Assembly: GCF_026212465.1 (NCBI RefSeq) | Contig: NC_080047.1 | Span: 42,752,059-42,816,058, forward strand | Origin: Amaranthus tricolor | Lineage: Eukaryota > Streptophyta > Magnoliopsida > Caryophyllales > Amaranthaceae | Direction: 5' to 3' | Length of the DNA stretch: 64,000 bases | Shown: positions 1-64,000 of the stretch, piece after piece | Layout of the letters: the number at the start of each line of letters is the position of its first letter | How positions within the stretch are numbered: the first letter of the stretch is position 1 | Translations under genes and position numbers: made by a program | Notes under the pieces: model-generated | Told to the model about the DNA's origin: nothing | Databases searched by the model: none | The model's input: the letters and a program-made list of their open reading frames with translations, nothing else

Positions 1-38
1 ACGAATATCAGTCATCAAGTGCAAAGGAAATGGATATT

Positions 39-89
39 ATCCCATATCAATCAGGAATATAGGTGCAAGCCTTGGAAGTATTATAAATA
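39..89 (+). promoter_or_regulatory. snRNA-type promoter (USE + TATA) of U5 copy A1
   Basis: ATCCCATATCA at 39-49 matches 9 of 11 positions of the plant snRNA Upstream Sequence Element RTCCCACATCG. TATAAATA lies at 82-89. The 32-bp gap is the spacing known for RNA polymerase II plant snRNA genes; Pol III-type genes have about 10 bp less. The same pair recurs at 4811-4861 and 9583-9633. It sits ahead of a damaged U5 copy, so any transcript would probably not be functional. Confidence 0.75.
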
Positions 90-117
90 GCTATTTTGAT
101 AACTACTAGAACCACGC

Positions 118-213
118 AGCCATGCAGTGAGCGCAAAGCGAATTATTCTTTCGCCTTTTACCGTGTGCTCGTTGCATATAATGGCATATGTTTATCTAAT
201 GAGGAGTTTCTAA
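118..213 (+). pseudogene. U5 snRNA pseudogene, A type, copy 1
   Basis: The sequence aligns with the intact U5 at 3471 and keeps loop I (GCCTTTTAC). The nine bases that form the 3' strand of the loop-I stem (TAAAGAATA) are missing. A second deletion removes the Sm site ATTTTTGG and the first strand of the 3' hairpin. Without a closed loop-I stem or an Sm site it should not assemble a snRNP. It starts 36 bp after the first T of the TATA box, as the intact copies do. Confidence 0.85.
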
Positions 214-400
214 TAGACTAGTACAAGAAGTTTTTATTGTGCACGGATATATGATATAAGCAATGATCATATGTTAAAAGTCCAACATGTCACTTAGGTT
301 GGGCTGGTTCGAATGTTCCGGTTTCAAACAATTTTGGCGGTTCCAATTCTCAGGTTGGGCGGATCAGAAACTTAATTGATATCTTTAATGAGTTAAGAGG

Positions 401-506
401 GATCCTGGCCGAAGTCGTTGGGCTCCACTGCACTTACCATCTCCGAAGTTGGGTGAGAGACTATCACAATTTGTGGCTGCCGGTGTTGGGAACTGCATTT
501 GTGCAG
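401..506 (+). pseudogene. U1 snRNA pseudogene, 3' two-thirds, copy A1
   Basis: It aligns with the U1 gene at 22,430 from about stem-loop I onward. It keeps a U1A-type loop remnant (CTGCACTT), the stem-loop III strand GGGTGAGAG, an Sm-like site (CACAATTTGTGG at 464-475) and a closing hairpin built on CTGCATTTGTGCAG. The 5' end that pairs with splice sites is absent. A minus-strand reading frame of 97 codons across this stretch has no family resemblance and is better explained by chance. Confidence 0.65.
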
Positions 507-1144
507 TAAATACTAAATACAAGAAGTCTATAGACTGTGTCCCCTTTATAATATGATCTCGATACTGTGATTGGCCTTGTTTTTGCACTATGGCTGTGCC
601 TTTCTTCTTCCAATCTATCATTAAGTCCTTTTTTTTTGCAAAAAGACCTTCAAATTTCCGATAACCTTGAAAATGCATCTCTCATTTCTAGGTTTACAAC
701 ATAAAGCAATAGATTAGCACCTTGTCACTTGTGGCGCCCCGTGCCCGGGTACTCATTTACGTTAAGGACAATAGTAACAATGCATGATCTTTATTCATTT
801 CTTTCTACAAATAGACATCAAAGATAAACCATTTAGAGCTATATGCCTTTACCAATATGCTACACGATTATTCTATATAAGCTGAGAATAACAAGCAAAA
901 AATTAGGAGTGATTTATTTAGGCAAACCAAGGTCATGCAGTAGTGTAACACATGGGGCTGGAAATATGATCATTGATACTTCAAATAATCACTTGATACA
1001 CTCCCGTGATGAAATTAGTTCGTGATGTCGGAACAAATCTCATGACCCATACTTTTTAGAATAGTAATATATCCCATACTAAGAAACTAAGAGAGCAAGC
1101 AAAAGAAAGATGAATTTAAAATGATGATGCATACTTCGATGCAA

Positions 1145-1210
1145 ATCACTTACCTGGATGGGATAAGTGGGTGATCAAGAATAATCATAGCCTTGGTTGT
1201 TGATCTCTAG
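1145..1210 (+). pseudogene. U1 snRNA pseudogene, 5' half, copy A1
   Basis: The sequence begins ATCACTTACCTGG, containing the splice-site-pairing ACUUACCUG of U1. It continues through the U1-70K loop (GTGATCAAGAA) and GGTTGTTGATCTC, then loses similarity where an old LTR-like sequence begins. Upstream, ATCCCATACTA near 1066 is a weak USE, and the TATA position reads TTTAAAATG, unlike the intact U1 promoter at 22,356-22,407. The U1 body is therefore split and its promoter weakened. Confidence 0.7.
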
Positions 1211-1234
1211 GTTGTATGCTTGTGTCCCTGAAGT

Positions 1235-1640
1235 TGAAGAGTGCACTTGTTGTGCGGTAGTGGAAGTAAAGATCGAAAACAATAATGAAACAATAAAGAT
1301 TCAAACAAACAATAAAGAAAATCATACTGAGAAATTAATATGCTTCACTATCAACGTGATAGTTACATCCATCGGCACCGAGAATAAACTTTTCAATATA
1401 AACCGGGAGATTACAAGATGAACACGAGAAATCACAACAATGGCTCTCCAAGCTTTTTCTCTCTTAGTTTTCCTCACTTTGTGTTTTGCATTGCATCTTG
1501 TTCTAATTCTAATTATATGGGGCCTTCATATAGTATACCTCATAATAAAAAGAAATTAGGGTTAAGAAAATACAAAAAACCGTCAAATACTAAGAGTAAC
1601 CAGCCAAAAACGTGCCAAGAAACCGCCATTACGCGAGCCG
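1235..1640 (-). mobile_element. Old inverted LTR remnant inside the U1 copy, unit 1
   Basis: The reverse complement of this stretch matches the LTR-like sequence at 26,329-26,774. Shared blocks include CTCGGTGCYGRTGGAYGTA, a paired ACTATCACGTTGATAGT hairpin, TTTATTGTTTCATTATTG and a terminal GCACAACA. Orientation is opposite to the 26-kb copy. The limits are approximate because both copies have decayed. Small reading frames of 74 and 76 codons fall in it and look accidental. Matching copies lie at about 6007-6412 and 10,779-11,184. Confidence 0.6.
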
Positions 1641-2629
1641 TGAAATGAAGACAAAACGCACTCCGCACCCCGCAGAGGTCCTATTGTTCGAGTCACCACA
1701 TTTCAGCAGTACTAATTACCCATATTAAAAAAATGTTAACTCATTTTAGTTTGGAAAGTGCCATACGCGTAATTCTGCATAAGAAACCTAGTTAAACAAA
1801 ATATGACATGCAAGAAAATGGTTCTGAATTTTACTATTTCATATCTTATTACTCGATGTAACCATCTTTGGGGATTGAAATTACCATTTCATACTTGAGC
1901 ATCTTTGTTGATCGTAAAGAAGTGATTAATTAAACATGCTATCCATATAAATTGGATTCGTAAGGAAAAGCACACCCTTGAGGCAAGCATTAAAATCAGA
2001 CAAATGGGTTTAACGTCAAATTTGCAGCAACCTATTCGACATAAGCAAAGCAACAAAATAAACAAAAAAAAAAAACACTAGAATCATCACAAGATTACAA
2101 AAATAAACAACTATCAACCATGCACCATAACATAGCACGATTTACATGTCTAAAGTTAAACTGCATCATTATGCATTTATGCTACACAAACATTTTAAAT
2201 ACGCTAGCAGGAAGTGTTAAGGAAAAATTTAGGACACTCACCCCCTCACTGAAAAAAAAAGTTAAAACTTTCAAACACATTCACTCCCAAGCTCCAATGG
2301 TGAAAAAGTAATCATGTGGTGAGTGAGAATAAAATAGAGGTAAAAAAGAAAATTATTCAATTACTTTTTACCAAAGATGGAGATAGTGCAAGTATTTTGA
2401 AACAACAAAAAAATATTAAGTGCAAGTATTATGTAACGAAGGAAGTACGATGTAGTATGATGCACTCTTTCCTAGTGAAGATATTATAATGTAAAGTATC
2501 ATTGTACTTAGATAAGGTCTTGGTCACGGTTGCGAAATGGCATTCGTGATCGATCCAAATAGTTTTCTGGTTGTGTTGGTGAAAGTAGAGGTCATGCAGT
2601 AATAATGTAACACATGAACTGGGAAACAA

Positions 2630-2685
2630 TTAAAGGAGAGTGAATGGAGGTGCCTATTTTGGCGCGGCCTCTGTCCATTCTCTTG
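2630..2685 (+). pseudogene. U1 snRNA 3' hairpin remnant, unit 1
   Basis: GTGAATGGAGGTGCC, then GGCGCGGCCTCTGTCC and ATTCTC, align with stem-loop IV and the 3' end of the U1 gene at 22,565-22,600 (GGCCTCTGTTCAATCT). No other part of U1 is visible next to it. It may be the 3' end of the U1 split near 1210, displaced by later insertions. Copies lie at 7402-7457 and 12,173-12,228. Confidence 0.5.
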
Positions 2686-3092
2686 TTATCAATGTGGACA
2701 AATACTAGACTTGATCAATACAGAGTCAGAAAGAATATGAAGTAAAACCTGGAGCAACACATAAGCAGAAGGTAAAGTAGAAGAAATCTACACATCATCA
2801 CTAACCAAAGAGAAATAAAATAAAATCTTTATGAACCAATTTGAGAAACTCCTCATTAATAATCGTCACTAACCTACCGCTCACCCTCCTTTATACGCGC
2901 TTGGAACCGGCAATAAGCACGGAGTTTAGGAAGTTCTGTTATTGATGTCATAAAATACAGTATAATGGAATGTTTCTAGTACATTTTTGCAGAAGATTTG
3001 TTAGACTTGTTTTCTTATGTGTTTGTTCTTGCAAAAGCATTTTATATTGTTGTGAAGAGCTAGGTAAAACAGCCATACTGGATGAGGATGCG

Positions 3093-3188
3093 TACCCCAG
3101 TGAGTAGACATGAGTATGAAAATTTTACCTACGGCGGAGGTACCCCAGTGAGTAGACATGAGTATGAAAATTTAACCTATGGCGGAGG
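3093..3188 (+). repeat. 48-bp direct repeat, two copies, unit 1
   Basis: A 48-bp segment starting TACCCCAGTGAGTAGACATG occurs at 3093-3140 and again at 3141-3188 with two mismatches. It is followed by GGGTATG-rich sequence. The pair recurs at 7865-7960 and 12,636-12,731. Confidence 0.9.
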
Positions 3189-3391
3189 GCGGGTATGAAA
3201 TTTTATAAGTGGGTATGGAAATGCATATTTGGAAAGTAATATTTATCTTGAGATCTAAAGTCTTTGGCAATGGATATTTTTGTTGAAATTCCTCAATGGG
3301 AAATATCAGGTATCAAGAGTTCAAGACCATTGATATAATGAAATTGTTGGGCAAACAATAACAGTCATCAAGTGCAAAGGAAATGGAAATT

Positions 3392-3442
3392 ATCCCATAT
3401 CAATCAGGAATAAAAGTGCAGGCCTTGGAAGTATTATAAATA
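3392..3442 (+). promoter_or_regulatory. Pol II snRNA promoter of U5 copy B1
   Basis: USE-like ATCCCATATCA at 3392-3402 and TATAAATA at 3435-3442, separated by 32 bp. The predicted U5 5' end (3471) is 36 bp after the first T of the TATA box. Spacing and motif order fit plant U-snRNA genes transcribed by Pol II. Confidence 0.8.
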
Positions 3443-3470
3443 GGTATTTTGATTTTGAACAAAATCACGC

Positions 3471-3592
3471 AGCCACGCAGTGAGCACATAGCGAACTATT
3501 CTTTCGCCTTTTACTAAAGAATACCGTGTGCTCGCTGTATTAAGTGGCATACGTTTATTTTTGGAGGGAATTCCGAATAAGGAGTTTCCAAC
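3471..3592 (+). ncRNA. U5: U5 spliceosomal snRNA, copy B1
   Basis: U5 is the core RNA of the U5 and U4/U6.U5 snRNPs and aligns exon ends during splicing. The invariant loop I GCCTTTTAC is at 3506-3514, closed by TATTCTTT and AAAGAATA. The outer stem pairs GCCAC with GTGGC, and GAGCACA with TGTGCTC. The Sm site ATTTTTGG is at 3557-3564. It is followed by a 3' hairpin GGGAATTCC-GAATAA-GGAGTTTCC and a 3'-box-like CAACAAGACTAG. All elements needed for a functional U5 are present with a matching promoter. The 5' end is set by the AGCC start and the TATA distance; the 3' end is good to a few bases. Confidence 0.92.
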
Positions 3593-4889
3593 AAGACTAG
3601 TTTGATAGATTATTTCACCTTTAAAATACTATAGCGATACAGTGTTTGGTCTTATTTTTTCACTATGATTGTTTTTTTCTTCCAATCTATCATAGGGCTA
3701 TTAACATTTAGCAATAACACAACTTATGACTTGTGTTGTATGGGTACACTCATTTACGGTAAGGACTATAGTACCAAAATATTAGTGCTTCATATCTTGT
3801 TACTTGATGTAGAAACCAACTTTGGGGGTTGGAAATATATACCGACATTTGTGCATCTTTGTACTGTAGAAAAAAACTTCTCATGACGGAAGCAATAAAT
3901 TAGATAAATGGGCTCAACGTCAAATTTCCAGCAACTATTTGACATAAGCAGTGCACAAAAAAAATTACTAGAATAGTCGCAAGATATATTAAATAAATAA
4001 CACTCGTACATTCTAAATACGCTAGCAGGAAAAGCAATAAATTGGTGTTAAGGAAAAATTTAGGACACTCACTCCCTCGCATAGAAAAAAGTTACAACTT
4101 CCAAATACATTCACTCTCGAAGTTTTAATGCTGAAAAAGTAATGATGTGGTGAGTACAATAAAATGGAGGTAAAATAGAAAATTATCGAGTTGCTTTTTA
4201 CTAAAGATGGAAAGAGTGCAAGTCCTGTGAAACAACCAAGAAAAGTAATAAGTGCAAGTATTATGGAACGGAGGAAATACAATATATTATCAAGTACTCT
4301 TTCCTAATGAAAATATTATAATGTAAAGTACCATTGTGCACTGATAAGGTTTTGGTCACGATTGCAAATTGGCTTTTGTGATCGATCTGAATAGTTTTCT
4401 GATTGTGTTGGTGCAAACTTGAGAAACTTCTCATTAATATTCATAGTGCTTGGGAATAGCATTATGCACGGAGTTTAGGGAGTTCTGTTATTGAAGTCAT
4501 AAAATACCTTACAATGGAATGTTTCTAGAACAATTTTGCAAAAGGTTTGTTTGACTTGTTCACACTCTATGCAATGTAAATAAGGAGGCTTTGATAAGCT
4601 GAATGAAGATAAAATTACCTCTCGGAGCTAGCAGTGCTCAAAAGCAGCATATCCATTCTTTGTTTTTCTTCCTTTTTTTCTACTACGCAGATTCTATCCA
4701 TTACAGATTCTCTCAAGGGAATATATCAGGTATTAAGAAGGGTACTAATGTTGTATACTGGTGCAAATAGTAACGAATATCAGTCATCAAGTGCAAAGGA
4801 AATGGATATTATCCCATATCAATCAGGAATATAGGTGCAAGCCTTGGAAGTATTATAAATAGCTATTTTGATAACTACTAGAACCACGC

Positions 4890-4985
4890 AGCCATGCAGT
4901 GAGCGCAAAGCGAATTATTCTTTCGCCTTTTACCGTGTGCTCGTTGCATATAATGGCATATGTTTATCTAATGAGGAGTTTCTAA
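4890..4985 (+). pseudogene. U5 snRNA pseudogene, A type, copy 2
   Basis: Exact repeat of the 118-213 pseudogene in the second tandem unit. It has the same loss of the loop-I 3' strand and the Sm site, so the damage predates the tandem amplification. Its promoter pair lies at 4811-4821 and 4854-4861. Confidence 0.85.
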
Positions 4986-5172
4986 TAGACTAGTACAAGA
5001 AGTTTTTATTGTGCACGGATATATGATATAAGCAATGATCATATGTTAAAAGTCCAACATGTCACTTAGGTTGGGCTGGTTCGAATGTTCCGGTTTCAAA
5101 CAATTTTGGCGGTTCCAATTCTCAGGTTGGGCGGATCAGAAACTTAATTGATATCTTTAATGAGTTAAGAGG

Positions 5173-5278
5173 GATCCTGGCCGAAGTCGTTGGGCTCCAC
5201 TGCACTTACCATCTCCGAAGTTGGGTGAGAGACTATCACAATTTGTGGCTGCCGGTGTTGGGAACTGCATTTGTGCAG
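5173..5278 (+). pseudogene. U1 snRNA pseudogene, 3' two-thirds, copy A2
   Basis: Second-unit copy of the 401-506 U1 remnant, identical by eye. It has no ACUUACC 5' end, so it could not recognise splice sites even if transcribed. Confidence 0.65.
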
Positions 5279-5916
5279 TAAATACTAAATACAAGAAGTC
5301 TATAGACTGTGTCCCCTTTATAATATGATCTCGATACTGTGATTGGCCTTGTTTTTGCACTATGGCTGTGCCTTTCTTCTTCCAATCTATCATTAAGTCC
5401 TTTTTTTTTGCAAAAAGACCTTCAAATTTCCGATAACCTTGAAAATGCATCTCTCATTTCTAGGTTTACAACATAAAGCAATAGATTAGCACCTTGTCAC
5501 TTGTGGCGCCCCGTGCCCGGGTACTCATTTACGTTAAGGACAATAGTAACAATGCATGATCTTTATTCATTTCTTTCTACAAATAGACATCAAAGATAAA
5601 CCATTTAGAGCTATATGCCTTTACCAATATGCTACACGATTATTCTATATAAGCTGAGAATAACAAGCAAAAAATTAGGAGTGATTTATTTAGGCAAACC
5701 AAGGTCATGCAGTAGTGTAACACATGGGGCTGGAAATATGATCATTGATACTTCAAATAATCACTTGATACACTCCCGTGATGAAATTAGTTCGTGATGT
5801 CGGAACAAATCTCATGACCCATACTTTTTAGAATAGTAATATATCCCATACTAAGAAACTAAGAGAGCAAGCAAAAGAAAGATGAATTTAAAATGATGAT
5901 GCATACTTCGATGCAA

Positions 5917-5982
5917 ATCACTTACCTGGATGGGATAAGTGGGTGATCAAGAATAATCATAGCCTTGGTTGTTGATCTCTAG
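5917..5982 (+). pseudogene. U1 snRNA pseudogene, 5' half, copy A2
   Basis: Second-unit copy of the truncated U1 at 1145-1210. It is interrupted at the same point by the inverted LTR remnant, so the break was present before the unit was amplified. Confidence 0.7.
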
Positions 5983-6006
5983 GTTGTATGCTTGTGTCCC
6001 TGAAGT

Positions 6007-6412
6007 TGAAGAGTGCACTTGTTGTGCGGTAGTGGAAGTAAAGATCGAAAACAATAATGAAACAATAAAGATTCAAACAAACAATAAAGAAAATCATACT
6101 GAGAAATTAATATGCTTCACTATCAACGTGATAGTTACATCCATCGGCACCGAGAATAAACTTTTCAATATAAACCGGGAGATTACAAGATGAACACGAG
6201 AAATCACAACAATGGCTCTCCAAGCTTTTTCTCTCTTAGTTTTCCTCACTTTGTGTTTTGCATTGCATCTTGTTCTAATTCTAATTATATGGGGCCTTCA
6301 TATAGTATACCTCATAATAAAAAGAAATTAGGGTTAAGAAAATACAAAAAACCGTCAAATACTAAGAGTAACCAGCCAAAAACGTGCCAAGAAACCGCCA
6401 TTACGCGAGCCG
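6007..6412 (-). mobile_element. Old inverted LTR remnant, unit 2
   Basis: Same LTR remnant as at 1235-1640, carried along by the tandem amplification. Confidence 0.6.
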
Positions 6413-7401
6413 TGAAATGAAGACAAAACGCACTCCGCACCCCGCAGAGGTCCTATTGTTCGAGTCACCACATTTCAGCAGTACTAATTACCCATATTAA
6501 AAAAATGTTAACTCATTTTAGTTTGGAAAGTGCCATACGCGTAATTCTGCATAAGAAACCTAGTTAAACAAAATATGACATGCAAGAAAATGGTTCTGAA
6601 TTTTACTATTTCATATCTTATTACTCGATGTAACCATCTTTGGGGATTGAAATTACCATTTCATACTTGAGCATCTTTGTTGATCGTAAAGAAGTGATTA
6701 ATTAAACATGCTATCCATATAAATTGGATTCGTAAGGAAAAGCACACTCTTGAGGCAAGCATTAAAATCAGACAAATGGGTTTAACGTCAAATTTGCAGC
6801 AACCTATTCGACATAAGCAAAGCAACAAAATAAACAAAAAAAAAAAACACTAGAATCATCACAAGATTACAAAAATAAACAACTATCAACCATGCACCAT
6901 AACATAGCACGATTTACATGTCTAAAGTTAAACTGCATCATTATGCATTTATGCTACACAAACATTTTAAATACGCTAGCAGGAAGTGTTAAGGAAAAAT
7001 TTAGGACACTCACCCCCTCACTGAAAAAAAAAGTTAAAACTTTCAAACACATTCACTCCCAAGCTCCAATGGTGAAAAAGTAATCATGTGGTGAGTGAGA
7101 ATAAAATAGAGGTAAAAAAGAAAATTATTCAATTACTTTTTACCAAAGATGGAGATAGTGCAAGTATTTTGAAACAACAAAAAAATATTAAGTGCAAGTA
7201 TTATGTAACGAAGGAAGTACGATGTAGTATGATGCACTCTTTCCTAGTGAAGATATTATAATGTAAAGTATCATTGTACTTAGATAAGGTCTTGGTCACG
7301 GTTGCGAAATGGCATTCGTGATCGATCCAAATAGTTTTCTGGTTGTGTTGGTGAAAGTAGAGGTCATGCAGTAATAATGTAACACATGAACTGGGAAACA
7401 A

Positions 7402-7457
7402 TTAAAGGAGAGTGAATGGAGGTGCCTATTTTGGCGCGGCCTCTGTCCATTCTCTTG
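7402..7457 (+). pseudogene. U1 snRNA 3' hairpin remnant, unit 2
   Basis: Second-unit copy of the stem-loop IV remnant at 2630-2685. Confidence 0.5.
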
Positions 7458-7864
7458 TTATCAATGTGGACAAATACTAGACTTGATCAATACAGAGTCA
7501 GAAAGAATATGAAGTAAAACCTGGAGCAACACATAAGCAGAAGGTAAAGTAGAAGAAATCTACACATCATCACTAACCAAAGAGAAATAAAATAAAATCT
7601 TTATGAACCAATTTGAGAAACTCCTCATTAATAATCGTCACTAACCTACCGCTCACCCTCCTTTATACGCGCTTGGAACCGGCAATAAGCACGGAGTTTA
7701 GGAAGTTCTGTTATTGATGTCATAAAATACAGTATAATGGAATGTTTCTAGTACATTTTTGCAGAAGATTTGTTAGACTTGTTTTCTTATGTGTTTGTTC
7801 TTGCAAAAGCATTTTATATTGTTGTGAAGAGCTAGGTAAAACAGCCATACTGGATGAGGATGCG

Positions 7865-7960
7865 TACCCCAGTGAGTAGACATGAGTATGAAAATTTTAC
7901 CTACGGCGGAGGTACCCCAGTGAGTAGACATGAGTATGAAAATTTAACCTATGGCGGAGG
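7865..7960 (+). repeat. 48-bp direct repeat, two copies, unit 2
   Basis: Same pair of 48-bp repeats as at 3093-3188. Confidence 0.9.
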
Positions 7961-8163
7961 GCGGGTATGAAATTTTATAAGTGGGTATGGAAATGCATAT
8001 TTGGAAAGTAATATTTATCTTGAGATCTAAAGTCTTTGGCAATGGATATTTTTGTTGAAATTCCTCAATGGGAAATATCAGGTATCAAGAGTTCAAGACC
8101 ATTGATATAATGAAATTGTTGGGCAAACAATAACAGTCATCAAGTGCAAAGGAAATGGAAATT

Positions 8164-8214
8164 ATCCCATATCAATCAGGAATAAAAGTGCAGGCCTTGG
8201 AAGTATTATAAATA
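8164..8214 (+). promoter_or_regulatory. Pol II snRNA promoter of U5 copy B2
   Basis: Copy of the 3392-3442 promoter: USE-like element at 8164-8174 and TATAAATA at 8207-8214. Confidence 0.8.
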
Positions 8215-8242
8215 GGTATTTTGATTTTGAACAAAATCACGC

Positions 8243-8364
8243 AGCCACGCAGTGAGCACATAGCGAACTATTCTTTCGCCTTTTACTAAAGAATACCGTG
8301 TGCTCGCTGTATTAAGTGGCATACGTTTATTTTTGGAGGGAATTCCGAATAAGGAGTTTCCAAC
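8243..8364 (+). ncRNA. U5: U5 spliceosomal snRNA, copy B2
   Basis: Identical to the B1 gene at 3471-3592, including loop I, Sm site, 3' hairpin and 3' box. Two identical intact U5 copies in adjacent units suggest recent amplification or gene conversion. Confidence 0.92.
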
Positions 8365-9661
8365 AAGACTAGTTTGATAGATTATTTCACCTTTAAAATA
8401 CTATAGCGATACAGTGTTTGGTCTTATTTTTTCACTATGATTGTTTTTTTCTTCCAATCTATCATAGGGCTATTAACATTTAGCAATAACACAACTTATG
8501 ACTTGTGTTGTATGGGTACACTCATTTACGGTAAGGACTATAGTACCAAAATATTAGTGCTTCATATCTTGTTACTTGATGTAGAAACCAACTTTGGGGG
8601 TTGGAAATATATACCGACATTTGTGCATCTTTGTACTGTAGAAAAAAACTTCTCATGACGGAAGCAATAAATTAGATAAATGGGCTCAACGTCAAATTTC
8701 CAGCAACTATTTGACATAAGCAGTGCACAAAAAAAATTACTAGAATAGTCGCAAGATATATTAAATAAATAACACTCGTACATTCTAAATACGCTAGCAG
8801 GAAAAGCAATAAATTGGTGTTAAGGAAAAATTTAGGACACTCACTCCCTCGCATAGAAAAAAGTTACAACTTCCAAATACATTCACTCTCGAAGTTTTAA
8901 TGCTGAAAAAGTAATGATGTGGTGAGTACAATAAAATGGAGGTAAAATAGAAAATTATCGAGTTGCTTTTTACTAAAGATGGAAAGAGTGCAAGTCCTGT
9001 GAAACAACCAAGAAAAGTAATAAGTGCAAGTATTATGGAACGGAGGAAATACAATATATTATCAAGTACTCTTTCCTAATGAAAATATTATAATGTAAAG
9101 TACCATTGTGCACTGATAAGGTTTTGGTCACGATTGCAAATTGGCTTTTGTGATCGATCTGAATAGTTTTCTGATTGTGTTGGTGCAAACTTGAGAAACT
9201 TCTCATTAATATTCATAGTGCTTGGGAATAGCATTATGCACGGAGTTTAGGGAGTTCTGTTATTGAAGTCATAAAATACCTTACAATGGAATGTTTCTAG
9301 AACAATTTTGCAAAAGGTTTGTTTGACTTGTTCACACTCTATGCAATGTAAATAAGGAGGCTTTGATAAGCTGAATGAAGATAAAATTACCTCTCGGAGC
9401 TAGCAGTGCTCAAAAGCAGCATATCCATTCTTTGTTTTTCTTCCTTTTTTTCTACTACGCAGATTCTATCCATTACAGATTCTCTCAAGGGAATATATCA
9501 GGTATTAAGAAGGGTACTAATGTTGTATACTGGTGCAAATAGTAACGAATATCAGTCATCAAGTGCAAAGGAAATGGATATTATCCCATATCAATCAGGA
9601 ATATAGGTGCAAGCCTTGGAAGTATTATAAATAGCTATTTTGATAACTACTAGAACCACGC

Positions 9662-9757
9662 AGCCATGCAGTGAGCGCAAAGCGAATTATTCTTTCGCCT
9701 TTTACCGTGTGCTCGTTGCATATAATGGCATATGTTTATCTAATGAGGAGTTTCTAA
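9662..9757 (+). pseudogene. U5 snRNA pseudogene, A type, copy 3
   Basis: Third copy of the same damaged U5, with promoter pair at 9583-9593 and 9626-9633. I saw no differences from the first two copies. Confidence 0.85.
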
Positions 9758-9944
9758 TAGACTAGTACAAGAAGTTTTTATTGTGCACGGATATATGATA
9801 TAAGCAATGATCATATGTTAAAAGTCCAACATGTCACTTAGGTTGGGCTGGTTCGAATGTTCCGGTTTCAAACAATTTTGGCGGTTCCAATTCTCAGGTT
9901 GGGCGGATCAGAAACTTAATTGATATCTTTAATGAGTTAAGAGG

Positions 9945-10050
9945 GATCCTGGCCGAAGTCGTTGGGCTCCACTGCACTTACCATCTCCGAAGTTGGGTGA
10001 GAGACTATCACAATTTGTGGCTGCCGGTGTTGGGAACTGCATTTGTGCAG
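9945..10050 (+). pseudogene. U1 snRNA pseudogene, 3' two-thirds, copy A3
   Basis: Third-unit copy of the U1 remnant seen at 401-506, with the same Sm-like CACAATTTGTGG and terminal hairpin. Confidence 0.65.
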
Positions 10051-10688
10051 TAAATACTAAATACAAGAAGTCTATAGACTGTGTCCCCTTTATAATATGA
10101 TCTCGATACTGTGATTGGCCTTGTTTTTGCACTATGGCTGTGCCTTTCTTCTTCCAATCTATCATTAAGTCCTTTTTTTTTGCAAAAAGACCTTCAAATT
10201 TCCGATAACCTTGAAAATGCATCTCTCATTTCTAGGTTTACAACATAAAGCAATAGATTAGCACCTTGTCACTTGTGGCGCCCCGTGCCCGGGTACTCAT
10301 TTACGTTAAGGACAATAGTAACAATGCATGATCTTTATTCATTTCTTTCTACAAATAGACATCAAAGATAAACCATTTAGAGCTATATGCCTTTACCAAT
10401 ATGCTACACGATTATTCTATATAAGCTGAGAATAACAAGCAAAAAATTAGGAGTGATTTATTTAGGCAAACCAAGGTCATGCAGTAGTGTAACACATGGG
10501 GCTGGAAATATGATCATTGATACTTCAAATAATCACTTGATACACTCCCGTGATGAAATTAGTTCGTGATGTCGGAACAAATCTCATGACCCATACTTTT
10601 TAGAATAGTAATATATCCCATACTAAGAAACTAAGAGAGCAAGCAAAAGAAAGATGAATTTAAAATGATGATGCATACTTCGATGCAA

Positions 10689-10754
10689 ATCACTTACCTG
10701 GATGGGATAAGTGGGTGATCAAGAATAATCATAGCCTTGGTTGTTGATCTCTAG
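10689..10754 (+). pseudogene. U1 snRNA pseudogene, 5' half, copy A3
   Basis: Third-unit copy of the truncated U1, with the same ACTTACCTGG start and the same breakpoint. Confidence 0.7.
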
Positions 10755-10778
10755 GTTGTATGCTTGTGTCCCTGAAGT

Positions 10779-11184
10779 TGAAGAGTGCACTTGTTGTGCG
10801 GTAGTGGAAGTAAAGATCGAAAACAATAATGAAACAATAAAGATTCAAACAAACAATAACGAAAATCATACTGAGAAATTAATATGCTTCACTATCAACG
10901 TGATAGTTACATCCATCGGCACCGAGAATAAACTTTTCAATATAAACCGGGAGATTACAAGATGAACACGAGAAATCACAACAATGGCTCTCCAAGCTTT
11001 TTCTCTCTTAGTTTTCCTCACTTTGTGTTTTGCATTGCATCTTGTTCTAATTCTAATTATATGGGGCCTTCATATAGTATACCTCATAATAAAAAGAAAT
11101 TAGGGTTAAGAAAATACAAAAAACCGTCAAATACTAAGAGTAACCAGCCAAAAACGTGCCAAGAAACCGCCATTACGCGAGCCG
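10779..11184 (-). mobile_element. Old inverted LTR remnant, unit 3
   Basis: Same LTR remnant, third unit. The C at 10860 (A in the other copies) is one of the three differences seen across the array. Confidence 0.6.
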
Positions 11185-12172
11185 TGAAATGAAGACAAAA
11201 CGCACTCCGCACCCCGCAGAGGTCCTATTGTTCGAGTCACCACATTTCAGCAGTACTAATTACCCATATTAAAAAAATGTTAACTCATTTTAGTTTGGAA
11301 AGTGCCATACGCGTAATTCTGCATAAGAAACCTAGTTAAACAAAATATGACATGCAAGAAAATGGTTCTGAATTTTACTATTTCATATCTTATTACTCGA
11401 TGTAACCATCTTTGGGGATTGAAATTACCATTTCATACTTGAGCATCTTTGTTGATCGTAAAGAAGTGATTAATTAAACATGCTATCCATATAAATTGGA
11501 TTCGTAAGGAAAAGCACACTCTTGAGGCAAGCATTAAAATCAGACAAATGGGTTTAACGTCAAATTTGCAGCAACCTATTCGACATAAGCAAAGCAACAA
11601 AATAAACAAAAAAAAAAACACTAGAATCATCACAAGATTACAAAAATAAACAACTATCAACCATGCACCATAACATAGCACGATTTACATGTCTAAAGTT
11701 AAACTGCATCATTATGCATTTATGCTACACAAACATTTTAAATACGCTAGCAGGAAGTGTTAAGGAAAAATTTAGGACACTCACCCCCTCACTGAAAAAA
11801 AAAGTTAAAACTTTCAAACACATTCACTCCCAAGCTCCAATGGTGAAAAAGTAATCATGTGGTGAGTGAGAATAAAATAGAGGTAAAAAAGAAAATTATT
11901 CAATTACTTTTTACCAAAGATGGAGATAGTGCAAGTATTTTGAAACAACAAAAAAATATTAAGTGCAAGTATTATGTAACGAAGGAAGTACGATGTAGTA
12001 TGATGCACTCTTTCCTAGTGAAGATATTATAATGTAAAGTATCATTGTACTTAGATAAGGTCTTGGTCACGGTTGCGAAATGGCATTCGTGATCGATCCA
12101 AATAGTTTTCTGGTTGTGTTGGTGAAAGTAGAGGTCATGCAGTAATAATGTAACACATGAACTGGGAAACAA

Positions 12173-12228
12173 TTAAAGGAGAGTGAATGGAGGTGCCTAT
12201 TTTGGCGCGGCCTCTGTCCATTCTCTTG
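12173..12228 (+). pseudogene. U1 snRNA 3' hairpin remnant, unit 3
   Basis: Third-unit copy of the stem-loop IV remnant, shifted by one base because of the upstream poly-A loss. Confidence 0.5.
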
Positions 12229-12635
12229 TTATCAATGTGGACAAATACTAGACTTGATCAATACAGAGTCAGAAAGAATATGAAGTAAAACCTGGAGCAA
12301 CACATAAGCAGAAGGTAAAGTAGAAGAAATCTACACATCATCACTAACCAAAGAGAAATAAAATAAAATCTTTATGAACCAATTTGAGAAACTCCTCATT
12401 AATAATCGTCACTAACCTACCGCTCACCCTCCTTTATACGCGCTTGGAACCGGCAATAAGCACGGAGTTTAGGAAGTTCTGTTATTGATGTCATAAAATA
12501 CAGTATAATGGAATGTTTCTAGTACATTTTTGCAGAAGATTTGTTAGACTTGTTTTCTTATGTGTTTGTTCTTGCAAAAGCATTTTATATTGTTGTGAAG
12601 AGCTAGGTAAAACAGCCATACTGGATGAGGATGCG

Positions 12636-12731
12636 TACCCCAGTGAGTAGACATGAGTATGAAAATTTTACCTACGGCGGAGGTACCCCAGTGAGTAGAC
12701 ATGAGTATGAAAATTTAACCTATGGCGGAGG
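12636..12731 (+). repeat. 48-bp direct repeat, two copies, unit 3
   Basis: Same pair of 48-bp repeats as at 3093-3188. Confidence 0.9.
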
Positions 12732-12934
12732 GCGGGTATGAAATTTTATAAGTGGGTATGGAAATGCATATTTGGAAAGTAATATTTATCTTGAGATCTA
12801 AAGTCTTTGGCAATGGATATTTTTGTTGAAATTCCTCAATGGGAAATATCAGGTATCAAGAGTTCAAGACCATTGATATAATGAAATTGTTGGGCAAACA
12901 ATAACAGTCATCAAGTGCAAAGGAAATGGAAATT

Positions 12935-12985
12935 ATCCCATATCAATCAGGAATAAAAGTGCAGGCCTTGGAAGTATTATAAATA
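12935..12985 (+). promoter_or_regulatory. Pol II snRNA promoter of U5 copy C
   Basis: USE-like ATCCCATATCA at 12,935-12,945 and TATAAATA at 12,978-12,985, with the same 32-bp gap as the B copies. Confidence 0.8.
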
Positions 12986-13013
12986 GGTATTTTGATTTTG
13001 AACAAAATCATGC

Positions 13014-13135
13014 AGCCACGCAGTGAGCACATAGCGAACTATTCTTTCGCCTTTTACTAAAGAATACTGTGTGCTCGCTGTATTAAGTGGCATATGTTTA
13101 TTTTTGGAGGGAATTCCAAATAAGGAGTTTCCAAC
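13014..13135 (+). ncRNA. U5: U5 spliceosomal snRNA, variant copy C
   Basis: Full-length U5 with intact loop I, loop-I stem, Sm site and 3' hairpin. It differs from B1/B2 at ACTGTG for ACCGTG, CATATG for CATACG, and CCAAAT for CCGAAT in the terminal loop region. These changes lie outside the conserved loop and Sm site, so function is plausible. It marks where the near-identical array ends and an older unit begins. Confidence 0.88.
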
Positions 13136-13310
13136 AAGACTAGTACAAAATTTTATTTAATTATAAATATATGTGATTAAAAAAATCTTATGAGAATTAA
13201 AGCATATTTGAATGTGTCTATTCCTTATCTATAGAAAGCCCAACATGTTAATGTCTTTTTCAATTAGAACTTAGAAGAGATGATGAAATCAGAAACATAA
13301 ATTAATAATT

Positions 13311-13356
13311 TGTGAGACTCACAATTTCTGGCCTGCTAGGACCTGCATTTGTGCAG
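13311..13356 (+). pseudogene. Short U1 3' remnant downstream of U5 copy C
   Basis: TCACAATTTCTGGCCTGCT, then GGACCTGCATTTGTGCAG, match the 3' part of the U1 remnants at 401-506 and 22,035-22,134. This block lies in about 229 bp (about 13,144-13,372) that the B copies have lost between the end of U5 and TTTGATAGATTATTTC. Confidence 0.55.
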
Positions 13357-13678
13357 TATATACTAATTACAAGTTTGATAGATTATTTCACCTTTAAAAT
13401 ACTATAGCGATATAGTGTTTGGCTTTGTTTTTGCACTATGATTGTGCCTTTCTTCTTCTGATCTATCATAGGGGGCTTATAACATTAAGCAATAACACAA
13501 CAACTAATGACTTGTGTTGTCCGGGTACACTCATTTACGGTAAGGACTAAGGACTATAGTACCAATATAGGATCTTTATTCATTTCTTTCTACGAAATAG
13601 ACATCAATTTGAGAAACTCCTCATTAATATTCGTCACTAACCTACCCCTCACCCTCCTTTATACGCGCTTGGAACAGG

Positions 13679-13683
13679 CAATA
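13679..13683. repeat. Target site duplication of Copia element 1 (left)
   Basis: CAATA precedes the LTR here and follows the other LTR at 21,478-21,482. The uninterrupted site GGCAATAAGCACGG is seen at 2912-2925 and in the other units. Confidence 0.9.
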
Positions 13684-13965
13684 TGTAGGAAAATTTAGAT
13701 GATAAAATAGTGAATGGATTTATTTGGAGAGGAAGATGAGTGAATATGTAGAATGAATATTGTTCTTCATTGCACAAAAAAATTGATTACATCAATGGGT
13801 ATTTATAGTGCAAGTTTACTAAAATATCTTAGATATTTTCATTTTTTTAATTACTTTTCTAGGATCTTCCATTATATTATCTTAGATATTTTTATTTTTT
13901 AATTCTTTAGTTTAGATATTTTTATATTTAATTAAAATCCTAGATTTTTCTAGATTATTTTAACA
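13684..13965 (-). repeat. 3' LTR of Copia element 1
   Basis: Bounded by TG...CA on either strand. On the minus strand it is immediately preceded by the purine-rich TTAGGGGGAG (about 13,966-13,976), the expected polypurine tract for plus-strand priming. Confidence 0.9.
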
Positions 13966-13971
13966 CTCCCC

Positions 13972-14178
13972 CTAATCTGAAAAATCTTGAATTCTAAGTT
14001 GTCTTATGAACTCGATAAATCTATCAGTTGATATGGGTTTTGTGAAAATGTCTGCGAGCTGCTCCCCCGTCTTGCAGAATTGTAGTTCGATCTCTTTCTT
14101 GTCTACCAACTCACGAATGTAGTGATGTCGTATCTCGATGGGTTTTGATCTGCTATGAAACACTGGATTCTTCGTCAT
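13972..14178 (-). pseudogene. Copia RNase H, C-terminal remnant
   Basis: The 68 residues include HHYIRELVDKKEIELQFC and EQLADIFTKPI, the well-known tail of Copia RNase H. The preceding RNase H core (the DWAG and SSxEAEY regions) is missing, and the frame starts just after the RT ends at MYRSLVG. A deletion of a few hundred bases has therefore removed the catalytic part. Confidence 0.85.
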
Positions 14179-14183
14179 TGGTA

Positions 14184-15259
14184 TTAGCCGACCAAGCTTC
14201 GATACATTGCTCTGTCGACTTTTGGTTTGCCATCGTACTTTGATAACTTCTCATTGATTGCCATTAGTGTAGCCAGCGATTTACATTCACCCATGTTGAA
14301 TTTCTTGAGAAGGTCTTTTGCATATTTCTCTTGTGATAGAAATATTCTTCCTGGGCTTTGTTTGATTTGTATGCCAAGGAAGTATTTCATTGTACCAAGG
14401 TCTGTCATCTCATACTCCTTCATCATAGCCTTTTTAAATTCTTCGATCATCGTTGGGTGTGTGCCTGTATAGATTAGATCATCCACGTACAAGCATAAAA
14501 TGAGAAAGTTGTTACCTTGTGTCTTGATGTATAGTGAAGGTTCACTCGGACTCTTAATGAAACCATGATGGAGAAGATACTTGTCGATGTTGCTGTTCCA
14601 CGCTCGGGGTGCTTGTTTGAGTCCGTACAGAGCTTTTTGAAGGCGATATACTTTGTCTTCTTGGCCTTTGATGACGTATCCCTGCGGTTGCTCGACGTAC
14701 ACTTCTTCTTTGAGTTCTTCATTTAGAAATGTTGATTTGACATCGAGTTGAAAGACTGGTAGCTGATGTTGTGCTGCTAATGCCAGGACTGTTCTGATTG
14801 TCTCCATGCGGACAACTGGTGCATATGTTTCGTTGAAGCCGATTCCTGGTTGTTGCGCATATCCCTTTGCTACGAGCCTTGCTTTGTATTTGTTGATGGA
14901 GCCATCATCATTATGTTTCACCTTGTAGACCCACTTGAGTCCGATGACTTCCTTGTCTTGTGGTTTGTCTACAAGTTTCCATGTGTGATTCTTCTCAATC
15001 ATTTTGATTTCTTCGTTGATAGCCTCAATCCATGTTTCTTCTTGTGCTGCTTCTTGAAATGTTTGTGGCTCACTAGAGAAGAGAGCCATCATTGCTTGGT
15101 CACAATGGTAATCTTGTAACCATGATGGCGGTTGCCGATCTCGTGTTGATCTACGGGCTTCTTGATGTTGAGGAGTTGAACGTGATGTTTGGCTTTTTGA
15201 GCTTGGGAATGATCTTGTACTTTCAGGTGTACTTGGACTCGGAGATGATGGGTTTGTTG
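14184..15259 (-). pseudogene. Copia reverse transcriptase region
   Basis: Conserved Copia RT blocks run from WIEAINEEIKMIEKNHTWKL through KYKARLVAKGYAQ, FQLDVKSTFLNEEL, YGLKQAPRAW and the catalytic LYVDDLIYTG to LGIQIKQSPGRIFLSQEKYA. The open frame reads on upstream into the hAT end, so its first residues are not Copia. It ends at MYRSLVG, where RNase H should continue. RT is intact in this stretch but disconnected from integrase by the hAT and from RNase H by a deletion. Confidence 0.92.
15252..15259. repeat. 8-bp target site duplication of the hAT element (left)
   Basis: GTTTGTTG at 15,252-15,259 is repeated at 18,733-18,740. Eight bp is the hallmark of hAT insertion. Confidence 0.95.
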
Positions 15260-18200
15260 CAGTGGCGGACCCAGGAATTTCAAATTGGGGGGTCAAAATC
15301 CGAACGTCACGTCGTTCGGATAATCTGATCGTCGTCCGAATAATTTTTTTTAAAGAAAAATAGAAAACATAATAGAAACAATATTTACAATTTACAATAT
15401 CAAATCCGATGTTAAAAGTTTTACAATCCAAAATATAAAAAAAAAAAAATACAAGCGTTCAAATGAAAATTACAAATTCATCCTTCGAGTTTTCATAATT
15501 TTAAAGCGATCAATAATCTTTTCATCAGAAACTTGTAGAAACACTTCCTTCTCAATGTAAGTAACCAAACAATCATTCACTAGTTGATCACCCATGCTAT
15601 TTCTCAACTTATTTTTGACAAACGTCATTGCGGAAAACACTCTTTCTACACTTGCCGTAGCAACAGGAAGAATCAACATCAACTTGATTAGCAAATGTAT
15701 AAGAGGAAAAGTCTCATGTCTCCTTGTTTTAACAAGCATCATGGAAAGAGAATTAATATCATGCAAATCATGAAATCTTTCATCATTTTGCATAGAATCC
15801 AAGAAGACATCAAGTTGAAGATCAAGAGCCGTTAAATCATAGCATGAAAACTCTTCGGGATATATAAAGCAAGTTTAAGTATCCTCTCTTTATCAAAAGA
15901 TGAAAAGTTACCTCCAGGACTCAGGGAAGCCATGCATGTAAGTAACTCAATGTTCTTTTCATTAAAACGGTTATCAATCTCTTGAAGATGCAAATCAAAT
16001 ACTTCCAAAAAGATTGCAACCCGAAAATGATGTAGATTTGTTGCTTGTTTAGCAAAACGTCTTGATCTTCCTTGAGGTACATATTGAGCATCCATAGATG
16101 GAACATCAATCTAGTGTTTAGTACAAAATAAAATGACTTTGTCTAAGAGACTATCCTATCCTTGATCCCTCATCTTTTGCAACACATTCGTTGTACTTTT
16201 AACAAGGCTAATGGCATTCACAATATCTTGTTCCTTTCTTTGTAAAGCAACACATAAATCATTAGTGTAGCCAAAAATAGTCAACATGAAATGAGTCATA
16301 AAAATAAAATCAAAGGACTCCAAAGATCCTAAAACAACTTGAGCTTTGAGCTTATCATCCGGAGAGCCATTTTCTCCAATCTCCTCAAGCACTTTAACAA
16401 TTGAAGGAAACAAGTTGATGATACTTATTAGACACTTGTAATGAGATCCCCAACATGTATCTCCCGACCTACTCAAACCACGTTCTTGATTCAAACCCGA
16501 TCCACTTTCAATTTCCCCCACTTCCAAAGCTTGAGCCACTACTTGAGCTTGGTTTTTTCGAATAAGGTCTCTTCTCTTACACGAAGCTCCCACCACATTT
16601 AACAAGTTTGCAAGTACGTCAAAAAGCCAAGTACAATTAACATTCTTTTTAGCAACCGCAACTAGAGTTAGTTGAAGTTGATGAGCAAAACAATGAATGT
16701 AATAGGCTCTTGGAGTATCATTCATAATCAAAGTCTTGAGGCCATTGATTTCACCCCTCATGTTACTTGCCCCATCATACCCTTGACCTCTTATCATGGA
16801 AGAACTCAATGAATGTTCCATAAGCAAGGACATAATGGCATTTTTAAGAGACAAAGCGGTAGTATCACCCACATGTAGAATGCCTAAAAAGCGTTCCACT
16901 ACCGATTCATTTTCTCTATTAACAAACCGCAAAACAAGAGCTAGTTGTTCTTTTTGAGACACATCACTTGATTCATCGGCCAAAATAGAAAAGTAACCAT
17001 CACCAACCTCTTCTATTATGCGCCTAGTAGTCTCTTTTGCACAACAAGTGATAATGTCTTTTTGAATTTTGGGATGTTAATTGACAATTTTTGGGTGCAT
17101 TTTGGAAAGCATATTTTCTTATTTTCTCAACCTTCCCCCCCAACCACTTCAAAAGCTCAAGAAAGTTACCTCTACTATATGACTTCTCACTTTCATCATG
17201 TCCCCGGAATGCCAAACCTTAGCCCAAAAGAAATCTCAAACAAGTTAAGGATGCATTCAAACGAATATGATATTCATTCATTTGAACCTCACTCGCATTA
17301 TCAAATACAAATTCAATTGATGTCTTCTTTGCATCTCTAAGATTCACATATTTCTCATAAGCAATATTATGAGCAATATTATGAGCACTTTTAATTCCTC
17401 CAACATGCTTCTCAAGCCTCTCAGGTTTATTCCACGCTCTAAACCCTCCAACAACAAATGCATCACCCCCCTTGTTAATTTCAACATCCCTCTTGAACAA
17501 ATAACAAACAAAACAAAATGCGGCATCCATTTCAACACTATATTCAAGCCAATCCCATTTTTTGAACCAATTCAAACTAAAACGGCGTAACCTACCGGAG
17601 ATATTTGTTTGAGGGAAATCATGTGTTTTTGGTTGGCAAGGTTTTTTAAGAATATATGCTCTCCTAACCGGATTTCTTTCATTAGGGGATAATCCATTAT
17701 GTTTTTCCTCAATCCCGGGTCATGAGGAAGAAGTTCAACATCATACACCCATTCATCATCCAATGGTTCATCACAACTACTTGAACCACCTACTTCCATA
17801 TTAACATCTTCACTTGGAGGGGAACTTAAAGGAGGACTTAGAGGGGAACTTAAGGGGGAAGATTCATTGCCTTCGTTAGATGTTTGTTGGGATTTCATTC
17901 TTTTAAACAATAATTCACGAAGATCGGGTTGTCTTTCCTTTGCTTTTGACTTTTTCGAACAAGGTGAACTTGAATTACTTGACATTTCCTAATTAAATTA
18001 AAAATATGACTCAATTATCAAATTCAATAAGACAACGTCATCAACGTCAAATTTTCCAATGCAAAAATCAGTTTATAAACCCACATCAAAAAGGAGGAAT
18101 TTGAGATGGATTGTTCTTATTTAAGGTGGGTAAATTAATACAAATGAGGGATTCAATTTACGCTAATGATTGTAATGCTCCATCAACAATTCAACATAGG

Positions 18201-18732
18201 AGAAAATCAACTAAAACAATAATGAAAAATGAAAACCCACAAATTTTACAAACCAATGCAAAACCCTAGAAAAAAACAAGAATTACCAGTAATCAACCAT
18301 CAATTGAAAAGAACAAGTAATCAACAAATTAACAATTAAATAAGTAATGGAATTGAAGGTCACGAAGGTCACGATGAGACGAAGGTCACGAAGCTCACCA
18401 TTGACGAACAGAGTCAGACGAAGTGTCGAAGTCGGACAGTGAACAGTCGAAGCGAAGAGGAAGGAGCCGGCGTCGTCAGCAAGGAGAACAGCCGGCATCG
18501 GCGCGTCGGAGTGCAAGGACCAGTCGAACTGTCGAAGTATGGAATTGAAGAGGATTGAGGAAGAGGAAGGCAGGAAGGCCGAAGTTTAGGGTTTGTTTTT
18601 GGGTTTTCCTCTTTCTTCCGCCTCCAGCACGCTTCTTTTCAATTTTTTTTTATTTTTTTTTTAAACCGCATTTAATTTTTTCAGATTGGGGGGTCCACTG
18701 CCCCCCCTTGCCCCTAGCTGGGTCCGCCCCTG
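15260..18732 (-). mobile_element. hAT transposon (TTF-type zinc-finger transposase), nested in Copia
   Basis: Terminal inverted repeats are CAGTGGCGGACCCAG on the left and CAGGGGCGGACCCAG on the right (as reverse complement), 14 of 15 matching. It is flanked by the perfect 8-bp duplication GTTTGTTG. The 3,473-bp element encodes a degraded transposase on the minus strand. The insertion falls in the linker between Copia integrase and reverse transcriptase, so the hAT is younger than the Copia. Confidence 0.95.
15470..17985 (-). pseudogene. hAT transposase, TTF zinc-finger / hAT dimerisation type, broken
   Basis: The protein is read in pieces from 17,985 down. A Ser/Pro-rich N-terminus comes first (17,572-17,985). 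A frame change leads into the TTF-type zinc-finger region with CQPKTHDFPQTN, RRFSLNWFKKWDWLEYS and FCFVCYLFK. The central transposase part has MADESSDVSQKEQLALVLRF and GYDGASNMRG (16,156-16,983). The C-terminal hAT dimerisation domain has LPVATASVERVFSAM (15,470-15,802). In-frame stops occur, for example where LLGQGLAFRG is expected near 17,220, and near 15,830. It belongs to the group often annotated as zinc finger MYM-type protein 1-like. The element is not autonomous as it stands. Confidence 0.9.
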
Positions 18733-18740
18733 GTTTGTTG

Positions 18741-19626
18741 GTTGGCCTGCTCCGTCTTCTTCACTTGGATCTCTTAGGAGAGTATCTCCTTCGCGAGCTT
18801 CAGTTTCTTTTTCTTTCCACGTCCATTCGGCTGCTTCGTCGAAAATTACGTCTCTAGAGATGATTAATTGTTTAGATTCAGGCTTGTAAAGGCGATATCC
18901 TTTTGTTTCGTGACTGTATCCAATGAATATGCATTTTTCTCCCTTCTCATCGAGCTTTTCCCGATTCTCCTTCGGGATGTAGGCATAAGCTACGCATCCG
19001 AACACTTTGAGGTGTTCTACTCTTGGCTTTCTCTTGTGCCAGGATTCATATGGCGTTAAATCCCTAACTGCTTTTGTGGGAGATCTATTGAGGATATATA
19101 CTGCCGTGTGAACAGCTTCGGCCCAGTATCCTTTGGGTAGATGTTTACCCTACATCATGTTGCGGACTATCTCTGCTATAGTGCGGTTTTTCCTTTCCGC
19201 GACACCATTTTGTTGAGGTGTACGCCTTGCTGTAAGTTCTCTTTTAATCCCATGCTTCTTACAGAAGTTGTTGAATTCGTTGCTTGTAAATTCTCCGCCA
19301 CGATCCGTTCTAAGAATCTTAAGAGAATGCCCACTTTGATTTTTTGTGAAGGCTTTGAATTCCATGAAGTGGGAAAAAGCTTCTGATTTTTTCTCCATGA
19401 AATATACCCACATCATGCGGGAGTAGTCATCTACGAACAGAAGAATATATCCTTTTCCGCCAAGAGACGGATTCTTGGTAGGACCCCAGATATCTGCATG
19501 AACAAGCTCTAGAGAAGCCTTGGCCCTCCAAGGTGCGGTAGGAAATGGCAATCTGTGCATCTTGCCATATATACAGCCTTCGCAAATTTTACTTTCATTT
19601 TTTATTGATGGTAGTCCAATTACCAT
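18741..19626 (-). pseudogene. Copia integrase, core and C-terminal parts
   Basis: From 19,626 down: the zinc-binding end CEGCIYGKMHRLPFP, then the DDE core with LVHADIWGP, LRTDRGGEF and TPQQNGVAERKNRTI holding the two Asp and the Glu. A stop (TAG, near 19,152) follows VRNMM where Lys is normal. The frame resumes through LPKGYWAEA and VFGCVAYAYIP to CIFIGYSHETKGYRLYKP, the usual Copia C-terminal part. The sequence then meets the hAT insertion. Confidence 0.9.
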
Positions 19627-20060
19627 TTATTTTTGTTTTAATAGTTTGAGACTCTTAAAATTTAGATGCCCGAATCTCAAATGCCATAAGGTGGATTCAT
19701 CATTTATTGAGTTTAAAGCCAATTTTTCTTCAAATGGCAATTTTAATGGGAATATTTTGTTAGGAGCCATTTCAACAGTTGTTATTATCTGACCCTTATT
19801 TTTATCATAGATTTGACATTTGTTATTCTCAAATTTAACCATATATCCTTTTTTAATTAATTGGCCTACGCTTAATAAATTTTGTGCAAGTCCGGGAACA
19901 TAAAAAACTCATGAATTAATTTTGATGAGCCATTTTTTGTTTTAACGGCGATTGTTCCTTTTTCGGCGACATCTTCTTTTTTACCATCGCCAAGTGTAAT
20001 GTGTGTTTTAACATTTTCGTCAAGAGTGACAAAATAATTTTTATCTCCGGTCATGTGATT
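19627..20060 (-). pseudogene. Copia pre-integrase and protease region
   Basis: The stretch includes LWHLRFGHLNFKSLKLL, the GAG-pre-integrase HxxxH region. Upstream is a protease-like segment ending with GDKNYFVTLDENVKTH and FFMFPDLHK. Several stops or frame changes separate the blocks, for example near 19,870 and 19,910. Confidence 0.75.
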
Positions 20061-20289
20061 TGAACAACCACTATCAATATACCATATGTCACTTACTTTT
20101 TCTTGTGCATTTAATCCAGTGTAAAATATTTGCTCTCCAGAATTATTGTTTTCGGAATAGTTTGCTTTTTCTTTTTGTCGATACCAACAATCTTTTTCGA
20201 GGTGAGAGTGTTTTTTACACCTCTTACATTTGTACCGACAATCATTAATATTGTGGTTAGTTTTCTTACATAATTTACAATAAAGGTCA

Positions 20290-21092
20290 ATTTGATTATT
20301 TAATCAACTCCTTTGATTTTTAAAATTTCCTCTCCCCTTGCTACAATTAGTTGATGTTTGTCCTTTTTCATGATTTTTACAATGACTATTTTTATTTTCA
20401 CCATTAGAAAATTTTAATTTAGCTTGAAAAGCTTGTTCCAGTGGTTCTTCGTTAAATCTTTTTAATCTATCTTCATGTGCAAGTAGTGATCCCATTAATT
20501 CGGGTATACTTAATTAAGAAAAATTTTTCTTGTTAACTTCTTATATTGTTGTGGCAATAATGTTATATTTTTGTGATAGACTCCTTAATATTTTTCGAAT
20601 CACATTTTCATCTTCTATTTTACAACCATTTGATCTTATTTGATAAACTATATTAGTGACTCGGTCAAAAAATGAATGTATTGTTTCATTTTCTGCCATT
20701 AATAGATTATCAAATTCTCTCCATAGTGATTGGAGTTTAAAAAGAATTACCTCTTCGGAACCTCTGTATTTTGTCTCCAGGATCCTCCAAGCCTCCGTAG
20801 CTGTTTTTGCAGGCATGATCGTTGTAAGTATTGCCTCGTCGACTCCACGATATAATAGGGATAGGGCATAGTTATCCCTTATCCTATTTTGTTTATATTG
20901 TTTTATTTTTGTTTCATCCCAAGATGACTCTTTAGTGTCATCTTTGGGTGGTTGCTTGTAACTTTCTTGTACTAATTCCCATAAATCTTGGGAGATAAAT
21001 ATTGACCTCATTTGCATAGTCCATTGTTCATATTTTTCTCCTTTAAATGTGGGAACCCAATTAACTTGGGGTTAATTAGTAGTTGAGGTCAT
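20290..21092 (-). pseudogene. Copia gag (UBN2-like) with damaged start
   Basis: The likely start is the ATG at 21,092-21,090, followed by MTSTTN and an in-frame TAA, then WVPTFKGEKYEQWTMQMRS and the gag helix region LWELVQESYKQPP. Further on is a UBN2-type block with AWRILETKYRGS and LQSLWREFDNL. The part near 20,300-20,500 carries a Lys-rich tail before the CCHC knuckle, which lies around 20,180-20,280 in another frame. Confidence 0.8.
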
Positions 21093-21193
21093 TTTTTATT
21101 TTGTGGTTAGAGGTTTATTTTATTGTGGAGTATGTTAGTTAATGTGTTTAGGTTGTTTGGAGGTCTTGGTTTTAATTAGTTCTTGATATCAAA

Positions 21194-21477
21194 TGTTAGG
21201 AAAATTTAGATGGTAAAATAGTGAATGAATTTATTTGGAGAGGAAGATGAGTGAATATATAGAGTGGATATTGTTCTTCATTGTACAAAAAAATTTATTA
21301 CATCAATGGGTATTTATAGTGCAAGTTTACTAAAATATCTTAGATATTTTCATTTTTTTTAATTACTTTTCTAGGATCTTCCATTATATTATCTTAGATA
21401 TTTTTATTTTTTAATTCTTTAGTTTAGATATTTTTATATTTAATTGAAATCCTAGATTTTTCTAAATTATTTTAACA
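21194..21477 (-). repeat. 5' LTR of Copia element 1
   Basis: Matches the 3' LTR over its whole length. On the minus strand it is followed by TGATATCAAGAAC, which resembles the initiator-methionine tRNA primer site TGGTATCAGAGC with mismatches. Confidence 0.9.
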
Positions 21478-21482
21478 CAATA
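21478..21482. repeat. Target site duplication of Copia element 1 (right)
   Basis: CAATA, pairing with 13,679-13,683. The snRNA spacer resumes with AGCACGGAGTTTAGG. Confidence 0.9.
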
Positions 21483-21685
21483 AGCACGGAGTTTAGGAAG
21501 TTCTGTTATTGATGTCATAAAATACATTATAATGGAACGTTTCTAGTACAATTTTGCAGAAGGTTTGTTAGACTTGTTCCCACTCTATATGCAATGTAAA
21601 TAAACGGCTTTATATGCTGAATGAAATATGTTGAATAGAAATACAAGTTACCTCTTGGAGCTAGCAGTGGTCAAAAGCTGCATTA

Positions 21686-21736
21686 TATCCATATCAATCA
21701 GGAATATAGGTGCAAGCCTTGGTGGTAATATAAATA
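21686..21736 (+). promoter_or_regulatory. snRNA promoter of U5 copy D
   Basis: TATCCATATCA at 21,686-21,696 is the USE with one C lost. TATAAATA is at 21,729-21,736, so the 32-bp gap is kept. The deletion probably weakens the element. Confidence 0.7.
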
Positions 21737-21764
21737 GCCATTTTGATAATTGTCGGAACCACGC

Positions 21765-21910
21765 AGCCACGCAGTGAGCACATTGCAAACTATTCTTTCG
21801 CCTCACTGCAAACTATTCTTTCGCCTTTTACTAAAGAATACTGTGCGCTTGCTGCATAGAGTGGCATACATTTATTTTTGGAGGGAATTCCTAATAAGGA
21901 GTTTCCAACA
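21765..21910 (+). pseudogene. U5: U5 snRNA copy D with a 23-bp internal duplication
   Basis: It has loop I, an AAAGAATA partner strand, the Sm site ATTTTTGG and the 3' hairpin, like the B copies. The 5' strand of the loop-I stem (CAYTGCAAACTATTCTTTCG plus CCT) is present twice in tandem, at 21,781-21,803 and 21,804-21,826. The first copy would bulge from the stem or compete for pairing. I call it a likely pseudogene, although the rest of the fold is intact and it starts at the correct distance from its TATA box. Confidence 0.75.
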
Positions 21911-22034
21911 AGACTATCACAAATTGTCCTTAAAATATAAAGAAATGTGATTAAAAAATCTTACGAGAATAGAGGCATATGTTAATACGTAATCTGTAAA
22001 AAGCCCACAAGTTGTACAATTGAGTTTTTATGAG

Positions 22035-22134
22035 GGATCCTGGCTGAAGTAGTTAAGCTCTGTTGCACTTGCCATCTCTGAAGTTAGGTGAAAGACTAGC
22101 ACAATTTATGGCTGCTGGGACCTGCATTTGTGCA
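22035..22134 (+). pseudogene. U1 snRNA pseudogene, 3' two-thirds, copy D
   Basis: The diverged counterpart of 401-506. It holds CTGTTGCACTTGCC (U1A-loop region), an Sm-like GCACAATTTATGG and the CTGCATTTGTGCAG hairpin. The order U5, broken U1, then full U1 matches unit A, which shows an ancestral U5-U1-U1 module. Confidence 0.65.
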
Positions 22135-22355
22135 GTAAATACTAAATACAGCAAGTTTGTTATATATGCCAACATGCAACAATGGGGGAGTGATTCGGTA
22201 GGGCAAGCCAAAGCTCAATTAACTGTGTTGCTAAATAAATAAGGAGAACTGAAATATGATCATGGAAACCTCAAATAATCACTATATATACACTCTCGTA
22301 ATGGAAATTAGTTTGTGATGTTGGAACATATCCCATACTTTTTAGAAGAGAATAT

Positions 22356-22407
22356 ATCCCACATTAAGAAACTAACAAACCATAGAAAAGATAGATGAAT
22401 ATAAAAG
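22356..22407 (+). promoter_or_regulatory. Pol II snRNA promoter of the U1 gene
   Basis: ATCCCACATTA at 22,356-22,366 matches 9 of 11 USE positions. TATAAAAG is at 22,400-22,407, 33 bp away, the Pol II spacing. It is stronger than the counterpart ahead of the broken U1 at 1145, which has lost its TATA box. Confidence 0.8.
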
Positions 22408-22429
22408 GATTATGTGTACAACTTTACAA

Positions 22430-22593
22430 ATCACTTACCTGGACGGGGTCAATGAGTGATCAAGAAAACTTATGGCCTAGGTTGTTGACCTCCATTGCAC
22501 TTCAAGGAGGGGCAACTGCCTAAGATCTCCCCAAGTTGGGAGAGTCTACGTCATAATTTGTGATAGTGGGGGCCAGCGTTCGCGCGGCCTCTG
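22430..22593 (+). ncRNA. U1: U1 spliceosomal snRNA, full length
   Basis: U1 recognises 5' splice sites by base pairing. The 5' end carries ACTTACCTG. Stem-loop I has the U1-70K loop GATCAAGAA with compensated stem changes. Stem-loop II is CCTCC-ATTGCACTTCAA-GGAGG with the U1A-binding ATTGCAC. Stem-loop III pairs CTCCC with GGGAG. The Sm site ATAATTTGTGA is at 22,553-22,563. Stem-loop IV is GGGGGCC, GCGTTCGCGC, GGCCTCT. The length of about 164 nt is normal for U1. One oddity is ATC-ACTTACC at the start where AT-ACTTACC is usual, so the 5' end may carry an extra base or start slightly later. All domains and a good promoter are present, so this is the best U1 candidate here. Confidence 0.9.
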
Positions 22594-22686
22594 TTCAATC
22601 TTGAGTAAAATCTTATCAATATGAGTAAAATATAATTATGCTTCATAATATTAAGTCTAAGGGTGATTTTTTGTCTAGTTAACTTT

Positions 22687-22724
22687 AGCATATAGTGGCA
22701 TAAGTTCATTTTTGGAGGGAATTT
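22687..22724 (+). pseudogene. U5 snRNA 3' fragment
   Basis: AGCATATAGTGGCATAAG, then TTCATTTTTGGAGGGAATT, match the 3' half of U5, including the GTGGC stem strand and the Sm site. Loop I is missing. It shows that at least one more U5 copy once lay downstream. Confidence 0.7.
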
Positions 22725-22811
22725 TCTGGCAATTACTACAACGAACTATGAATTTACATTATCAAGTACCCTTTCCTAGTGAAATTAATATAGAATTGAA
22801 GGTGAAAGGAA

Positions 22812-22852
22812 AGTGATAGTAGGGGCCTGTGAACACTGCCCCTGTCCAATCT
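22812..22852 (+). pseudogene. U1 snRNA stem-loop IV remnant
   Basis: GTGATAGTAGGGGCCTGTG, then GCCCCTGTCCAATCTCT, match the end of U1 at 22,561-22,600. No other U1 part is next to it. It is the last recognisable snRNA trace before Copia element 2. Confidence 0.55.
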
Positions 22853-22976
22853 CTAGTTATAATCTTTATCGAAGTGGAGGAATATAAGTGCATTAAGGTA
22901 CAAGTTGTTTTTGGTCAAGGACCATGGCTTGAGTAGGTTAGTATCAATGAACGCCTATAAGTGTCCACAATAGGAC

Positions 22977-23456
22977 ATGCACCATTCTCAAAGCTTAAAG
23001 CTCTTTATCCAGACATTGATGAAAAGAGCAGAGATACCTTCTTTTTGTACAATATGTCCAGCTTCAAGACAACATAGGTTACCATTCAAAGATAGCTACA
23101 TCATGACTTATCGAACTTTTGATCTTCTTCATATGGATGTTTGGGGCCCTTATTCACATAAAACACATACTGGTTGTACTTACTTTTTAACCATTATAGA
23201 TGACTTTATTAGATTTACTTGGTTGTATTTGCTCAAACAAAAATCAGATTGCTATGACATGATTCAACATCTTTTTGCCGTTATACAAAATCAGTTTCAT
23301 AAGTGTGTTAAAGCAGTTAGAAGTGATAATACTAAGGAACTATGTGAAGGAAATATGTTGATTTTATTTCACCAACTTGGTATTGAACGTCAGAAATCCT
23401 GCACCTACACCCCCCAACAGAATGGGGTTGTTGAACATAAGCATAAACATCTTTAA
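22977..23456 (+). pseudogene. Copia 2 integrase
   Basis: It carries CTICPASRQHRLPF (zinc-binding end), LLHMDVWGPY, VRSDNTKEL and TPQQNGVVEHKHK, the standard integrase D-D-E landmarks. The first dozen residues belong to the wrong frame because of a frameshift after GHAPFSKLKALYP. The C-terminal part continues past a stop at 23,454 (YVSILHPQRS region near 23,620). Confidence 0.85.
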
Positions 23457-23888
23457 GAAACTGCAAGAGCACTTTTCTTTCAATCTAATCCCCCTCATTC
23501 TTTTTGGGGAGATTGTGTATTGTGTGCTGCATACATAATTAATCGTTTGCCTCTTTCATGCTTGCATCACATCTCACCTTATGAGATGCAACACACACCT
23601 AGAGTTTTTGGATGTTTATGTTATGTCTCCATTTTACACCCACAAAGATCTTAGTTTGAATCTAGAGCTAATCCTTGTGTATTTTTAGGATACCTATATG
23701 CACAAAAGGCATACAAAGTTTATGATCTCAAGACTAAGAAAACCATCATTACTAGGGATATTATTTTTTATGAAAAGCACTTTCCCTTCCACCAAAAGCA
23801 ACTCCTTCATTCACCTTTTTCCTCCTTTTATCTTCCAGTCAATACAACACCTAACATACCTACTGACTCCTATTCCCCTACTAATCAC

Positions 23889-25874
23889 ATGTTTTCTAAC
23901 CACCCACTTTCTACACGTCTATCACCTACACCTCACTTGCCTTCTCCTATTACTACTCAACCTACTCCTCCAACTGATGTTGATCACACAGACACTCCAT
24001 CTCCTCCAAAAAGTGAGTATGAACACCCCATTCGCATATCTCTTAGACACACTAAACCCCCTGCACATCTCTATGACTATATATGTAATCTTGTTTCTTT
24101 TTCTAACCTTCCTAATGTGTCTCAAGTTTTTTTGTCAAAACAAGCACAGTGGTATGAACCAAGGTCTTACAAAGGAGCTGTCAAAGATCCTTCTAGGCAA
24201 CTTGCTATGCAAAAAGAATTGGATGCCTTAGCCCTCAATTAACACATGGGAATTGGTTCCTTTACCCAGTGGCAAGAAAGCCATTGGATCCAAATGGGTC
24301 TACAAAATCAAGCTAAAATCAGATGGCACATTGGAAAGACATAAAGCCAGACTTGTGGCCAAAGGGTATAATCAACTCCATGGTATAGATTTTCAAGAAA
24401 GCTTCTCCCCAGTTGTTCGAATGACCACTGCAAGCTGCTTAATTGTTGTGGCTGTTAGTAGGAATTGGCAATTATTCCAACTTGATGTGAACAATGACTT
24501 TCTACATGGGGACCTATATGAAGATGTGTATATGAAAGCTCCTGAAGGTCTCAACTCTCCTCCTAACTTGGTTTGTAAACTCAAGAAGTCCCTCTATGGC
24601 TTGAAACAAGCATTCAGACAGTGGTTTTCACGATTAACAACTGAGCTGTTCCACCAAGGTTATACAAAATCCAAACATGACTACTTACGGCCCGTTTGGT
24701 TAGTAGTAATAGATAGCGGTAATGGGAATAATTTATAGTGTAAAATTTCATTAAAAGTTCCATATCATTCCCATGGTAATGAAACTTTAATTACAAAAAA
24801 GTTTTTTTGTTTACAAATTTTCATTACCACCTAATACCACCTCTCCCAATGGTAATGCAATGCATTGGAATGAATTTTATGAAGAAAATGAGATGATTAA
24901 AGTTGAACAAGCATGACCATCAAGGTAACCAAGAGATTTTTCAACAAAAATTACACTTGTTTTTCATTCCCATTATTACACTTTATTACCACATACCAAA
25001 CGGGCGGTTAGTGTTCATCAAGTCTTCTTCTGCCTCTATCACTATTGTAACTGTATATGTAGATGATATTATCATCACTGTAGACAATATCTCTCACATC
25101 CAATCTTTGAAGTGTCATCTTCATAGAATTTTTGGCATTAAGGACTAGGGCAAACTTAATTACTTCTTGGGATTTGAGGTCACATATGTAGAAGGTCTTG
25201 TATTAAGCCAAAAGAAGTTTACCAATGATCTTCTCCAAGATTCAGGCCTGTCTCCTTACAAAAAAGTTGTCACTCCACTCCCTTTAAACCTAAAGCTTCA
25301 TTCCAATGATTCTCCCTTACATCCTGATGCAACCAAATACAGATCCTTTGTAGGAAAACTAAATTTTCTAACAAACACCAGACCTGACCTCTTTTTTGTT
25401 GTCCAGTCTTTGAGCAAATATATGCAAAATCCTACTGAAAACCACTTTAAAGCCTTACATCATACACTTCACTATGTTGCTGCAACTTGTGGTCAGGGCA
25501 TTCTTCTTAAGGGCAGCACTTTTCTCAAATTAAAAGCCTACTCAAATTCTGATTGGGGGGCTTGTTTGGACACCAGACACTCAGTCACCGGTTACATAAT
25601 TCTCTTTGGCTCTTCCCCTATCAGCTGGAAGTCTAAAAAACAGTGTACTGTCTCCAAATCATCCTCTGAAGCTGAGTATAGTGCCATGGCTGCAGTAGCC
25701 TCTGAAATAACATGGTTGGTTCGTTTATTGGAAGATTTTGGTGTTACAGACTTGAGGCCAGTCACTCTTGAGTGTGAAAATAAATCAGCTATCCAAATGG
25801 CACACAATCCTGTCCTCCATCACAAAACAAAACATATCGCCATCGACTCATTTCACCTGAAAAAAAATCATTGA
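23889..25874 (+). pseudogene. Copia 2 reverse transcriptase and RNase H
   Basis: The linker and AMQKELDALALN end at 24,242. One base shift later NTWELVPLPSGKKAIGSKWV opens the RT, with RHKARLVAKGYNQ, FQLDVNNDFLHGDLYED and YGLKQA. A MITE interrupts after HDY. Removing the MITE and one target-site copy joins the frame exactly to LVFIKSSSASITIV and the catalytic YVDDIIIT. RNase H has YSNSDWGACLDTRHSVTGY, SKSSSEAEYSAMA and CENKSAIQMAHNP. A poly-A frameshift near 25,863 separates its tail (HDQIADALTK). Confidence 0.9.
24685..25010. mobile_element. Tourist-like (PIF/Harbinger) MITE inside Copia 2 RT
   Basis: The element covers 24,688-25,007 (320 bp) and is flanked by TTA at 24,685-24,687 and 25,008-25,010. 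Its ends read CGGCCCGTTTGGT and, as reverse complement, CCGCCCGTTTGGT. Imperfect inverted similarity continues for about 40 bp, through GTAATGGGAAT. It has no coding capacity. Precise removal restores the RT frame, which proves it arrived after the Copia. Confidence 0.93.
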
Positions 25875-26011
25875 AGGCCTCCTTGAGCTCAGATATGTTC
25901 CTACTCATGACCAGATAGCTGATGCCTTGACCAAGATCCTCCTTTCTCATCACCTCCAGTACCTCTTATCCAAGCTTGGCATGACTACTGCCACCCCAAG
26001 CTTGAGGGGGA

Positions 26012-26303
26012 TGATGAAGTTATACTCCCAGACATCCCTTAAATAAGATCAATGCTCTTGTATTGTACCTTAGTTTGTTATTCTGGTAGTTAGTTAGTTA
26101 GCTTACTTTAGTTTGTTCAAATCCTTTTCTTGTTTTCTTGATTCTTGCATTAGTTAGGCTCTCTATATAAGGAGTCCTCTTGTGTATCTCAATTCATCAA
26201 TTCAGAATAATAAAGCAAACTCTTTCTCTTCATCCTTGGAGTCTTCTAAACACTTGTTCTGATTCATTAGGAATCCTAAACCAATCTCTGAATTGTATCA
26301 ACA
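26012..26303 (+). repeat. 3' LTR of Copia element 2
   Basis: It follows the polypurine tract CTTGAGGGGGA and runs from TGATGAAGTTATAC to TGTATCAACA. It contains a TATA box (CTATATAAGG near 26,163) and AATAATAAAG, a possible poly-A signal. The right end is judged from the TG...CA rule, since no second LTR is available for comparison. Confidence 0.7.
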
Positions 26304-26328
26304 TTGTACCATTGATCGTGTAAATCTT

Positions 26329-26774
26329 GACATGTGAAGATTAAGTGTGCAAAATAAGTCTTAGGTTCAAAGTGCAAGAGTGTGCCAGCCGAGTCGGCGG
26401 TGGTTACACGTATGCAGGAGTTTCTTTTTGCTATTGTGGGCCGGTTACTTGTGTTTATTATTTAGTAAATTCCTTTTAATTGGACATTAGCGTATAAATA
26501 CCCCCATTTAGGGTTAGGGCATAATATTCACAAATTGAGAGATCACAAGAGATCCATTATTATTTGTGAGAGATTCTTGATTCATCTTGTAAATTCTTTG
26601 CGATTATAGTGAAATTATTTGATCTCGGTGCTGGTGGACGTAGCTATCACATTGATAGTGAACCATGTTAAATCTCTTGTGTCATTTTCTTATTGTTCTG
26701 TTTGAATTTCTTTATTGTTTTATTATTGTTCATCGATCTTGCTTTTGCTGTCGCACAACACACAAAAATTAACA
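26329..26774 (+). mobile_element. Solo-LTR-like sequence related to the LTR in the snRNA units
   Basis: It has a promoter-like GCGTATAAATACCCCC near 26,490 and the CTCGGTGCTGGTGGACGTA and CTATCACATTGATAG blocks shared, in inverse orientation, with 1235-1640. It ends near GCACAACACACAAAAATTAACA. No coding region or second LTR is next to it. No clear target duplication was found, so the left end is uncertain. Confidence 0.6.
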
Positions 26775-26847
26775 ATGTGGTGGGGACAGAACATCAAAAT
26801 TTTAATGGACGAATAAAAATATAAAGTGGGACAAGCAGAACTCATAC

Positions 26848-27371
26848 CATGGAATCAAGATCTCTCATTCTCTCCTCCTTCCTACAAAATCCCAAGAGAT
26901 CAATATGTTGAATTTTAGATTTTAGAGCGCACGTAGGGCATAAAGGATTAATAGTTCTTTACTACATCTGTACGGCTAAAACTCCTGTCCCTAAATTGAT
27001 GAAGAACACTCCTGTCCAATGTCCATTTCAATTTTCTCCTTTTAACTGTATCTATACGACTATACAACTACACTAAGTCAGCAATTGCAACAAAGCCCTT
27101 AAATTTCTAACTGTGATAAACCTAGATTTGATATAGTTGTCCCAAATAATTATCAACCAAAAGCAAAAGCATAATCATAGTCAAAATTGGGGGAAAATGA
27201 AAAGACATGCAAAATGCAAATACATACAGATAATCGAAATGAAAAATTGGGTGAAAATCGGAAGGAATACCTTGAAATCGACCGAGACTCATAGAAGGAT
27301 TGTTTATAAATGCGAGATGGAATAGAACTCCTAGTAGATTGTAGTAGTTTTAGAGTTTTGGTGATCAGCAT
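26848..27371 (-). pseudogene. Possible 5' end (two exons) of a broken, perhaps organelle-targeted gene
   Basis: On the minus strand an ATG at 27,371 opens MLITKTLKLLQSTRSSIPSR and continues to SRSIS, ending at a GT donor after 27,271. The Ser/Arg-rich composition without acidic residues resembles a mitochondrial presequence. A 34-base exon at 26,881-26,848, between TTTTGTAG and GTATGA, keeps the frame and adds KEERMRDLDSM. The LTR-like sequence begins about 75 bp further, so later exons are gone. I do not recognise the protein. The splice sites are read by eye only. Confidence 0.35.
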
Positions 27372-27429
27372 TCAGCAGACACTATGACGCCGGTATGACC
27401 TGCGCCTCCTCTTGTCTGTTCGTTGATTT

Positions 27430-28160
27430 ACGAGGGAACATTTTGCGGGGCAAATTCTAACGCGCGGTGTGTTTTTATTGAGATTTCTAGAATATTATGA
27501 AGAGTTAAAATATAAAAATAAAAAATAAAAGAAAATAATATTTTTTTGATTTATTATTTAATACTCCTATTTCAGTATACAATGTTTATATAAATTAAGA
27601 AAATAAAAATTTAAAAAAAAAAAAGAAAAATAAAACTTTCTACATGGAAAATATGTTATGTTATTAAATAATAAAGTTAATAAACAAAAATATGAGAATT
27701 ATAAACATTAAAAATATATTTTATAAAATAATGTTATGGGAAAAACATAAAGACCGCAACTATAAAAAAATGTTAAAGAAAGTTCTTGGAAAATATGTGG
27801 GAACGATGAAAATTTAAAAATATTAAAATAAAATGAACGTATTTCTTTAATATTGCAAAATCCTAACGTAATTTTCGTTTTACGTTGCAGGTAAAGTCAA
27901 TTCTCACTCTACCGTTTAAGTACTATGGATTATTTTATTATTTTTTTCTAGAGCAAACCACCATTTGTGATGACGGTTTGTAAAATTAAAGGTATCAAGA
28001 ATCAAATGTGCAACCTCCACTTTTATAAGTATCCTCAGCATCAACTGAGCTATACAATTTCTTAAGAAATTCATTACTTAATATAATTAATAAAGTATGT
28101 AAATTATAAAGTTTTTAAAAAAGATAAATTAAAATAAATTCTTCCCTTGCCGAAAAAACC
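27430..28160. other. AT-rich intergenic stretch
   Basis: No gene is seen. One short hairpin, AAACCACC...GGTTT, at 27,955-27,979 is related to those at 29,257-29,397. The rest is poly-A/T-rich. Confidence 0.6.
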
Positions 28161-28164
28161 AGCA

Positions 28165-29225
28165 ACTAATCGTTTAATACGAGATAAAGAAAGATTATAA
28201 GAAACTACCTAATTTATAAATTTATTTGCAAAAGCTTACTTTATTTATGTTTTTTTTTTGAAAAAAAAAACTATCTAATGTGATATATTTCTCTGCAAAT
28301 AACTACCACTTAACAGAAAACACTAATTGATCGTTAAGTTTGAAGGTTTGACCAATTTGAGAGATTAATTTGTCTCTGTGGCAGTATCTCATTGGTCCTC
28401 GTATTTTTAAATAATTAAAAATTAAAACACATAAATTAACAAAATAAAAATTAAATGATAATTGACGTCATTTTTACCCATCATAACGATTTTTTTTTTT
28501 AAAAAAAGGACGTCTCGTTTATCCTTATGGTGTTACTCATTTGAAAATCCGGTCGAAACAAATACTTATTCGTCTATTTTAATATACGACCGCAAAAGAT
28601 ATTTAACGTCATTTTTACCCATCATAATGATTTTTTTTCAAAAAACAGACGTCGCGATTATCGATATAGGATTCTTTTTAGAAAATCCCTTAAGAGTGTT
28701 CTGACCGGATTTTCAAAAGAGTTATTCCGTAAGGATAATTGCAACGTCCGTTTTTTTTTTAAATATCATCGTTATGATAGTAAAAATGACGTTAAATATC
28801 TTTTTCGGTTTATGTGTCGGGAAATAGACGAATAAGTACTTGTTTCGACCAGATTTTCGAAAGAGTTATCCCATAAAGTAAATCGCAACGTCCGTTTTTT
28901 GAAAAAAAAAATCGTTATGATAGGTAAAAATGGCGTCAAATATCTTTTATTTTTATTTTGTTAATTTATATGTTTTAATTTTTAATTATTTAAAAATACG
29001 AGGACCAATGAGATACTGCCACATAGACAACTTAACCTCTCAAATTGGTCAAACCCTCAAACTTAACGGTGAATTAGAGTTTTCCGTTAAGTGGTAGTTA
29101 TTTGCAGAGAAATATATCACATTATGTAGTTTTTTACAAAAAAAAAATACATAAGATAGTTTTTTGCAAATAAACCTATAAATTAGGTAGTTTCTTATAA
29201 TTTTTCCTTTTGACAATTAAATACA
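28165..29225. mobile_element. Foldback (long-TIR) element without coding capacity
   Basis: The left arm (about 28,190-28,690) and right arm (about 28,700-29,210) are inverted copies of each other. Matching landmarks run inward from both ends: ATTATAAGAAACTACCTAAT, CTTAACGG/TTCCGTTAAGTGGTAGTTA, CTCATTGGTCCTCGTATTTT and TTAACGTCATTTTTACC. The arms also contain inner repeats of the CGTCATTTTTACCCATCAT block. Long inverted arms without genes suggest a Mutator-type or foldback nonautonomous element. No clear 8-10-bp target duplication was found. Confidence 0.8.
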
Positions 29226-29256
29226 AGACCTTTTTATTCAAACCAACATAATAAAC

Positions 29257-29397
29257 AAATCGCCATCTCAAATACCGATTATCTCATAGTTTTTTTAAAG
29301 TGTATTTAGATCAAACCACCATCTCAAATAGCGGTTTGCTCAATTTTTTTATTTAATAAATTTGTTTAAATCAAATTGTCTTCTTGAATAGCAGTTT
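29257..29397 (+). repeat. Three short hairpin repeats at the left end of the PMD element
   Basis: Diverged units centred on AAACCACCATCTCAAATAGC plus GGTTT occur at about 29,257-29,280, 29,313-29,337 and 29,373-29,397. Each can fold through AAACC and GGTTT. One related unit lies at the right end (about 33,340-33,375) and one at 27,955-27,979. Confidence 0.7.
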
Positions 29398-29526
29398 GCT
29401 TATTAAAAAAAAAAGAAAATTTGAAAAAAATAAGATAAATCAACAACTTATTTCCCAAAATAAGCTCCGTGAAAACTTATTTCCCAAAATAAGCGTCCGT
29501 ACATCCAAACCTTGGTTTGGGAAGAG

Positions 29527-29598
29527 TCGCTGTTAGTAACAGCGAAAGAGCAAAAAAAAATAAAATTTTAAACCCAAAGTCGTTGTTAGTAACAGCGA
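29527..29598 (+). repeat. Two 19-bp palindromes in the left end
   Basis: TCGCTGTTAGTAACAGCGA at 29,527-29,545 and TCGTTGTTAGTAACAGCGA at 29,580-29,598. Each is a near-perfect inverted repeat, and they are separated by about 34 bp. Confidence 0.9.
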
Positions 29599-30260
29599 CT
29601 TAGGTCCTTTTATTTTTCCATAATCTTCTTCTTCCTCATTTCAGTTCGCGGTTTTTTTTTTCATTCGACATCTCCCTCGTTTATCCTCCTTTAAAATCAC
29701 ATTCAATCCTTCAACTAAACTCATCAAATTCCAAATTTGTACCACTAATTAGTTGTGTAATCTTCCAAGATAGACCTAAGGTAACGAAAATATAGGGTTT
29801 ATTGAATTTTAATCAACTTTCACATTAATGTAGGTTCAAAAGCTTGCAATTAACTAATTCTTGTTGATCTACAGCTTATTGAGGTACGTTTTTATTTTAA
29901 ATTTTGTTATTTGGTGCTGATTTCAAAATGTATGTCATGATCCTTGCGTCATTTACACTTAAACTCTACGTAAATGTCGAATGTAGTTGTTATTTACCTT
30001 GATCTTCATAATTAAAAGTTTGTTCGAGAATTTGTTGTTGAATTTAAAATGTATAGTGGTCATATATTTATGAACATGATGGCGATGTTGATTTTGTATG
30101 TGCTGTTGTAGAAATGGATTCATTTCGTGTGACCGTTGTATGCTTTTAGAATGGTTCTATTCGATCAATTAGTACATGTATTTGACTATATGAAACAAAT
30201 AAATAACTTAATTATTTATTGCAATACATAACGCTTAGTTATTGTTGAAATGCAGCAGAG

Positions 30261-32147
30261 ATGGATCCAGCAGCTCCAGGCCCTCTCGACCATAGTGTCC
30301 TTACGATGCAGGCGAATTACAGGAGCAGTGTGCTATGGAATATACAGGTTATTGAACTTACCCCTTTTGAATTTAGTACTTCACACTACTTTATCTTGCA
30401 GCTAACATAATATTTGGATTTAGGTGTCCGACACGGAGACCATATACACCAAGCATCCCGATTCAGATCCGTGGGCCATTGACGCAAGGATCATCCCGTA
30501 CCTTCAGCTTACGAGGTTGCATGACTTCCACCTTATCGCGTACGGGAGATTCGATCAGGCGCTAGTCACGGCTTTAGTCGAGCGATGGCGCTAGGAGACT
30601 CATACCTTCCACCTACCTGTAGGTGAGGCTACGGTCACATTACTTGACGTAGCTGTGCTTACACGGCTTCCCATCGAGGGACATGCCGTCTGCATTGATG
30701 GACGCCAATTCGAAAGCTGCCAAGACAAAGTGCATAGATTACTAGGAGTTCGACCTCCGGCAGAGGTAACCAAAGGGAGTAGCCTGCACGTAACATAGCT
30801 TGCACAGAACTTCTCGCACCTCCCTGAAGGTGTTGATGACGCCACCGTTGAGAGATACGCTAGGGCGTATATCTTTTATCTGATTGGTGTTGTCTTGTTC
30901 TCCGACAAGACTGGCAACCGGGTACAACTATTGTACTTGATGTTGCTTGATGCGCCATGGGAGGTCATCTCCAGATACAGCTGGGGTTCGGCAGCCCTTG
31001 CGTATCTGTACAGGAGGCTTTGTGAAGCTTCACGGAAGAACGTGAAGGAGATCGCTGGGCCCCTGATAATACTGCAGGTAATACTAAGTTTTCATGTTAC
31101 CGTTTTGTTTCATTTATTACATATTTTTGTGTTTAATTTTACTTACTTATATTGGTAATTCATAGTTTTGGGCATGGGAGCATGTCCTCATTGGTCAACC
31201 GATGAGGAATGTGGGACGTGGTGCATTCGCGCCACCACTACTTCCTCCTCCGCATGTGCCATATGGATCGCGTTGGTCCTTTGAAAGACGAACCAGGACT
31301 CACACTGGATCGGGTGTGGGGTTCTACCGCGATCAACTCGATCTACTATGAGTTGACCAGGTAACAACTTCACTACAACTTGTTTTGTAACTATCACATT
31401 ACGTAATTTATTAATCGAATTTTCACGTTTAGTTTCGATGGGACCCTTACCCCGCTGAGGCGTACGCTTCATTGCCTCAGCACTCGGGCATATTGTTAGG
31501 GGCGTGGAGAGCATCTGTACCTCTAATCTGCTTCGACATAGTCGAAGTGCATCTCCTTGAGCGCGTACTGCGCCAATTTGGGATGGTACAGGGCATCCCG
31601 CCGCCATGTGACACAGAGGCTGAGCTCCACCACTCACGCAAGGGTAGGGATCCCAAGAACTGGCTGGATGTCAACTGGCGCCATGTCGCTCGTTGGGAGC
31701 ACATGCTAGAGCTGCTGGCTCAAGGTGCGCCGATCGAGGCATTAGGCGCACCTACTTCGGCGGATTACATGCCGTGGTTTCTCTCCATCACTCGTCGATG
31801 GATGACACCACGAGGTGTCATGGCGGCAGCCCAGTATGCTCCCGCAGCACCGACGATGACACACTTTGTAAGTATTCTTCAACATTGATTATTATCCATA
31901 TATATAGAACTTACACGTTATACATTTCATTAATAATTAAGTCATACTGCAGGCACAGGGCATTGCATCAGTCATCAGCTCCTCCCAAGAGGAGCCCGTA
32001 CGGGAGATTTCCCAAGGCATACTCCTAGGCACGCAGTTTCAACACTTCATTCCGGAAGTGACTGCGCCCCACATCACTACGTACGAGTCATCTCATCATG
32101 ACCCCGACGTTCATCTTGAGGAGGTTGACTTAACGTGCCCGAACTAA
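30261..32147 (+). pseudogene. Plant mobile domain (PMD, aminotransferase-like) gene, inactivated
   Basis: Five exons fit one frame: 30,261-30,347, 30,424-31,077, 31,166-31,360, 31,433-31,867 and 31,953-32,147, all with GT-AG borders. The product would be about 520 residues. PMD landmarks include ALVERWR-ETHTFHLPVGEA, LPIEGHAV, LLYLMLLDAPWEVISRYSWG and WDPYPAEAYASLP. Three in-frame stops (TAG 30,592, TAG 30,796, TGA 31,349) replace positions expected to be Gln, Trp and a sense codon. Known PMD proteins of plants include MAIN and MAIL1, and many copies sit in transposons. Intact splice sites with stops suggest a recent loss of function or silencing-linked mutation. Confidence 0.85.
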
Positions 32148-32490
32148 GGTGCCGGGTCCTCGCAGGGTGCCACATCATCACAGTATCAATCACCTCCCCT
32201 ACCCGAGCGTCATGCGACGGCCTCTTACTATCGTAGGAAGGCGTCGTAAACCGTCACAGTTAGATTGGGTACAGGAGGAGGATTAGCATTTGAATGCTGT
32301 TTGTAATTATTGAACATTTGTACATACTCAATATTTGTAACAGTTGGTCTATTGTGTGTAAATTGTAACATATATGTAGATGTATATATTTTAAAAGTAG
32401 TATCACACGTTTATTATGAATTTCAATCAAGTTCAACAAATACATATTAAATTACATAGTTCATTCGTTAAGTTAAACTACCGTCGCTAA

Positions 32491-32808
32491 CTAAGAAGGC
32501 TTCTTAAACTTTCTCATAATCCTTTCAGTCTCTTCTTTCCTATGCGCCATATCATTCATTTGCCTCTTTAGATTAAATACCTCATCTTTAGGCTCTTTTT
32601 TTTCCTTTTCAAGCCGTATTATTACGTCTCTCTGCCATTTTGTACCCTCCGGAGCAATCCATCTAAAGTATGTGCATCCTAATCCGTCAACCAAGTAGAA
32701 AGGGCAAGCAACAAATTCACGCCCTGGATCGAAGTCGCTCCAATCTGTATTAATCTCAACTTCATAACCACAATCACAGAGCTCTTCAACACAATGTTCC
32801 TTTGACAT
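32491..32808 (-). CDS. Small GRF-type zinc-finger protein
   Basis: The frame encodes 105 residues. Residues 11-50 fit the GRF zinc finger: CDCG at 11-14, DPGREF at 27-32, C35, C45 and FRW at 48-50. A charged helix follows (residues 58-105: RLEKEKKEPKDEVFNLKRQM and onward), probably a coiled coil. GRF fingers bind single-stranded nucleic acid in several families; the role of these short plant proteins is not known to me. It lies inside the PMD element, tail-to-tail with the PMD gene and about 340 bp from its stop. The reading frame is undamaged, unlike its neighbour. Expression is unproven. Confidence 0.7.
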   Translation of the reverse strand: MSKEHCVEELCDCGYEVEINTDWSDFDPGREFVACPFYLVDGLGCTYFRWIAPEGTKWQRDVIIRLEKEKKEPKDEVFNLKRQMNDMAHRKEETERIMRKFKKPS

Positions 32809-33096
32809 CTACATAACACATATATTATACAAACGTAAGTAAACTTTCAAAAACAATATTAACATTTATAAATTGACATTAAAACTAACATAATACCTTA
32901 TGTTACCTTTAAAAATTGATTGAAAAGAAGAAGAATGATGCAAAATGAGTATAATGAAGTATGGGAAATGATGGAGCTATTTATAGAACATCATTACAAC
33001 GGCTATTTTCACGTTCCTAACGGCTATTTTTCTAAATTACCAACGACTACTTTAGTTCTCCAAAAAAAAATAAATAAATAAAATTAAAGGTTAAAG

Positions 33097-33211
33097 TCGC
33101 TGTTACTAACAGCGACTAAAGGAGTTGACCAGTCAACTCATTCAGTCGCTGTTAGTAACAGCGACTTTAACCTATAATTTTTTTTTAATCTTTCGCTGTT
33201 GATAACAGCGA
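33097..33211 (+). repeat. Three 19-bp palindromes plus GTTGACCAGTCAAC in the right end
   Basis: TCGCTGTTACTAACAGCGA at 33,097-33,115, TCGCTGTTAGTAACAGCGA at 33,146-33,164 and TCGCTGTTGATAACAGCGA at 33,193-33,211. The palindrome GAGTTGACCAGTCAACTC lies at 33,122-33,139 between the first two. They mirror the palindromes at the left end. Confidence 0.9.
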
Positions 33212-33728
33212 ATTATCCCGAGGCTAGGCTCGGTTGTATGGACGCTTATTTTGGAAAATAAGTTTTTACGAAGCTCATTTTAAAATTAAGTTGTTAAATA
33301 ATCTTATTTTTTTCAAATTTTCTAAAAAAAAATTAGCAACCCATATAGTAGTTCCATCTTAAAAATTGCTTTCTAACTACTATTCTACAAGGACAATATC
33401 GAGGGAAATAAGTTTTCGTGTTACACACATTGAGAATTATGTTGTAAAATAACAATATTGGAGAAAGAGATTCAATAATGTCAATAGGAAATATATAGAA
33501 ACTCTAAACATTAAAAAAAATTTAATTTAGGATGACCAAGTAAACAACAAATGTAACAGACTAAAAGTGAAAATGAGAACTTCAAATAGAACTGTAGGGA
33601 CTAGGGAGTATAATATATTTTGACTTGTAATTTGGCGCAAAATTCTAAACCTTATGTTATATATTAGGTAATATAATAATAATAAATGCCTATATAATTA
33701 AAAATTTAAAATATATTCTAATTTATTA

Positions 33729-33965
33729 CTCCCTCTGTTTTTATTTGTTCTTCTCATTTACTTTTTGCGCAGATCTTAATGCAAATTTAAAAGTCATATT
33801 TTAATTGCGTTTTTGAAAATTCTAAAAGGTTAATATTAAGACGAATCTATTAAGATTTCACATAAATATATATTTTTTCATATAAATCGATGAGAATTCA
33901 TGATTAAAATTCGACTCTAAAATTTTTAATTTCTATTTGAATAAAATATATAAAATCGGAGAGAG
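33729..33965. mobile_element. Stowaway-like MITE
   Basis: Starts TA-CTCCCTCTGTTTTTATTTG and ends ATCGGAGAGAG, about 237 bp, with no genes. It lies about 200 bp upstream of the FIS1 start codon, so it sits in the likely promoter. Confidence 0.65.
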
Positions 33966-34161
33966 CACTAAAAATTAATTTTATCGTTAATAAAAAGTCA
34001 AAAAAGATAGAACGGGAACCGGTGACCGGTGAGTCAATAAAAGTCAATTTCTTAATCGTGTTGGTTTATACATATTTACATTTTAACTCCTTCCCTACTG
34101 GTATATTTAATCTCTCTCATTCTCATTTTGAAACAGGGTTTCTTAGTCTCAGAACTAAAAA

Positions 34162-37066
34162 ATGGATGCCAAGATCGGAAAATTTTTGGAATCCGTCGGA
34201 AATTTCTTCAGTAAAGATGACCAAATTCCATGGTGCGATTCTGATGTTGTTTCTGTAAGTGTTATTTCAATCTTATCTCTTTCTTGACCTCATTTTAGGG
34301 TTCATTTCTTACTAAATTTCCTTGTTTATCCCTTTTCTCCTATTTGACTCATGAGATTTCTTCTTTTTTATGCTATTGCTTTCATTGCCCGTTTTATTTA
34401 ATTTCTAATGTTTGTGAAGGATTGATTCTGATGTTGTAATCTATGGTGACTTTGAAATCCTGATTCGTACCATTTTCAATTGTTTGATTGCGATCAATTG
34501 AGATGTAGTTTCTTTTCAATTGAGTTATTTGTGAGATTAGTTTTGCAGTTTTTGAACTTCAGTGTAATGTAAATTATGTTGTTTGGACTTAGGCATATGC
34601 CCAAATGTTCAACTGTTTGTGAAATTTGTCCTATGGTGTAAGGAGTGAGTGTTGAAAATTGGACTCAGGCACTTGAGGTGAAAATTAAGAGTCCGAGTAA
34701 GTACGATTACTAGTGTCCGGGATATATATTATTAGTATGTGCTGTAGCATGCGGTGCTGTGTGTTTTGTGTTGATGAAGACGAGTTTATTGAAGGCTTAT
34801 GGCGTATAATATTTGAGCATTTATGCTTACGTTTAAACATGCGATATAGGGATTATGTCAAACAGGTAGTGCTTATGCAAAATAGATTATTTAGTGTTAT
34901 CTATGCATTGATTGAGAGTGAAAGGTTTATTGAGCTATGTCATATGATAGCTCAACAAGCATTTTGATCTTTTTCTTAACACGAGTATTTATGTAAAGTT
35001 TTGGATGATTTTCGTAATCAAATTACAAAGGTAAGGTTGCAAATATCCGAATCCCAAACTTTGGCTAGGCAGGAGCCGCAGGACATTAGGTGATTAGGTT
35101 AATGGCATGTGGTTAGGTACTATAATAAAAGTATTTGATTAATGTATAGCATTGTGAATAAATGTAGTATCAGTGTTCATTAAATTAAATGACTTCCAAC
35201 TTTTAAATTTTAGAAAAAGGAAAAGATAGGTTGTGGAGCATTATAGCTTACCAGTTACCATGGCTGTTTGACTACTTTTAGGGACTTGAACGGGAGGTTG
35301 CAGAGGCTGAAAATGCTAGTGAAGAACAGAGAAGTGAATGTATTATGAGGTTATCATGGGCCCTTGTTCATTCTAGGCGTCCTGAGGACGTGCAGCGTGG
35401 GATAGCCATGGTCGAAGGTAAATTGGACACCTCTATCAACATGATTCTTCTTATGTCATCTATGTTTGATACTTTTATCATTTATAATTTCCATCATAGT
35501 TATGGGAAATGGGTGATTTGACTAGATTTTCTATGTGGCTTCTTATAGTGCCAAAAGAAAATTTTGTTATAGGCTTATAGCTATTGTTTGCATTGGTTTA
35601 TCTGCAGCATTTGTTTAGCATATTTTATTCTTTTTATAGTTTTCTGCTGCTGTCAAGGTTTTGTCTTTTACTCTTCATGCACCACCCGTATCTATATTGG
35701 GAGCTGACTGTTTTAGTTCTGTTGTGAATTGTATGTATGATTTCTTTTAAATTATACTCAGCCTATACTCTTTTCTGTATTTCTGAGTTATTTTTAATGT
35801 CGATTTCTGTGTCTTCCTTTTTAATCTATCCTTTTATTTTTTAATGTTTTGACCAAGTAAACAAAGCAAATTTCTCTAAGAAATAAAATTATATGTTTGA
35901 TTGGTTAGTTGCTTCTATGAAATGTCGATTAACCTATAAGAAGGTTAATCATCTCTATAATAGTACAAACCCAAAGAAAGAAAATAAAGATGGCAGATAT
36001 TGTTCATTCTTTCTTTTTATTATATTGATCTGTCATGTGTTCTCCATTTTAATAAAGTTTCGGTTCATGCCTGTAAATTGTAATTAGTGCTTGACAATCT
36101 AGGTTTAAAGTGCATAAATTCATTCCGAGTCCCCTCCATCCCACCTCCCCTTGTTTTTCTCGGGTAATATAATGGTCTAGAAAGAAGAATAAAGTTTGTG
36201 TTCTGGTTATTTTTGCAGCGTCCCTGGGTAATACTAACATCAGTCCGCTGGCAAGGAGAGAGAAAATCTATTTGCTCGCTGTAGGGTACTACAGAAGTGG
36301 TGATTTTACGAGAAGTAGGCAACTTGTAGATCAATGTCTTGAGGTATATTTCTAGTTCTATGATGTAGGCTTGGTGTAAATATTTGTTTATTTTTTCTTA
36401 TCAGTTATATCTCTTTAATGAGATAATCTGTACTCCATGTGACCCTTTGATTTTGCTATAACAAGGAAAATTTGCCCTAAAATTTGTAGTAGAAGAATAA
36501 AACAAAAAAAAAGTGGATGGAAAGGATGTGTGGATGAGAAGAGGGAGAATGAGTCTGTGTATGAGATTAGAAGACTTAATGTGAGAGATCAAACTACAAC
36601 CAAAAATAGAAATGTAGAGAAATCAAAAGAAGAACCCTTTTTAGAAATGCAGAAAACTCGAATTGCTTAGCCAGTTAGCCTTGATCACCCCTAATTTAAT
36701 GGCTGATGTCATGTGTTCATTCTTGATTACCTTTGTTATTACTTTTAGCATAAATTGATACTGACTGAGCTCTTCTTACTATAGTTTTTAGCTTCAAGTG
36801 ATGTTGAAACTTTTCTTATCTCAGATTGCGCCTGACTGGAGGCAAGCATTAACCCTGAAGAAAAACATTGAAGACAAAATTGCCAGAGGTAAGAACTTTG
36901 ATCCTCTACTTCCCAAATAACATCAGAGTTGCTCCTCATTTGACAATTGTCTTACTGCTTTCTCGTGCTGCTGCATGCAGATGGTGTCATTGGAATAGGC
37001 ATTACTGCAACTGCTGTTGGACTTCTTGTTGGTGGAATTGCTGCAGCTGTGGCTCGTAAGAAGTGA
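34162..37066 (+). CDS. FIS1: Mitochondrial fission 1 protein (FIS1)
   Basis: FIS1 is a tail-anchored outer-membrane protein of mitochondria and peroxisomes that supports organelle division with dynamin-related proteins. Five coding exons: 34,162-34,254, 35,282-35,417, 36,219-36,343, 36,825-36,888 and 36,981-37,066. They give 167 residues, close to the roughly 170 of plant FIS1. The protein starts MDAKIGKFLESVGNFFS. Its TPR-like helices include LSWALVHSRRPEDVQRGIAM, YLLAVGYYRSGDFTRSRQLV and DWRQALTLKKNIEDKI. It ends with a membrane anchor (GVIGIGITATAVGLLVGGIA) and a basic ARKK tail that directs organelle insertion. All introns are GT-AG and all phases match. It is convergent with AUG1, 885 bp between stops. 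It could be the FIS1A or FIS1B paralogue. Confidence 0.95.
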
Positions 37067-37951
37067 GATAATCTCAAATCTTGTTTGAGTGCAGTTCAAA
37101 ACTACAACTATCTTGACTACTGTCCGTGAAGACGTGATTTCTGTATATGCTTTGTGCACGATGGTTTGGATAAATAATCTCTCGACAAAAATAGGGTTTT
37201 CACTTTTACTTTTAGATTTATATACATGTTTTGAGGTATTGCCATTAGGCATTTTTGATTGTAATTGGCAAATTAAAGGTTATCACTTACCAGAGTATAA
37301 AGATTGTTGTTGTGGAACCACTATCCTCGTTACATGCTGAAGTTTTTTTAGCGTATGTGCTTGATTGAATAAATGTGTCGCGTGATGTTGCTGCTCTTTT
37401 ATCTATTGAAGACTCTAAAGGAACATCGTCACTCATCACATTGATAAGTCCTATAAGCCAAAAGAAGAGGATCATTTCATAAAGGATTCAAGCGTGTACA
37501 CACTAGTAAAAACGAAGAATGTTGAGTAGTTTTGATGCTTAGAATTTGAAAGATGTCGCAAATGGATTTTATCAGGGCATCCAAAAAGTTTTCACAACCC
37601 ATAAGTTTCCTGTAATCTAATTCTTTTTTTAACGAGCTAAAACCAGTAAAACTACAAGGTTACAAAAAATTCAATCCTAAATTGATTTTAACCCAACACT
37701 ATGAGATTCAAATGCGCGAACTTTCCAATACGAGGGTTGCACTACATGCTTGGTAAATCCTAAACACAAATTCATTTTTTAACAAATACCTAAATTTAGG
37801 CGCTCAAGAATAGTAAAAACCTTCATAAACTTAACAAGTTGTATTACACCAAATTTTGACTTAGGTTCACATACAATACCATCAACAAGGTAGATGTTGA
37901 CATTCTTCTAAAAAAAACCCAACTAAAACATGGCATAAGCTAGAGGCGAAC
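37067..37951. other. Space between convergent FIS1 and AUG1
   Basis: Contains the presumed 3' UTRs of both genes. No further gene, MITE end or strong repeat is visible. Confidence 0.6.
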
Positions 37952-40900
37952 TTAATCTGTTGCAGAAAGCGCAGACTGCAAGACCTCCTCAAGATATTTC
38001 TCCGCAGCAGCAAACTGTCTTCGCTTGTCTTCAATGGCGAGAGAAGCCAATGCTTTATCCTGGTATAATATAGCATAAATTTAGGGAAAAAAAAAAGCAT
38101 AAAAGATAATAAATGTAACTCAAAATTTTAGAAACATGATATAGCAGCAAGAGAAAACAGAATTACAGGAGGCAAGTCTTGGTAGCTTTTCAAGGTATCA
38201 ATGATGGGTAAAGTTTTCTTCTCCAACTCTTTCTTGTGTTCGACCATTTCTACCAGTACCCCATGGCTGATTTCAGGGCTGTAACCTACACGATTCAGTA
38301 GTGCCTGCACACACAAGAGTGGCGAAAAGACGAAAACACCTTATCACTAACCAAACAGTGAAAAAGACTACAAACTTTGATAGTAAATCTTAGTTATTTC
38401 CTCCTATTAAAAGATTCAAAATTTTGGAACAACTAAAATAAAACTTGCCGTTAATTATCTCTAACTCTTGTTAACTCGAGGGGGCACATCAACGAGTAAA
38501 TCATACTCCTATAACAATATAGCAAAACCTCAAATATGTATACCATTTTAAGTTTCATCACTAAGCCCTCACAAAATTAAAACCAAGCAACTTGACAAAT
38601 CATATGCAGAGGCATAGGAAAGGCGAGAAATCACCAGCAGCAGGTTAAATATGAATTCTAAAAGTCATATTTTCAGCTATAATCTTAAATATTATTCCAA
38701 AAATCTTAAAATCACGATGAAATCATTTCTTTTATTGTGTCAATTCATCAATGAGAGCAAAATATGTCGTAACACTTGCTAGATGCTACCTCCATAACCC
38801 TTCAACTGTTCGCAAAATTGCTTTATCTCTGATATAATGTCAAAGCTGATCCATCATCAAATGTCTTTATATTCTAGATGCTCTGAAAAGTTCATGAATA
38901 ATTGTCCTTCCTTTTCCTCCAAGTGGTCTTTTCTTTTTCCTTTTCCTAATATTTACTCCAATTTGATTTGTTTATCCAAAAATTTAATCGTGTATTACAT
39001 GATCATCCTCATCAATTTCATAGTAACGTGCTCATATGATGTAAGCCTCCCATTAACTAATTGAGTACTAACATGGTAAAAAAGAAAAATGGATATCCCA
39101 AGATTTCAATAAGAGACAAACAGCAGATTCTATTACTGTTTCACAAAGCCATGTTGATTTATACCTGTAGCATGAGTTTCTTACATGTTTCACAAAAAAA
39201 ATTAAGCAAAAAAAAAAAACATTTTAAATAAGGCGCACCGCATCCCGCACACATAAGAGTTCACTAAACACTCTAAAATAAAATCATCCATATCTTTGAT
39301 TGGGTATAAAGTGATACTAAAAGCAATCCAGTTTCATGTTCAAGAACAAACACTAAGACAAGAAAAAACCCTCCCTCCCCGCAAAAAAGTATATGCTTGC
39401 TATATTCCTAGGCCCTAGCAATCTCCATTATTACGATAAGGTCCAGGATTTATAGTTCTTTGGTTTCAGATTATAATGAACTAAAGTAAAATGACTCATT
39501 AAATCATGTGCGCTTTTTTATTATTTTTTGAGATAATGCACTTCTTATTTATGTGAAGCTGCACATGAAGTTTGCTACCAGGGTCAATCAGAAACAAGTA
39601 TAATCCTTTTGTTAGTTTTATGATCAACAAGGGTAAGCATCTGTACATCCGATCCTCCCACGTCCCAAACCCCACACTAGGTGGTAGCTAGTTATGGCAC
39701 CGAGGTAATGGAATGTTGTTAATGTATCCCTAGGCCCTAGCAAATAAAAGTTATCACTAGGTCTAGTACCAACAAGCAAGAGATACAAAACTACCTTGTA
39801 GTTAGAATATCTCTGATTATATTCTCGTTCTTTTGAAACCAGGAGAGGCAAATTCGTCTTCCAGTTTTCAATTTGAGCCTCACAAGGAGCTACTTCATCT
39901 TCCAATTGAGCAAGTATTCTAAGACAATTAAACCAAATCAGTTACGAAGATCTCCTCAAAGAAGACATCACAGTGCTAACTACATAGTTTTTGCAAAAAT
40001 ATCACATAAAACTAATCCAGCACAATCTCTTGACATTTTTGAAAGATGTCACCAGCAGCGTACCTTTTCAAGTAAGTGAGCCTTGCTATAGCCTTCCGTG
40101 TATAATCAAGGAGCACCTTAGACTCCTTTTGTACCTTTGCCCTTTTCTCCTCAACTCCAGACTTTCTCAGAGAAAGATCTCCCCTTGCCACAAGGAAACT
40201 ACAATACACATATTCTAATGAGGCCTCTCAAAGTAGTAACAACAATAAATTGAAGACATAAAGAAAGTCATTAATCTCATGAAACACTCACCTGCTCAAC
40301 TCAGTGTCCCTTATGTTCAACAAGTTAGCAACATTTGCCAAAACTTGTGCTGAACCCACTATGCTTGATGGCAAACTCTCTTGGGCCAAGCCCACATTCT
40401 CCAATAGCTCTCTAATCCTTGCAGCTAGTAATCAAACTTCTCATAAAATCAACATAACGAAAGCAACAAACCAAGGAATTTCTTTCATATACTTCTTCTA
40501 TTCCAGCCTCTACCTCATCAATCCACATATCAAACAAAGACCAATACTTAAAAAATCTAGACTGTTTAAACATCACTTATAAAGCTCATTCCCCCAATTT
40601 ATTATGACTTGAGTTATTAATGATGAACTAACCTAAGAAGGAAGAATGTATGAGAGTAAGCAGTACAGAAAGTGAACATAATTTAACTAATTAGACAATT
40701 AACCAATTAGACATCCATGTCCCTTATTTTGACGAGTAAAAAAATTTATATTATTTTGGTTTATAGATTATAATAGATTATATTAAGTTGACTCATAAAA
40801 TCATGACCACTTCTTATTCATGTACGTTGCAAATGATGTTTGCTAAAAAAAAGTCAAACGACATACTCTATGTTAGTTTGTTATCGCTAACAAAGGTAAG

Positions 40901-41458
40901 GTCGGTACTTCCAAATCCCCTGAAACCCGTCTAGGAAGCCAATTAATGACATTGGGGTTATAAAAATAACACTTTGAGATCCATGCACATGATACAATAT
41001 ACAAGTGTTTCAATGAGAAGAAACTACTCAACATAAACTAGAATCATTACTAAATACAAGTGATAGAGTGAGAGAAAACCATCCAACATAATCAAGAATC
41101 AATTAGCATTCCACCATTGCAAACTAAACATACACCCTACACAACAATACTCATAAAACTACTATATTACAAACAATAGGGAAAAGGATAGACCTTGGGA
41201 GCGATACTCGGCCGCCTTTTGACGGAAATCATTGGCAACAATGCCAACAGCTTGGGTCTTAGCTTGAGAAACAGTAGCAATATTATGCAAATGCGCAATA
41301 CTACGTGGAGTGTACTCGAATTCGGGCACATCTTTACCAACAGCATCAAACTGAGAAATCAGCCATGCTTTCACCTCCTGAATCCGGGCAGCATCAAACC
41401 CACTGCCCTTTATTTCATTGCTGCCCGATGGATCAGACCCAGAAACCAAATCACTCAT
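37952..41458 (-). CDS. AUG1: Augmin (HAUS) complex subunit 1
   Basis: Augmin recruits gamma-tubulin complexes to existing microtubules so that spindle and phragmoplast microtubules branch. Six exons on the minus strand: 41,458-41,194, 40,424-40,292, 40,198-40,064, 39,918-39,795, 38,304-38,167 and 38,059-37,952. They sum to 903 nt, or 300 residues, the family length. The start MSDLVSGSDPSG was chosen because upstream codons in frame are TTG rather than ATG. Recognisable blocks are EVKAWLISQFDAVGKDVPEF, VLAKVANLLNIRDTELSSFL, KAQ/VQKESKVLLDYTRKAI, ILAQLEDEVAPCEAQIENWK, SYQDLPPDKALASLAIEDK and EKYLEEVLQSAL. It is mostly helical and likely coiled coil. Introns 1 and 4 hold dispersed repeats. Confidence 0.95.
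39440..39740 (+). repeat. Dispersed repeat in AUG1 intron 4
   Basis: It runs from TTTGGTTTCAGATTATAATG through TCAATCAGAAACAAG and AACAAGGGTAAGCATCTGTA to a C-rich CCCAAACCCCACACTAGGTGG. Related, more decayed versions lie at about 40,725-40,950 (AUG1 intron 1), 54,825-54,960 (HCT intron) and 34,985-35,110 (FIS1 intron 1). The GGGTAAGG and C-rich tail resembles a SINE-derived or similar plant repeat, but I cannot name the family. Confidence 0.5.
40725..40950 (+). repeat. Dispersed repeat in AUG1 intron 1
   Basis: The decayed relative of 39,440-39,740: a GGTTTATAGATTATAATAG start, CATAAAATCATGACCACTTC, AACAAAGGTAAGGTCGGTAC and TCCCCTGAAACCCGTCTAGG. Confidence 0.45.
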
Positions 41459-42455
41459 TTTCTTCAACAATTCAGAAAAATAAAGCTCTTTTAGTAGAAA
41501 TTTAAACTGCCCATAACCACACCATGAAGTAGATATTGTTTCTTTTCAATTTAAATTGTTTTGGGATTACATTTTAAAAATATTTTATAAAATTCCCATT
41601 TCAATCTGATTCTATGAAATGCAAGTAGCGTAGACATCGGAATTTAATGATTATGAACTTATGTTGGACTTTAGGGTTAAATAATTAATAACGAATTGAA
41701 AATTAAATGATAGGGGAATTTACCTGATTCAAATTAAGAAATGGGTCGGCTTTTTTGACGATCCAGTGGGTGAATTTGCCTAAAATGCTGATATTGAAGT
41801 TTATTTGGGATGACTTTGGAAATGTTGGTTACTTCAAGAGTAAAAACAAATTCTTAGTTGAGACGGTCTCTAAAAGAGACGTCCAACAATAGGCCAGCCC
41901 ATATTGATTTTTAAATTTAAAATAAATAAAAAATAATAAAAAATAATAAATTAAAACTGAATAAAAAAATAAAAGTGCATGTCAGAACTCATACCAAAAT
42001 TGCTTCTTTCAGTTTCCATGTTTTACATTCCTTGTGGCAGTTTCCATAATTCTTCATTTCAAATCATCTCTTCCGCAGAACCTCCAACGTTCTTCTTCGT
42101 TTTCAACTCATTATTCCGCATAAATCCTCCATTAAGGTGGTTCTTCGTTGTTGTCTCATTCAATTGATTCGTTGGTATATCATCTTCTAAAAGGTTTACT
42201 TAAAGGTTAGATTTTTTTTGATTTTGCATCAGTTTTGTTCTATTAATTTTTTTTTTTTTGCATTTTGCTTGTTATATGATATTCAGTTTACATTATTTGA
42301 AATTTAGTTTCTTTCAAAAGCCGTTGAGTTTCGTTCCATTGTCGTAAGTTTAGAGTTATATATGCTTATTGTTGGAGTTATATTTGTTGATGTTTGACAT
42401 TCCCTTTGGCGTTATATTTGTTGATTTTTTTGGTTTTTTTGACATGTAGTTTGAC
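41459..42455. other. AUG1 upstream region
   Basis: The AUG1 5' UTR and promoter should lie here. GAGACGGTCTCTAAAAGAGACG near 41,860-41,882 is a small inverted repeat. No convincing gene is seen. A 62-codon frame at 41,979-42,167 has no family likeness. Confidence 0.5.
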
Positions 42456-42802
42456 AAGATGATGGACCTATCAAGGAGGTACAAGATAGATCCTTTACAT
42501 ATTGTTTTGATGAAAGATGGCCATCAGACTTGGAACTGGCCGCCAAAGGATTAAACGTGGGTAACATATTTTATATTTGGGGTCATAACACATTATATTT
42601 AGGATTATAATATATTGTATTTTGGTTTATAATATATTGTATTTGGTTTTTTTGTATAATTCATATATAGTCATAAATATAAAATTAAAATCGTAACATA
42701 ATAAATTTGGGGTCATAATATAATTGATTGGGGATTGTAACATAATATATTCGGTAATATGACATCATATATTTGAGTTAAAACATGATTTATATGGTAT
42801 CT

Positions 42803-42807
42803 GTATA
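42803..42807. repeat. Target site duplication of the solo LTR (left)
   Basis: GTATA, repeated at 46,697-46,701. Confidence 0.9.
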
Positions 42808-43829
42808 TGTAACACACCAGAATTTCCGACCCCTTAACGAAACCAAAATCGTAAAGGACGGGAGGAAATTCGGGTGTTACATAAAAGAAAAGGAAAAGAA
42901 TTTGAATAAGTGTTAAATATTAACTTTAAAAAGGTGAGTGGGAGTTTCGACAGTATCTGCCTTAAAACTGTGCGCCTTTATTGAAAAACAAAAGTTATTT
43001 AGAAGCTAATAAAGTAAAGGCACCAACGCCCTAGCAAAACTATGTCACGGTGGAACGATTCGTTGCTGGATTCTCAAATCAACATGCCAAGCATGGATCG
43101 TGGTTCCAGTGTCGACGTTTGCGTTTTAAAAGACTTAACTCTTTAAAACCATACAGAGTTATAAACTACGCAATGGAAATACAAATATATGAGGGAGGAC
43201 ACAAGGCCTCATAACAAAACATATACAACCAAAGTTTACAAAAGATAACAAGAGCTACAAAATCGAAAGATAGCGGTATGAAACAGGTTATGATTCGCCC
43301 TCATCACTCTCTCCAAATGCAATGCAATGCAAAAGAAGCTCTAGTAGCCGCTACGCCTGTCTATGATCCACCTGCTGCTCGACATTAGACCAAAGGCCAA
43401 TGTGTCATAACAGGACAATCATAGAAAGTCATCAACAATCAAACATAAACACAAACACATACACGTCAGTAACTAGCATCAAATATAATAAGGCCAGCTA
43501 CTAGATAACATTATGTTATAAAACAACATAAGATGATTTCATAAGACGCAAGCACAGATAGTAACCGTTTATCGGCCACTTATACTTCTTAATTTCATTA
43601 CGTGCTTTCCAACCCGAACCACGTGTTCTTGGGTAGAATGCAGGTCTTCACGCTCCTCTTTTCAAACATAAACTCTTGCAAAACACGTATAGTATCAACT
43701 TGACCAAGGAATTAACAAAATACCTAACACATGACCTTATAGAGCTTGTCTATCTTAAGGTAAGTGTGATCATAGTCTGTAATATCCTTGAGGTAACTTA
43801 ACTTAGGCACACTTCTCACTAGCATAAAC

Positions 43830-43975
43830 TATTCTATCAATAAGCAGATGTTCTATCAATGAGTAAACGTTCTATCAATGTGTAAGTTTTCTATCAAAGA
43901 ATGAACCTTCTATCATTAAATAACTTTCAATCAATGAATAAACTTCCTATCACTGAATAAATTTATATCAATGGA
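43830..43975 (+). repeat. Degenerate about 21-bp tandem repeat in the solo LTR
   Basis: About seven imperfect copies of TTCTATCAATGAATAAAC-like units in a row. Confidence 0.75.
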
Positions 43976-45423
43976 TCTTTGCTCTACATCCTGGCATAGT
44001 GACACGGCCAAGGACGTTATCGGCCACCCGGCGCCCATGGCAAAGTATGAGCTCATGCCCCCTCCAGCTGACCCTCTCGGGTCCTACCTTCGGGAAAAAC
44101 TAACACACTGGGGTACTAAACCAGTGAAGAGGCCACCATATTGGGGTTTGCAAGGCCCGCATGGTAACACCTTGGTCAAGGGGCAGTATCGGCCACCCGG
44201 CGCCCAATGACCCAAGCATGCTCATACCCCCCTTACGGTGGTCCTGTCGAACCTCACCTAGGGAACTACTAAATCAACCAGACATAATCCAGTTGAGTCA
44301 CGCCAGCTAATCATAATCTAATACTTTATCAGATGGGAATAACTTCCACTTTCAACTATAAATGAGCGCCCTGAGATAGCAGAACGCTAAAACCCACTGA
44401 GCCACTCAACAAAATATGAAATTCACCTATAAAGGAGTCATTCTAACTCCGATTAAGGCATAATCTAATTCTTAAATAAATAAGGGGGTGGTTCCCGCCT
44501 TCTATTAACACTCTCATTCTCTAAACTATTCTAAGCGCAAGGATTTCATAGTCGATAGCTCTTCATATAAAGTGTACTCACTAGTACCTCATAGTTTCGA
44601 TACAACGCATATTATCACAATAAACAATAATGTCTTAAGCAAATTGCATATAAGGGTTAGTTACTACGTTACGTACCTGTAAGCGTCACCGCACGATCAA
44701 AAGTCACAAAATCACCCCAACCAAGGCTCTACTTTCCTCTTACAAAATGGGCACTTATATAAGTTATGAGTAGAGCTAATAAGTTCCCTTAACTACTTTG
44801 ACATACCAAACTAAATACCAAACTAACCGCTATCACCCATTCAACATGAGTTTTCGATGACTCTAGAACGCACACAACTCATTCAATACAAGTCAAAATC
44901 ATTAACTCAACACAACATAAGTCTTTCCATCAATTTAAAGTAGAAGTATGTGTGAATCGTTTCTTTACATTAACTAATTTTGAGTATACCGGCTCGCGTT
45001 ACCCAAAAATAACTAATCAACACTAAATCTTACAATTTTAATATAACATTAATATAACGATAAGGCAAATCTTAGAGTTGTCGTATCGGGATATCATTTG
45101 TTACATTCTCCAAAGCTATTAAGAAATATAGTCAAAACAACACGACAAATTACTTTAGCAACCATCGACGATAAGTTGACATTATGCTCTTGGCTTACTA
45201 ATATCATGTATCTATAACTTCAATAACAACCTAATAAGGGTATTTGTAATTCACAACAATCAAACCACAACAATTAGTAACTATTATTCCCAATTTAATC
45301 AATAAAAATCACTTTCATAGTCAACTAACATCATCACCGTTACTAATTATTCACAACAATAACCAATCGACCAAATCTTAAAACAACTTTTAAAGTTATT
45401 TGATCAATCATCACTAAAATATA

Positions 45424-45695
45424 TTCCCTCCTATTCACCTTAAGAGTCCCATTTGACTTTTCACGAATTTTAAGGAGAGTCAAAAGTGGGACCCTAAGGG
45501 TACGAAAGAGAGTGATATTATGAGTTTTTAATATAAGGAAGGAAAATTAGTATGAGTAATGGAGGGTATAATTGGAAATAAGATAAAGCAACTAAGGGTA
45601 TAAAAGTCAAAAATCCATACCAAAAATAAAAATGGGACAATTAAGGTGATTTGACCATAAAAGGAAATGAGACACATAAGCTGAATAGGAGGGAG
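45424..45695. mobile_element. Stowaway-like MITE, copy 1
   Basis: Ends TTCCCTCCTATTCACCTTAA and GCTGAATAGGAGGGAG, flanked by TA. It matches 55,068-55,339 over its whole length in inverse orientation. It is inserted in the solo LTR. Confidence 0.88.
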
Positions 45696-46387
45696 TAGTA
45701 TAAAACACACATCATTAGTAATTTCATCTCTAAATCCAAGCCCTAATCGTTTCATGTTCAAAGATAACATATTTAATTACTACCCATACTAAGATTCAAA
45801 GAAACTAATACAAAATCAACACACAACCCATAATTTCAAATCACACTTCAAACCCTAAGTCATAAACATGTTTAATTCATCAATCAAATTCTTACCCACA
45901 AAAAGATTCAATGAACTTAACACAAAATCAACATCAAACTCAATACACTTAATAAAACTCCAAATAAAAACTAGAAAATTAATTAGAGAAAAGAGAAGAG
46001 ATGGCTCATAAAGGTGAAATTAGAAGATGGACAAGGAGGTAGGTGATTTCTATGGTGGTGGTGACTCACTGTGCGAAATGGGGAGAAGGAGTCACACGGA
46101 CTGTCCCCTGTTGGCGGTACAGTAGCCGAGCTGCTCGTGGTGGGGAGAGACACGCAGCCTACCTGCTGCTCGCTGCCGTGAAGGAGGAGAGAAGCAGCCT
46201 TCCTGCTGGCAGCTGCCGTGAGTGAGGCTGGTGGTGCTGTTGGGAGGCTTCAGACGTGAGGCTTTGAGGGAGTATGATGTCACAGAGAGAAGAGGAAGAG
46301 GGAGAAGGAAGAAAGAGGGAGTGACGACTTGTTTTGGGGCATCAAGGGTTTCATGCCCTTTTATCATGGTTATTATTAGTATTATTA

Positions 46388-46393
46388 TTATGT

Positions 46394-46432
<39 letters not shown>
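46388..46432 (+). repeat. ATTT microsatellite
   Basis: About eleven ATTT units near the 3' end of the solo LTR. Confidence 0.9.
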
Positions 46433-46433
<1 letters not shown>

Positions 46434-47684
46434 TCTAGATTCATTTTCTTGCGAGGCTCAACTAAGAGACTCACCTTTGTGTACTCACACGTATAATAAA
46501 ATAATAATTTTTATTCGAACCTCTTTATTTTAGAGGTCGCAATCGTATTTTTTAATATAATTATATGTTAATATTTAAATTCGTATATAAAAGGGATTTA
46601 TTAAAACTACTTCTAAATTGATTTTATATAATTATAAAAACCCTAAAAGTCATTAAAATATTAATTAATGACGTTAGAAAATCTCGGGGTGTTACAGTAT
46701 ACCCTTCATTTTTTGTTTAATCATACAGGATTTGGAGATGGCTGAAGTTGTGTTCAAAAGAGACCTTGAAGTAATTACGCACTCGTACTGTCAACGAGTG
46801 GCTGGATACAACTTGCGTCTTGGGAGGCATGACAAGGAAGTTGTCTCTGGAGACGAAATTTTGAGCCAGACTCAACAAATATGAGAGAACAATGACTGGT
46901 TAGCATCGATTGACGAATTTTGTAGGTTGTTGATTAATAAGAATCATCATTTTGTAAGCATCCCGCCAACAAACGTGCAACCTGTTGCACCGTCCGCATC
47001 CGCCAACATTTGAATCCCCCGCCATCTACTCCGATCAACATCACAATGCTTCCAACTATTGAGACACCAATTTTTACATCTTTAAAGGAGTTGTGTAATC
47101 TTGGCTTGGGTAAGGTGGTCCCCAACTTTCTACCGGCGTCTGAATTCGTCACAACCAATATGCAATATTTGAGGGGGGATGAAGGAGTTGGAGCTGAAAG
47201 TGTTGGACTACTCCATGTTGAAAGAGACGATGGATGGACTGTAAGATACCGTTTGAATTTCAAACTTTTATTTATAAATCAATTTCGTAACATTGTCATG
47301 TAATCATATTAATTACTCATACAGGGAGATTTTGTGTACGTACCAAAAACTAATTTTTGTGGATCGGAGGGATGCACAGAGCATGTTTAACCAAACTGAA
47401 ATTGCAACTACTGTTCTTGATTGCTGGGCTATGTATTTGAGTGCACTTAAGAAAAATCAAGTAGCTGCAAACCCCTCCAAGCGGGTCCGTGTTCATTTGT
47501 TTGGCACATCCCATTGTGTAAGTCAATTAATTTTTTTGTTATTGATAACTATAAAATTAGATGTCGGCAATATCCAAAATAATAATTTTTTTGTTTATTT
47601 GGTTTTAGTTCTGGCTCTCAGACTTCATACACCATTGCAATCCAAAAACTACACAGGATGATAAGAATAGAGAAAAGATCCACT

Positions 47685-48485
47685 ACGTTTGAATATACTT
47701 CGAGGGATTAGTAGTTGAAAGAGAAATCATGAGTAAATATAAGTGTTTAGACAGATGAGTAGATTCGTTCGTTATTATTGTACTATGTCGTCGTCTATCC
47801 CCTTGTTTTATGATTCTAATTGTTATAAGTTCATTGATTACTGACGTGTATCTATTTGTTGTTTGTTCATGACGTTCTATGATGTTCATGCTATGATACA
47901 TTTGGCTATGGTCATTATGTTGAGCAGCAGGAGGATCGTAGTTTGACATAACAGGTATAGGAGCTTCTTTTGCATTATATACGGGGGAAATGAGTGAGAA
48001 TCTTGAAGAGTACAATAATCTTATTGCCTACGTATAGTTTCTTTTTAATTAAGTTGGTTATGTATTGAGTTTGAGGCACATGTCCTCCTTGGTATAAGTT
48101 ATTTCCGCTGCGTTGTTTTTTTGTGGCTTGTATGTTTAAATGATTTATCATTCTCGTATCTTTCTTCAAACCTAAGCGTTTATATTGGAATCACAATCCA
48201 TGCTTAGCATGTCGACCGAAGATTACGCGATCATCATTTCGCCGTGGTATTTTGTTACAAGGCCGATGATGCCTCTTTTCTATTATGTTTTATTGATCTT
48301 CGTTTTTTTATAGTGCTTCAAATTTTAGGGCAGATGCTGTCGAAATTTCCGCATAATCTTGTTTGGAGTTTTCTAATCCCTTTAATTATATCAATTAAAC
48401 TTTAACCATTTTATTTCTTTATTCATTTTATATTTTATTTTATTTTTGGTTCCGTATAGAGGGTCGGAAATTCAAGGGTGTTACA
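47685..48485 (-). mobile_element. Inverted 5' fragment of the same LTR family
   Basis: The reverse complement begins TTTGTAACACCCTTGAATTTCC near 48,485 and matches 42,808-43,500. It shares GCAAAAGAAGCTC, GATCCWCCTGCTGCTC and ACACGTCAGTAA. Only the first roughly 800 bp of the LTR are present, and the break is at about 47,685. Spelled to limit: the start motif here is TGTAACACCCTTGAATTTCC. Confidence 0.8.
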
Positions 48486-48730
48486 AACAGTGTAGTATTT
48501 AAATAGAGAGAGATAGAAAGAAAGAAAACAAAGAGATTTGAAAGAATAAAAAAATTTTGTTTGAGGGATTGGGGGGAGGAGTTTGAAGGGAAGACGTAAA
48601 TAAATTTTGTTAAGAGTATAATCTCTCATAAAGTGGAAAATTTTTTAAAATAACACTTATTTTTCTTCATTTGTCATTTACTTCTAAACAAACAAAGTGC
48701 ACTCTCTCTTTGTAACGCTCATAATCGTTC

Positions 48731-48757
48731 CCTTCCCCTTCCCCTTCCCCTTCCCCT
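48731..48757 (+). repeat. CCCTT microsatellite
   Basis: A short run of CCCTT units about 200 bp upstream of the presumed PAC3 5' UTR exon end. Pyrimidine-rich runs of this sort are common near plant transcription starts. Confidence 0.8.
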
Positions 48758-49518
48758 CTTTTCTCCCTTCAATGCATGATATAGAATGACTCAAATACCC
48801 CCACAAGGCAAAAGTAAAATGTACTCGAATGTATTTATACATTTATACTTCTGCTTCGTCCCAAATTCCTTCCTGCAGTTGGAATTTGGTTCTCCTCTGA
48901 GCGGCTCCTCAGTCCTCCTTCCCTCAACCAAGCCTCACAGATAGAACTGCGGTAATTTTCCTTCTTCCATATATTCTTTTATTACATTGAATTTTTTTTG
49001 AGGTTTCAACTAATTAGTACTTATTTATCCACGAATTACTGATATTCTTGTGTTGATTTGTTATTGATTTCTTACTTGATCTTCTTCTTTTTCTTCATAT
49101 GGGTTCTAGTTTAGATGATCTGGTGAGTCACGGAATAGTAACTTTTACAATTAGTTCTTGAATTATTTTGCCGATTTTGCGACCTTTTTAATGTTACCTT
49201 AGTTATTCTTTTTGGACATTTAATGGCGTGAACGTTGAATTAGGTGCTGATAGAGGGGTTATACTATCCATTTTTGCGACTCTCTGAATGCTCTCAAGTT
49301 GATTAATTTTGATTCATATAGTCGACCCATGTTGGGATTGACATTGTTGGAAATTGGAATGGTTGTGGTTGTAGTGAACATATGTACAATTAGAGAAAAG
49401 AAAAGGAAAGAAGAGGGTATTGAGGCATTGCATTTAAAGTAAAAGTAGATTACAAATGGAGACTGTGGTTAGGGTTTGCTGGTTTTCATGATAATATATA
49501 TTATTGGGTTGAGGCATT

Positions 49519-49539
49519 GGGGGGGGGGGGGGGGGGGGG
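49519..49539 (+). repeat. Run of 21 G
   Basis: Uninterrupted G tract in the presumed PAC3 leader intron. The length is likely variable and hard to sequence exactly. Confidence 0.9.
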
Positions 49540-49866
49540 TGGTGTTATGTTTTTGGATTGTTTAACATTATAACTTGTATAAGATTGTAAACATTGTTGT
49601 GTGCTTTCCTTTTAAATCTGTAGTATTAATATTTTTTGGGGCATTAATCGATTTCTATTACATTTTAGAGGTCATTTTCTCATTTCAGAGGCCATTTTCT
49701 CTATTTGTTATTTGTTGATGTTGGATGGCAACTATTTGTTAGTCCCTCTTGCTCTTTGCCCTTTGATTAACTTTCTGAGAATTCAAGTTGTGTTTTTGCT
49801 GTAGTAATTATGAGATCATTTGAACGATGGCATTTCTGTATTCTTTATTGTACCAATATAGTTTGA

Positions 49867-50176
49867 GGGGGTGTTTGGTTTGAACTTTTTAATACCAAGT
49901 AAGGGATTTAATTACCATTACTTCACATTTTTTGTTTGGTATAATATTAGGTTAACCTAATCCCTTTCGTGATGGTAATAGATACTTGTTTTATTACCAC
50001 TCATTTATGTCAAATAACAAATTCTGCTACTACTCTTGTTGGTGTTTCTTTGATCAAGTAAATGTTTCCCTTATATACTGTTATACCAAACAACATATAA
50101 CTACAACTCTTACCCTTACCCTTACTCCTCTTTGTTATTTCCCTTTCCATTACATTTTATGTTTCTATATCAAACA
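49867..50176. mobile_element. Possible MITE with GGGGTGTTTGGTT end
   Basis: The left end GGGGTGTTTGGTTTGAAC and the right end ATATCAAACACCTC are inverted matches. TTTGAACTTTT near the left and AAAAGTTCAAA just outside the right add to the symmetry. It resembles PIF/Harbinger-type ends, but the target duplication is unclear. Confidence 0.5.
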
Positions 50177-50571
50177 CCTCTAAAAGTTCAAACCTTCATT
50201 ATCAAGTATGTCTTCTTAGGCAACTAGTATTGGAAATTGAATGAACCTTTGTTACTCGGACACTTAGACTCACTTCATATATCGTGTGTTCATTTCTCCT
50301 CCGCGCGTGTGTGTTCATGTCCAACACAACACCTTTGTTTAAGCAACATAGTTAAGTGACATTCATAAGTGCCAAGTCATGTTGTGTGTTTTTTGAACCA
50401 CAGATTTTTGTATTAGCATTTTTTTTGTTGTTTTTGGTGAACTATTTACTTTCTTTCATTTTGATACCCGAGTTTTTTGTATCCATTCATATGAAAGCCT
50501 TTTTGTTATGTCACTAGCTATCTTGAATAATGATGTCTCTCTTTGAAGGCAAAACGTTCTTGCATTCTTCG

Positions 50572-52446
50572 ATGGACCCTTCATCAGCTGGATTTCCTGT
50601 ACCCCATAAGCAGCTCACTTTTGATGTTAAGGTTCCCCCTTCTCTCTCTGTGTCATTCAGCCACTCATACACACCTTGATTTTCTATTTGCTCGGTATTA
50701 TTGACTTGAATATACTGCAGTATGCTTAGTTAGGTTCTTTGGGTTCACTAAAGAGTCTAGTGACATGGAATGAAGTTGCATGCTTTCAGAATCACAGAGA
50801 AAATTTTTAATTGATCTTTATTAAACATGGCAGAAACTGAGTATATATTTGTTGTAAAGCCTTAGCATCATAGTCCTACTTGTGTGCTCAAGGAGAAGTT
50901 TTGTTCTACATTGTGCTACATTTTAATCCTTGATTATGATCCCTAGTTTTAAAATAATGCGCCTAGGTCCTCTTAAGGCGGGCTATCGGCTGGCCGCCTT
51001 GATTGGGCTTGGTGATTCAATTATTTAAGGCGAGTGCCACATAGCGCCTTGAAATGCCTTTTGGTCTTGGCCTCAAAAGAAACTCATTTGTTGTGGGCAC
51101 CCACCGTGTATGTTTTCTTGTCTCGTTTTTATTTCTCTTGTCTTCATCTTCTTCTTAGTTTCTCTCCTTTTGTATTCTATTTACACTTAAATTTCAGCAA
51201 TCTAACTAGGAAACTGAACCGTTACATTTTACGTGGTTCTTAACGTGCGTGCAACTTTATTGAGTCTAGTAGGGATTAGAAATATTCATATGTAAGTTGC
51301 TTAGTGGTATGTTTAAGTAGCTGGGTGCCTGGATAGTTGTTAATATACAAATAGAAATTATCTTTTGAGATTTAATTTGAATATGTTTTGACGTGATTCT
51401 GATTTGTGTGTTCATACTTCGGTTCGCAGGGAATTAAAACAAATTTGGTCATTTGTCGTTATGAAGATCATTTTCTTGTAAGTGTTAGACTCGTCTTACT
51501 CCTAAACCACGTGATGTCCTGTGCCCGACAACATTACAATATTATTTGCTATCTACCATGTAGTGGTAATCTAAATGAGTACCATGACAGGTTATCGTGA
51601 CTCAACTTGGAAGCTTGGGAACGTTATTGCAAGCCAGGAAGGAGGAAGGCGTATCAGTTCAGCCAACATTTCACGTGTCCGTCTTATTTGGAAAACGAGA
51701 TGAGGTATGCCGGTCTATAAACTTCTTGTTCAAACAATTAAAGCTATAAGGGGAAGCAAGTAAATTATGAGAATTTTGTCTATGCAGCCAATGCTGTCTG
51801 CGTGTGCTCGGCAGCTGATCGAAAATATAAGGTATACTTATTTCTCTTTTGCTCTTGCTCTTACTGGTATTAGGCCGTGACGATTTGTCACCCGTGGGAT
51901 CGGACCCACAAACCCACGGGTCAAGAGCGTTGACTTGTACATACACTTGATGAGGTTCATTGTTTTCCAAAACCATATGGTAATAGGAGGATTAGCTCAC
52001 CAACATATATACAAGTCAACAACTCATTATTTTATCGATGTGAGATCTTGTTTTACATGTGAAGTATTTCCAACAAGTGGCGTAGAGTGGATCAAAGAGT
52101 TGAGAGATGAATGACATAAATAATAGCTACATGGTCTTGGATTCATGTAATATTTTCCCGTAGTTTTTATATCTTATTTTCGTTCTTATTTTTTTTTGAC
52201 TTTTTTAGAAAATTGTTTTGCACTAAGCACCGTTTATAAATTTCCAACATTTTTTTCCAGTGCTGCTGGTTCGTCTAGATGTCTGGTGCTTTCTCTTGGT
52301 CTGAAAGACCATTCTACGGTATGGTTTTTAAACATTCCTTGACTCCTCTTATCAACTCAACCGAATACATCACACCCTTCTTGCTGTACTGGCAGGATAC
52401 AATCAAGGCCATAGTTTCCGAAGTGATAGAAAATCGACTCTGGTGA
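50572..52446 (+). CDS. PAC3: Proteasome assembly chaperone 3 (PAC3-like)
   Basis: PAC3 pairs with PAC4 and helps place alpha subunits in the 20S proteasome ring, in cytosol and nucleus. Six exons: 50,572-50,631, 51,430-51,477, 51,591-51,704, 51,788-51,831, 52,261-52,318 and 52,396-52,446. They give 124 residues, normal for the family. It starts MDPSSAGFPVPHKQLTFDVK and includes VIVTQLGSLGTLLQARKEEG, FHVSVLFGKRDEPMLSACAR and SRCLVLSLGLKDHST, ending AIVSEVIENRLW. All introns are GT-AG with matching phases. The gene is convergent with the HCT-like gene, about 1.15 kb apart. Confidence 0.9.
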
Positions 52447-53600
52447 TCGTGTAGCTATATCTTGAATCGATGTGCATCAGTAACAGAGAAGATAATCGTG
52501 TAATGCTTCATCCTGTCGTGTTAAGCCTTTTACTGTCTTGCAAGTTGTTAGGATACCGGGAACAGAAGCTTCCGCCACTGTCATCTTGCAGCTTTTGTCC
52601 ACAAGTACTCTCCGATTTCTTTTCACCTCTCGAGATTTTCCATTTTTCTGGTTAACCCTTTTTTTAACTTCTAATCTGTCCGATTCAACTATATGTTCCG
52701 TCTTATTTTTGCTCATTACCATATAAATTTACTATCCCGACTCTCTGCGTAAATATCGAGTTGATTATGCTATGAGAGTGAAAATTTAATTTCATTTCTT
52801 AAAAATATGCACTAAACTGGGCTTATTTGATTGAACTTGCAAGAGCTATTCTCAAAAGACTCGCTGATTTATTTAGGTTTTTTTGGAGGACAATTGAAGT
52901 GTGGATGGGCTGGGTCAATTGTTTCTCATGGGCTCCAAAATTTTAATTTCCTATTATTACATTTCGGTATGTTTAGTTTTTCGATTTTCTAAAGACTAAC
53001 ATCGTATCTAAATCAAAACCCAATTTTTAAAACATTTTAATTTGAATTTCAATTTTTCACCGAATAACTTACATCCCTAGTGGTGAATTTGTTTATTCTT
53101 TATGATTTGCGGTATTTTGAAATTTTCGGTTAATAAAGCTTGAAAACATAAATTTGGGTGGAGAATCATGATCTTGTTTATTGATGAAAGAGAATTCACT
53201 TTTTATACAGGCGGTGAATAACAAACCTTTTGTCACCAAAGTGAAATGACTAATGAGTAGCCTTCAACTAAGGTTCTGTTTGGAAATTGGCATGCAAAAC
53301 TCAAAACTACGATTTATACTTTTTGCACTGCTGATACAAATTTTGAGAAAATTCTCATTTTGTTTTATTGAAAGATTGAAGATTAAAAATCAATGCAAAT
53401 AACACGTACACATGACTAGAAGCCTCTTGAGCTCGATTACAAAAATAAGCCACAATGAATGGTAATTGGTAACACTCCCACTTCAACAAAAGCCTAAACA
53501 AAACAAACCCCAATTCATAATTCTTTATGATAATGTCAAATTCTTAATTCAAATAATACGAAAGGAAGTATAAACCATGCAGGTTTAGTTGGAAAAATCA
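52447..53600. other. Space between convergent PAC3 and HCT-like genes
   Basis: Holds the presumed 3' UTRs of both. No further gene seen; short frames at 52,470-52,726 look accidental. Confidence 0.5.
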
Positions 53601-56600
53601 TTAGAAGTTATACAAATACTTCTTAAAAAGTTCCATATGTGATGGAAACAGTTTAATAGCAACCAAAACACTACCATCCTCATCAGCATTTTGCATAATT
53701 TTGGTTTGTCCTTCACATTTAATCCCAATTGCACCGACAAAATTAGGTTTTCCCCATCCAAAATCAGCTTCATGAGTCGGAAGCCTTACCCAAGAATTAA
53801 TCCTCAAATTCGGACACACAGTAGTCGCCGGACCTCGAAGAAGACCTTTAAGATCTGGATACGATTCAACATAATCAATCGCCGATTTCATGTACTCTGT
53901 ATCGTTCATCCTTTTAAGTGTTTCGTAAATCTTGATCGCAGAATATGACAATGAATTGTTGGAGACATTTCCTGCTTTGTCTAAGCAAGCGGCGAGAAAA
54001 TATACGTTTCCACAGTAACCGTCTGGTAGTGTTTTCAATCGTGATCTGCCATCGACGGTGATGAGAAGCTTCACATCTTCATCGTCGGCTAATCCACGAG
54101 CTTTGGTTGCGCACCGCCATATGTGTGCAGCTTGAACCACGAATGTACTTAGCTTGTAATTTGTTGATTTTTCGACTGATTTCATTGCTTCTTCTTTTAA
54201 TGCATTTACTTGGGATTTTGTCAGTTTGAAGGTGCCCTCAATTGGTGTTCCCATTGGACCTGATTAATTAAATTATATTTACATAAATTATCATTCATAA
54301 ACAATAATTTTACACTAATAATATACTCTCTCTTATTCACCAATAAAGTCCTATATTGATTTTGCACGGATATTAAGAAATGCATTGGGGACCACTATAA
54401 ATATAAGGAACAGATGTAATTAGATAAAGTAAACCAAAAGTAAGGATTATTTACTTTAGTAAAGCTAAAACGGAAAAAACTTATTACTAAAATAGAAAAC
54501 GAGACATTAATGGTGAACTGACCGAATATAGAAATGGGATGTTAGTACTAAATTGGAGGGAGTATATATTAATTACCTCCGCTTTGAAATACTTGTAACT
54601 AATTGTAAAATATTGCATGGAAAAAATATTAATATCAATCGTAAGTATGTAAAATATATAGCCCTTTGAGAATGTATATATTAAACTATTACTTTGGAAA
54701 TTCCAACAATTTATGCTCGAGGGTAAATGAAAATTTTATTGACAAAATTTCAATTGTAAGCACATTGAAAATTTAGATTCGGTGTAAATCTATGTTTATA
54801 GTGCCAAAAATTTATATATGGTGCTTTAGTTTAGGATTATAATGAACTAAGGTAAAATATCTTGTTAAATCAAGTGTATTTTATAATTATATGATGTTGC
54901 TTATGACGTTTGTTGCCACTTACTATCGATTAATCAGAAAACCTATTTAGATTTGTGCTTTTATTTTGAAGTATTTGGGTGATTGGGCATTTGTAATAAT
55001 GGGCTTCCCAAAGTCAGACCTTAAAATAAATGTATGAATTTATATTTGTTTTAATAATTAAGTTATATTCCCTCCTATTCAGCTTATGTGTCCCATTTTC
55101 TTTTATGGTCAAGTCACCTTAATTGTCCCATTTTTATTTTTGGTATGGATTTCTGACTTTTATACCCTTAGTAGTTTTATCCTATTTTCAATTATACCCT
55201 CCATTATCTATACTAATTTTTCTTCGTTACATTAAAAACCTATAATACCACTCTCTTTCCTACCCCTAGGGTCCCACTTTTGACTCTCCTTAAAACCCGT
55301 GAAAAATCAAATAGAACTCTTAAGGTGAATAGGAGGAAGTATTACTTTTGATTTAGATTAATGGCTCGCTTTTAGTTCTCAAATTTCGAAAAAATATATA
55401 AAAACCAGGCCTATTGAGATGTTAATACTCCTCCTCTCCCTTACGGACGATTACACATTCTTTTTAATCAGTCCTTTTTACTTTGCTATAATTTTCTTAT
55501 ATAAAAATGTCCTGATATAGTGTTTGAGAACAAGTATTTTATTTCAAATTATAGATTTTAATTAAGAAATCATAAATGAAGAATTTAAAAATGACAAAAT
55601 TTAGGTAGTTATTTTTAAATTCTCAACTTTAACTATTTTAAAAACAATGATGGAATTTAATCCAAATTCAAATTTAAAAATTTTAATTTGCCAAATAATA
55701 AATTTGAGCCAATTTCAAATTTTCAAATGAAATCATCGCTTAAGGACGAATAGAGTAATAGTAATTTTTTTTATCACACATTCTTTTTAGTTCAAATTTC
55801 TTTTAATATCATCTATATAATTTAAATAATCATATTAATTTTTTATCTTTGTATAAAATATAACTAAAGGCGATTTATTGGGGACGGATGGAGTAATAGT
55901 AACCAAATAAATTTGTAGATAGGCTAATAAATGTGAAATCTTAATAATAGCCTCAATTACCGACATACTTTATATAGTAAGATTATGTTGAAATAGGTAG
56001 GATGAATTATTACTTGAAGTAGTCTTATACGGGGACTCTAGCTAATTTACTGTGATGTAAGAGACTGTTTTTTAAAGAGATGATCTAAAAATAAAAAAAT
56101 TAAATTTTTATTTTTTTTAATTTATATTAATTAGACTATTTAATTTATATATTTAATACGTCTTTTGAAGAGACCGTCTCACATAAAAATTTATTTTTCT
56201 TGTAAATTATTTGATGTAGTTACTACTTAGACGCGGGCGTAGTTATGGAGGTCCACAACTTTAAATCGAACATAAAACGGAAATCTCTAGAGTGTAGACC
56301 ATAACACTTTAAATCATTACTTTCAAAACATGATGCAAGATTCTTTTGGGTAAATAATTCTTAATAGTTGGCTGACAAAATTAACCAATATGACCGAATT
56401 TAATTTAGTGAATTTCAAGTTTATAAATTTTAATTATAAGAATTTAATATTTTTATTATTTTATTTTTGTATTTTTCATAATTTATTAACAAGAAAAATA
56501 AATAGCTAAGATTTCACATTATAATAATTATTTGTAAGATAAAAGTGACTGTTGTGGACTGTAAAATGATGTTTCTTTTATTTTGAAAGTAATTTTTTCC

Positions 56601-58796
56601 TTAGTTTTAACCCATATTTTCATATGTTAAAAGTCCTTCTAAATACCTATTCTCACTTTGGTCAGGCCAAACCCCCTCCAGGCTCCAAAGACAAAACATG
56701 AGCCTTGTACCCAAAAACAAGAACTACATAACTATTAAAAAGATACAGATTGAAAATCATTTATATTGTGCTTAAAAGGATTTTCTTTTCACTCTTTTGT
56801 TAAGGATAATTTTTTTTTTCTTATCCAACCTTACTTTCAATCAAATTAAGGAGGAGCTGCTCTTGTAAGAAATTGTCTTAATTTATTATGACAACCTCAA
56901 AATAAGAAATTCATATACTAATAATTTGTATTATTAGACTATTTAACCCAAATATAAAATGGGTCTTACGGTGAGATCATGCTAGAATTTGTGAAAAGGA
57001 AAACTGAAAATAGTACTTCCTCCGTTCCGAAATACTTGCTTAATAATGAATATCGACATTATTCATTGTTCAAGCTTATCGTATATATTGCAGCTAATAT
57101 GTAAGAAAAAACATAGTCAAATAAAATCTTGTTTAAATCATCTAAACTTACATAATAATATAATATCAAAACTAACTATATGGGTGTTACATTCGGGTGA
57201 TCGAGTCGGTTTCGGACAGATGTCATTCGGTTCAGTTGTATTTCAGATCGGTCATTTTTCGGATGCGTATTACGGCGGGTCACACTCGGGTCAGGTAGGT
57301 TACTCACGGTTCAGTTGAAGTTGAGCTATGACTCTATGAGGTTAGCATCTGTTCGGTATCAATTGAAGTTCGTGTCGAGTAGTCAATCGGTCTCGAACTG
57401 TCATTGGTTAATAATTAGTCGGTTTTACCGGGTATAGATCGAATTCGGGTATTATTTTCCAGTAGAATTCGACTACGAATTTATAATTAATATAGATCGA
57501 GTCAATATCAGATTAAGTTGTTCGCATTTGTTAATTGCTGATAACATTCCCCTTAGTTAAAGGGATATAGTTAAAATACAAATCAGTTAATAATTATTAC
57601 TTTGTTACTTTTACTTGTTTGACTATAAATTAAAATTAAAGTTTTATCATTTTTCATCTAAATTGATTAAAAATAGTTAAATAAACATTGACCATTGATT
57701 ATTAACTCTAAATATATAAAACCATGTATAAAATTTAATTAATTAAAATTTCTATTACTTTATTAGATTAACTAATAAGATGATTGAATATTAGTCGATC
57801 ATACCTCTATGTTAAAAATTGGTTCAAGTTTATGGCATTTCGATTAAAAATTTGTTCGGGTTAAGTCGATTTTAGCCGGATCAAGTTCGATTTTGAGCAT
57901 GATTCAGGTCGGTTAACGGTTATATGTCGATTATAAAAATCGGTCGCAGTTCGGGTTCGATTTTACAATTCTTGGTCGTAAATCGGTTCGGACACAACTT
58001 TGATTCGATAAACCTAAAAAAGAACCATATTTTCGGATTGGTTAACTTTCGATTTTGGTTCGGATCATATTTGAACAGCTTTAGCTAACTATAATAGGCA
58101 AAAAAATTGGCAAAGAAACCATAACTACAAACCTGAAAAAGAAGTTGGAGGCAAAGGGGGCTCATACTCCAAATGATGAAAAGTAACTTTAGGAGGATCA
58201 CGTGGTGCAAGATAAGAAAGCCTATCATGAACCGGAACAACATCAAGCTCAAGTCCTCTAACAAGCCTTCCCCATGATTTTATAAAATGTAAATGAGAAA
58301 CCCCATCCGCAACATGGTGATGTTGTGCAAACCCAAGACATACACTCCCACACTTAAACCTAGTAAGTTGAACTAACAACAAAGGGAACGATGACAACCC
58401 TTTCGAATAGTCGCAACTCGGGAACATCAGCTTTCCAAGTTGCGACTCAGGGTTCGAGTAATCCTTGCCGAATTCCGCAAGTGTTTGCGAGGCTTCGGCC
58501 ACGACAAACATTGCCCCTTCAGCGTTACAATCGATTTCATAACGACCGTTTTCGTCGTTAAATGTTAGTCTTCCGGCCATTGGATAAAAATAGACTAAAG
58601 CTTCACTAAGAGCTTCTTTCATTGTTTTTGTGTCAAAAAAATTGGTTTTTGTGTTTGGATGATGGTAGACGAAAAGAACTTGAGTATGAGAGTAAGGAGT
58701 GCGAATAATCATGTCTAGTTTTGATAGCCAAAGCCTCCCTTTGGGAGTCTCCTTTGATGGGGTTACCATCATGGATTCCTTCACTTCAATACTCAT
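53601..58796 (-). CDS. BAHD acyltransferase, HCT/HQT-like
   Basis: BAHD enzymes move an acyl group from CoA to an alcohol or amine. The HCT group uses p-coumaroyl-CoA or caffeoyl-CoA with shikimate or quinate in the phenylpropanoid pathway, in the cytosol. Exon 1 is 58,796-58,133 and exon 2 is 54,259-53,601, giving 440 residues (HCT is about 433). The catalytic HxxxD is at H160-D164 within QHHHVADG, and the structural DFGWG is at 387-391. The N-terminus EVKESMMVTPSKETPKGRLW and FYPMAGRL fit HCT-like proteins. One intron at this position is usual for HCT genes; here it is 3.87 kb and full of MITEs. Substrate cannot be fixed from sequence, and spermidine or quinate transferases remain possible. 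Confidence 0.9.
54326..54562. mobile_element. Stowaway-like MITE in the HCT intron
   Basis: Starts CTCTCTCTTATTCACC and ends AAATTGGAGGGAG, flanked by TA on both sides, about 237 bp. Confidence 0.75.
55068..55339. mobile_element. Stowaway-like MITE, copy 2, in the HCT intron
   Basis: TTCCCTCCTATTCAGCTTAT to TAAGGTGAATAGGAGGAAG, flanked by TA. It is the inverse-orientation partner of the MITE at 45,424-45,695. Confidence 0.88.
55431..55760. mobile_element. Possible MITE in the HCT intron
   Basis: A CTCCTCTCCCTTACGGACGA start and a CGCTTAAGGACGAATAGAG end give weak inverted similarity, AT-rich inside. A related end, GGGGACGGATGGAG, lies at about 55,878-55,891. Confidence 0.45.
57190..58060 (+). 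repeat. TCGGTTCGG-rich degenerate repeat in the HCT intron
   Basis: Many short variants of TCGGTTCGG, TTCGGGT and GGTCGGTT are scattered over about 900 bp in an otherwise AT-rich intron, with no gene. They are denser at 57,190-57,480 and 57,830-58,060. Confidence 0.55.
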
Positions 58797-58930
58797 TGTT
58801 GTCTTTTGTTTTGAGACAAATTTTTATTTTCTTGTGATGAATGGAGTATATTTGTATTTCTAAGTTTGAGTTCTATATATATATATATATATATACATAT
58901 TTTTTTATATATATATATATATAAAGTTGG
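58797..58930. repeat. TA microsatellites just upstream of the HCT-like start codon
   Basis: TA runs at about 58,876-58,895 and 58,907-58,922 lie 80-130 bp before the ATG, in the likely 5' UTR or core promoter. A possible frame through them is an artefact of the repeat. Confidence 0.85.
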
Positions 58931-59612
58931 AGCTAAGGTTTGGACACTCAATACACATATTATTAAATAAAAGGGACTCTTGGTGAGACTATCTCTATTG
59001 AACAAAGTAATATATATTTAAATATTAAAATGATTATTTTTAATTTTTAAGTGATTAATTAGAGAAATTGACTAATTAAAGTGATCACTTACAAGAAAAA
59101 CTAATATCAATATTGTTAATTACTAAGGGTTTATTTGACAAATAACTACTTATCGGAATTGTTAATTGGTTTCACAAAATGAAAGTATAGACTAATTTGC
59201 TAACTACTATTATTGTAAATACTTTTTGACTTTTAGTATTTATTTTAAAAATGATAAAATATTAAAAATCAATACATAAATTACTCATAATAGCTTTAAG
59301 CCATTAAAAGTCATCTTTTCAATTGATTCAAAAATTATTTATAAATTTTTTTTAATTATTTAACCAATTAAAAAGTTAAAATCTCAAAACTAACTAAAAT
59401 GTGATTTGTTAAACATACCTTAAACTACACCTTCTATTATAAATTAGGAACATATACTTAGTTTTAAGCAGGATTTACTGAGAATAATGGTATAATATGA
59501 TATGGTTAGTTTTGAAAGTAAAAAATATTCTATAGATGAAAATTTTTAAAAGTGGTGATGAAAACTTTTTTATCAAACCGATGGAAACATTTTTTTATAA
59601 AAGCAAATATTA

Positions 59613-59932
59613 CTTCCTCCGTTCTGATATTGTTGCTATATTTACATGGGCACGAAAATTAAGAAAAGTGATTGACCTACACTGTAGCTGATTGTTTACT
59701 TTATAGAGTATAGTATTTTATTATTGTTAATTGAAAAAGAAAAAGAAAAAATAGGTTGTTAGGTTACTTTATAGAGTATAGTATAATATTTTATTATAGA
59801 GTATAGAGTAGGATAAAAATCGGAGTAGGTAAAACTTTAAATGATTGTTTTATTACTAAAAATGGAAATGTAACAAGTAATATGAAATGCCAAAAATAAA
59901 AAATATAACGGGTATTATGAAACGGAAGAAAG
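59613..59932. mobile_element. MITE with CTTCCTCCGTTC end, copy 1
   Basis: Starts TA-CTTCCTCCGTTCTGATATTG and ends ATGAAACGGAAGAAAG-TA. It contains GTGATTGACCTACACTGTAG and a repeated TTTATAGAGTATAGTA. The family recurs at 61,931 in the same orientation. Confidence 0.8.
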
Positions 59933-60258
59933 TACAAAATTAAATAAACAAGTACAAAGAAATTAAATAGAAGTACATAAAGATTTAGTTCCTTAGGCTA
60001 AATTACGAAAAGTAGTAAGTACTACATAAGGATTTAGTTAGTTAGGTTATTTATAGTAAAGGTGGGCCCTTTGAAGCGTGTAGTTATATATCTGGCTTGT
60101 ACTTGAAGATGGAAATTGTGATTGAGAAACAAATCTATTCAATACATTAGCGACTAGGAAACGTGGACCTTGTAATAGTTGTATATACTTTACATTTATT
60201 AAAATTCCAAATTTACAAATTTAAAATTCCAACTTCACATTTATTAAAATTATAAATA

Positions 60259-60516
60259 CTTCCTCCGTTTCATATTAATTGTAATATTAGGTCAAATGGT
60301 ACTATTCATTCACTACTCTTCATTTGTGAATTGTTTTTAATTTATAAGTTAAAACATAGTCAAGTGAGATCTTGTTTGATTCGTCTCATTACAAAGATTA
60401 CTAATATCAAATTTTTATAATTTTTTATCATACATAATTAGAAATATTAAGAATTAAATTAGTGCATTGAACTGCGTGAAAAAACAAACATTGCAAGTAA
60501 ATTAAAACGGAGGAAA
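60259..60516. mobile_element. Stowaway-like MITE
   Basis: CTTCCTCCGTTTCATATTAA to AATTAAAACGGAGGAAA, flanked by TA, 258 bp. Confidence 0.8.
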
Positions 60517-60821
60517 TATTACTTTTCATTGGATGGTGTAAAGAGAGTATCGATGATTTATTTAATTAATAATATTTAAAAAATTGTGGCCCATCGTCAA
60601 CTACTAATAGTAAAAAAGGAATAAAATATAATGTTTGTAGGTTTTGAATCTCTAATCAACAATATCATATTCATTGAAAAATATATCACCATCTGAGTTA
60701 CGCTTGACTGATGATCTAATATGAGTTCGTTTTACACTAAAAAAAAGCGAAAAAACAATAAAATAAGCTATGTGTTTAGGTCTTAAGGTTAGAACAATTA
60801 TCTAAATTAATGTTTTGACTA

Positions 60822-61237
60822 CTCCATTTGTTCCATAATGAAGTTTTCATAAAGAATGTTCACGGGTATTATTAAGAAGTACAAAATCTTTCAAATAGTG
60901 GAGATATTATTTTATTGAATAATAAATTTAATGGAGGAAAAGTGGATTCAAAAAATATTAAAAAAAAAGTTAGTGGGAAAAATATAGAGACAACAGGTCC
61001 AAAACTAATAAAAAAAAAATTTTAAATTAGTAGGAAACATGTATGGAACATAAGATTATTATAATGTTAAAATGAAGTTATTGGAAGATATGTGGGAGTC
61101 ATCAGCATTATTAAAATATTAAAATGAGGATGAGCAAAGTTATTTTTGTCCAAAATTTGTGATATAAATGGAAAGATTCTTTATGGGAACAACAAATGAA
61201 ACACTTCGAAATAGAAGTGGGAACTTAACAGAGGGAG
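60822..61237. mobile_element. Stowaway-like MITE
   Basis: CTCCATTTGTTCCATAATGA to GGGAACTTAACAGAGGGAG, flanked by TA, 416 bp, AT-rich, no genes. Confidence 0.7.
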
Positions 61238-61930
61238 TATCAGATACTTATGTAAAACATAATACAACTCGTTTTGTATGAAATCGTCTCACTTTGATAT
61301 GAGTGATATAATTAACTAATTTTTGATCATTTTAAAAATATAGGTAATCACTTTTAACACACTAAATAAACATAATTCAAAACCGAGTCATTTAAGAATC
61401 GGTGAACATAATATTGCGACGTAGACAGTATCATGAACCCTTCACTAAAGGTCTTGTCTTTCAATGCAACAAGATTTCTGTCCCGTTAGTGATAATTAGT
61501 ATTAGGTCAATTACTTGTCTAAAACTAATTAATGAGTCTTAATAATAAAATATTGCTTTCGTTTGAAATATTTAAAATTGATTGTCCATGACATATTAAG
61601 AATATATCATTACCATTTACAAATGTAATGAAACGGAAAAATTAAATTTATGAAAAAAAAAAATTAATGCGACATAATCTAAAATTTTTTATTTCATCAT
61701 TAGAATATCCACATCCTTAAGGTTAAGTTGGGGTTAATTTTTTTGTTAGATTTAGTAATTTTTTAGACGATCTATATAGAAGTAATTTCTTTTTTATATG
61801 ACTATACTTCTATTTTCTATTTTAACTTATTTGTTATATTTTAATATTAAATATCTTAAACATAAATAATAAAATACTATAAAAAGTTGACAATTAAAAT
61901 ATAGTACTCAAATAAAAAACAAATGAAGTA

Positions 61931-62230
61931 CTTCCTCCGTTTCGTTTTAGTTGCTACATTTACGTGGGCACGAGAATTAAGAAAAGTGATTGACCTACAC
62001 TGTAGTTGATTGTTTACTTTATAGAGTATAGTATTTTATTATTGTTAATTGAAAAAGAAAAAGGAAAAATAGGTTGTTAGGTTACTTTATAGAGTATAGT
62101 ATAGTATTTTATTATAGAGTATAGAGTATAAAGTAAGGTAAAAATAGGGGTAAGTAGAACTTTAAATGATTGTTTTATTACTAAAAACGAAAATATAGCA
62201 AGTAATATGAAATTGCAAAAATATAAAATA
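61931..62230. mobile_element. MITE with CTTCCTCCGTTTCG end, copy 2, right end lost
   Basis: Matches 59,613-59,932 for about 290 bp (TGGGCACGAGAATTAAG, TTGACCTACACTGTAGTTGA). The right terminal repeat is not found. A coding-like fragment follows directly. Confidence 0.75.
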
Positions 62231-62253
62231 TCATAGAAAACAATGATAGTTAA

Positions 62254-62389
62254 AGCAAGATCTAAATCAAATTGATAGAGATGACTTTGATCACATTATA
62301 GCTCAATCCTTAGCTTGCATTCATGAGGGAGATCATGGAGAGGTTAGGGGATTGGATTGGCTTGACTTAGAAGCATCGACAGAAGGCAA
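62254..62389 (+). pseudogene. Unidentified coding-like fragment, perhaps a last exon
   Basis: After an AG at about 62,250 a frame reads LKQDLNQIDRDDFDHIIAQS, then LACIHEGDHGEVRGLDWLDL, ending EASTEGK and TAG. The composition is protein-like and GC is higher than in the surroundings. I do not recognise the family. No matching upstream exon was found, so it may be a captured or truncated exon. Confidence 0.3.
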
Positions 62390-63065
62390 ATAGTGGCGGC
62401 CTGACACATCATCCCCCAACAAGGCACCATACTGCTAGAATGAGCACTTGTGGTCAGTATTGTTTAAATGGAGCACTTATTATATTTATTTTGTTCCTTT
62501 GAATTTACACTATAATGTTTAAAAAAGTCTCACATATTTGAGTTACATTGTGCAAACTCAAAGATATAGTGAGTAGTAAGGAATTGAAAATCATAAAGTA
62601 TTTTCTCTGTTTCATTATACTTGTTATATTTCACTTTTTTATGCAAATCACTAAGTTATTCTAATCGATTATATTTTGAGTTATGCAAACCTGATAGAGA
62701 CATGTTTGGTAGGAGGAACACGAAAATCAATGATAGGAATAAAAGAAAAAAAAATGTGCGGTGTTGGTTGAATCAAAGAAATAGATGGCTACATTTTGGA
62801 CAGTAGAGATGTACACGTATCATGTGTAGCTCCCTTGGTTCTGCACTGACCACGCGGAACACGGTACACCGCACACTGTACCGGGCACAACTATAGATAA
62901 ATTTGAAATAATCATAAATGACTATTTGAAAGTGATAAGTTTTACAATTAATTTGTAACCCAGTCGTTAAACATCGTCATTTTCTTTATTTTATCGCCAC
63001 CTCTTAAATAAAATTACGAATTTACTTCTAAATTTTAAAAAATTACAACTTTGTCACCCTCTTAA

Positions 63066-63182
63066 AATTTTTTATTTATACTAATAATAATAATAATAAT
63101 AATAATAATATTTAAAAAAATAAATTAAATATAATAATTAAAAGAAAAATAAAAATTTAATAAAAATAATAATAGCAATCAC

Positions 63183-63217
<35 letters not shown>

Positions 63218-63553
63218 TAATAATAATAATAACTGTGTGACTGAACCGCGGTCTAGCCGCGGTTTTCCTGCGACTGAACCGCGGTTGGCTCGCGGTTTTT
63301 CCTGCGACTGAGTTTTTTATTTTTTACTTTTTTAAATTATTATTAATTTTATTTATATTATTATTGTTATTATTAATATTATTAGTTTTATTTGCAACTG
63401 GGTTTTTTTTTGGTTTTTTTTAAATTATTATTAATTTTATTTATATTATTATTTTTATTATTATTATTTTTTTTTGCTATTATTATTATCATTATTATTA
63501 TTATTAAATTTTTATTTTTTTTTAAATTATTATATTTAGTTTATTTTTTAAAA

Positions 63554-63588
<35 letters not shown>

Positions 63589-63600
63589 TTTTTATAAATT
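63066..63600. repeat. Foldback of TAA/ATT microsatellites around two GC-rich hairpins
   Basis: TAA repeats (63,082-63,112 and 63,187-63,233) face ATT/TTA repeats (63,345-63,390 and 63,455-63,586). Between them, AACCGCGG-TCTAG-CCGCGGTT and AACCGCG-GTTGGCT-CGCGGTT form two hairpins at about 63,245-63,300, each followed by TCCTGCGACTGA. Frames in it encode only Ile/Leu/Phe/Tyr runs and are not genes. Confidence 0.75.
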
Positions 63601-63602
63601 TA

Positions 63603-63939
63603 CTCCCTCCGTTCTTTTTTGATCTTACACTTTGGGTTTTTCACACATATTAAAGAACATAGAATCTTTGGGTTGTAATGGATAGTGTGAAGTAATGATT
63701 GTATTGGAAGTATGAGATTATAGTGGGTATTATTTTAATTAAATAGTAGTGTGAAGTAATGATTGTATTGAAAATATGAGAGAGAAAATAATTATAAATA
63801 AAAGAAAAAGGGTAAATTAAAAGAAACATGAGGGTTTTAAGGGGTAAAAGTGGGATAAAAACTTTCCAAAAATAGAAAGTATTCTTAAGTAGAAGAACTT
63901 ATAAAACTAAGGTGGATGATCAAAAAAAAACGGAGGGAG
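63603..63939. mobile_element. Stowaway-like MITE
   Basis: CTCCCTCCGTTCTTTTTTGA to ATCAAAAAAAAACGGAGGGAG, flanked by TA on both sides, 337 bp. Confidence 0.88.
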
Positions 63940-64000
63940 TAGTTGTTAATTAATTTTTTATTTTTTAGTAATAAATTTTTATTTAATTTAGTTGATAATA

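Follow-up and report, generated by a model that had tools for sequence, protein, structure and literature searches.

The window, a 64,000-nucleotide stretch of Amaranthus tricolor DNA, opens with a near-perfect tandem repeat that spans positions 1–13144; all units and genes given coordinates here lie on its forward strand. The best named protein matches came from Bienertia and Chenopodium. A complete unit of 4772 bp (1–4772) is followed by a second (4773–9544) that differs from it at one position, and by a last, partial unit (9545–13144) that stops right after the 3′ end of a U5 gene. The full units in and adjoining the window carry 0–2 changes each, with two and one base differences between unit 1–4772 and two other full units adjoining. 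Each unit contains one intact U5, one broken U5 and U1 fragments only. The original prediction of alternating intact and broken U5 copies was therefore correct, the alternation being that of the 4772-bp unit. It had also treated 1–22860 as one array. Near-perfect repetition holds as far as 13144; positions 13145–22860 form an older, diverged part of the array, split by a Copia element. This element has long terminal repeats at 13686–13966 and 21197–21478 (96.45% identical), contains RVT_2 and is flanked by a 5-bp target duplication, CAATA, read by eye.

Covariance scores were obtained with Rfam models RF00020 (U5; gathering cut-off 40 bits) and RF00003 (U1; 69.5 bits), followed by a second scan with a relaxed threshold. 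The U5 genes at 3471–3587 and 8243–8359 each scored 94.4 bits, the U5 of the right-edge unit (13014–13130) 91.1 bits, and the full U1 predicted at 22430 (22431–22593) 132.3 bits, all above cut-off; the sub-threshold scores that would have counted against the original prediction thus did not occur at any of these four loci. In the Rfam alignments the three U5 genes have loop I GCCUUUUAC, a closed stem and the Sm site AUUUUUGG. The broken copies at 118–221, 4890–4993 and 9662–9765 have lost 10 bp from the loop-I stem through a deletion and have no Sm site; each was found at 32.9 bits with the relaxed threshold, below the cut-off of 40. Another broken copy, at 21765–21904, was matched at 58.8 bits over 21788–21904, the later start being due to a 23-bp internal duplication; its loop-I stem is broken in the alignment. 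A U5 3′ fragment predicted at 22687 was matched by BLAST only, at 22694–22723 (L014 1764–1793), and has an Sm-like site.

The combination of GCTGTATTAAG with GCAGTGAGC at the 5′ end is diagnostic of the array U5. In a tree built from U5 and its promoter, the four window copies fell together (96/96, with the bootstrap not settled), and little else was resolved. The RNA part of the U5 at 3471 is 96% identical over 109 bp to a U5 on C8, with no match in the flanks, and its 94.4 bits compare with 97.1 for the best scored match in the genome. This suggests that the gene was under constraint until recently, and it may still be.

The full U1 has ACUUACC at its 5′ end and an Sm site; its first two bases are UC rather than AU, as in the U1 of L010. 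A U1 5′ fragment at 1148–1207 (E 1e-9) occurs once per unit, recurring at 5920 and 10692, and weaker pieces are present in each unit (403–435 and 2649–2681 in the first, both E 0.004). The mixed U5 and U1 ancestry of the array, with a full U1 and many U1 pieces, is thus borne out. The claim that U5 and U1 genes share one amplifying unit is not, since the 4772-bp unit holds only U1 fragments and the full U1 lies outside it.

Promoters were scored against the 11-nt upstream sequence element (USE) consensus RTCCCACATCG, which may not be exact for the host species. The USE of the U5 at 3471, ATCCCATATCA (3392–3402), matches at 9 of 11 positions and lies at -79. The score was likewise 9/11 at the U5 copies at 118 and 13014 and at the U1 at 22431, and 6/11 at the U5 at 21765. 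Perfect elements (11/11) precede three U5 genes, those of C8, C17 and C3 (L001, L007 and L013); the U5 of L012 and the U1 genes of L010 and L012 score 10/11, and the amplified U1 genes of C2 (L016–L018) 9/11. The gap between USE and TATA box, counted by eye from the last USE base, is 32 bp for the U5 at 3471, where the TATA box is good, and 33 bp for the U1 at 22431, in agreement with the predicted spacing of 32–33 bp and with the roughly 32–34 bp expected of plant Pol II snRNA genes.

Plant snRNA genes carry a 3′ box, CA(N)3-10AGTNNAA. Applied strictly, this motif has a chance occurrence of 0.08 per 60 bp, and the consensus may not be the host's. It was present at the U5 at 13014, the U1 at 22431 and the U5 genes of C8, C17 and C3, and was not found at the U5 copies at 3471, 8243 and 21788. 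Relative to the copy at 13014, the 3471-type copies have a deletion of ~230 bp, with AGT at both ends, that cuts the 3′ box. The broken U5 at 118 carries AGTACAA at the same point as the 13014 copy, and the 13014 state is presumably older than the deleted one. Absence of the box need not mean silence, because the strict motif was also missing in 4 of the 11 genes checked outside the window and the transposon copies described below (the U1 genes of L009, L010 and L016, and the U5 of L012). The label ‘live-looking’ is not supported for these U5 copies, which combine an intact RNA part with a USE bearing two mismatches and, in the amplified copies, no strict 3′ box.

These observations are probably best explained by an old U5–U1 cluster in partial decay, one 4772-bp segment of which was recently multiplied head to tail. 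The segment would already have held one intact U5, one broken U5 and U1 remnants when it was copied, most simply by unequal recombination, and the ~230-bp deletion would have come before the amplification. Near-identity of the units over all 4772 bp is what a recent duplication predicts. With a USE two bases off the consensus and a 3′ box cut by the deletion, the amplified U5 copies are predicted, from these signals, to be weakly transcribed or silent. The conserved RNA part, near-top Rfam score and good TATA box of the U5 at 3471 speak against decay, as does the presence of 9/11 or 10/11 USEs at other loci (the C2 U1 genes, L010 and L012). An alternative is a working, dosage-driven U5 set, whose copies were multiplied and kept for the added U5 RNA. 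In its favour, a 39-nt tag from the array U5 occurs eight times on C1 without a mismatch, the RNA part is intact and conserved while the flanks are not, and a TATA box is present with the USE exactly at -79. However, the tested amplified copies (3471 and 8243) have a 9/11 USE and no strict 3′ box, the broken U5 has been amplified equally, and perfect signals are found at three other U5 loci. A dosage-driven set is therefore unlikely.

Compared with positions 1–3601, the last unit has six substitutions and one deletion. Four of the six substitutions fall within its U5 or next to it, and these four changes at the right-edge U5 are all CpG transitions, which fits the expectation for methylated DNA. 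We considered whether CpG loss marks dead copies in general and rejected this, as six informative CpG bases prove nothing; only the 4/4 of the last unit was retained. The C3 U5 shows CpG losses too, despite its perfect USE.

A second block of 4772-bp units lies at C1:42.63 Mb. Assembly gaps of 100 N (C1:42648144–42648243 and 42744089–42744188) interrupt the array mid-unit, with the facing ends of both blocks cut inside a unit, so the assembled number of units may differ from the true copy number. A flank piece of 2030 bp at 42742059 has a 100% identical copy at 42694498, and 723 bp of it are repeated at 42648244. This raises some suspicion that the exact repetition is in part an artefact of haplotype or contig duplication. 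The units nevertheless have private differences (at unit positions 1682 and 1976, and in the last unit), and the window is free of any run of N, which makes an artefact of this kind rather doubtful.

The original prediction also proposed that a mixed U5–U1 amplicon might homogenize snRNA variants by gene conversion. Every unit does place an intact and a broken U5 side by side. Between these, the U5 gene blocks are 83% identical and two spacer blocks 82% and 86%. As identity does not rise in the genes, gene-centred homogenization was not found in these blocks; near-identity between units spans the whole 4772 bp, and a full U1 is absent from the unit. Gene conversion as the force shaping the array is thus very improbable.

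The mixture of U5 and U1, described as unusual in the original prediction, is not peculiar to the window. Loci on C3, C4 (2.1 Mb), C8 and C17 likewise carry a U5 and, downstream of it in the same orientation, a U1. BLAST similarity of these loci to the window is limited to the genes and ~40 bp, indicating that the linkage is old or has arisen more than once. Linked snRNA genes (U1–U4 and U2–U5) are known in Arabidopsis, where snRNA genes of different types, with USE and TATA, form small groups that include pseudogenes (PMC545797). Their spacing is under 0.3 kb, whereas here U5 precedes U1 by ~0.5–1.5 kb and one block has been amplified as a 4.8-kb unit. Among fish, U1–U2–U5 linkage in Soleidae likewise brings U1 and U5 into a single array, and U2 and U5 are linked in other species (as cited in PMC3464664); these animal arrays use another promoter type. 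We conclude that the array probably reflects mostly ordinary gene-cluster turnover, in which a unit was copied with a dead gene inside it and its 3′ signal was damaged before amplification. Counts of Rfam matches overstate the number of working snRNA genes.

Elsewhere in the genome, a U5 gene and its USE have become captured cargo of a hAT-type MITE. Matches to a 42-nt piece of U5 lie at 202 places; 65 of the 67 U5 places examined are copies of this MITE. Of 47 scored U5 matches, 45 are carried by transposons, and automated annotation of U5 in this genome would therefore mislead. Terminal inverted repeats are present at the MITE loci. Scored as the best of nine offset pairs at 25 loci, an exact 8-bp target duplication was found at 18, representing 16 different target sites; of the other seven, one had a duplication with one mismatch and six had none within one mismatch. 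The cargo matches the U5 locus of C17 (L011 326–619) at 95–96%. Its diagnostic bases are GCCGTGAGC in combination with AAGCCTTTAATT following the Sm site, and 13 of 20 sampled copies have an exact USE.

We also asked whether the MITE-borne U5 is under selection. In 24 alignments of high-scoring copies (short alignments were excluded, as were L024 and L025, which duplicate L023), U5 was 0.95% off consensus and the arms 2.13% and 1.94%, but these copies had been selected on U5 score; a cruder count that included truncated copies (arms 9.9% and 6.0%) was set aside. At 20 further loci, picked because 42 nt in the 3′ part of U5 matched exactly, the other 55 nt of U5 were 3.19% off and the arms 2.28% and 2.12%. 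Constraint was not seen at these 20 loci, and the idea of selection was dropped.

Taken together, it is conceivable, if rather unlikely as a whole, that the MITE took its U5, a segment reaching from ~190 bp upstream to the Sm site inclusive, from the C17 U5–U1 locus or an ancestor of it and then carried it to perhaps 190 places. Since the USE is exact in 13/20 copies, transposons may then hold far more U5 sequences and snRNA-type promoters than true U5 genes do, and transcription of some of them may yield U5 variants or 3′-extended RNAs. If so, such RNAs may compete for Sm proteins. With a perfect snRNA promoter element on a transposon, the idea of mobile copies feeding the spliceosome becomes directly testable. 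Among the literature matches listed, no title describes a U5 gene on a transposon; the one paper matched that contains both ‘U5 snRNA’ and ‘miniature inverted-repeat’ is PMC7789003. Pack-TYPE elements of the Pack-hAT kind are non-autonomous hAT elements (PMC8903248) that share with the MITE terminal inverted repeats, 8-bp target duplications and captured host DNA. Here, by contrast, an snRNA gene and its promoter form the cargo; the term ‘snRNA’ is absent from the main text of PMC8903248. Many of the MITE copies are nested in a second hAT-like element.

The Rfam scan of the 64-kb window returned five snRNA genes at the gathering threshold: U5 at 3471, 8243, 13014 and 21788, the last of them carrying a 23-bp internal duplication, and a full U1 at 22431. 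A relaxed-threshold scan of 1–26000 added three broken U5 copies (118, 4890 and 9662), each scoring 32.9 bits, under the U5 cut-off of 40 bits, and each lacking the Sm site and ten bases of the loop-I stem. The snRNA gene coordinates of the original prediction, which described a tandem U5-U1 array with intact and broken copies alternating, are correct. The feature is real and ordinary in kind, best read as one member of a U5-U1 cluster that is in decay and was amplified recently.

Positions 1–13144 of the window (C1:42752059–42816058 of a 520-Mb genome) are a 4772-bp repeat arranged head-to-tail, with a broken U5, U1 remnants and an intact U5 in that order in each unit. The remnants comprise a U1 5′ piece at 1148–1207 (E 1e-9) and two further, weak pieces (E 0.004). 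The first unit differs by one and two bases from the other two full units within or adjoining the window. The last partial unit carries six substitutions and one deletion; four of the substitutions, all CpG transitions, fall within or next to its U5. Judged by sequence, the two U5 blocks within the unit are old duplicates of each other, with 83% identity in the gene block and, for two spacer blocks, 82% and 86%. From 13145 onward the array is older and diverged. This part is split by a Copia element with LTRs 96.45% identical and, by eye, CAATA on both flanks; to its right lie the internally duplicated U5, the full U1 and a 3′ fragment of U5. A DUF4371 reading frame occupies 16156–16983 within the Copia-flanked region, and a second, broken Copia-like element, recognized by eye from its reading frames, lies directly right of the array (22977–25874).

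The array continues upstream of the window, where two further intact copies of U5 and a broken one were found. An exact 39-nt tag from the array U5 had 12 matches in the genome, eight of them on C1: four at 42.632–42.647 Mb and four at 42.746–42.760 Mb, spaced 4772 bp apart in both sets. The U5 at 13014 differs within the tag and so falls outside this count; the other four matches, known from the tag, stand singly on C2, C4 (two) and C13. The first C1 block starts with a more diverged stretch that includes one further U5-like sequence (L062, 2520–2636), 89% identical to the 3471 U5. Runs of exactly 100 N (C1:42648144–42648243 and C1:42744089–42744188) cut the two blocks where they face each other, the first at its right end and the second at its left, both inside a unit. 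The piece between them contains repeated flank sequence, spaced 47.56 kb apart and 100% identical where compared. Because of these gaps and repeats, the assembled number and order of units are unreliable. A putative carrier-protein gene was seen by eye left of the second gap.

The USE matched the plant consensus at 11/11 positions in the U5 genes of L001, L007 and L013 (on C8, C17 and C3), at 10/11 in the L012 U5, and at 9/11 in the U5 copies at 118, 3471 and 13014; its position was constant at −79 in all of these. A 3′ box was present at the C8, C17 and C3 U5, at U5 13014 and at U1 22431, and a strict motif check found none at U5 3471, 8243 and 21788. Compared with 13014, 3471 has lost about 230 bp, a deletion that cuts its box and has AGT at either end. 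Several observations speak for continued function: over 109 bp, the RNA-coding part of 3471 shows 96% identity with the C8 U5, with no match between their flanks; the USE is also 9/11 in all three C2 U1 genes checked; and the strict 3′ box is missing too at the U1 of L009, L010 and L016 and the U5 of L012. On balance the array U5 copies look impaired, probably with weak activity or none, rather than proven dead.

Mixed U5 and U1 genes in one amplifying unit had been called unusual, but U5-U1 linkage is not unusual in this genome. A U5 with a like-oriented U1 after it also occurs at C17 7.39 Mb, C3 36.57 Mb and C4 2.1 Mb; at C8 30.87 Mb such a pair forms part of a U1-U1-U5-U1 group. In BLAST comparisons, similarity between the window and these loci was limited to the genes plus about 40 bp, a restriction that indicates a linkage that is either old or arose repeatedly. 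Published accounts describe linked snRNA genes in Arabidopsis (PMC545797) and fish (PMC3464664). U1 without U5 was found in fetched stretches of C2, C4 (21.02–21.03 Mb) and C14 (4.6 Mb). The C2 arrays (36.49–36.57 and 19.77–19.80 Mb) have a 12.17-kb unit with two U1 genes, and no U5 in the unit fetched; the C4 stretch is a dense cluster of 12 near-full U1 plus some pieces in 9 kb, with U1 scores around it of 80.6–104.1 bits.

What a specialist would not expect is a U5-carrying transposon outside the window. Among 53,844 first-look U5 candidates only the best 47 were scored, a list that excludes the window's own copies; 45 belong to one genome-dispersed hAT-type MITE family carrying a U5 gene with its promoter, and L001 and L007 are the other two, outside that family. 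Carriers of the element were recorded at L002–L006, L008, L019–L037, L040–L058 and L086–L105. The right arm was matched in 45/45 copies over 53–245 bp; some copies (L005, L022, L033) have a damaged left arm, and for L040–L058 the fetched extent covers that arm only in part. Five of the 45 (L023–L025, L040, L041) are one insertion multiplied by a 47.5-kb duplication; on C3, U5-MITE copies recur every 47.5 kb. The element is about 772 bp long with ends TAGGGCTGGCAAAA...TTTGACACCCCTA. Of 25 loci examined, 18 have an exact 8-bp target duplication, and these represent 16 different target sites; one further locus has a duplication with one mismatch, and none was found at six. The duplication surrounds the MITE alone in three loci (L019, L029, L030) and in 15 encloses a second hAT-like element of about 1.7–2.1 kb with the MITE nested inside. 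Where the MITE is nested, its own ends lack an exact duplication, which fits a single nested insertion that was later copied.

The cargo, about 290 bp matching the C17 U5 locus at 95–96%, begins about 190 bp upstream of U5 and extends through the Sm site; the stretch around the USE is doubled. Searching with 42 nt of U5 and allowing up to three mismatches gave 202 genome places, as against 0 for a reversed control. By sequence, ten of these should be the C1 array (the eight tag matches, 13014 and the L062 copy) and two more correspond to L001 and L007, so that up to 190 remain. About half of the 202 were listed, and among these all 20 exact-match places fetched outside the 47 carried the same MITE, 13 of them with an exact USE; taken together, their U5 sequences give no evidence of constraint. 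In 25/25 copies checked no 3′ box lay 110 bp or less from the Sm site. The MITE-borne U5 resembles a passenger gene that has a good promoter but lacks a proper 3′ end.

Elsewhere in the window, the two halves of a minus-strand BAHD-type acyltransferase (PF02458) lie about 3.9 kb apart, the C-terminal one at 53601–54254 and the N-terminal one at 58125–58796, and putative exons resembling augmin subunit 1 were seen by eye at 39624–41545, also on the minus strand.
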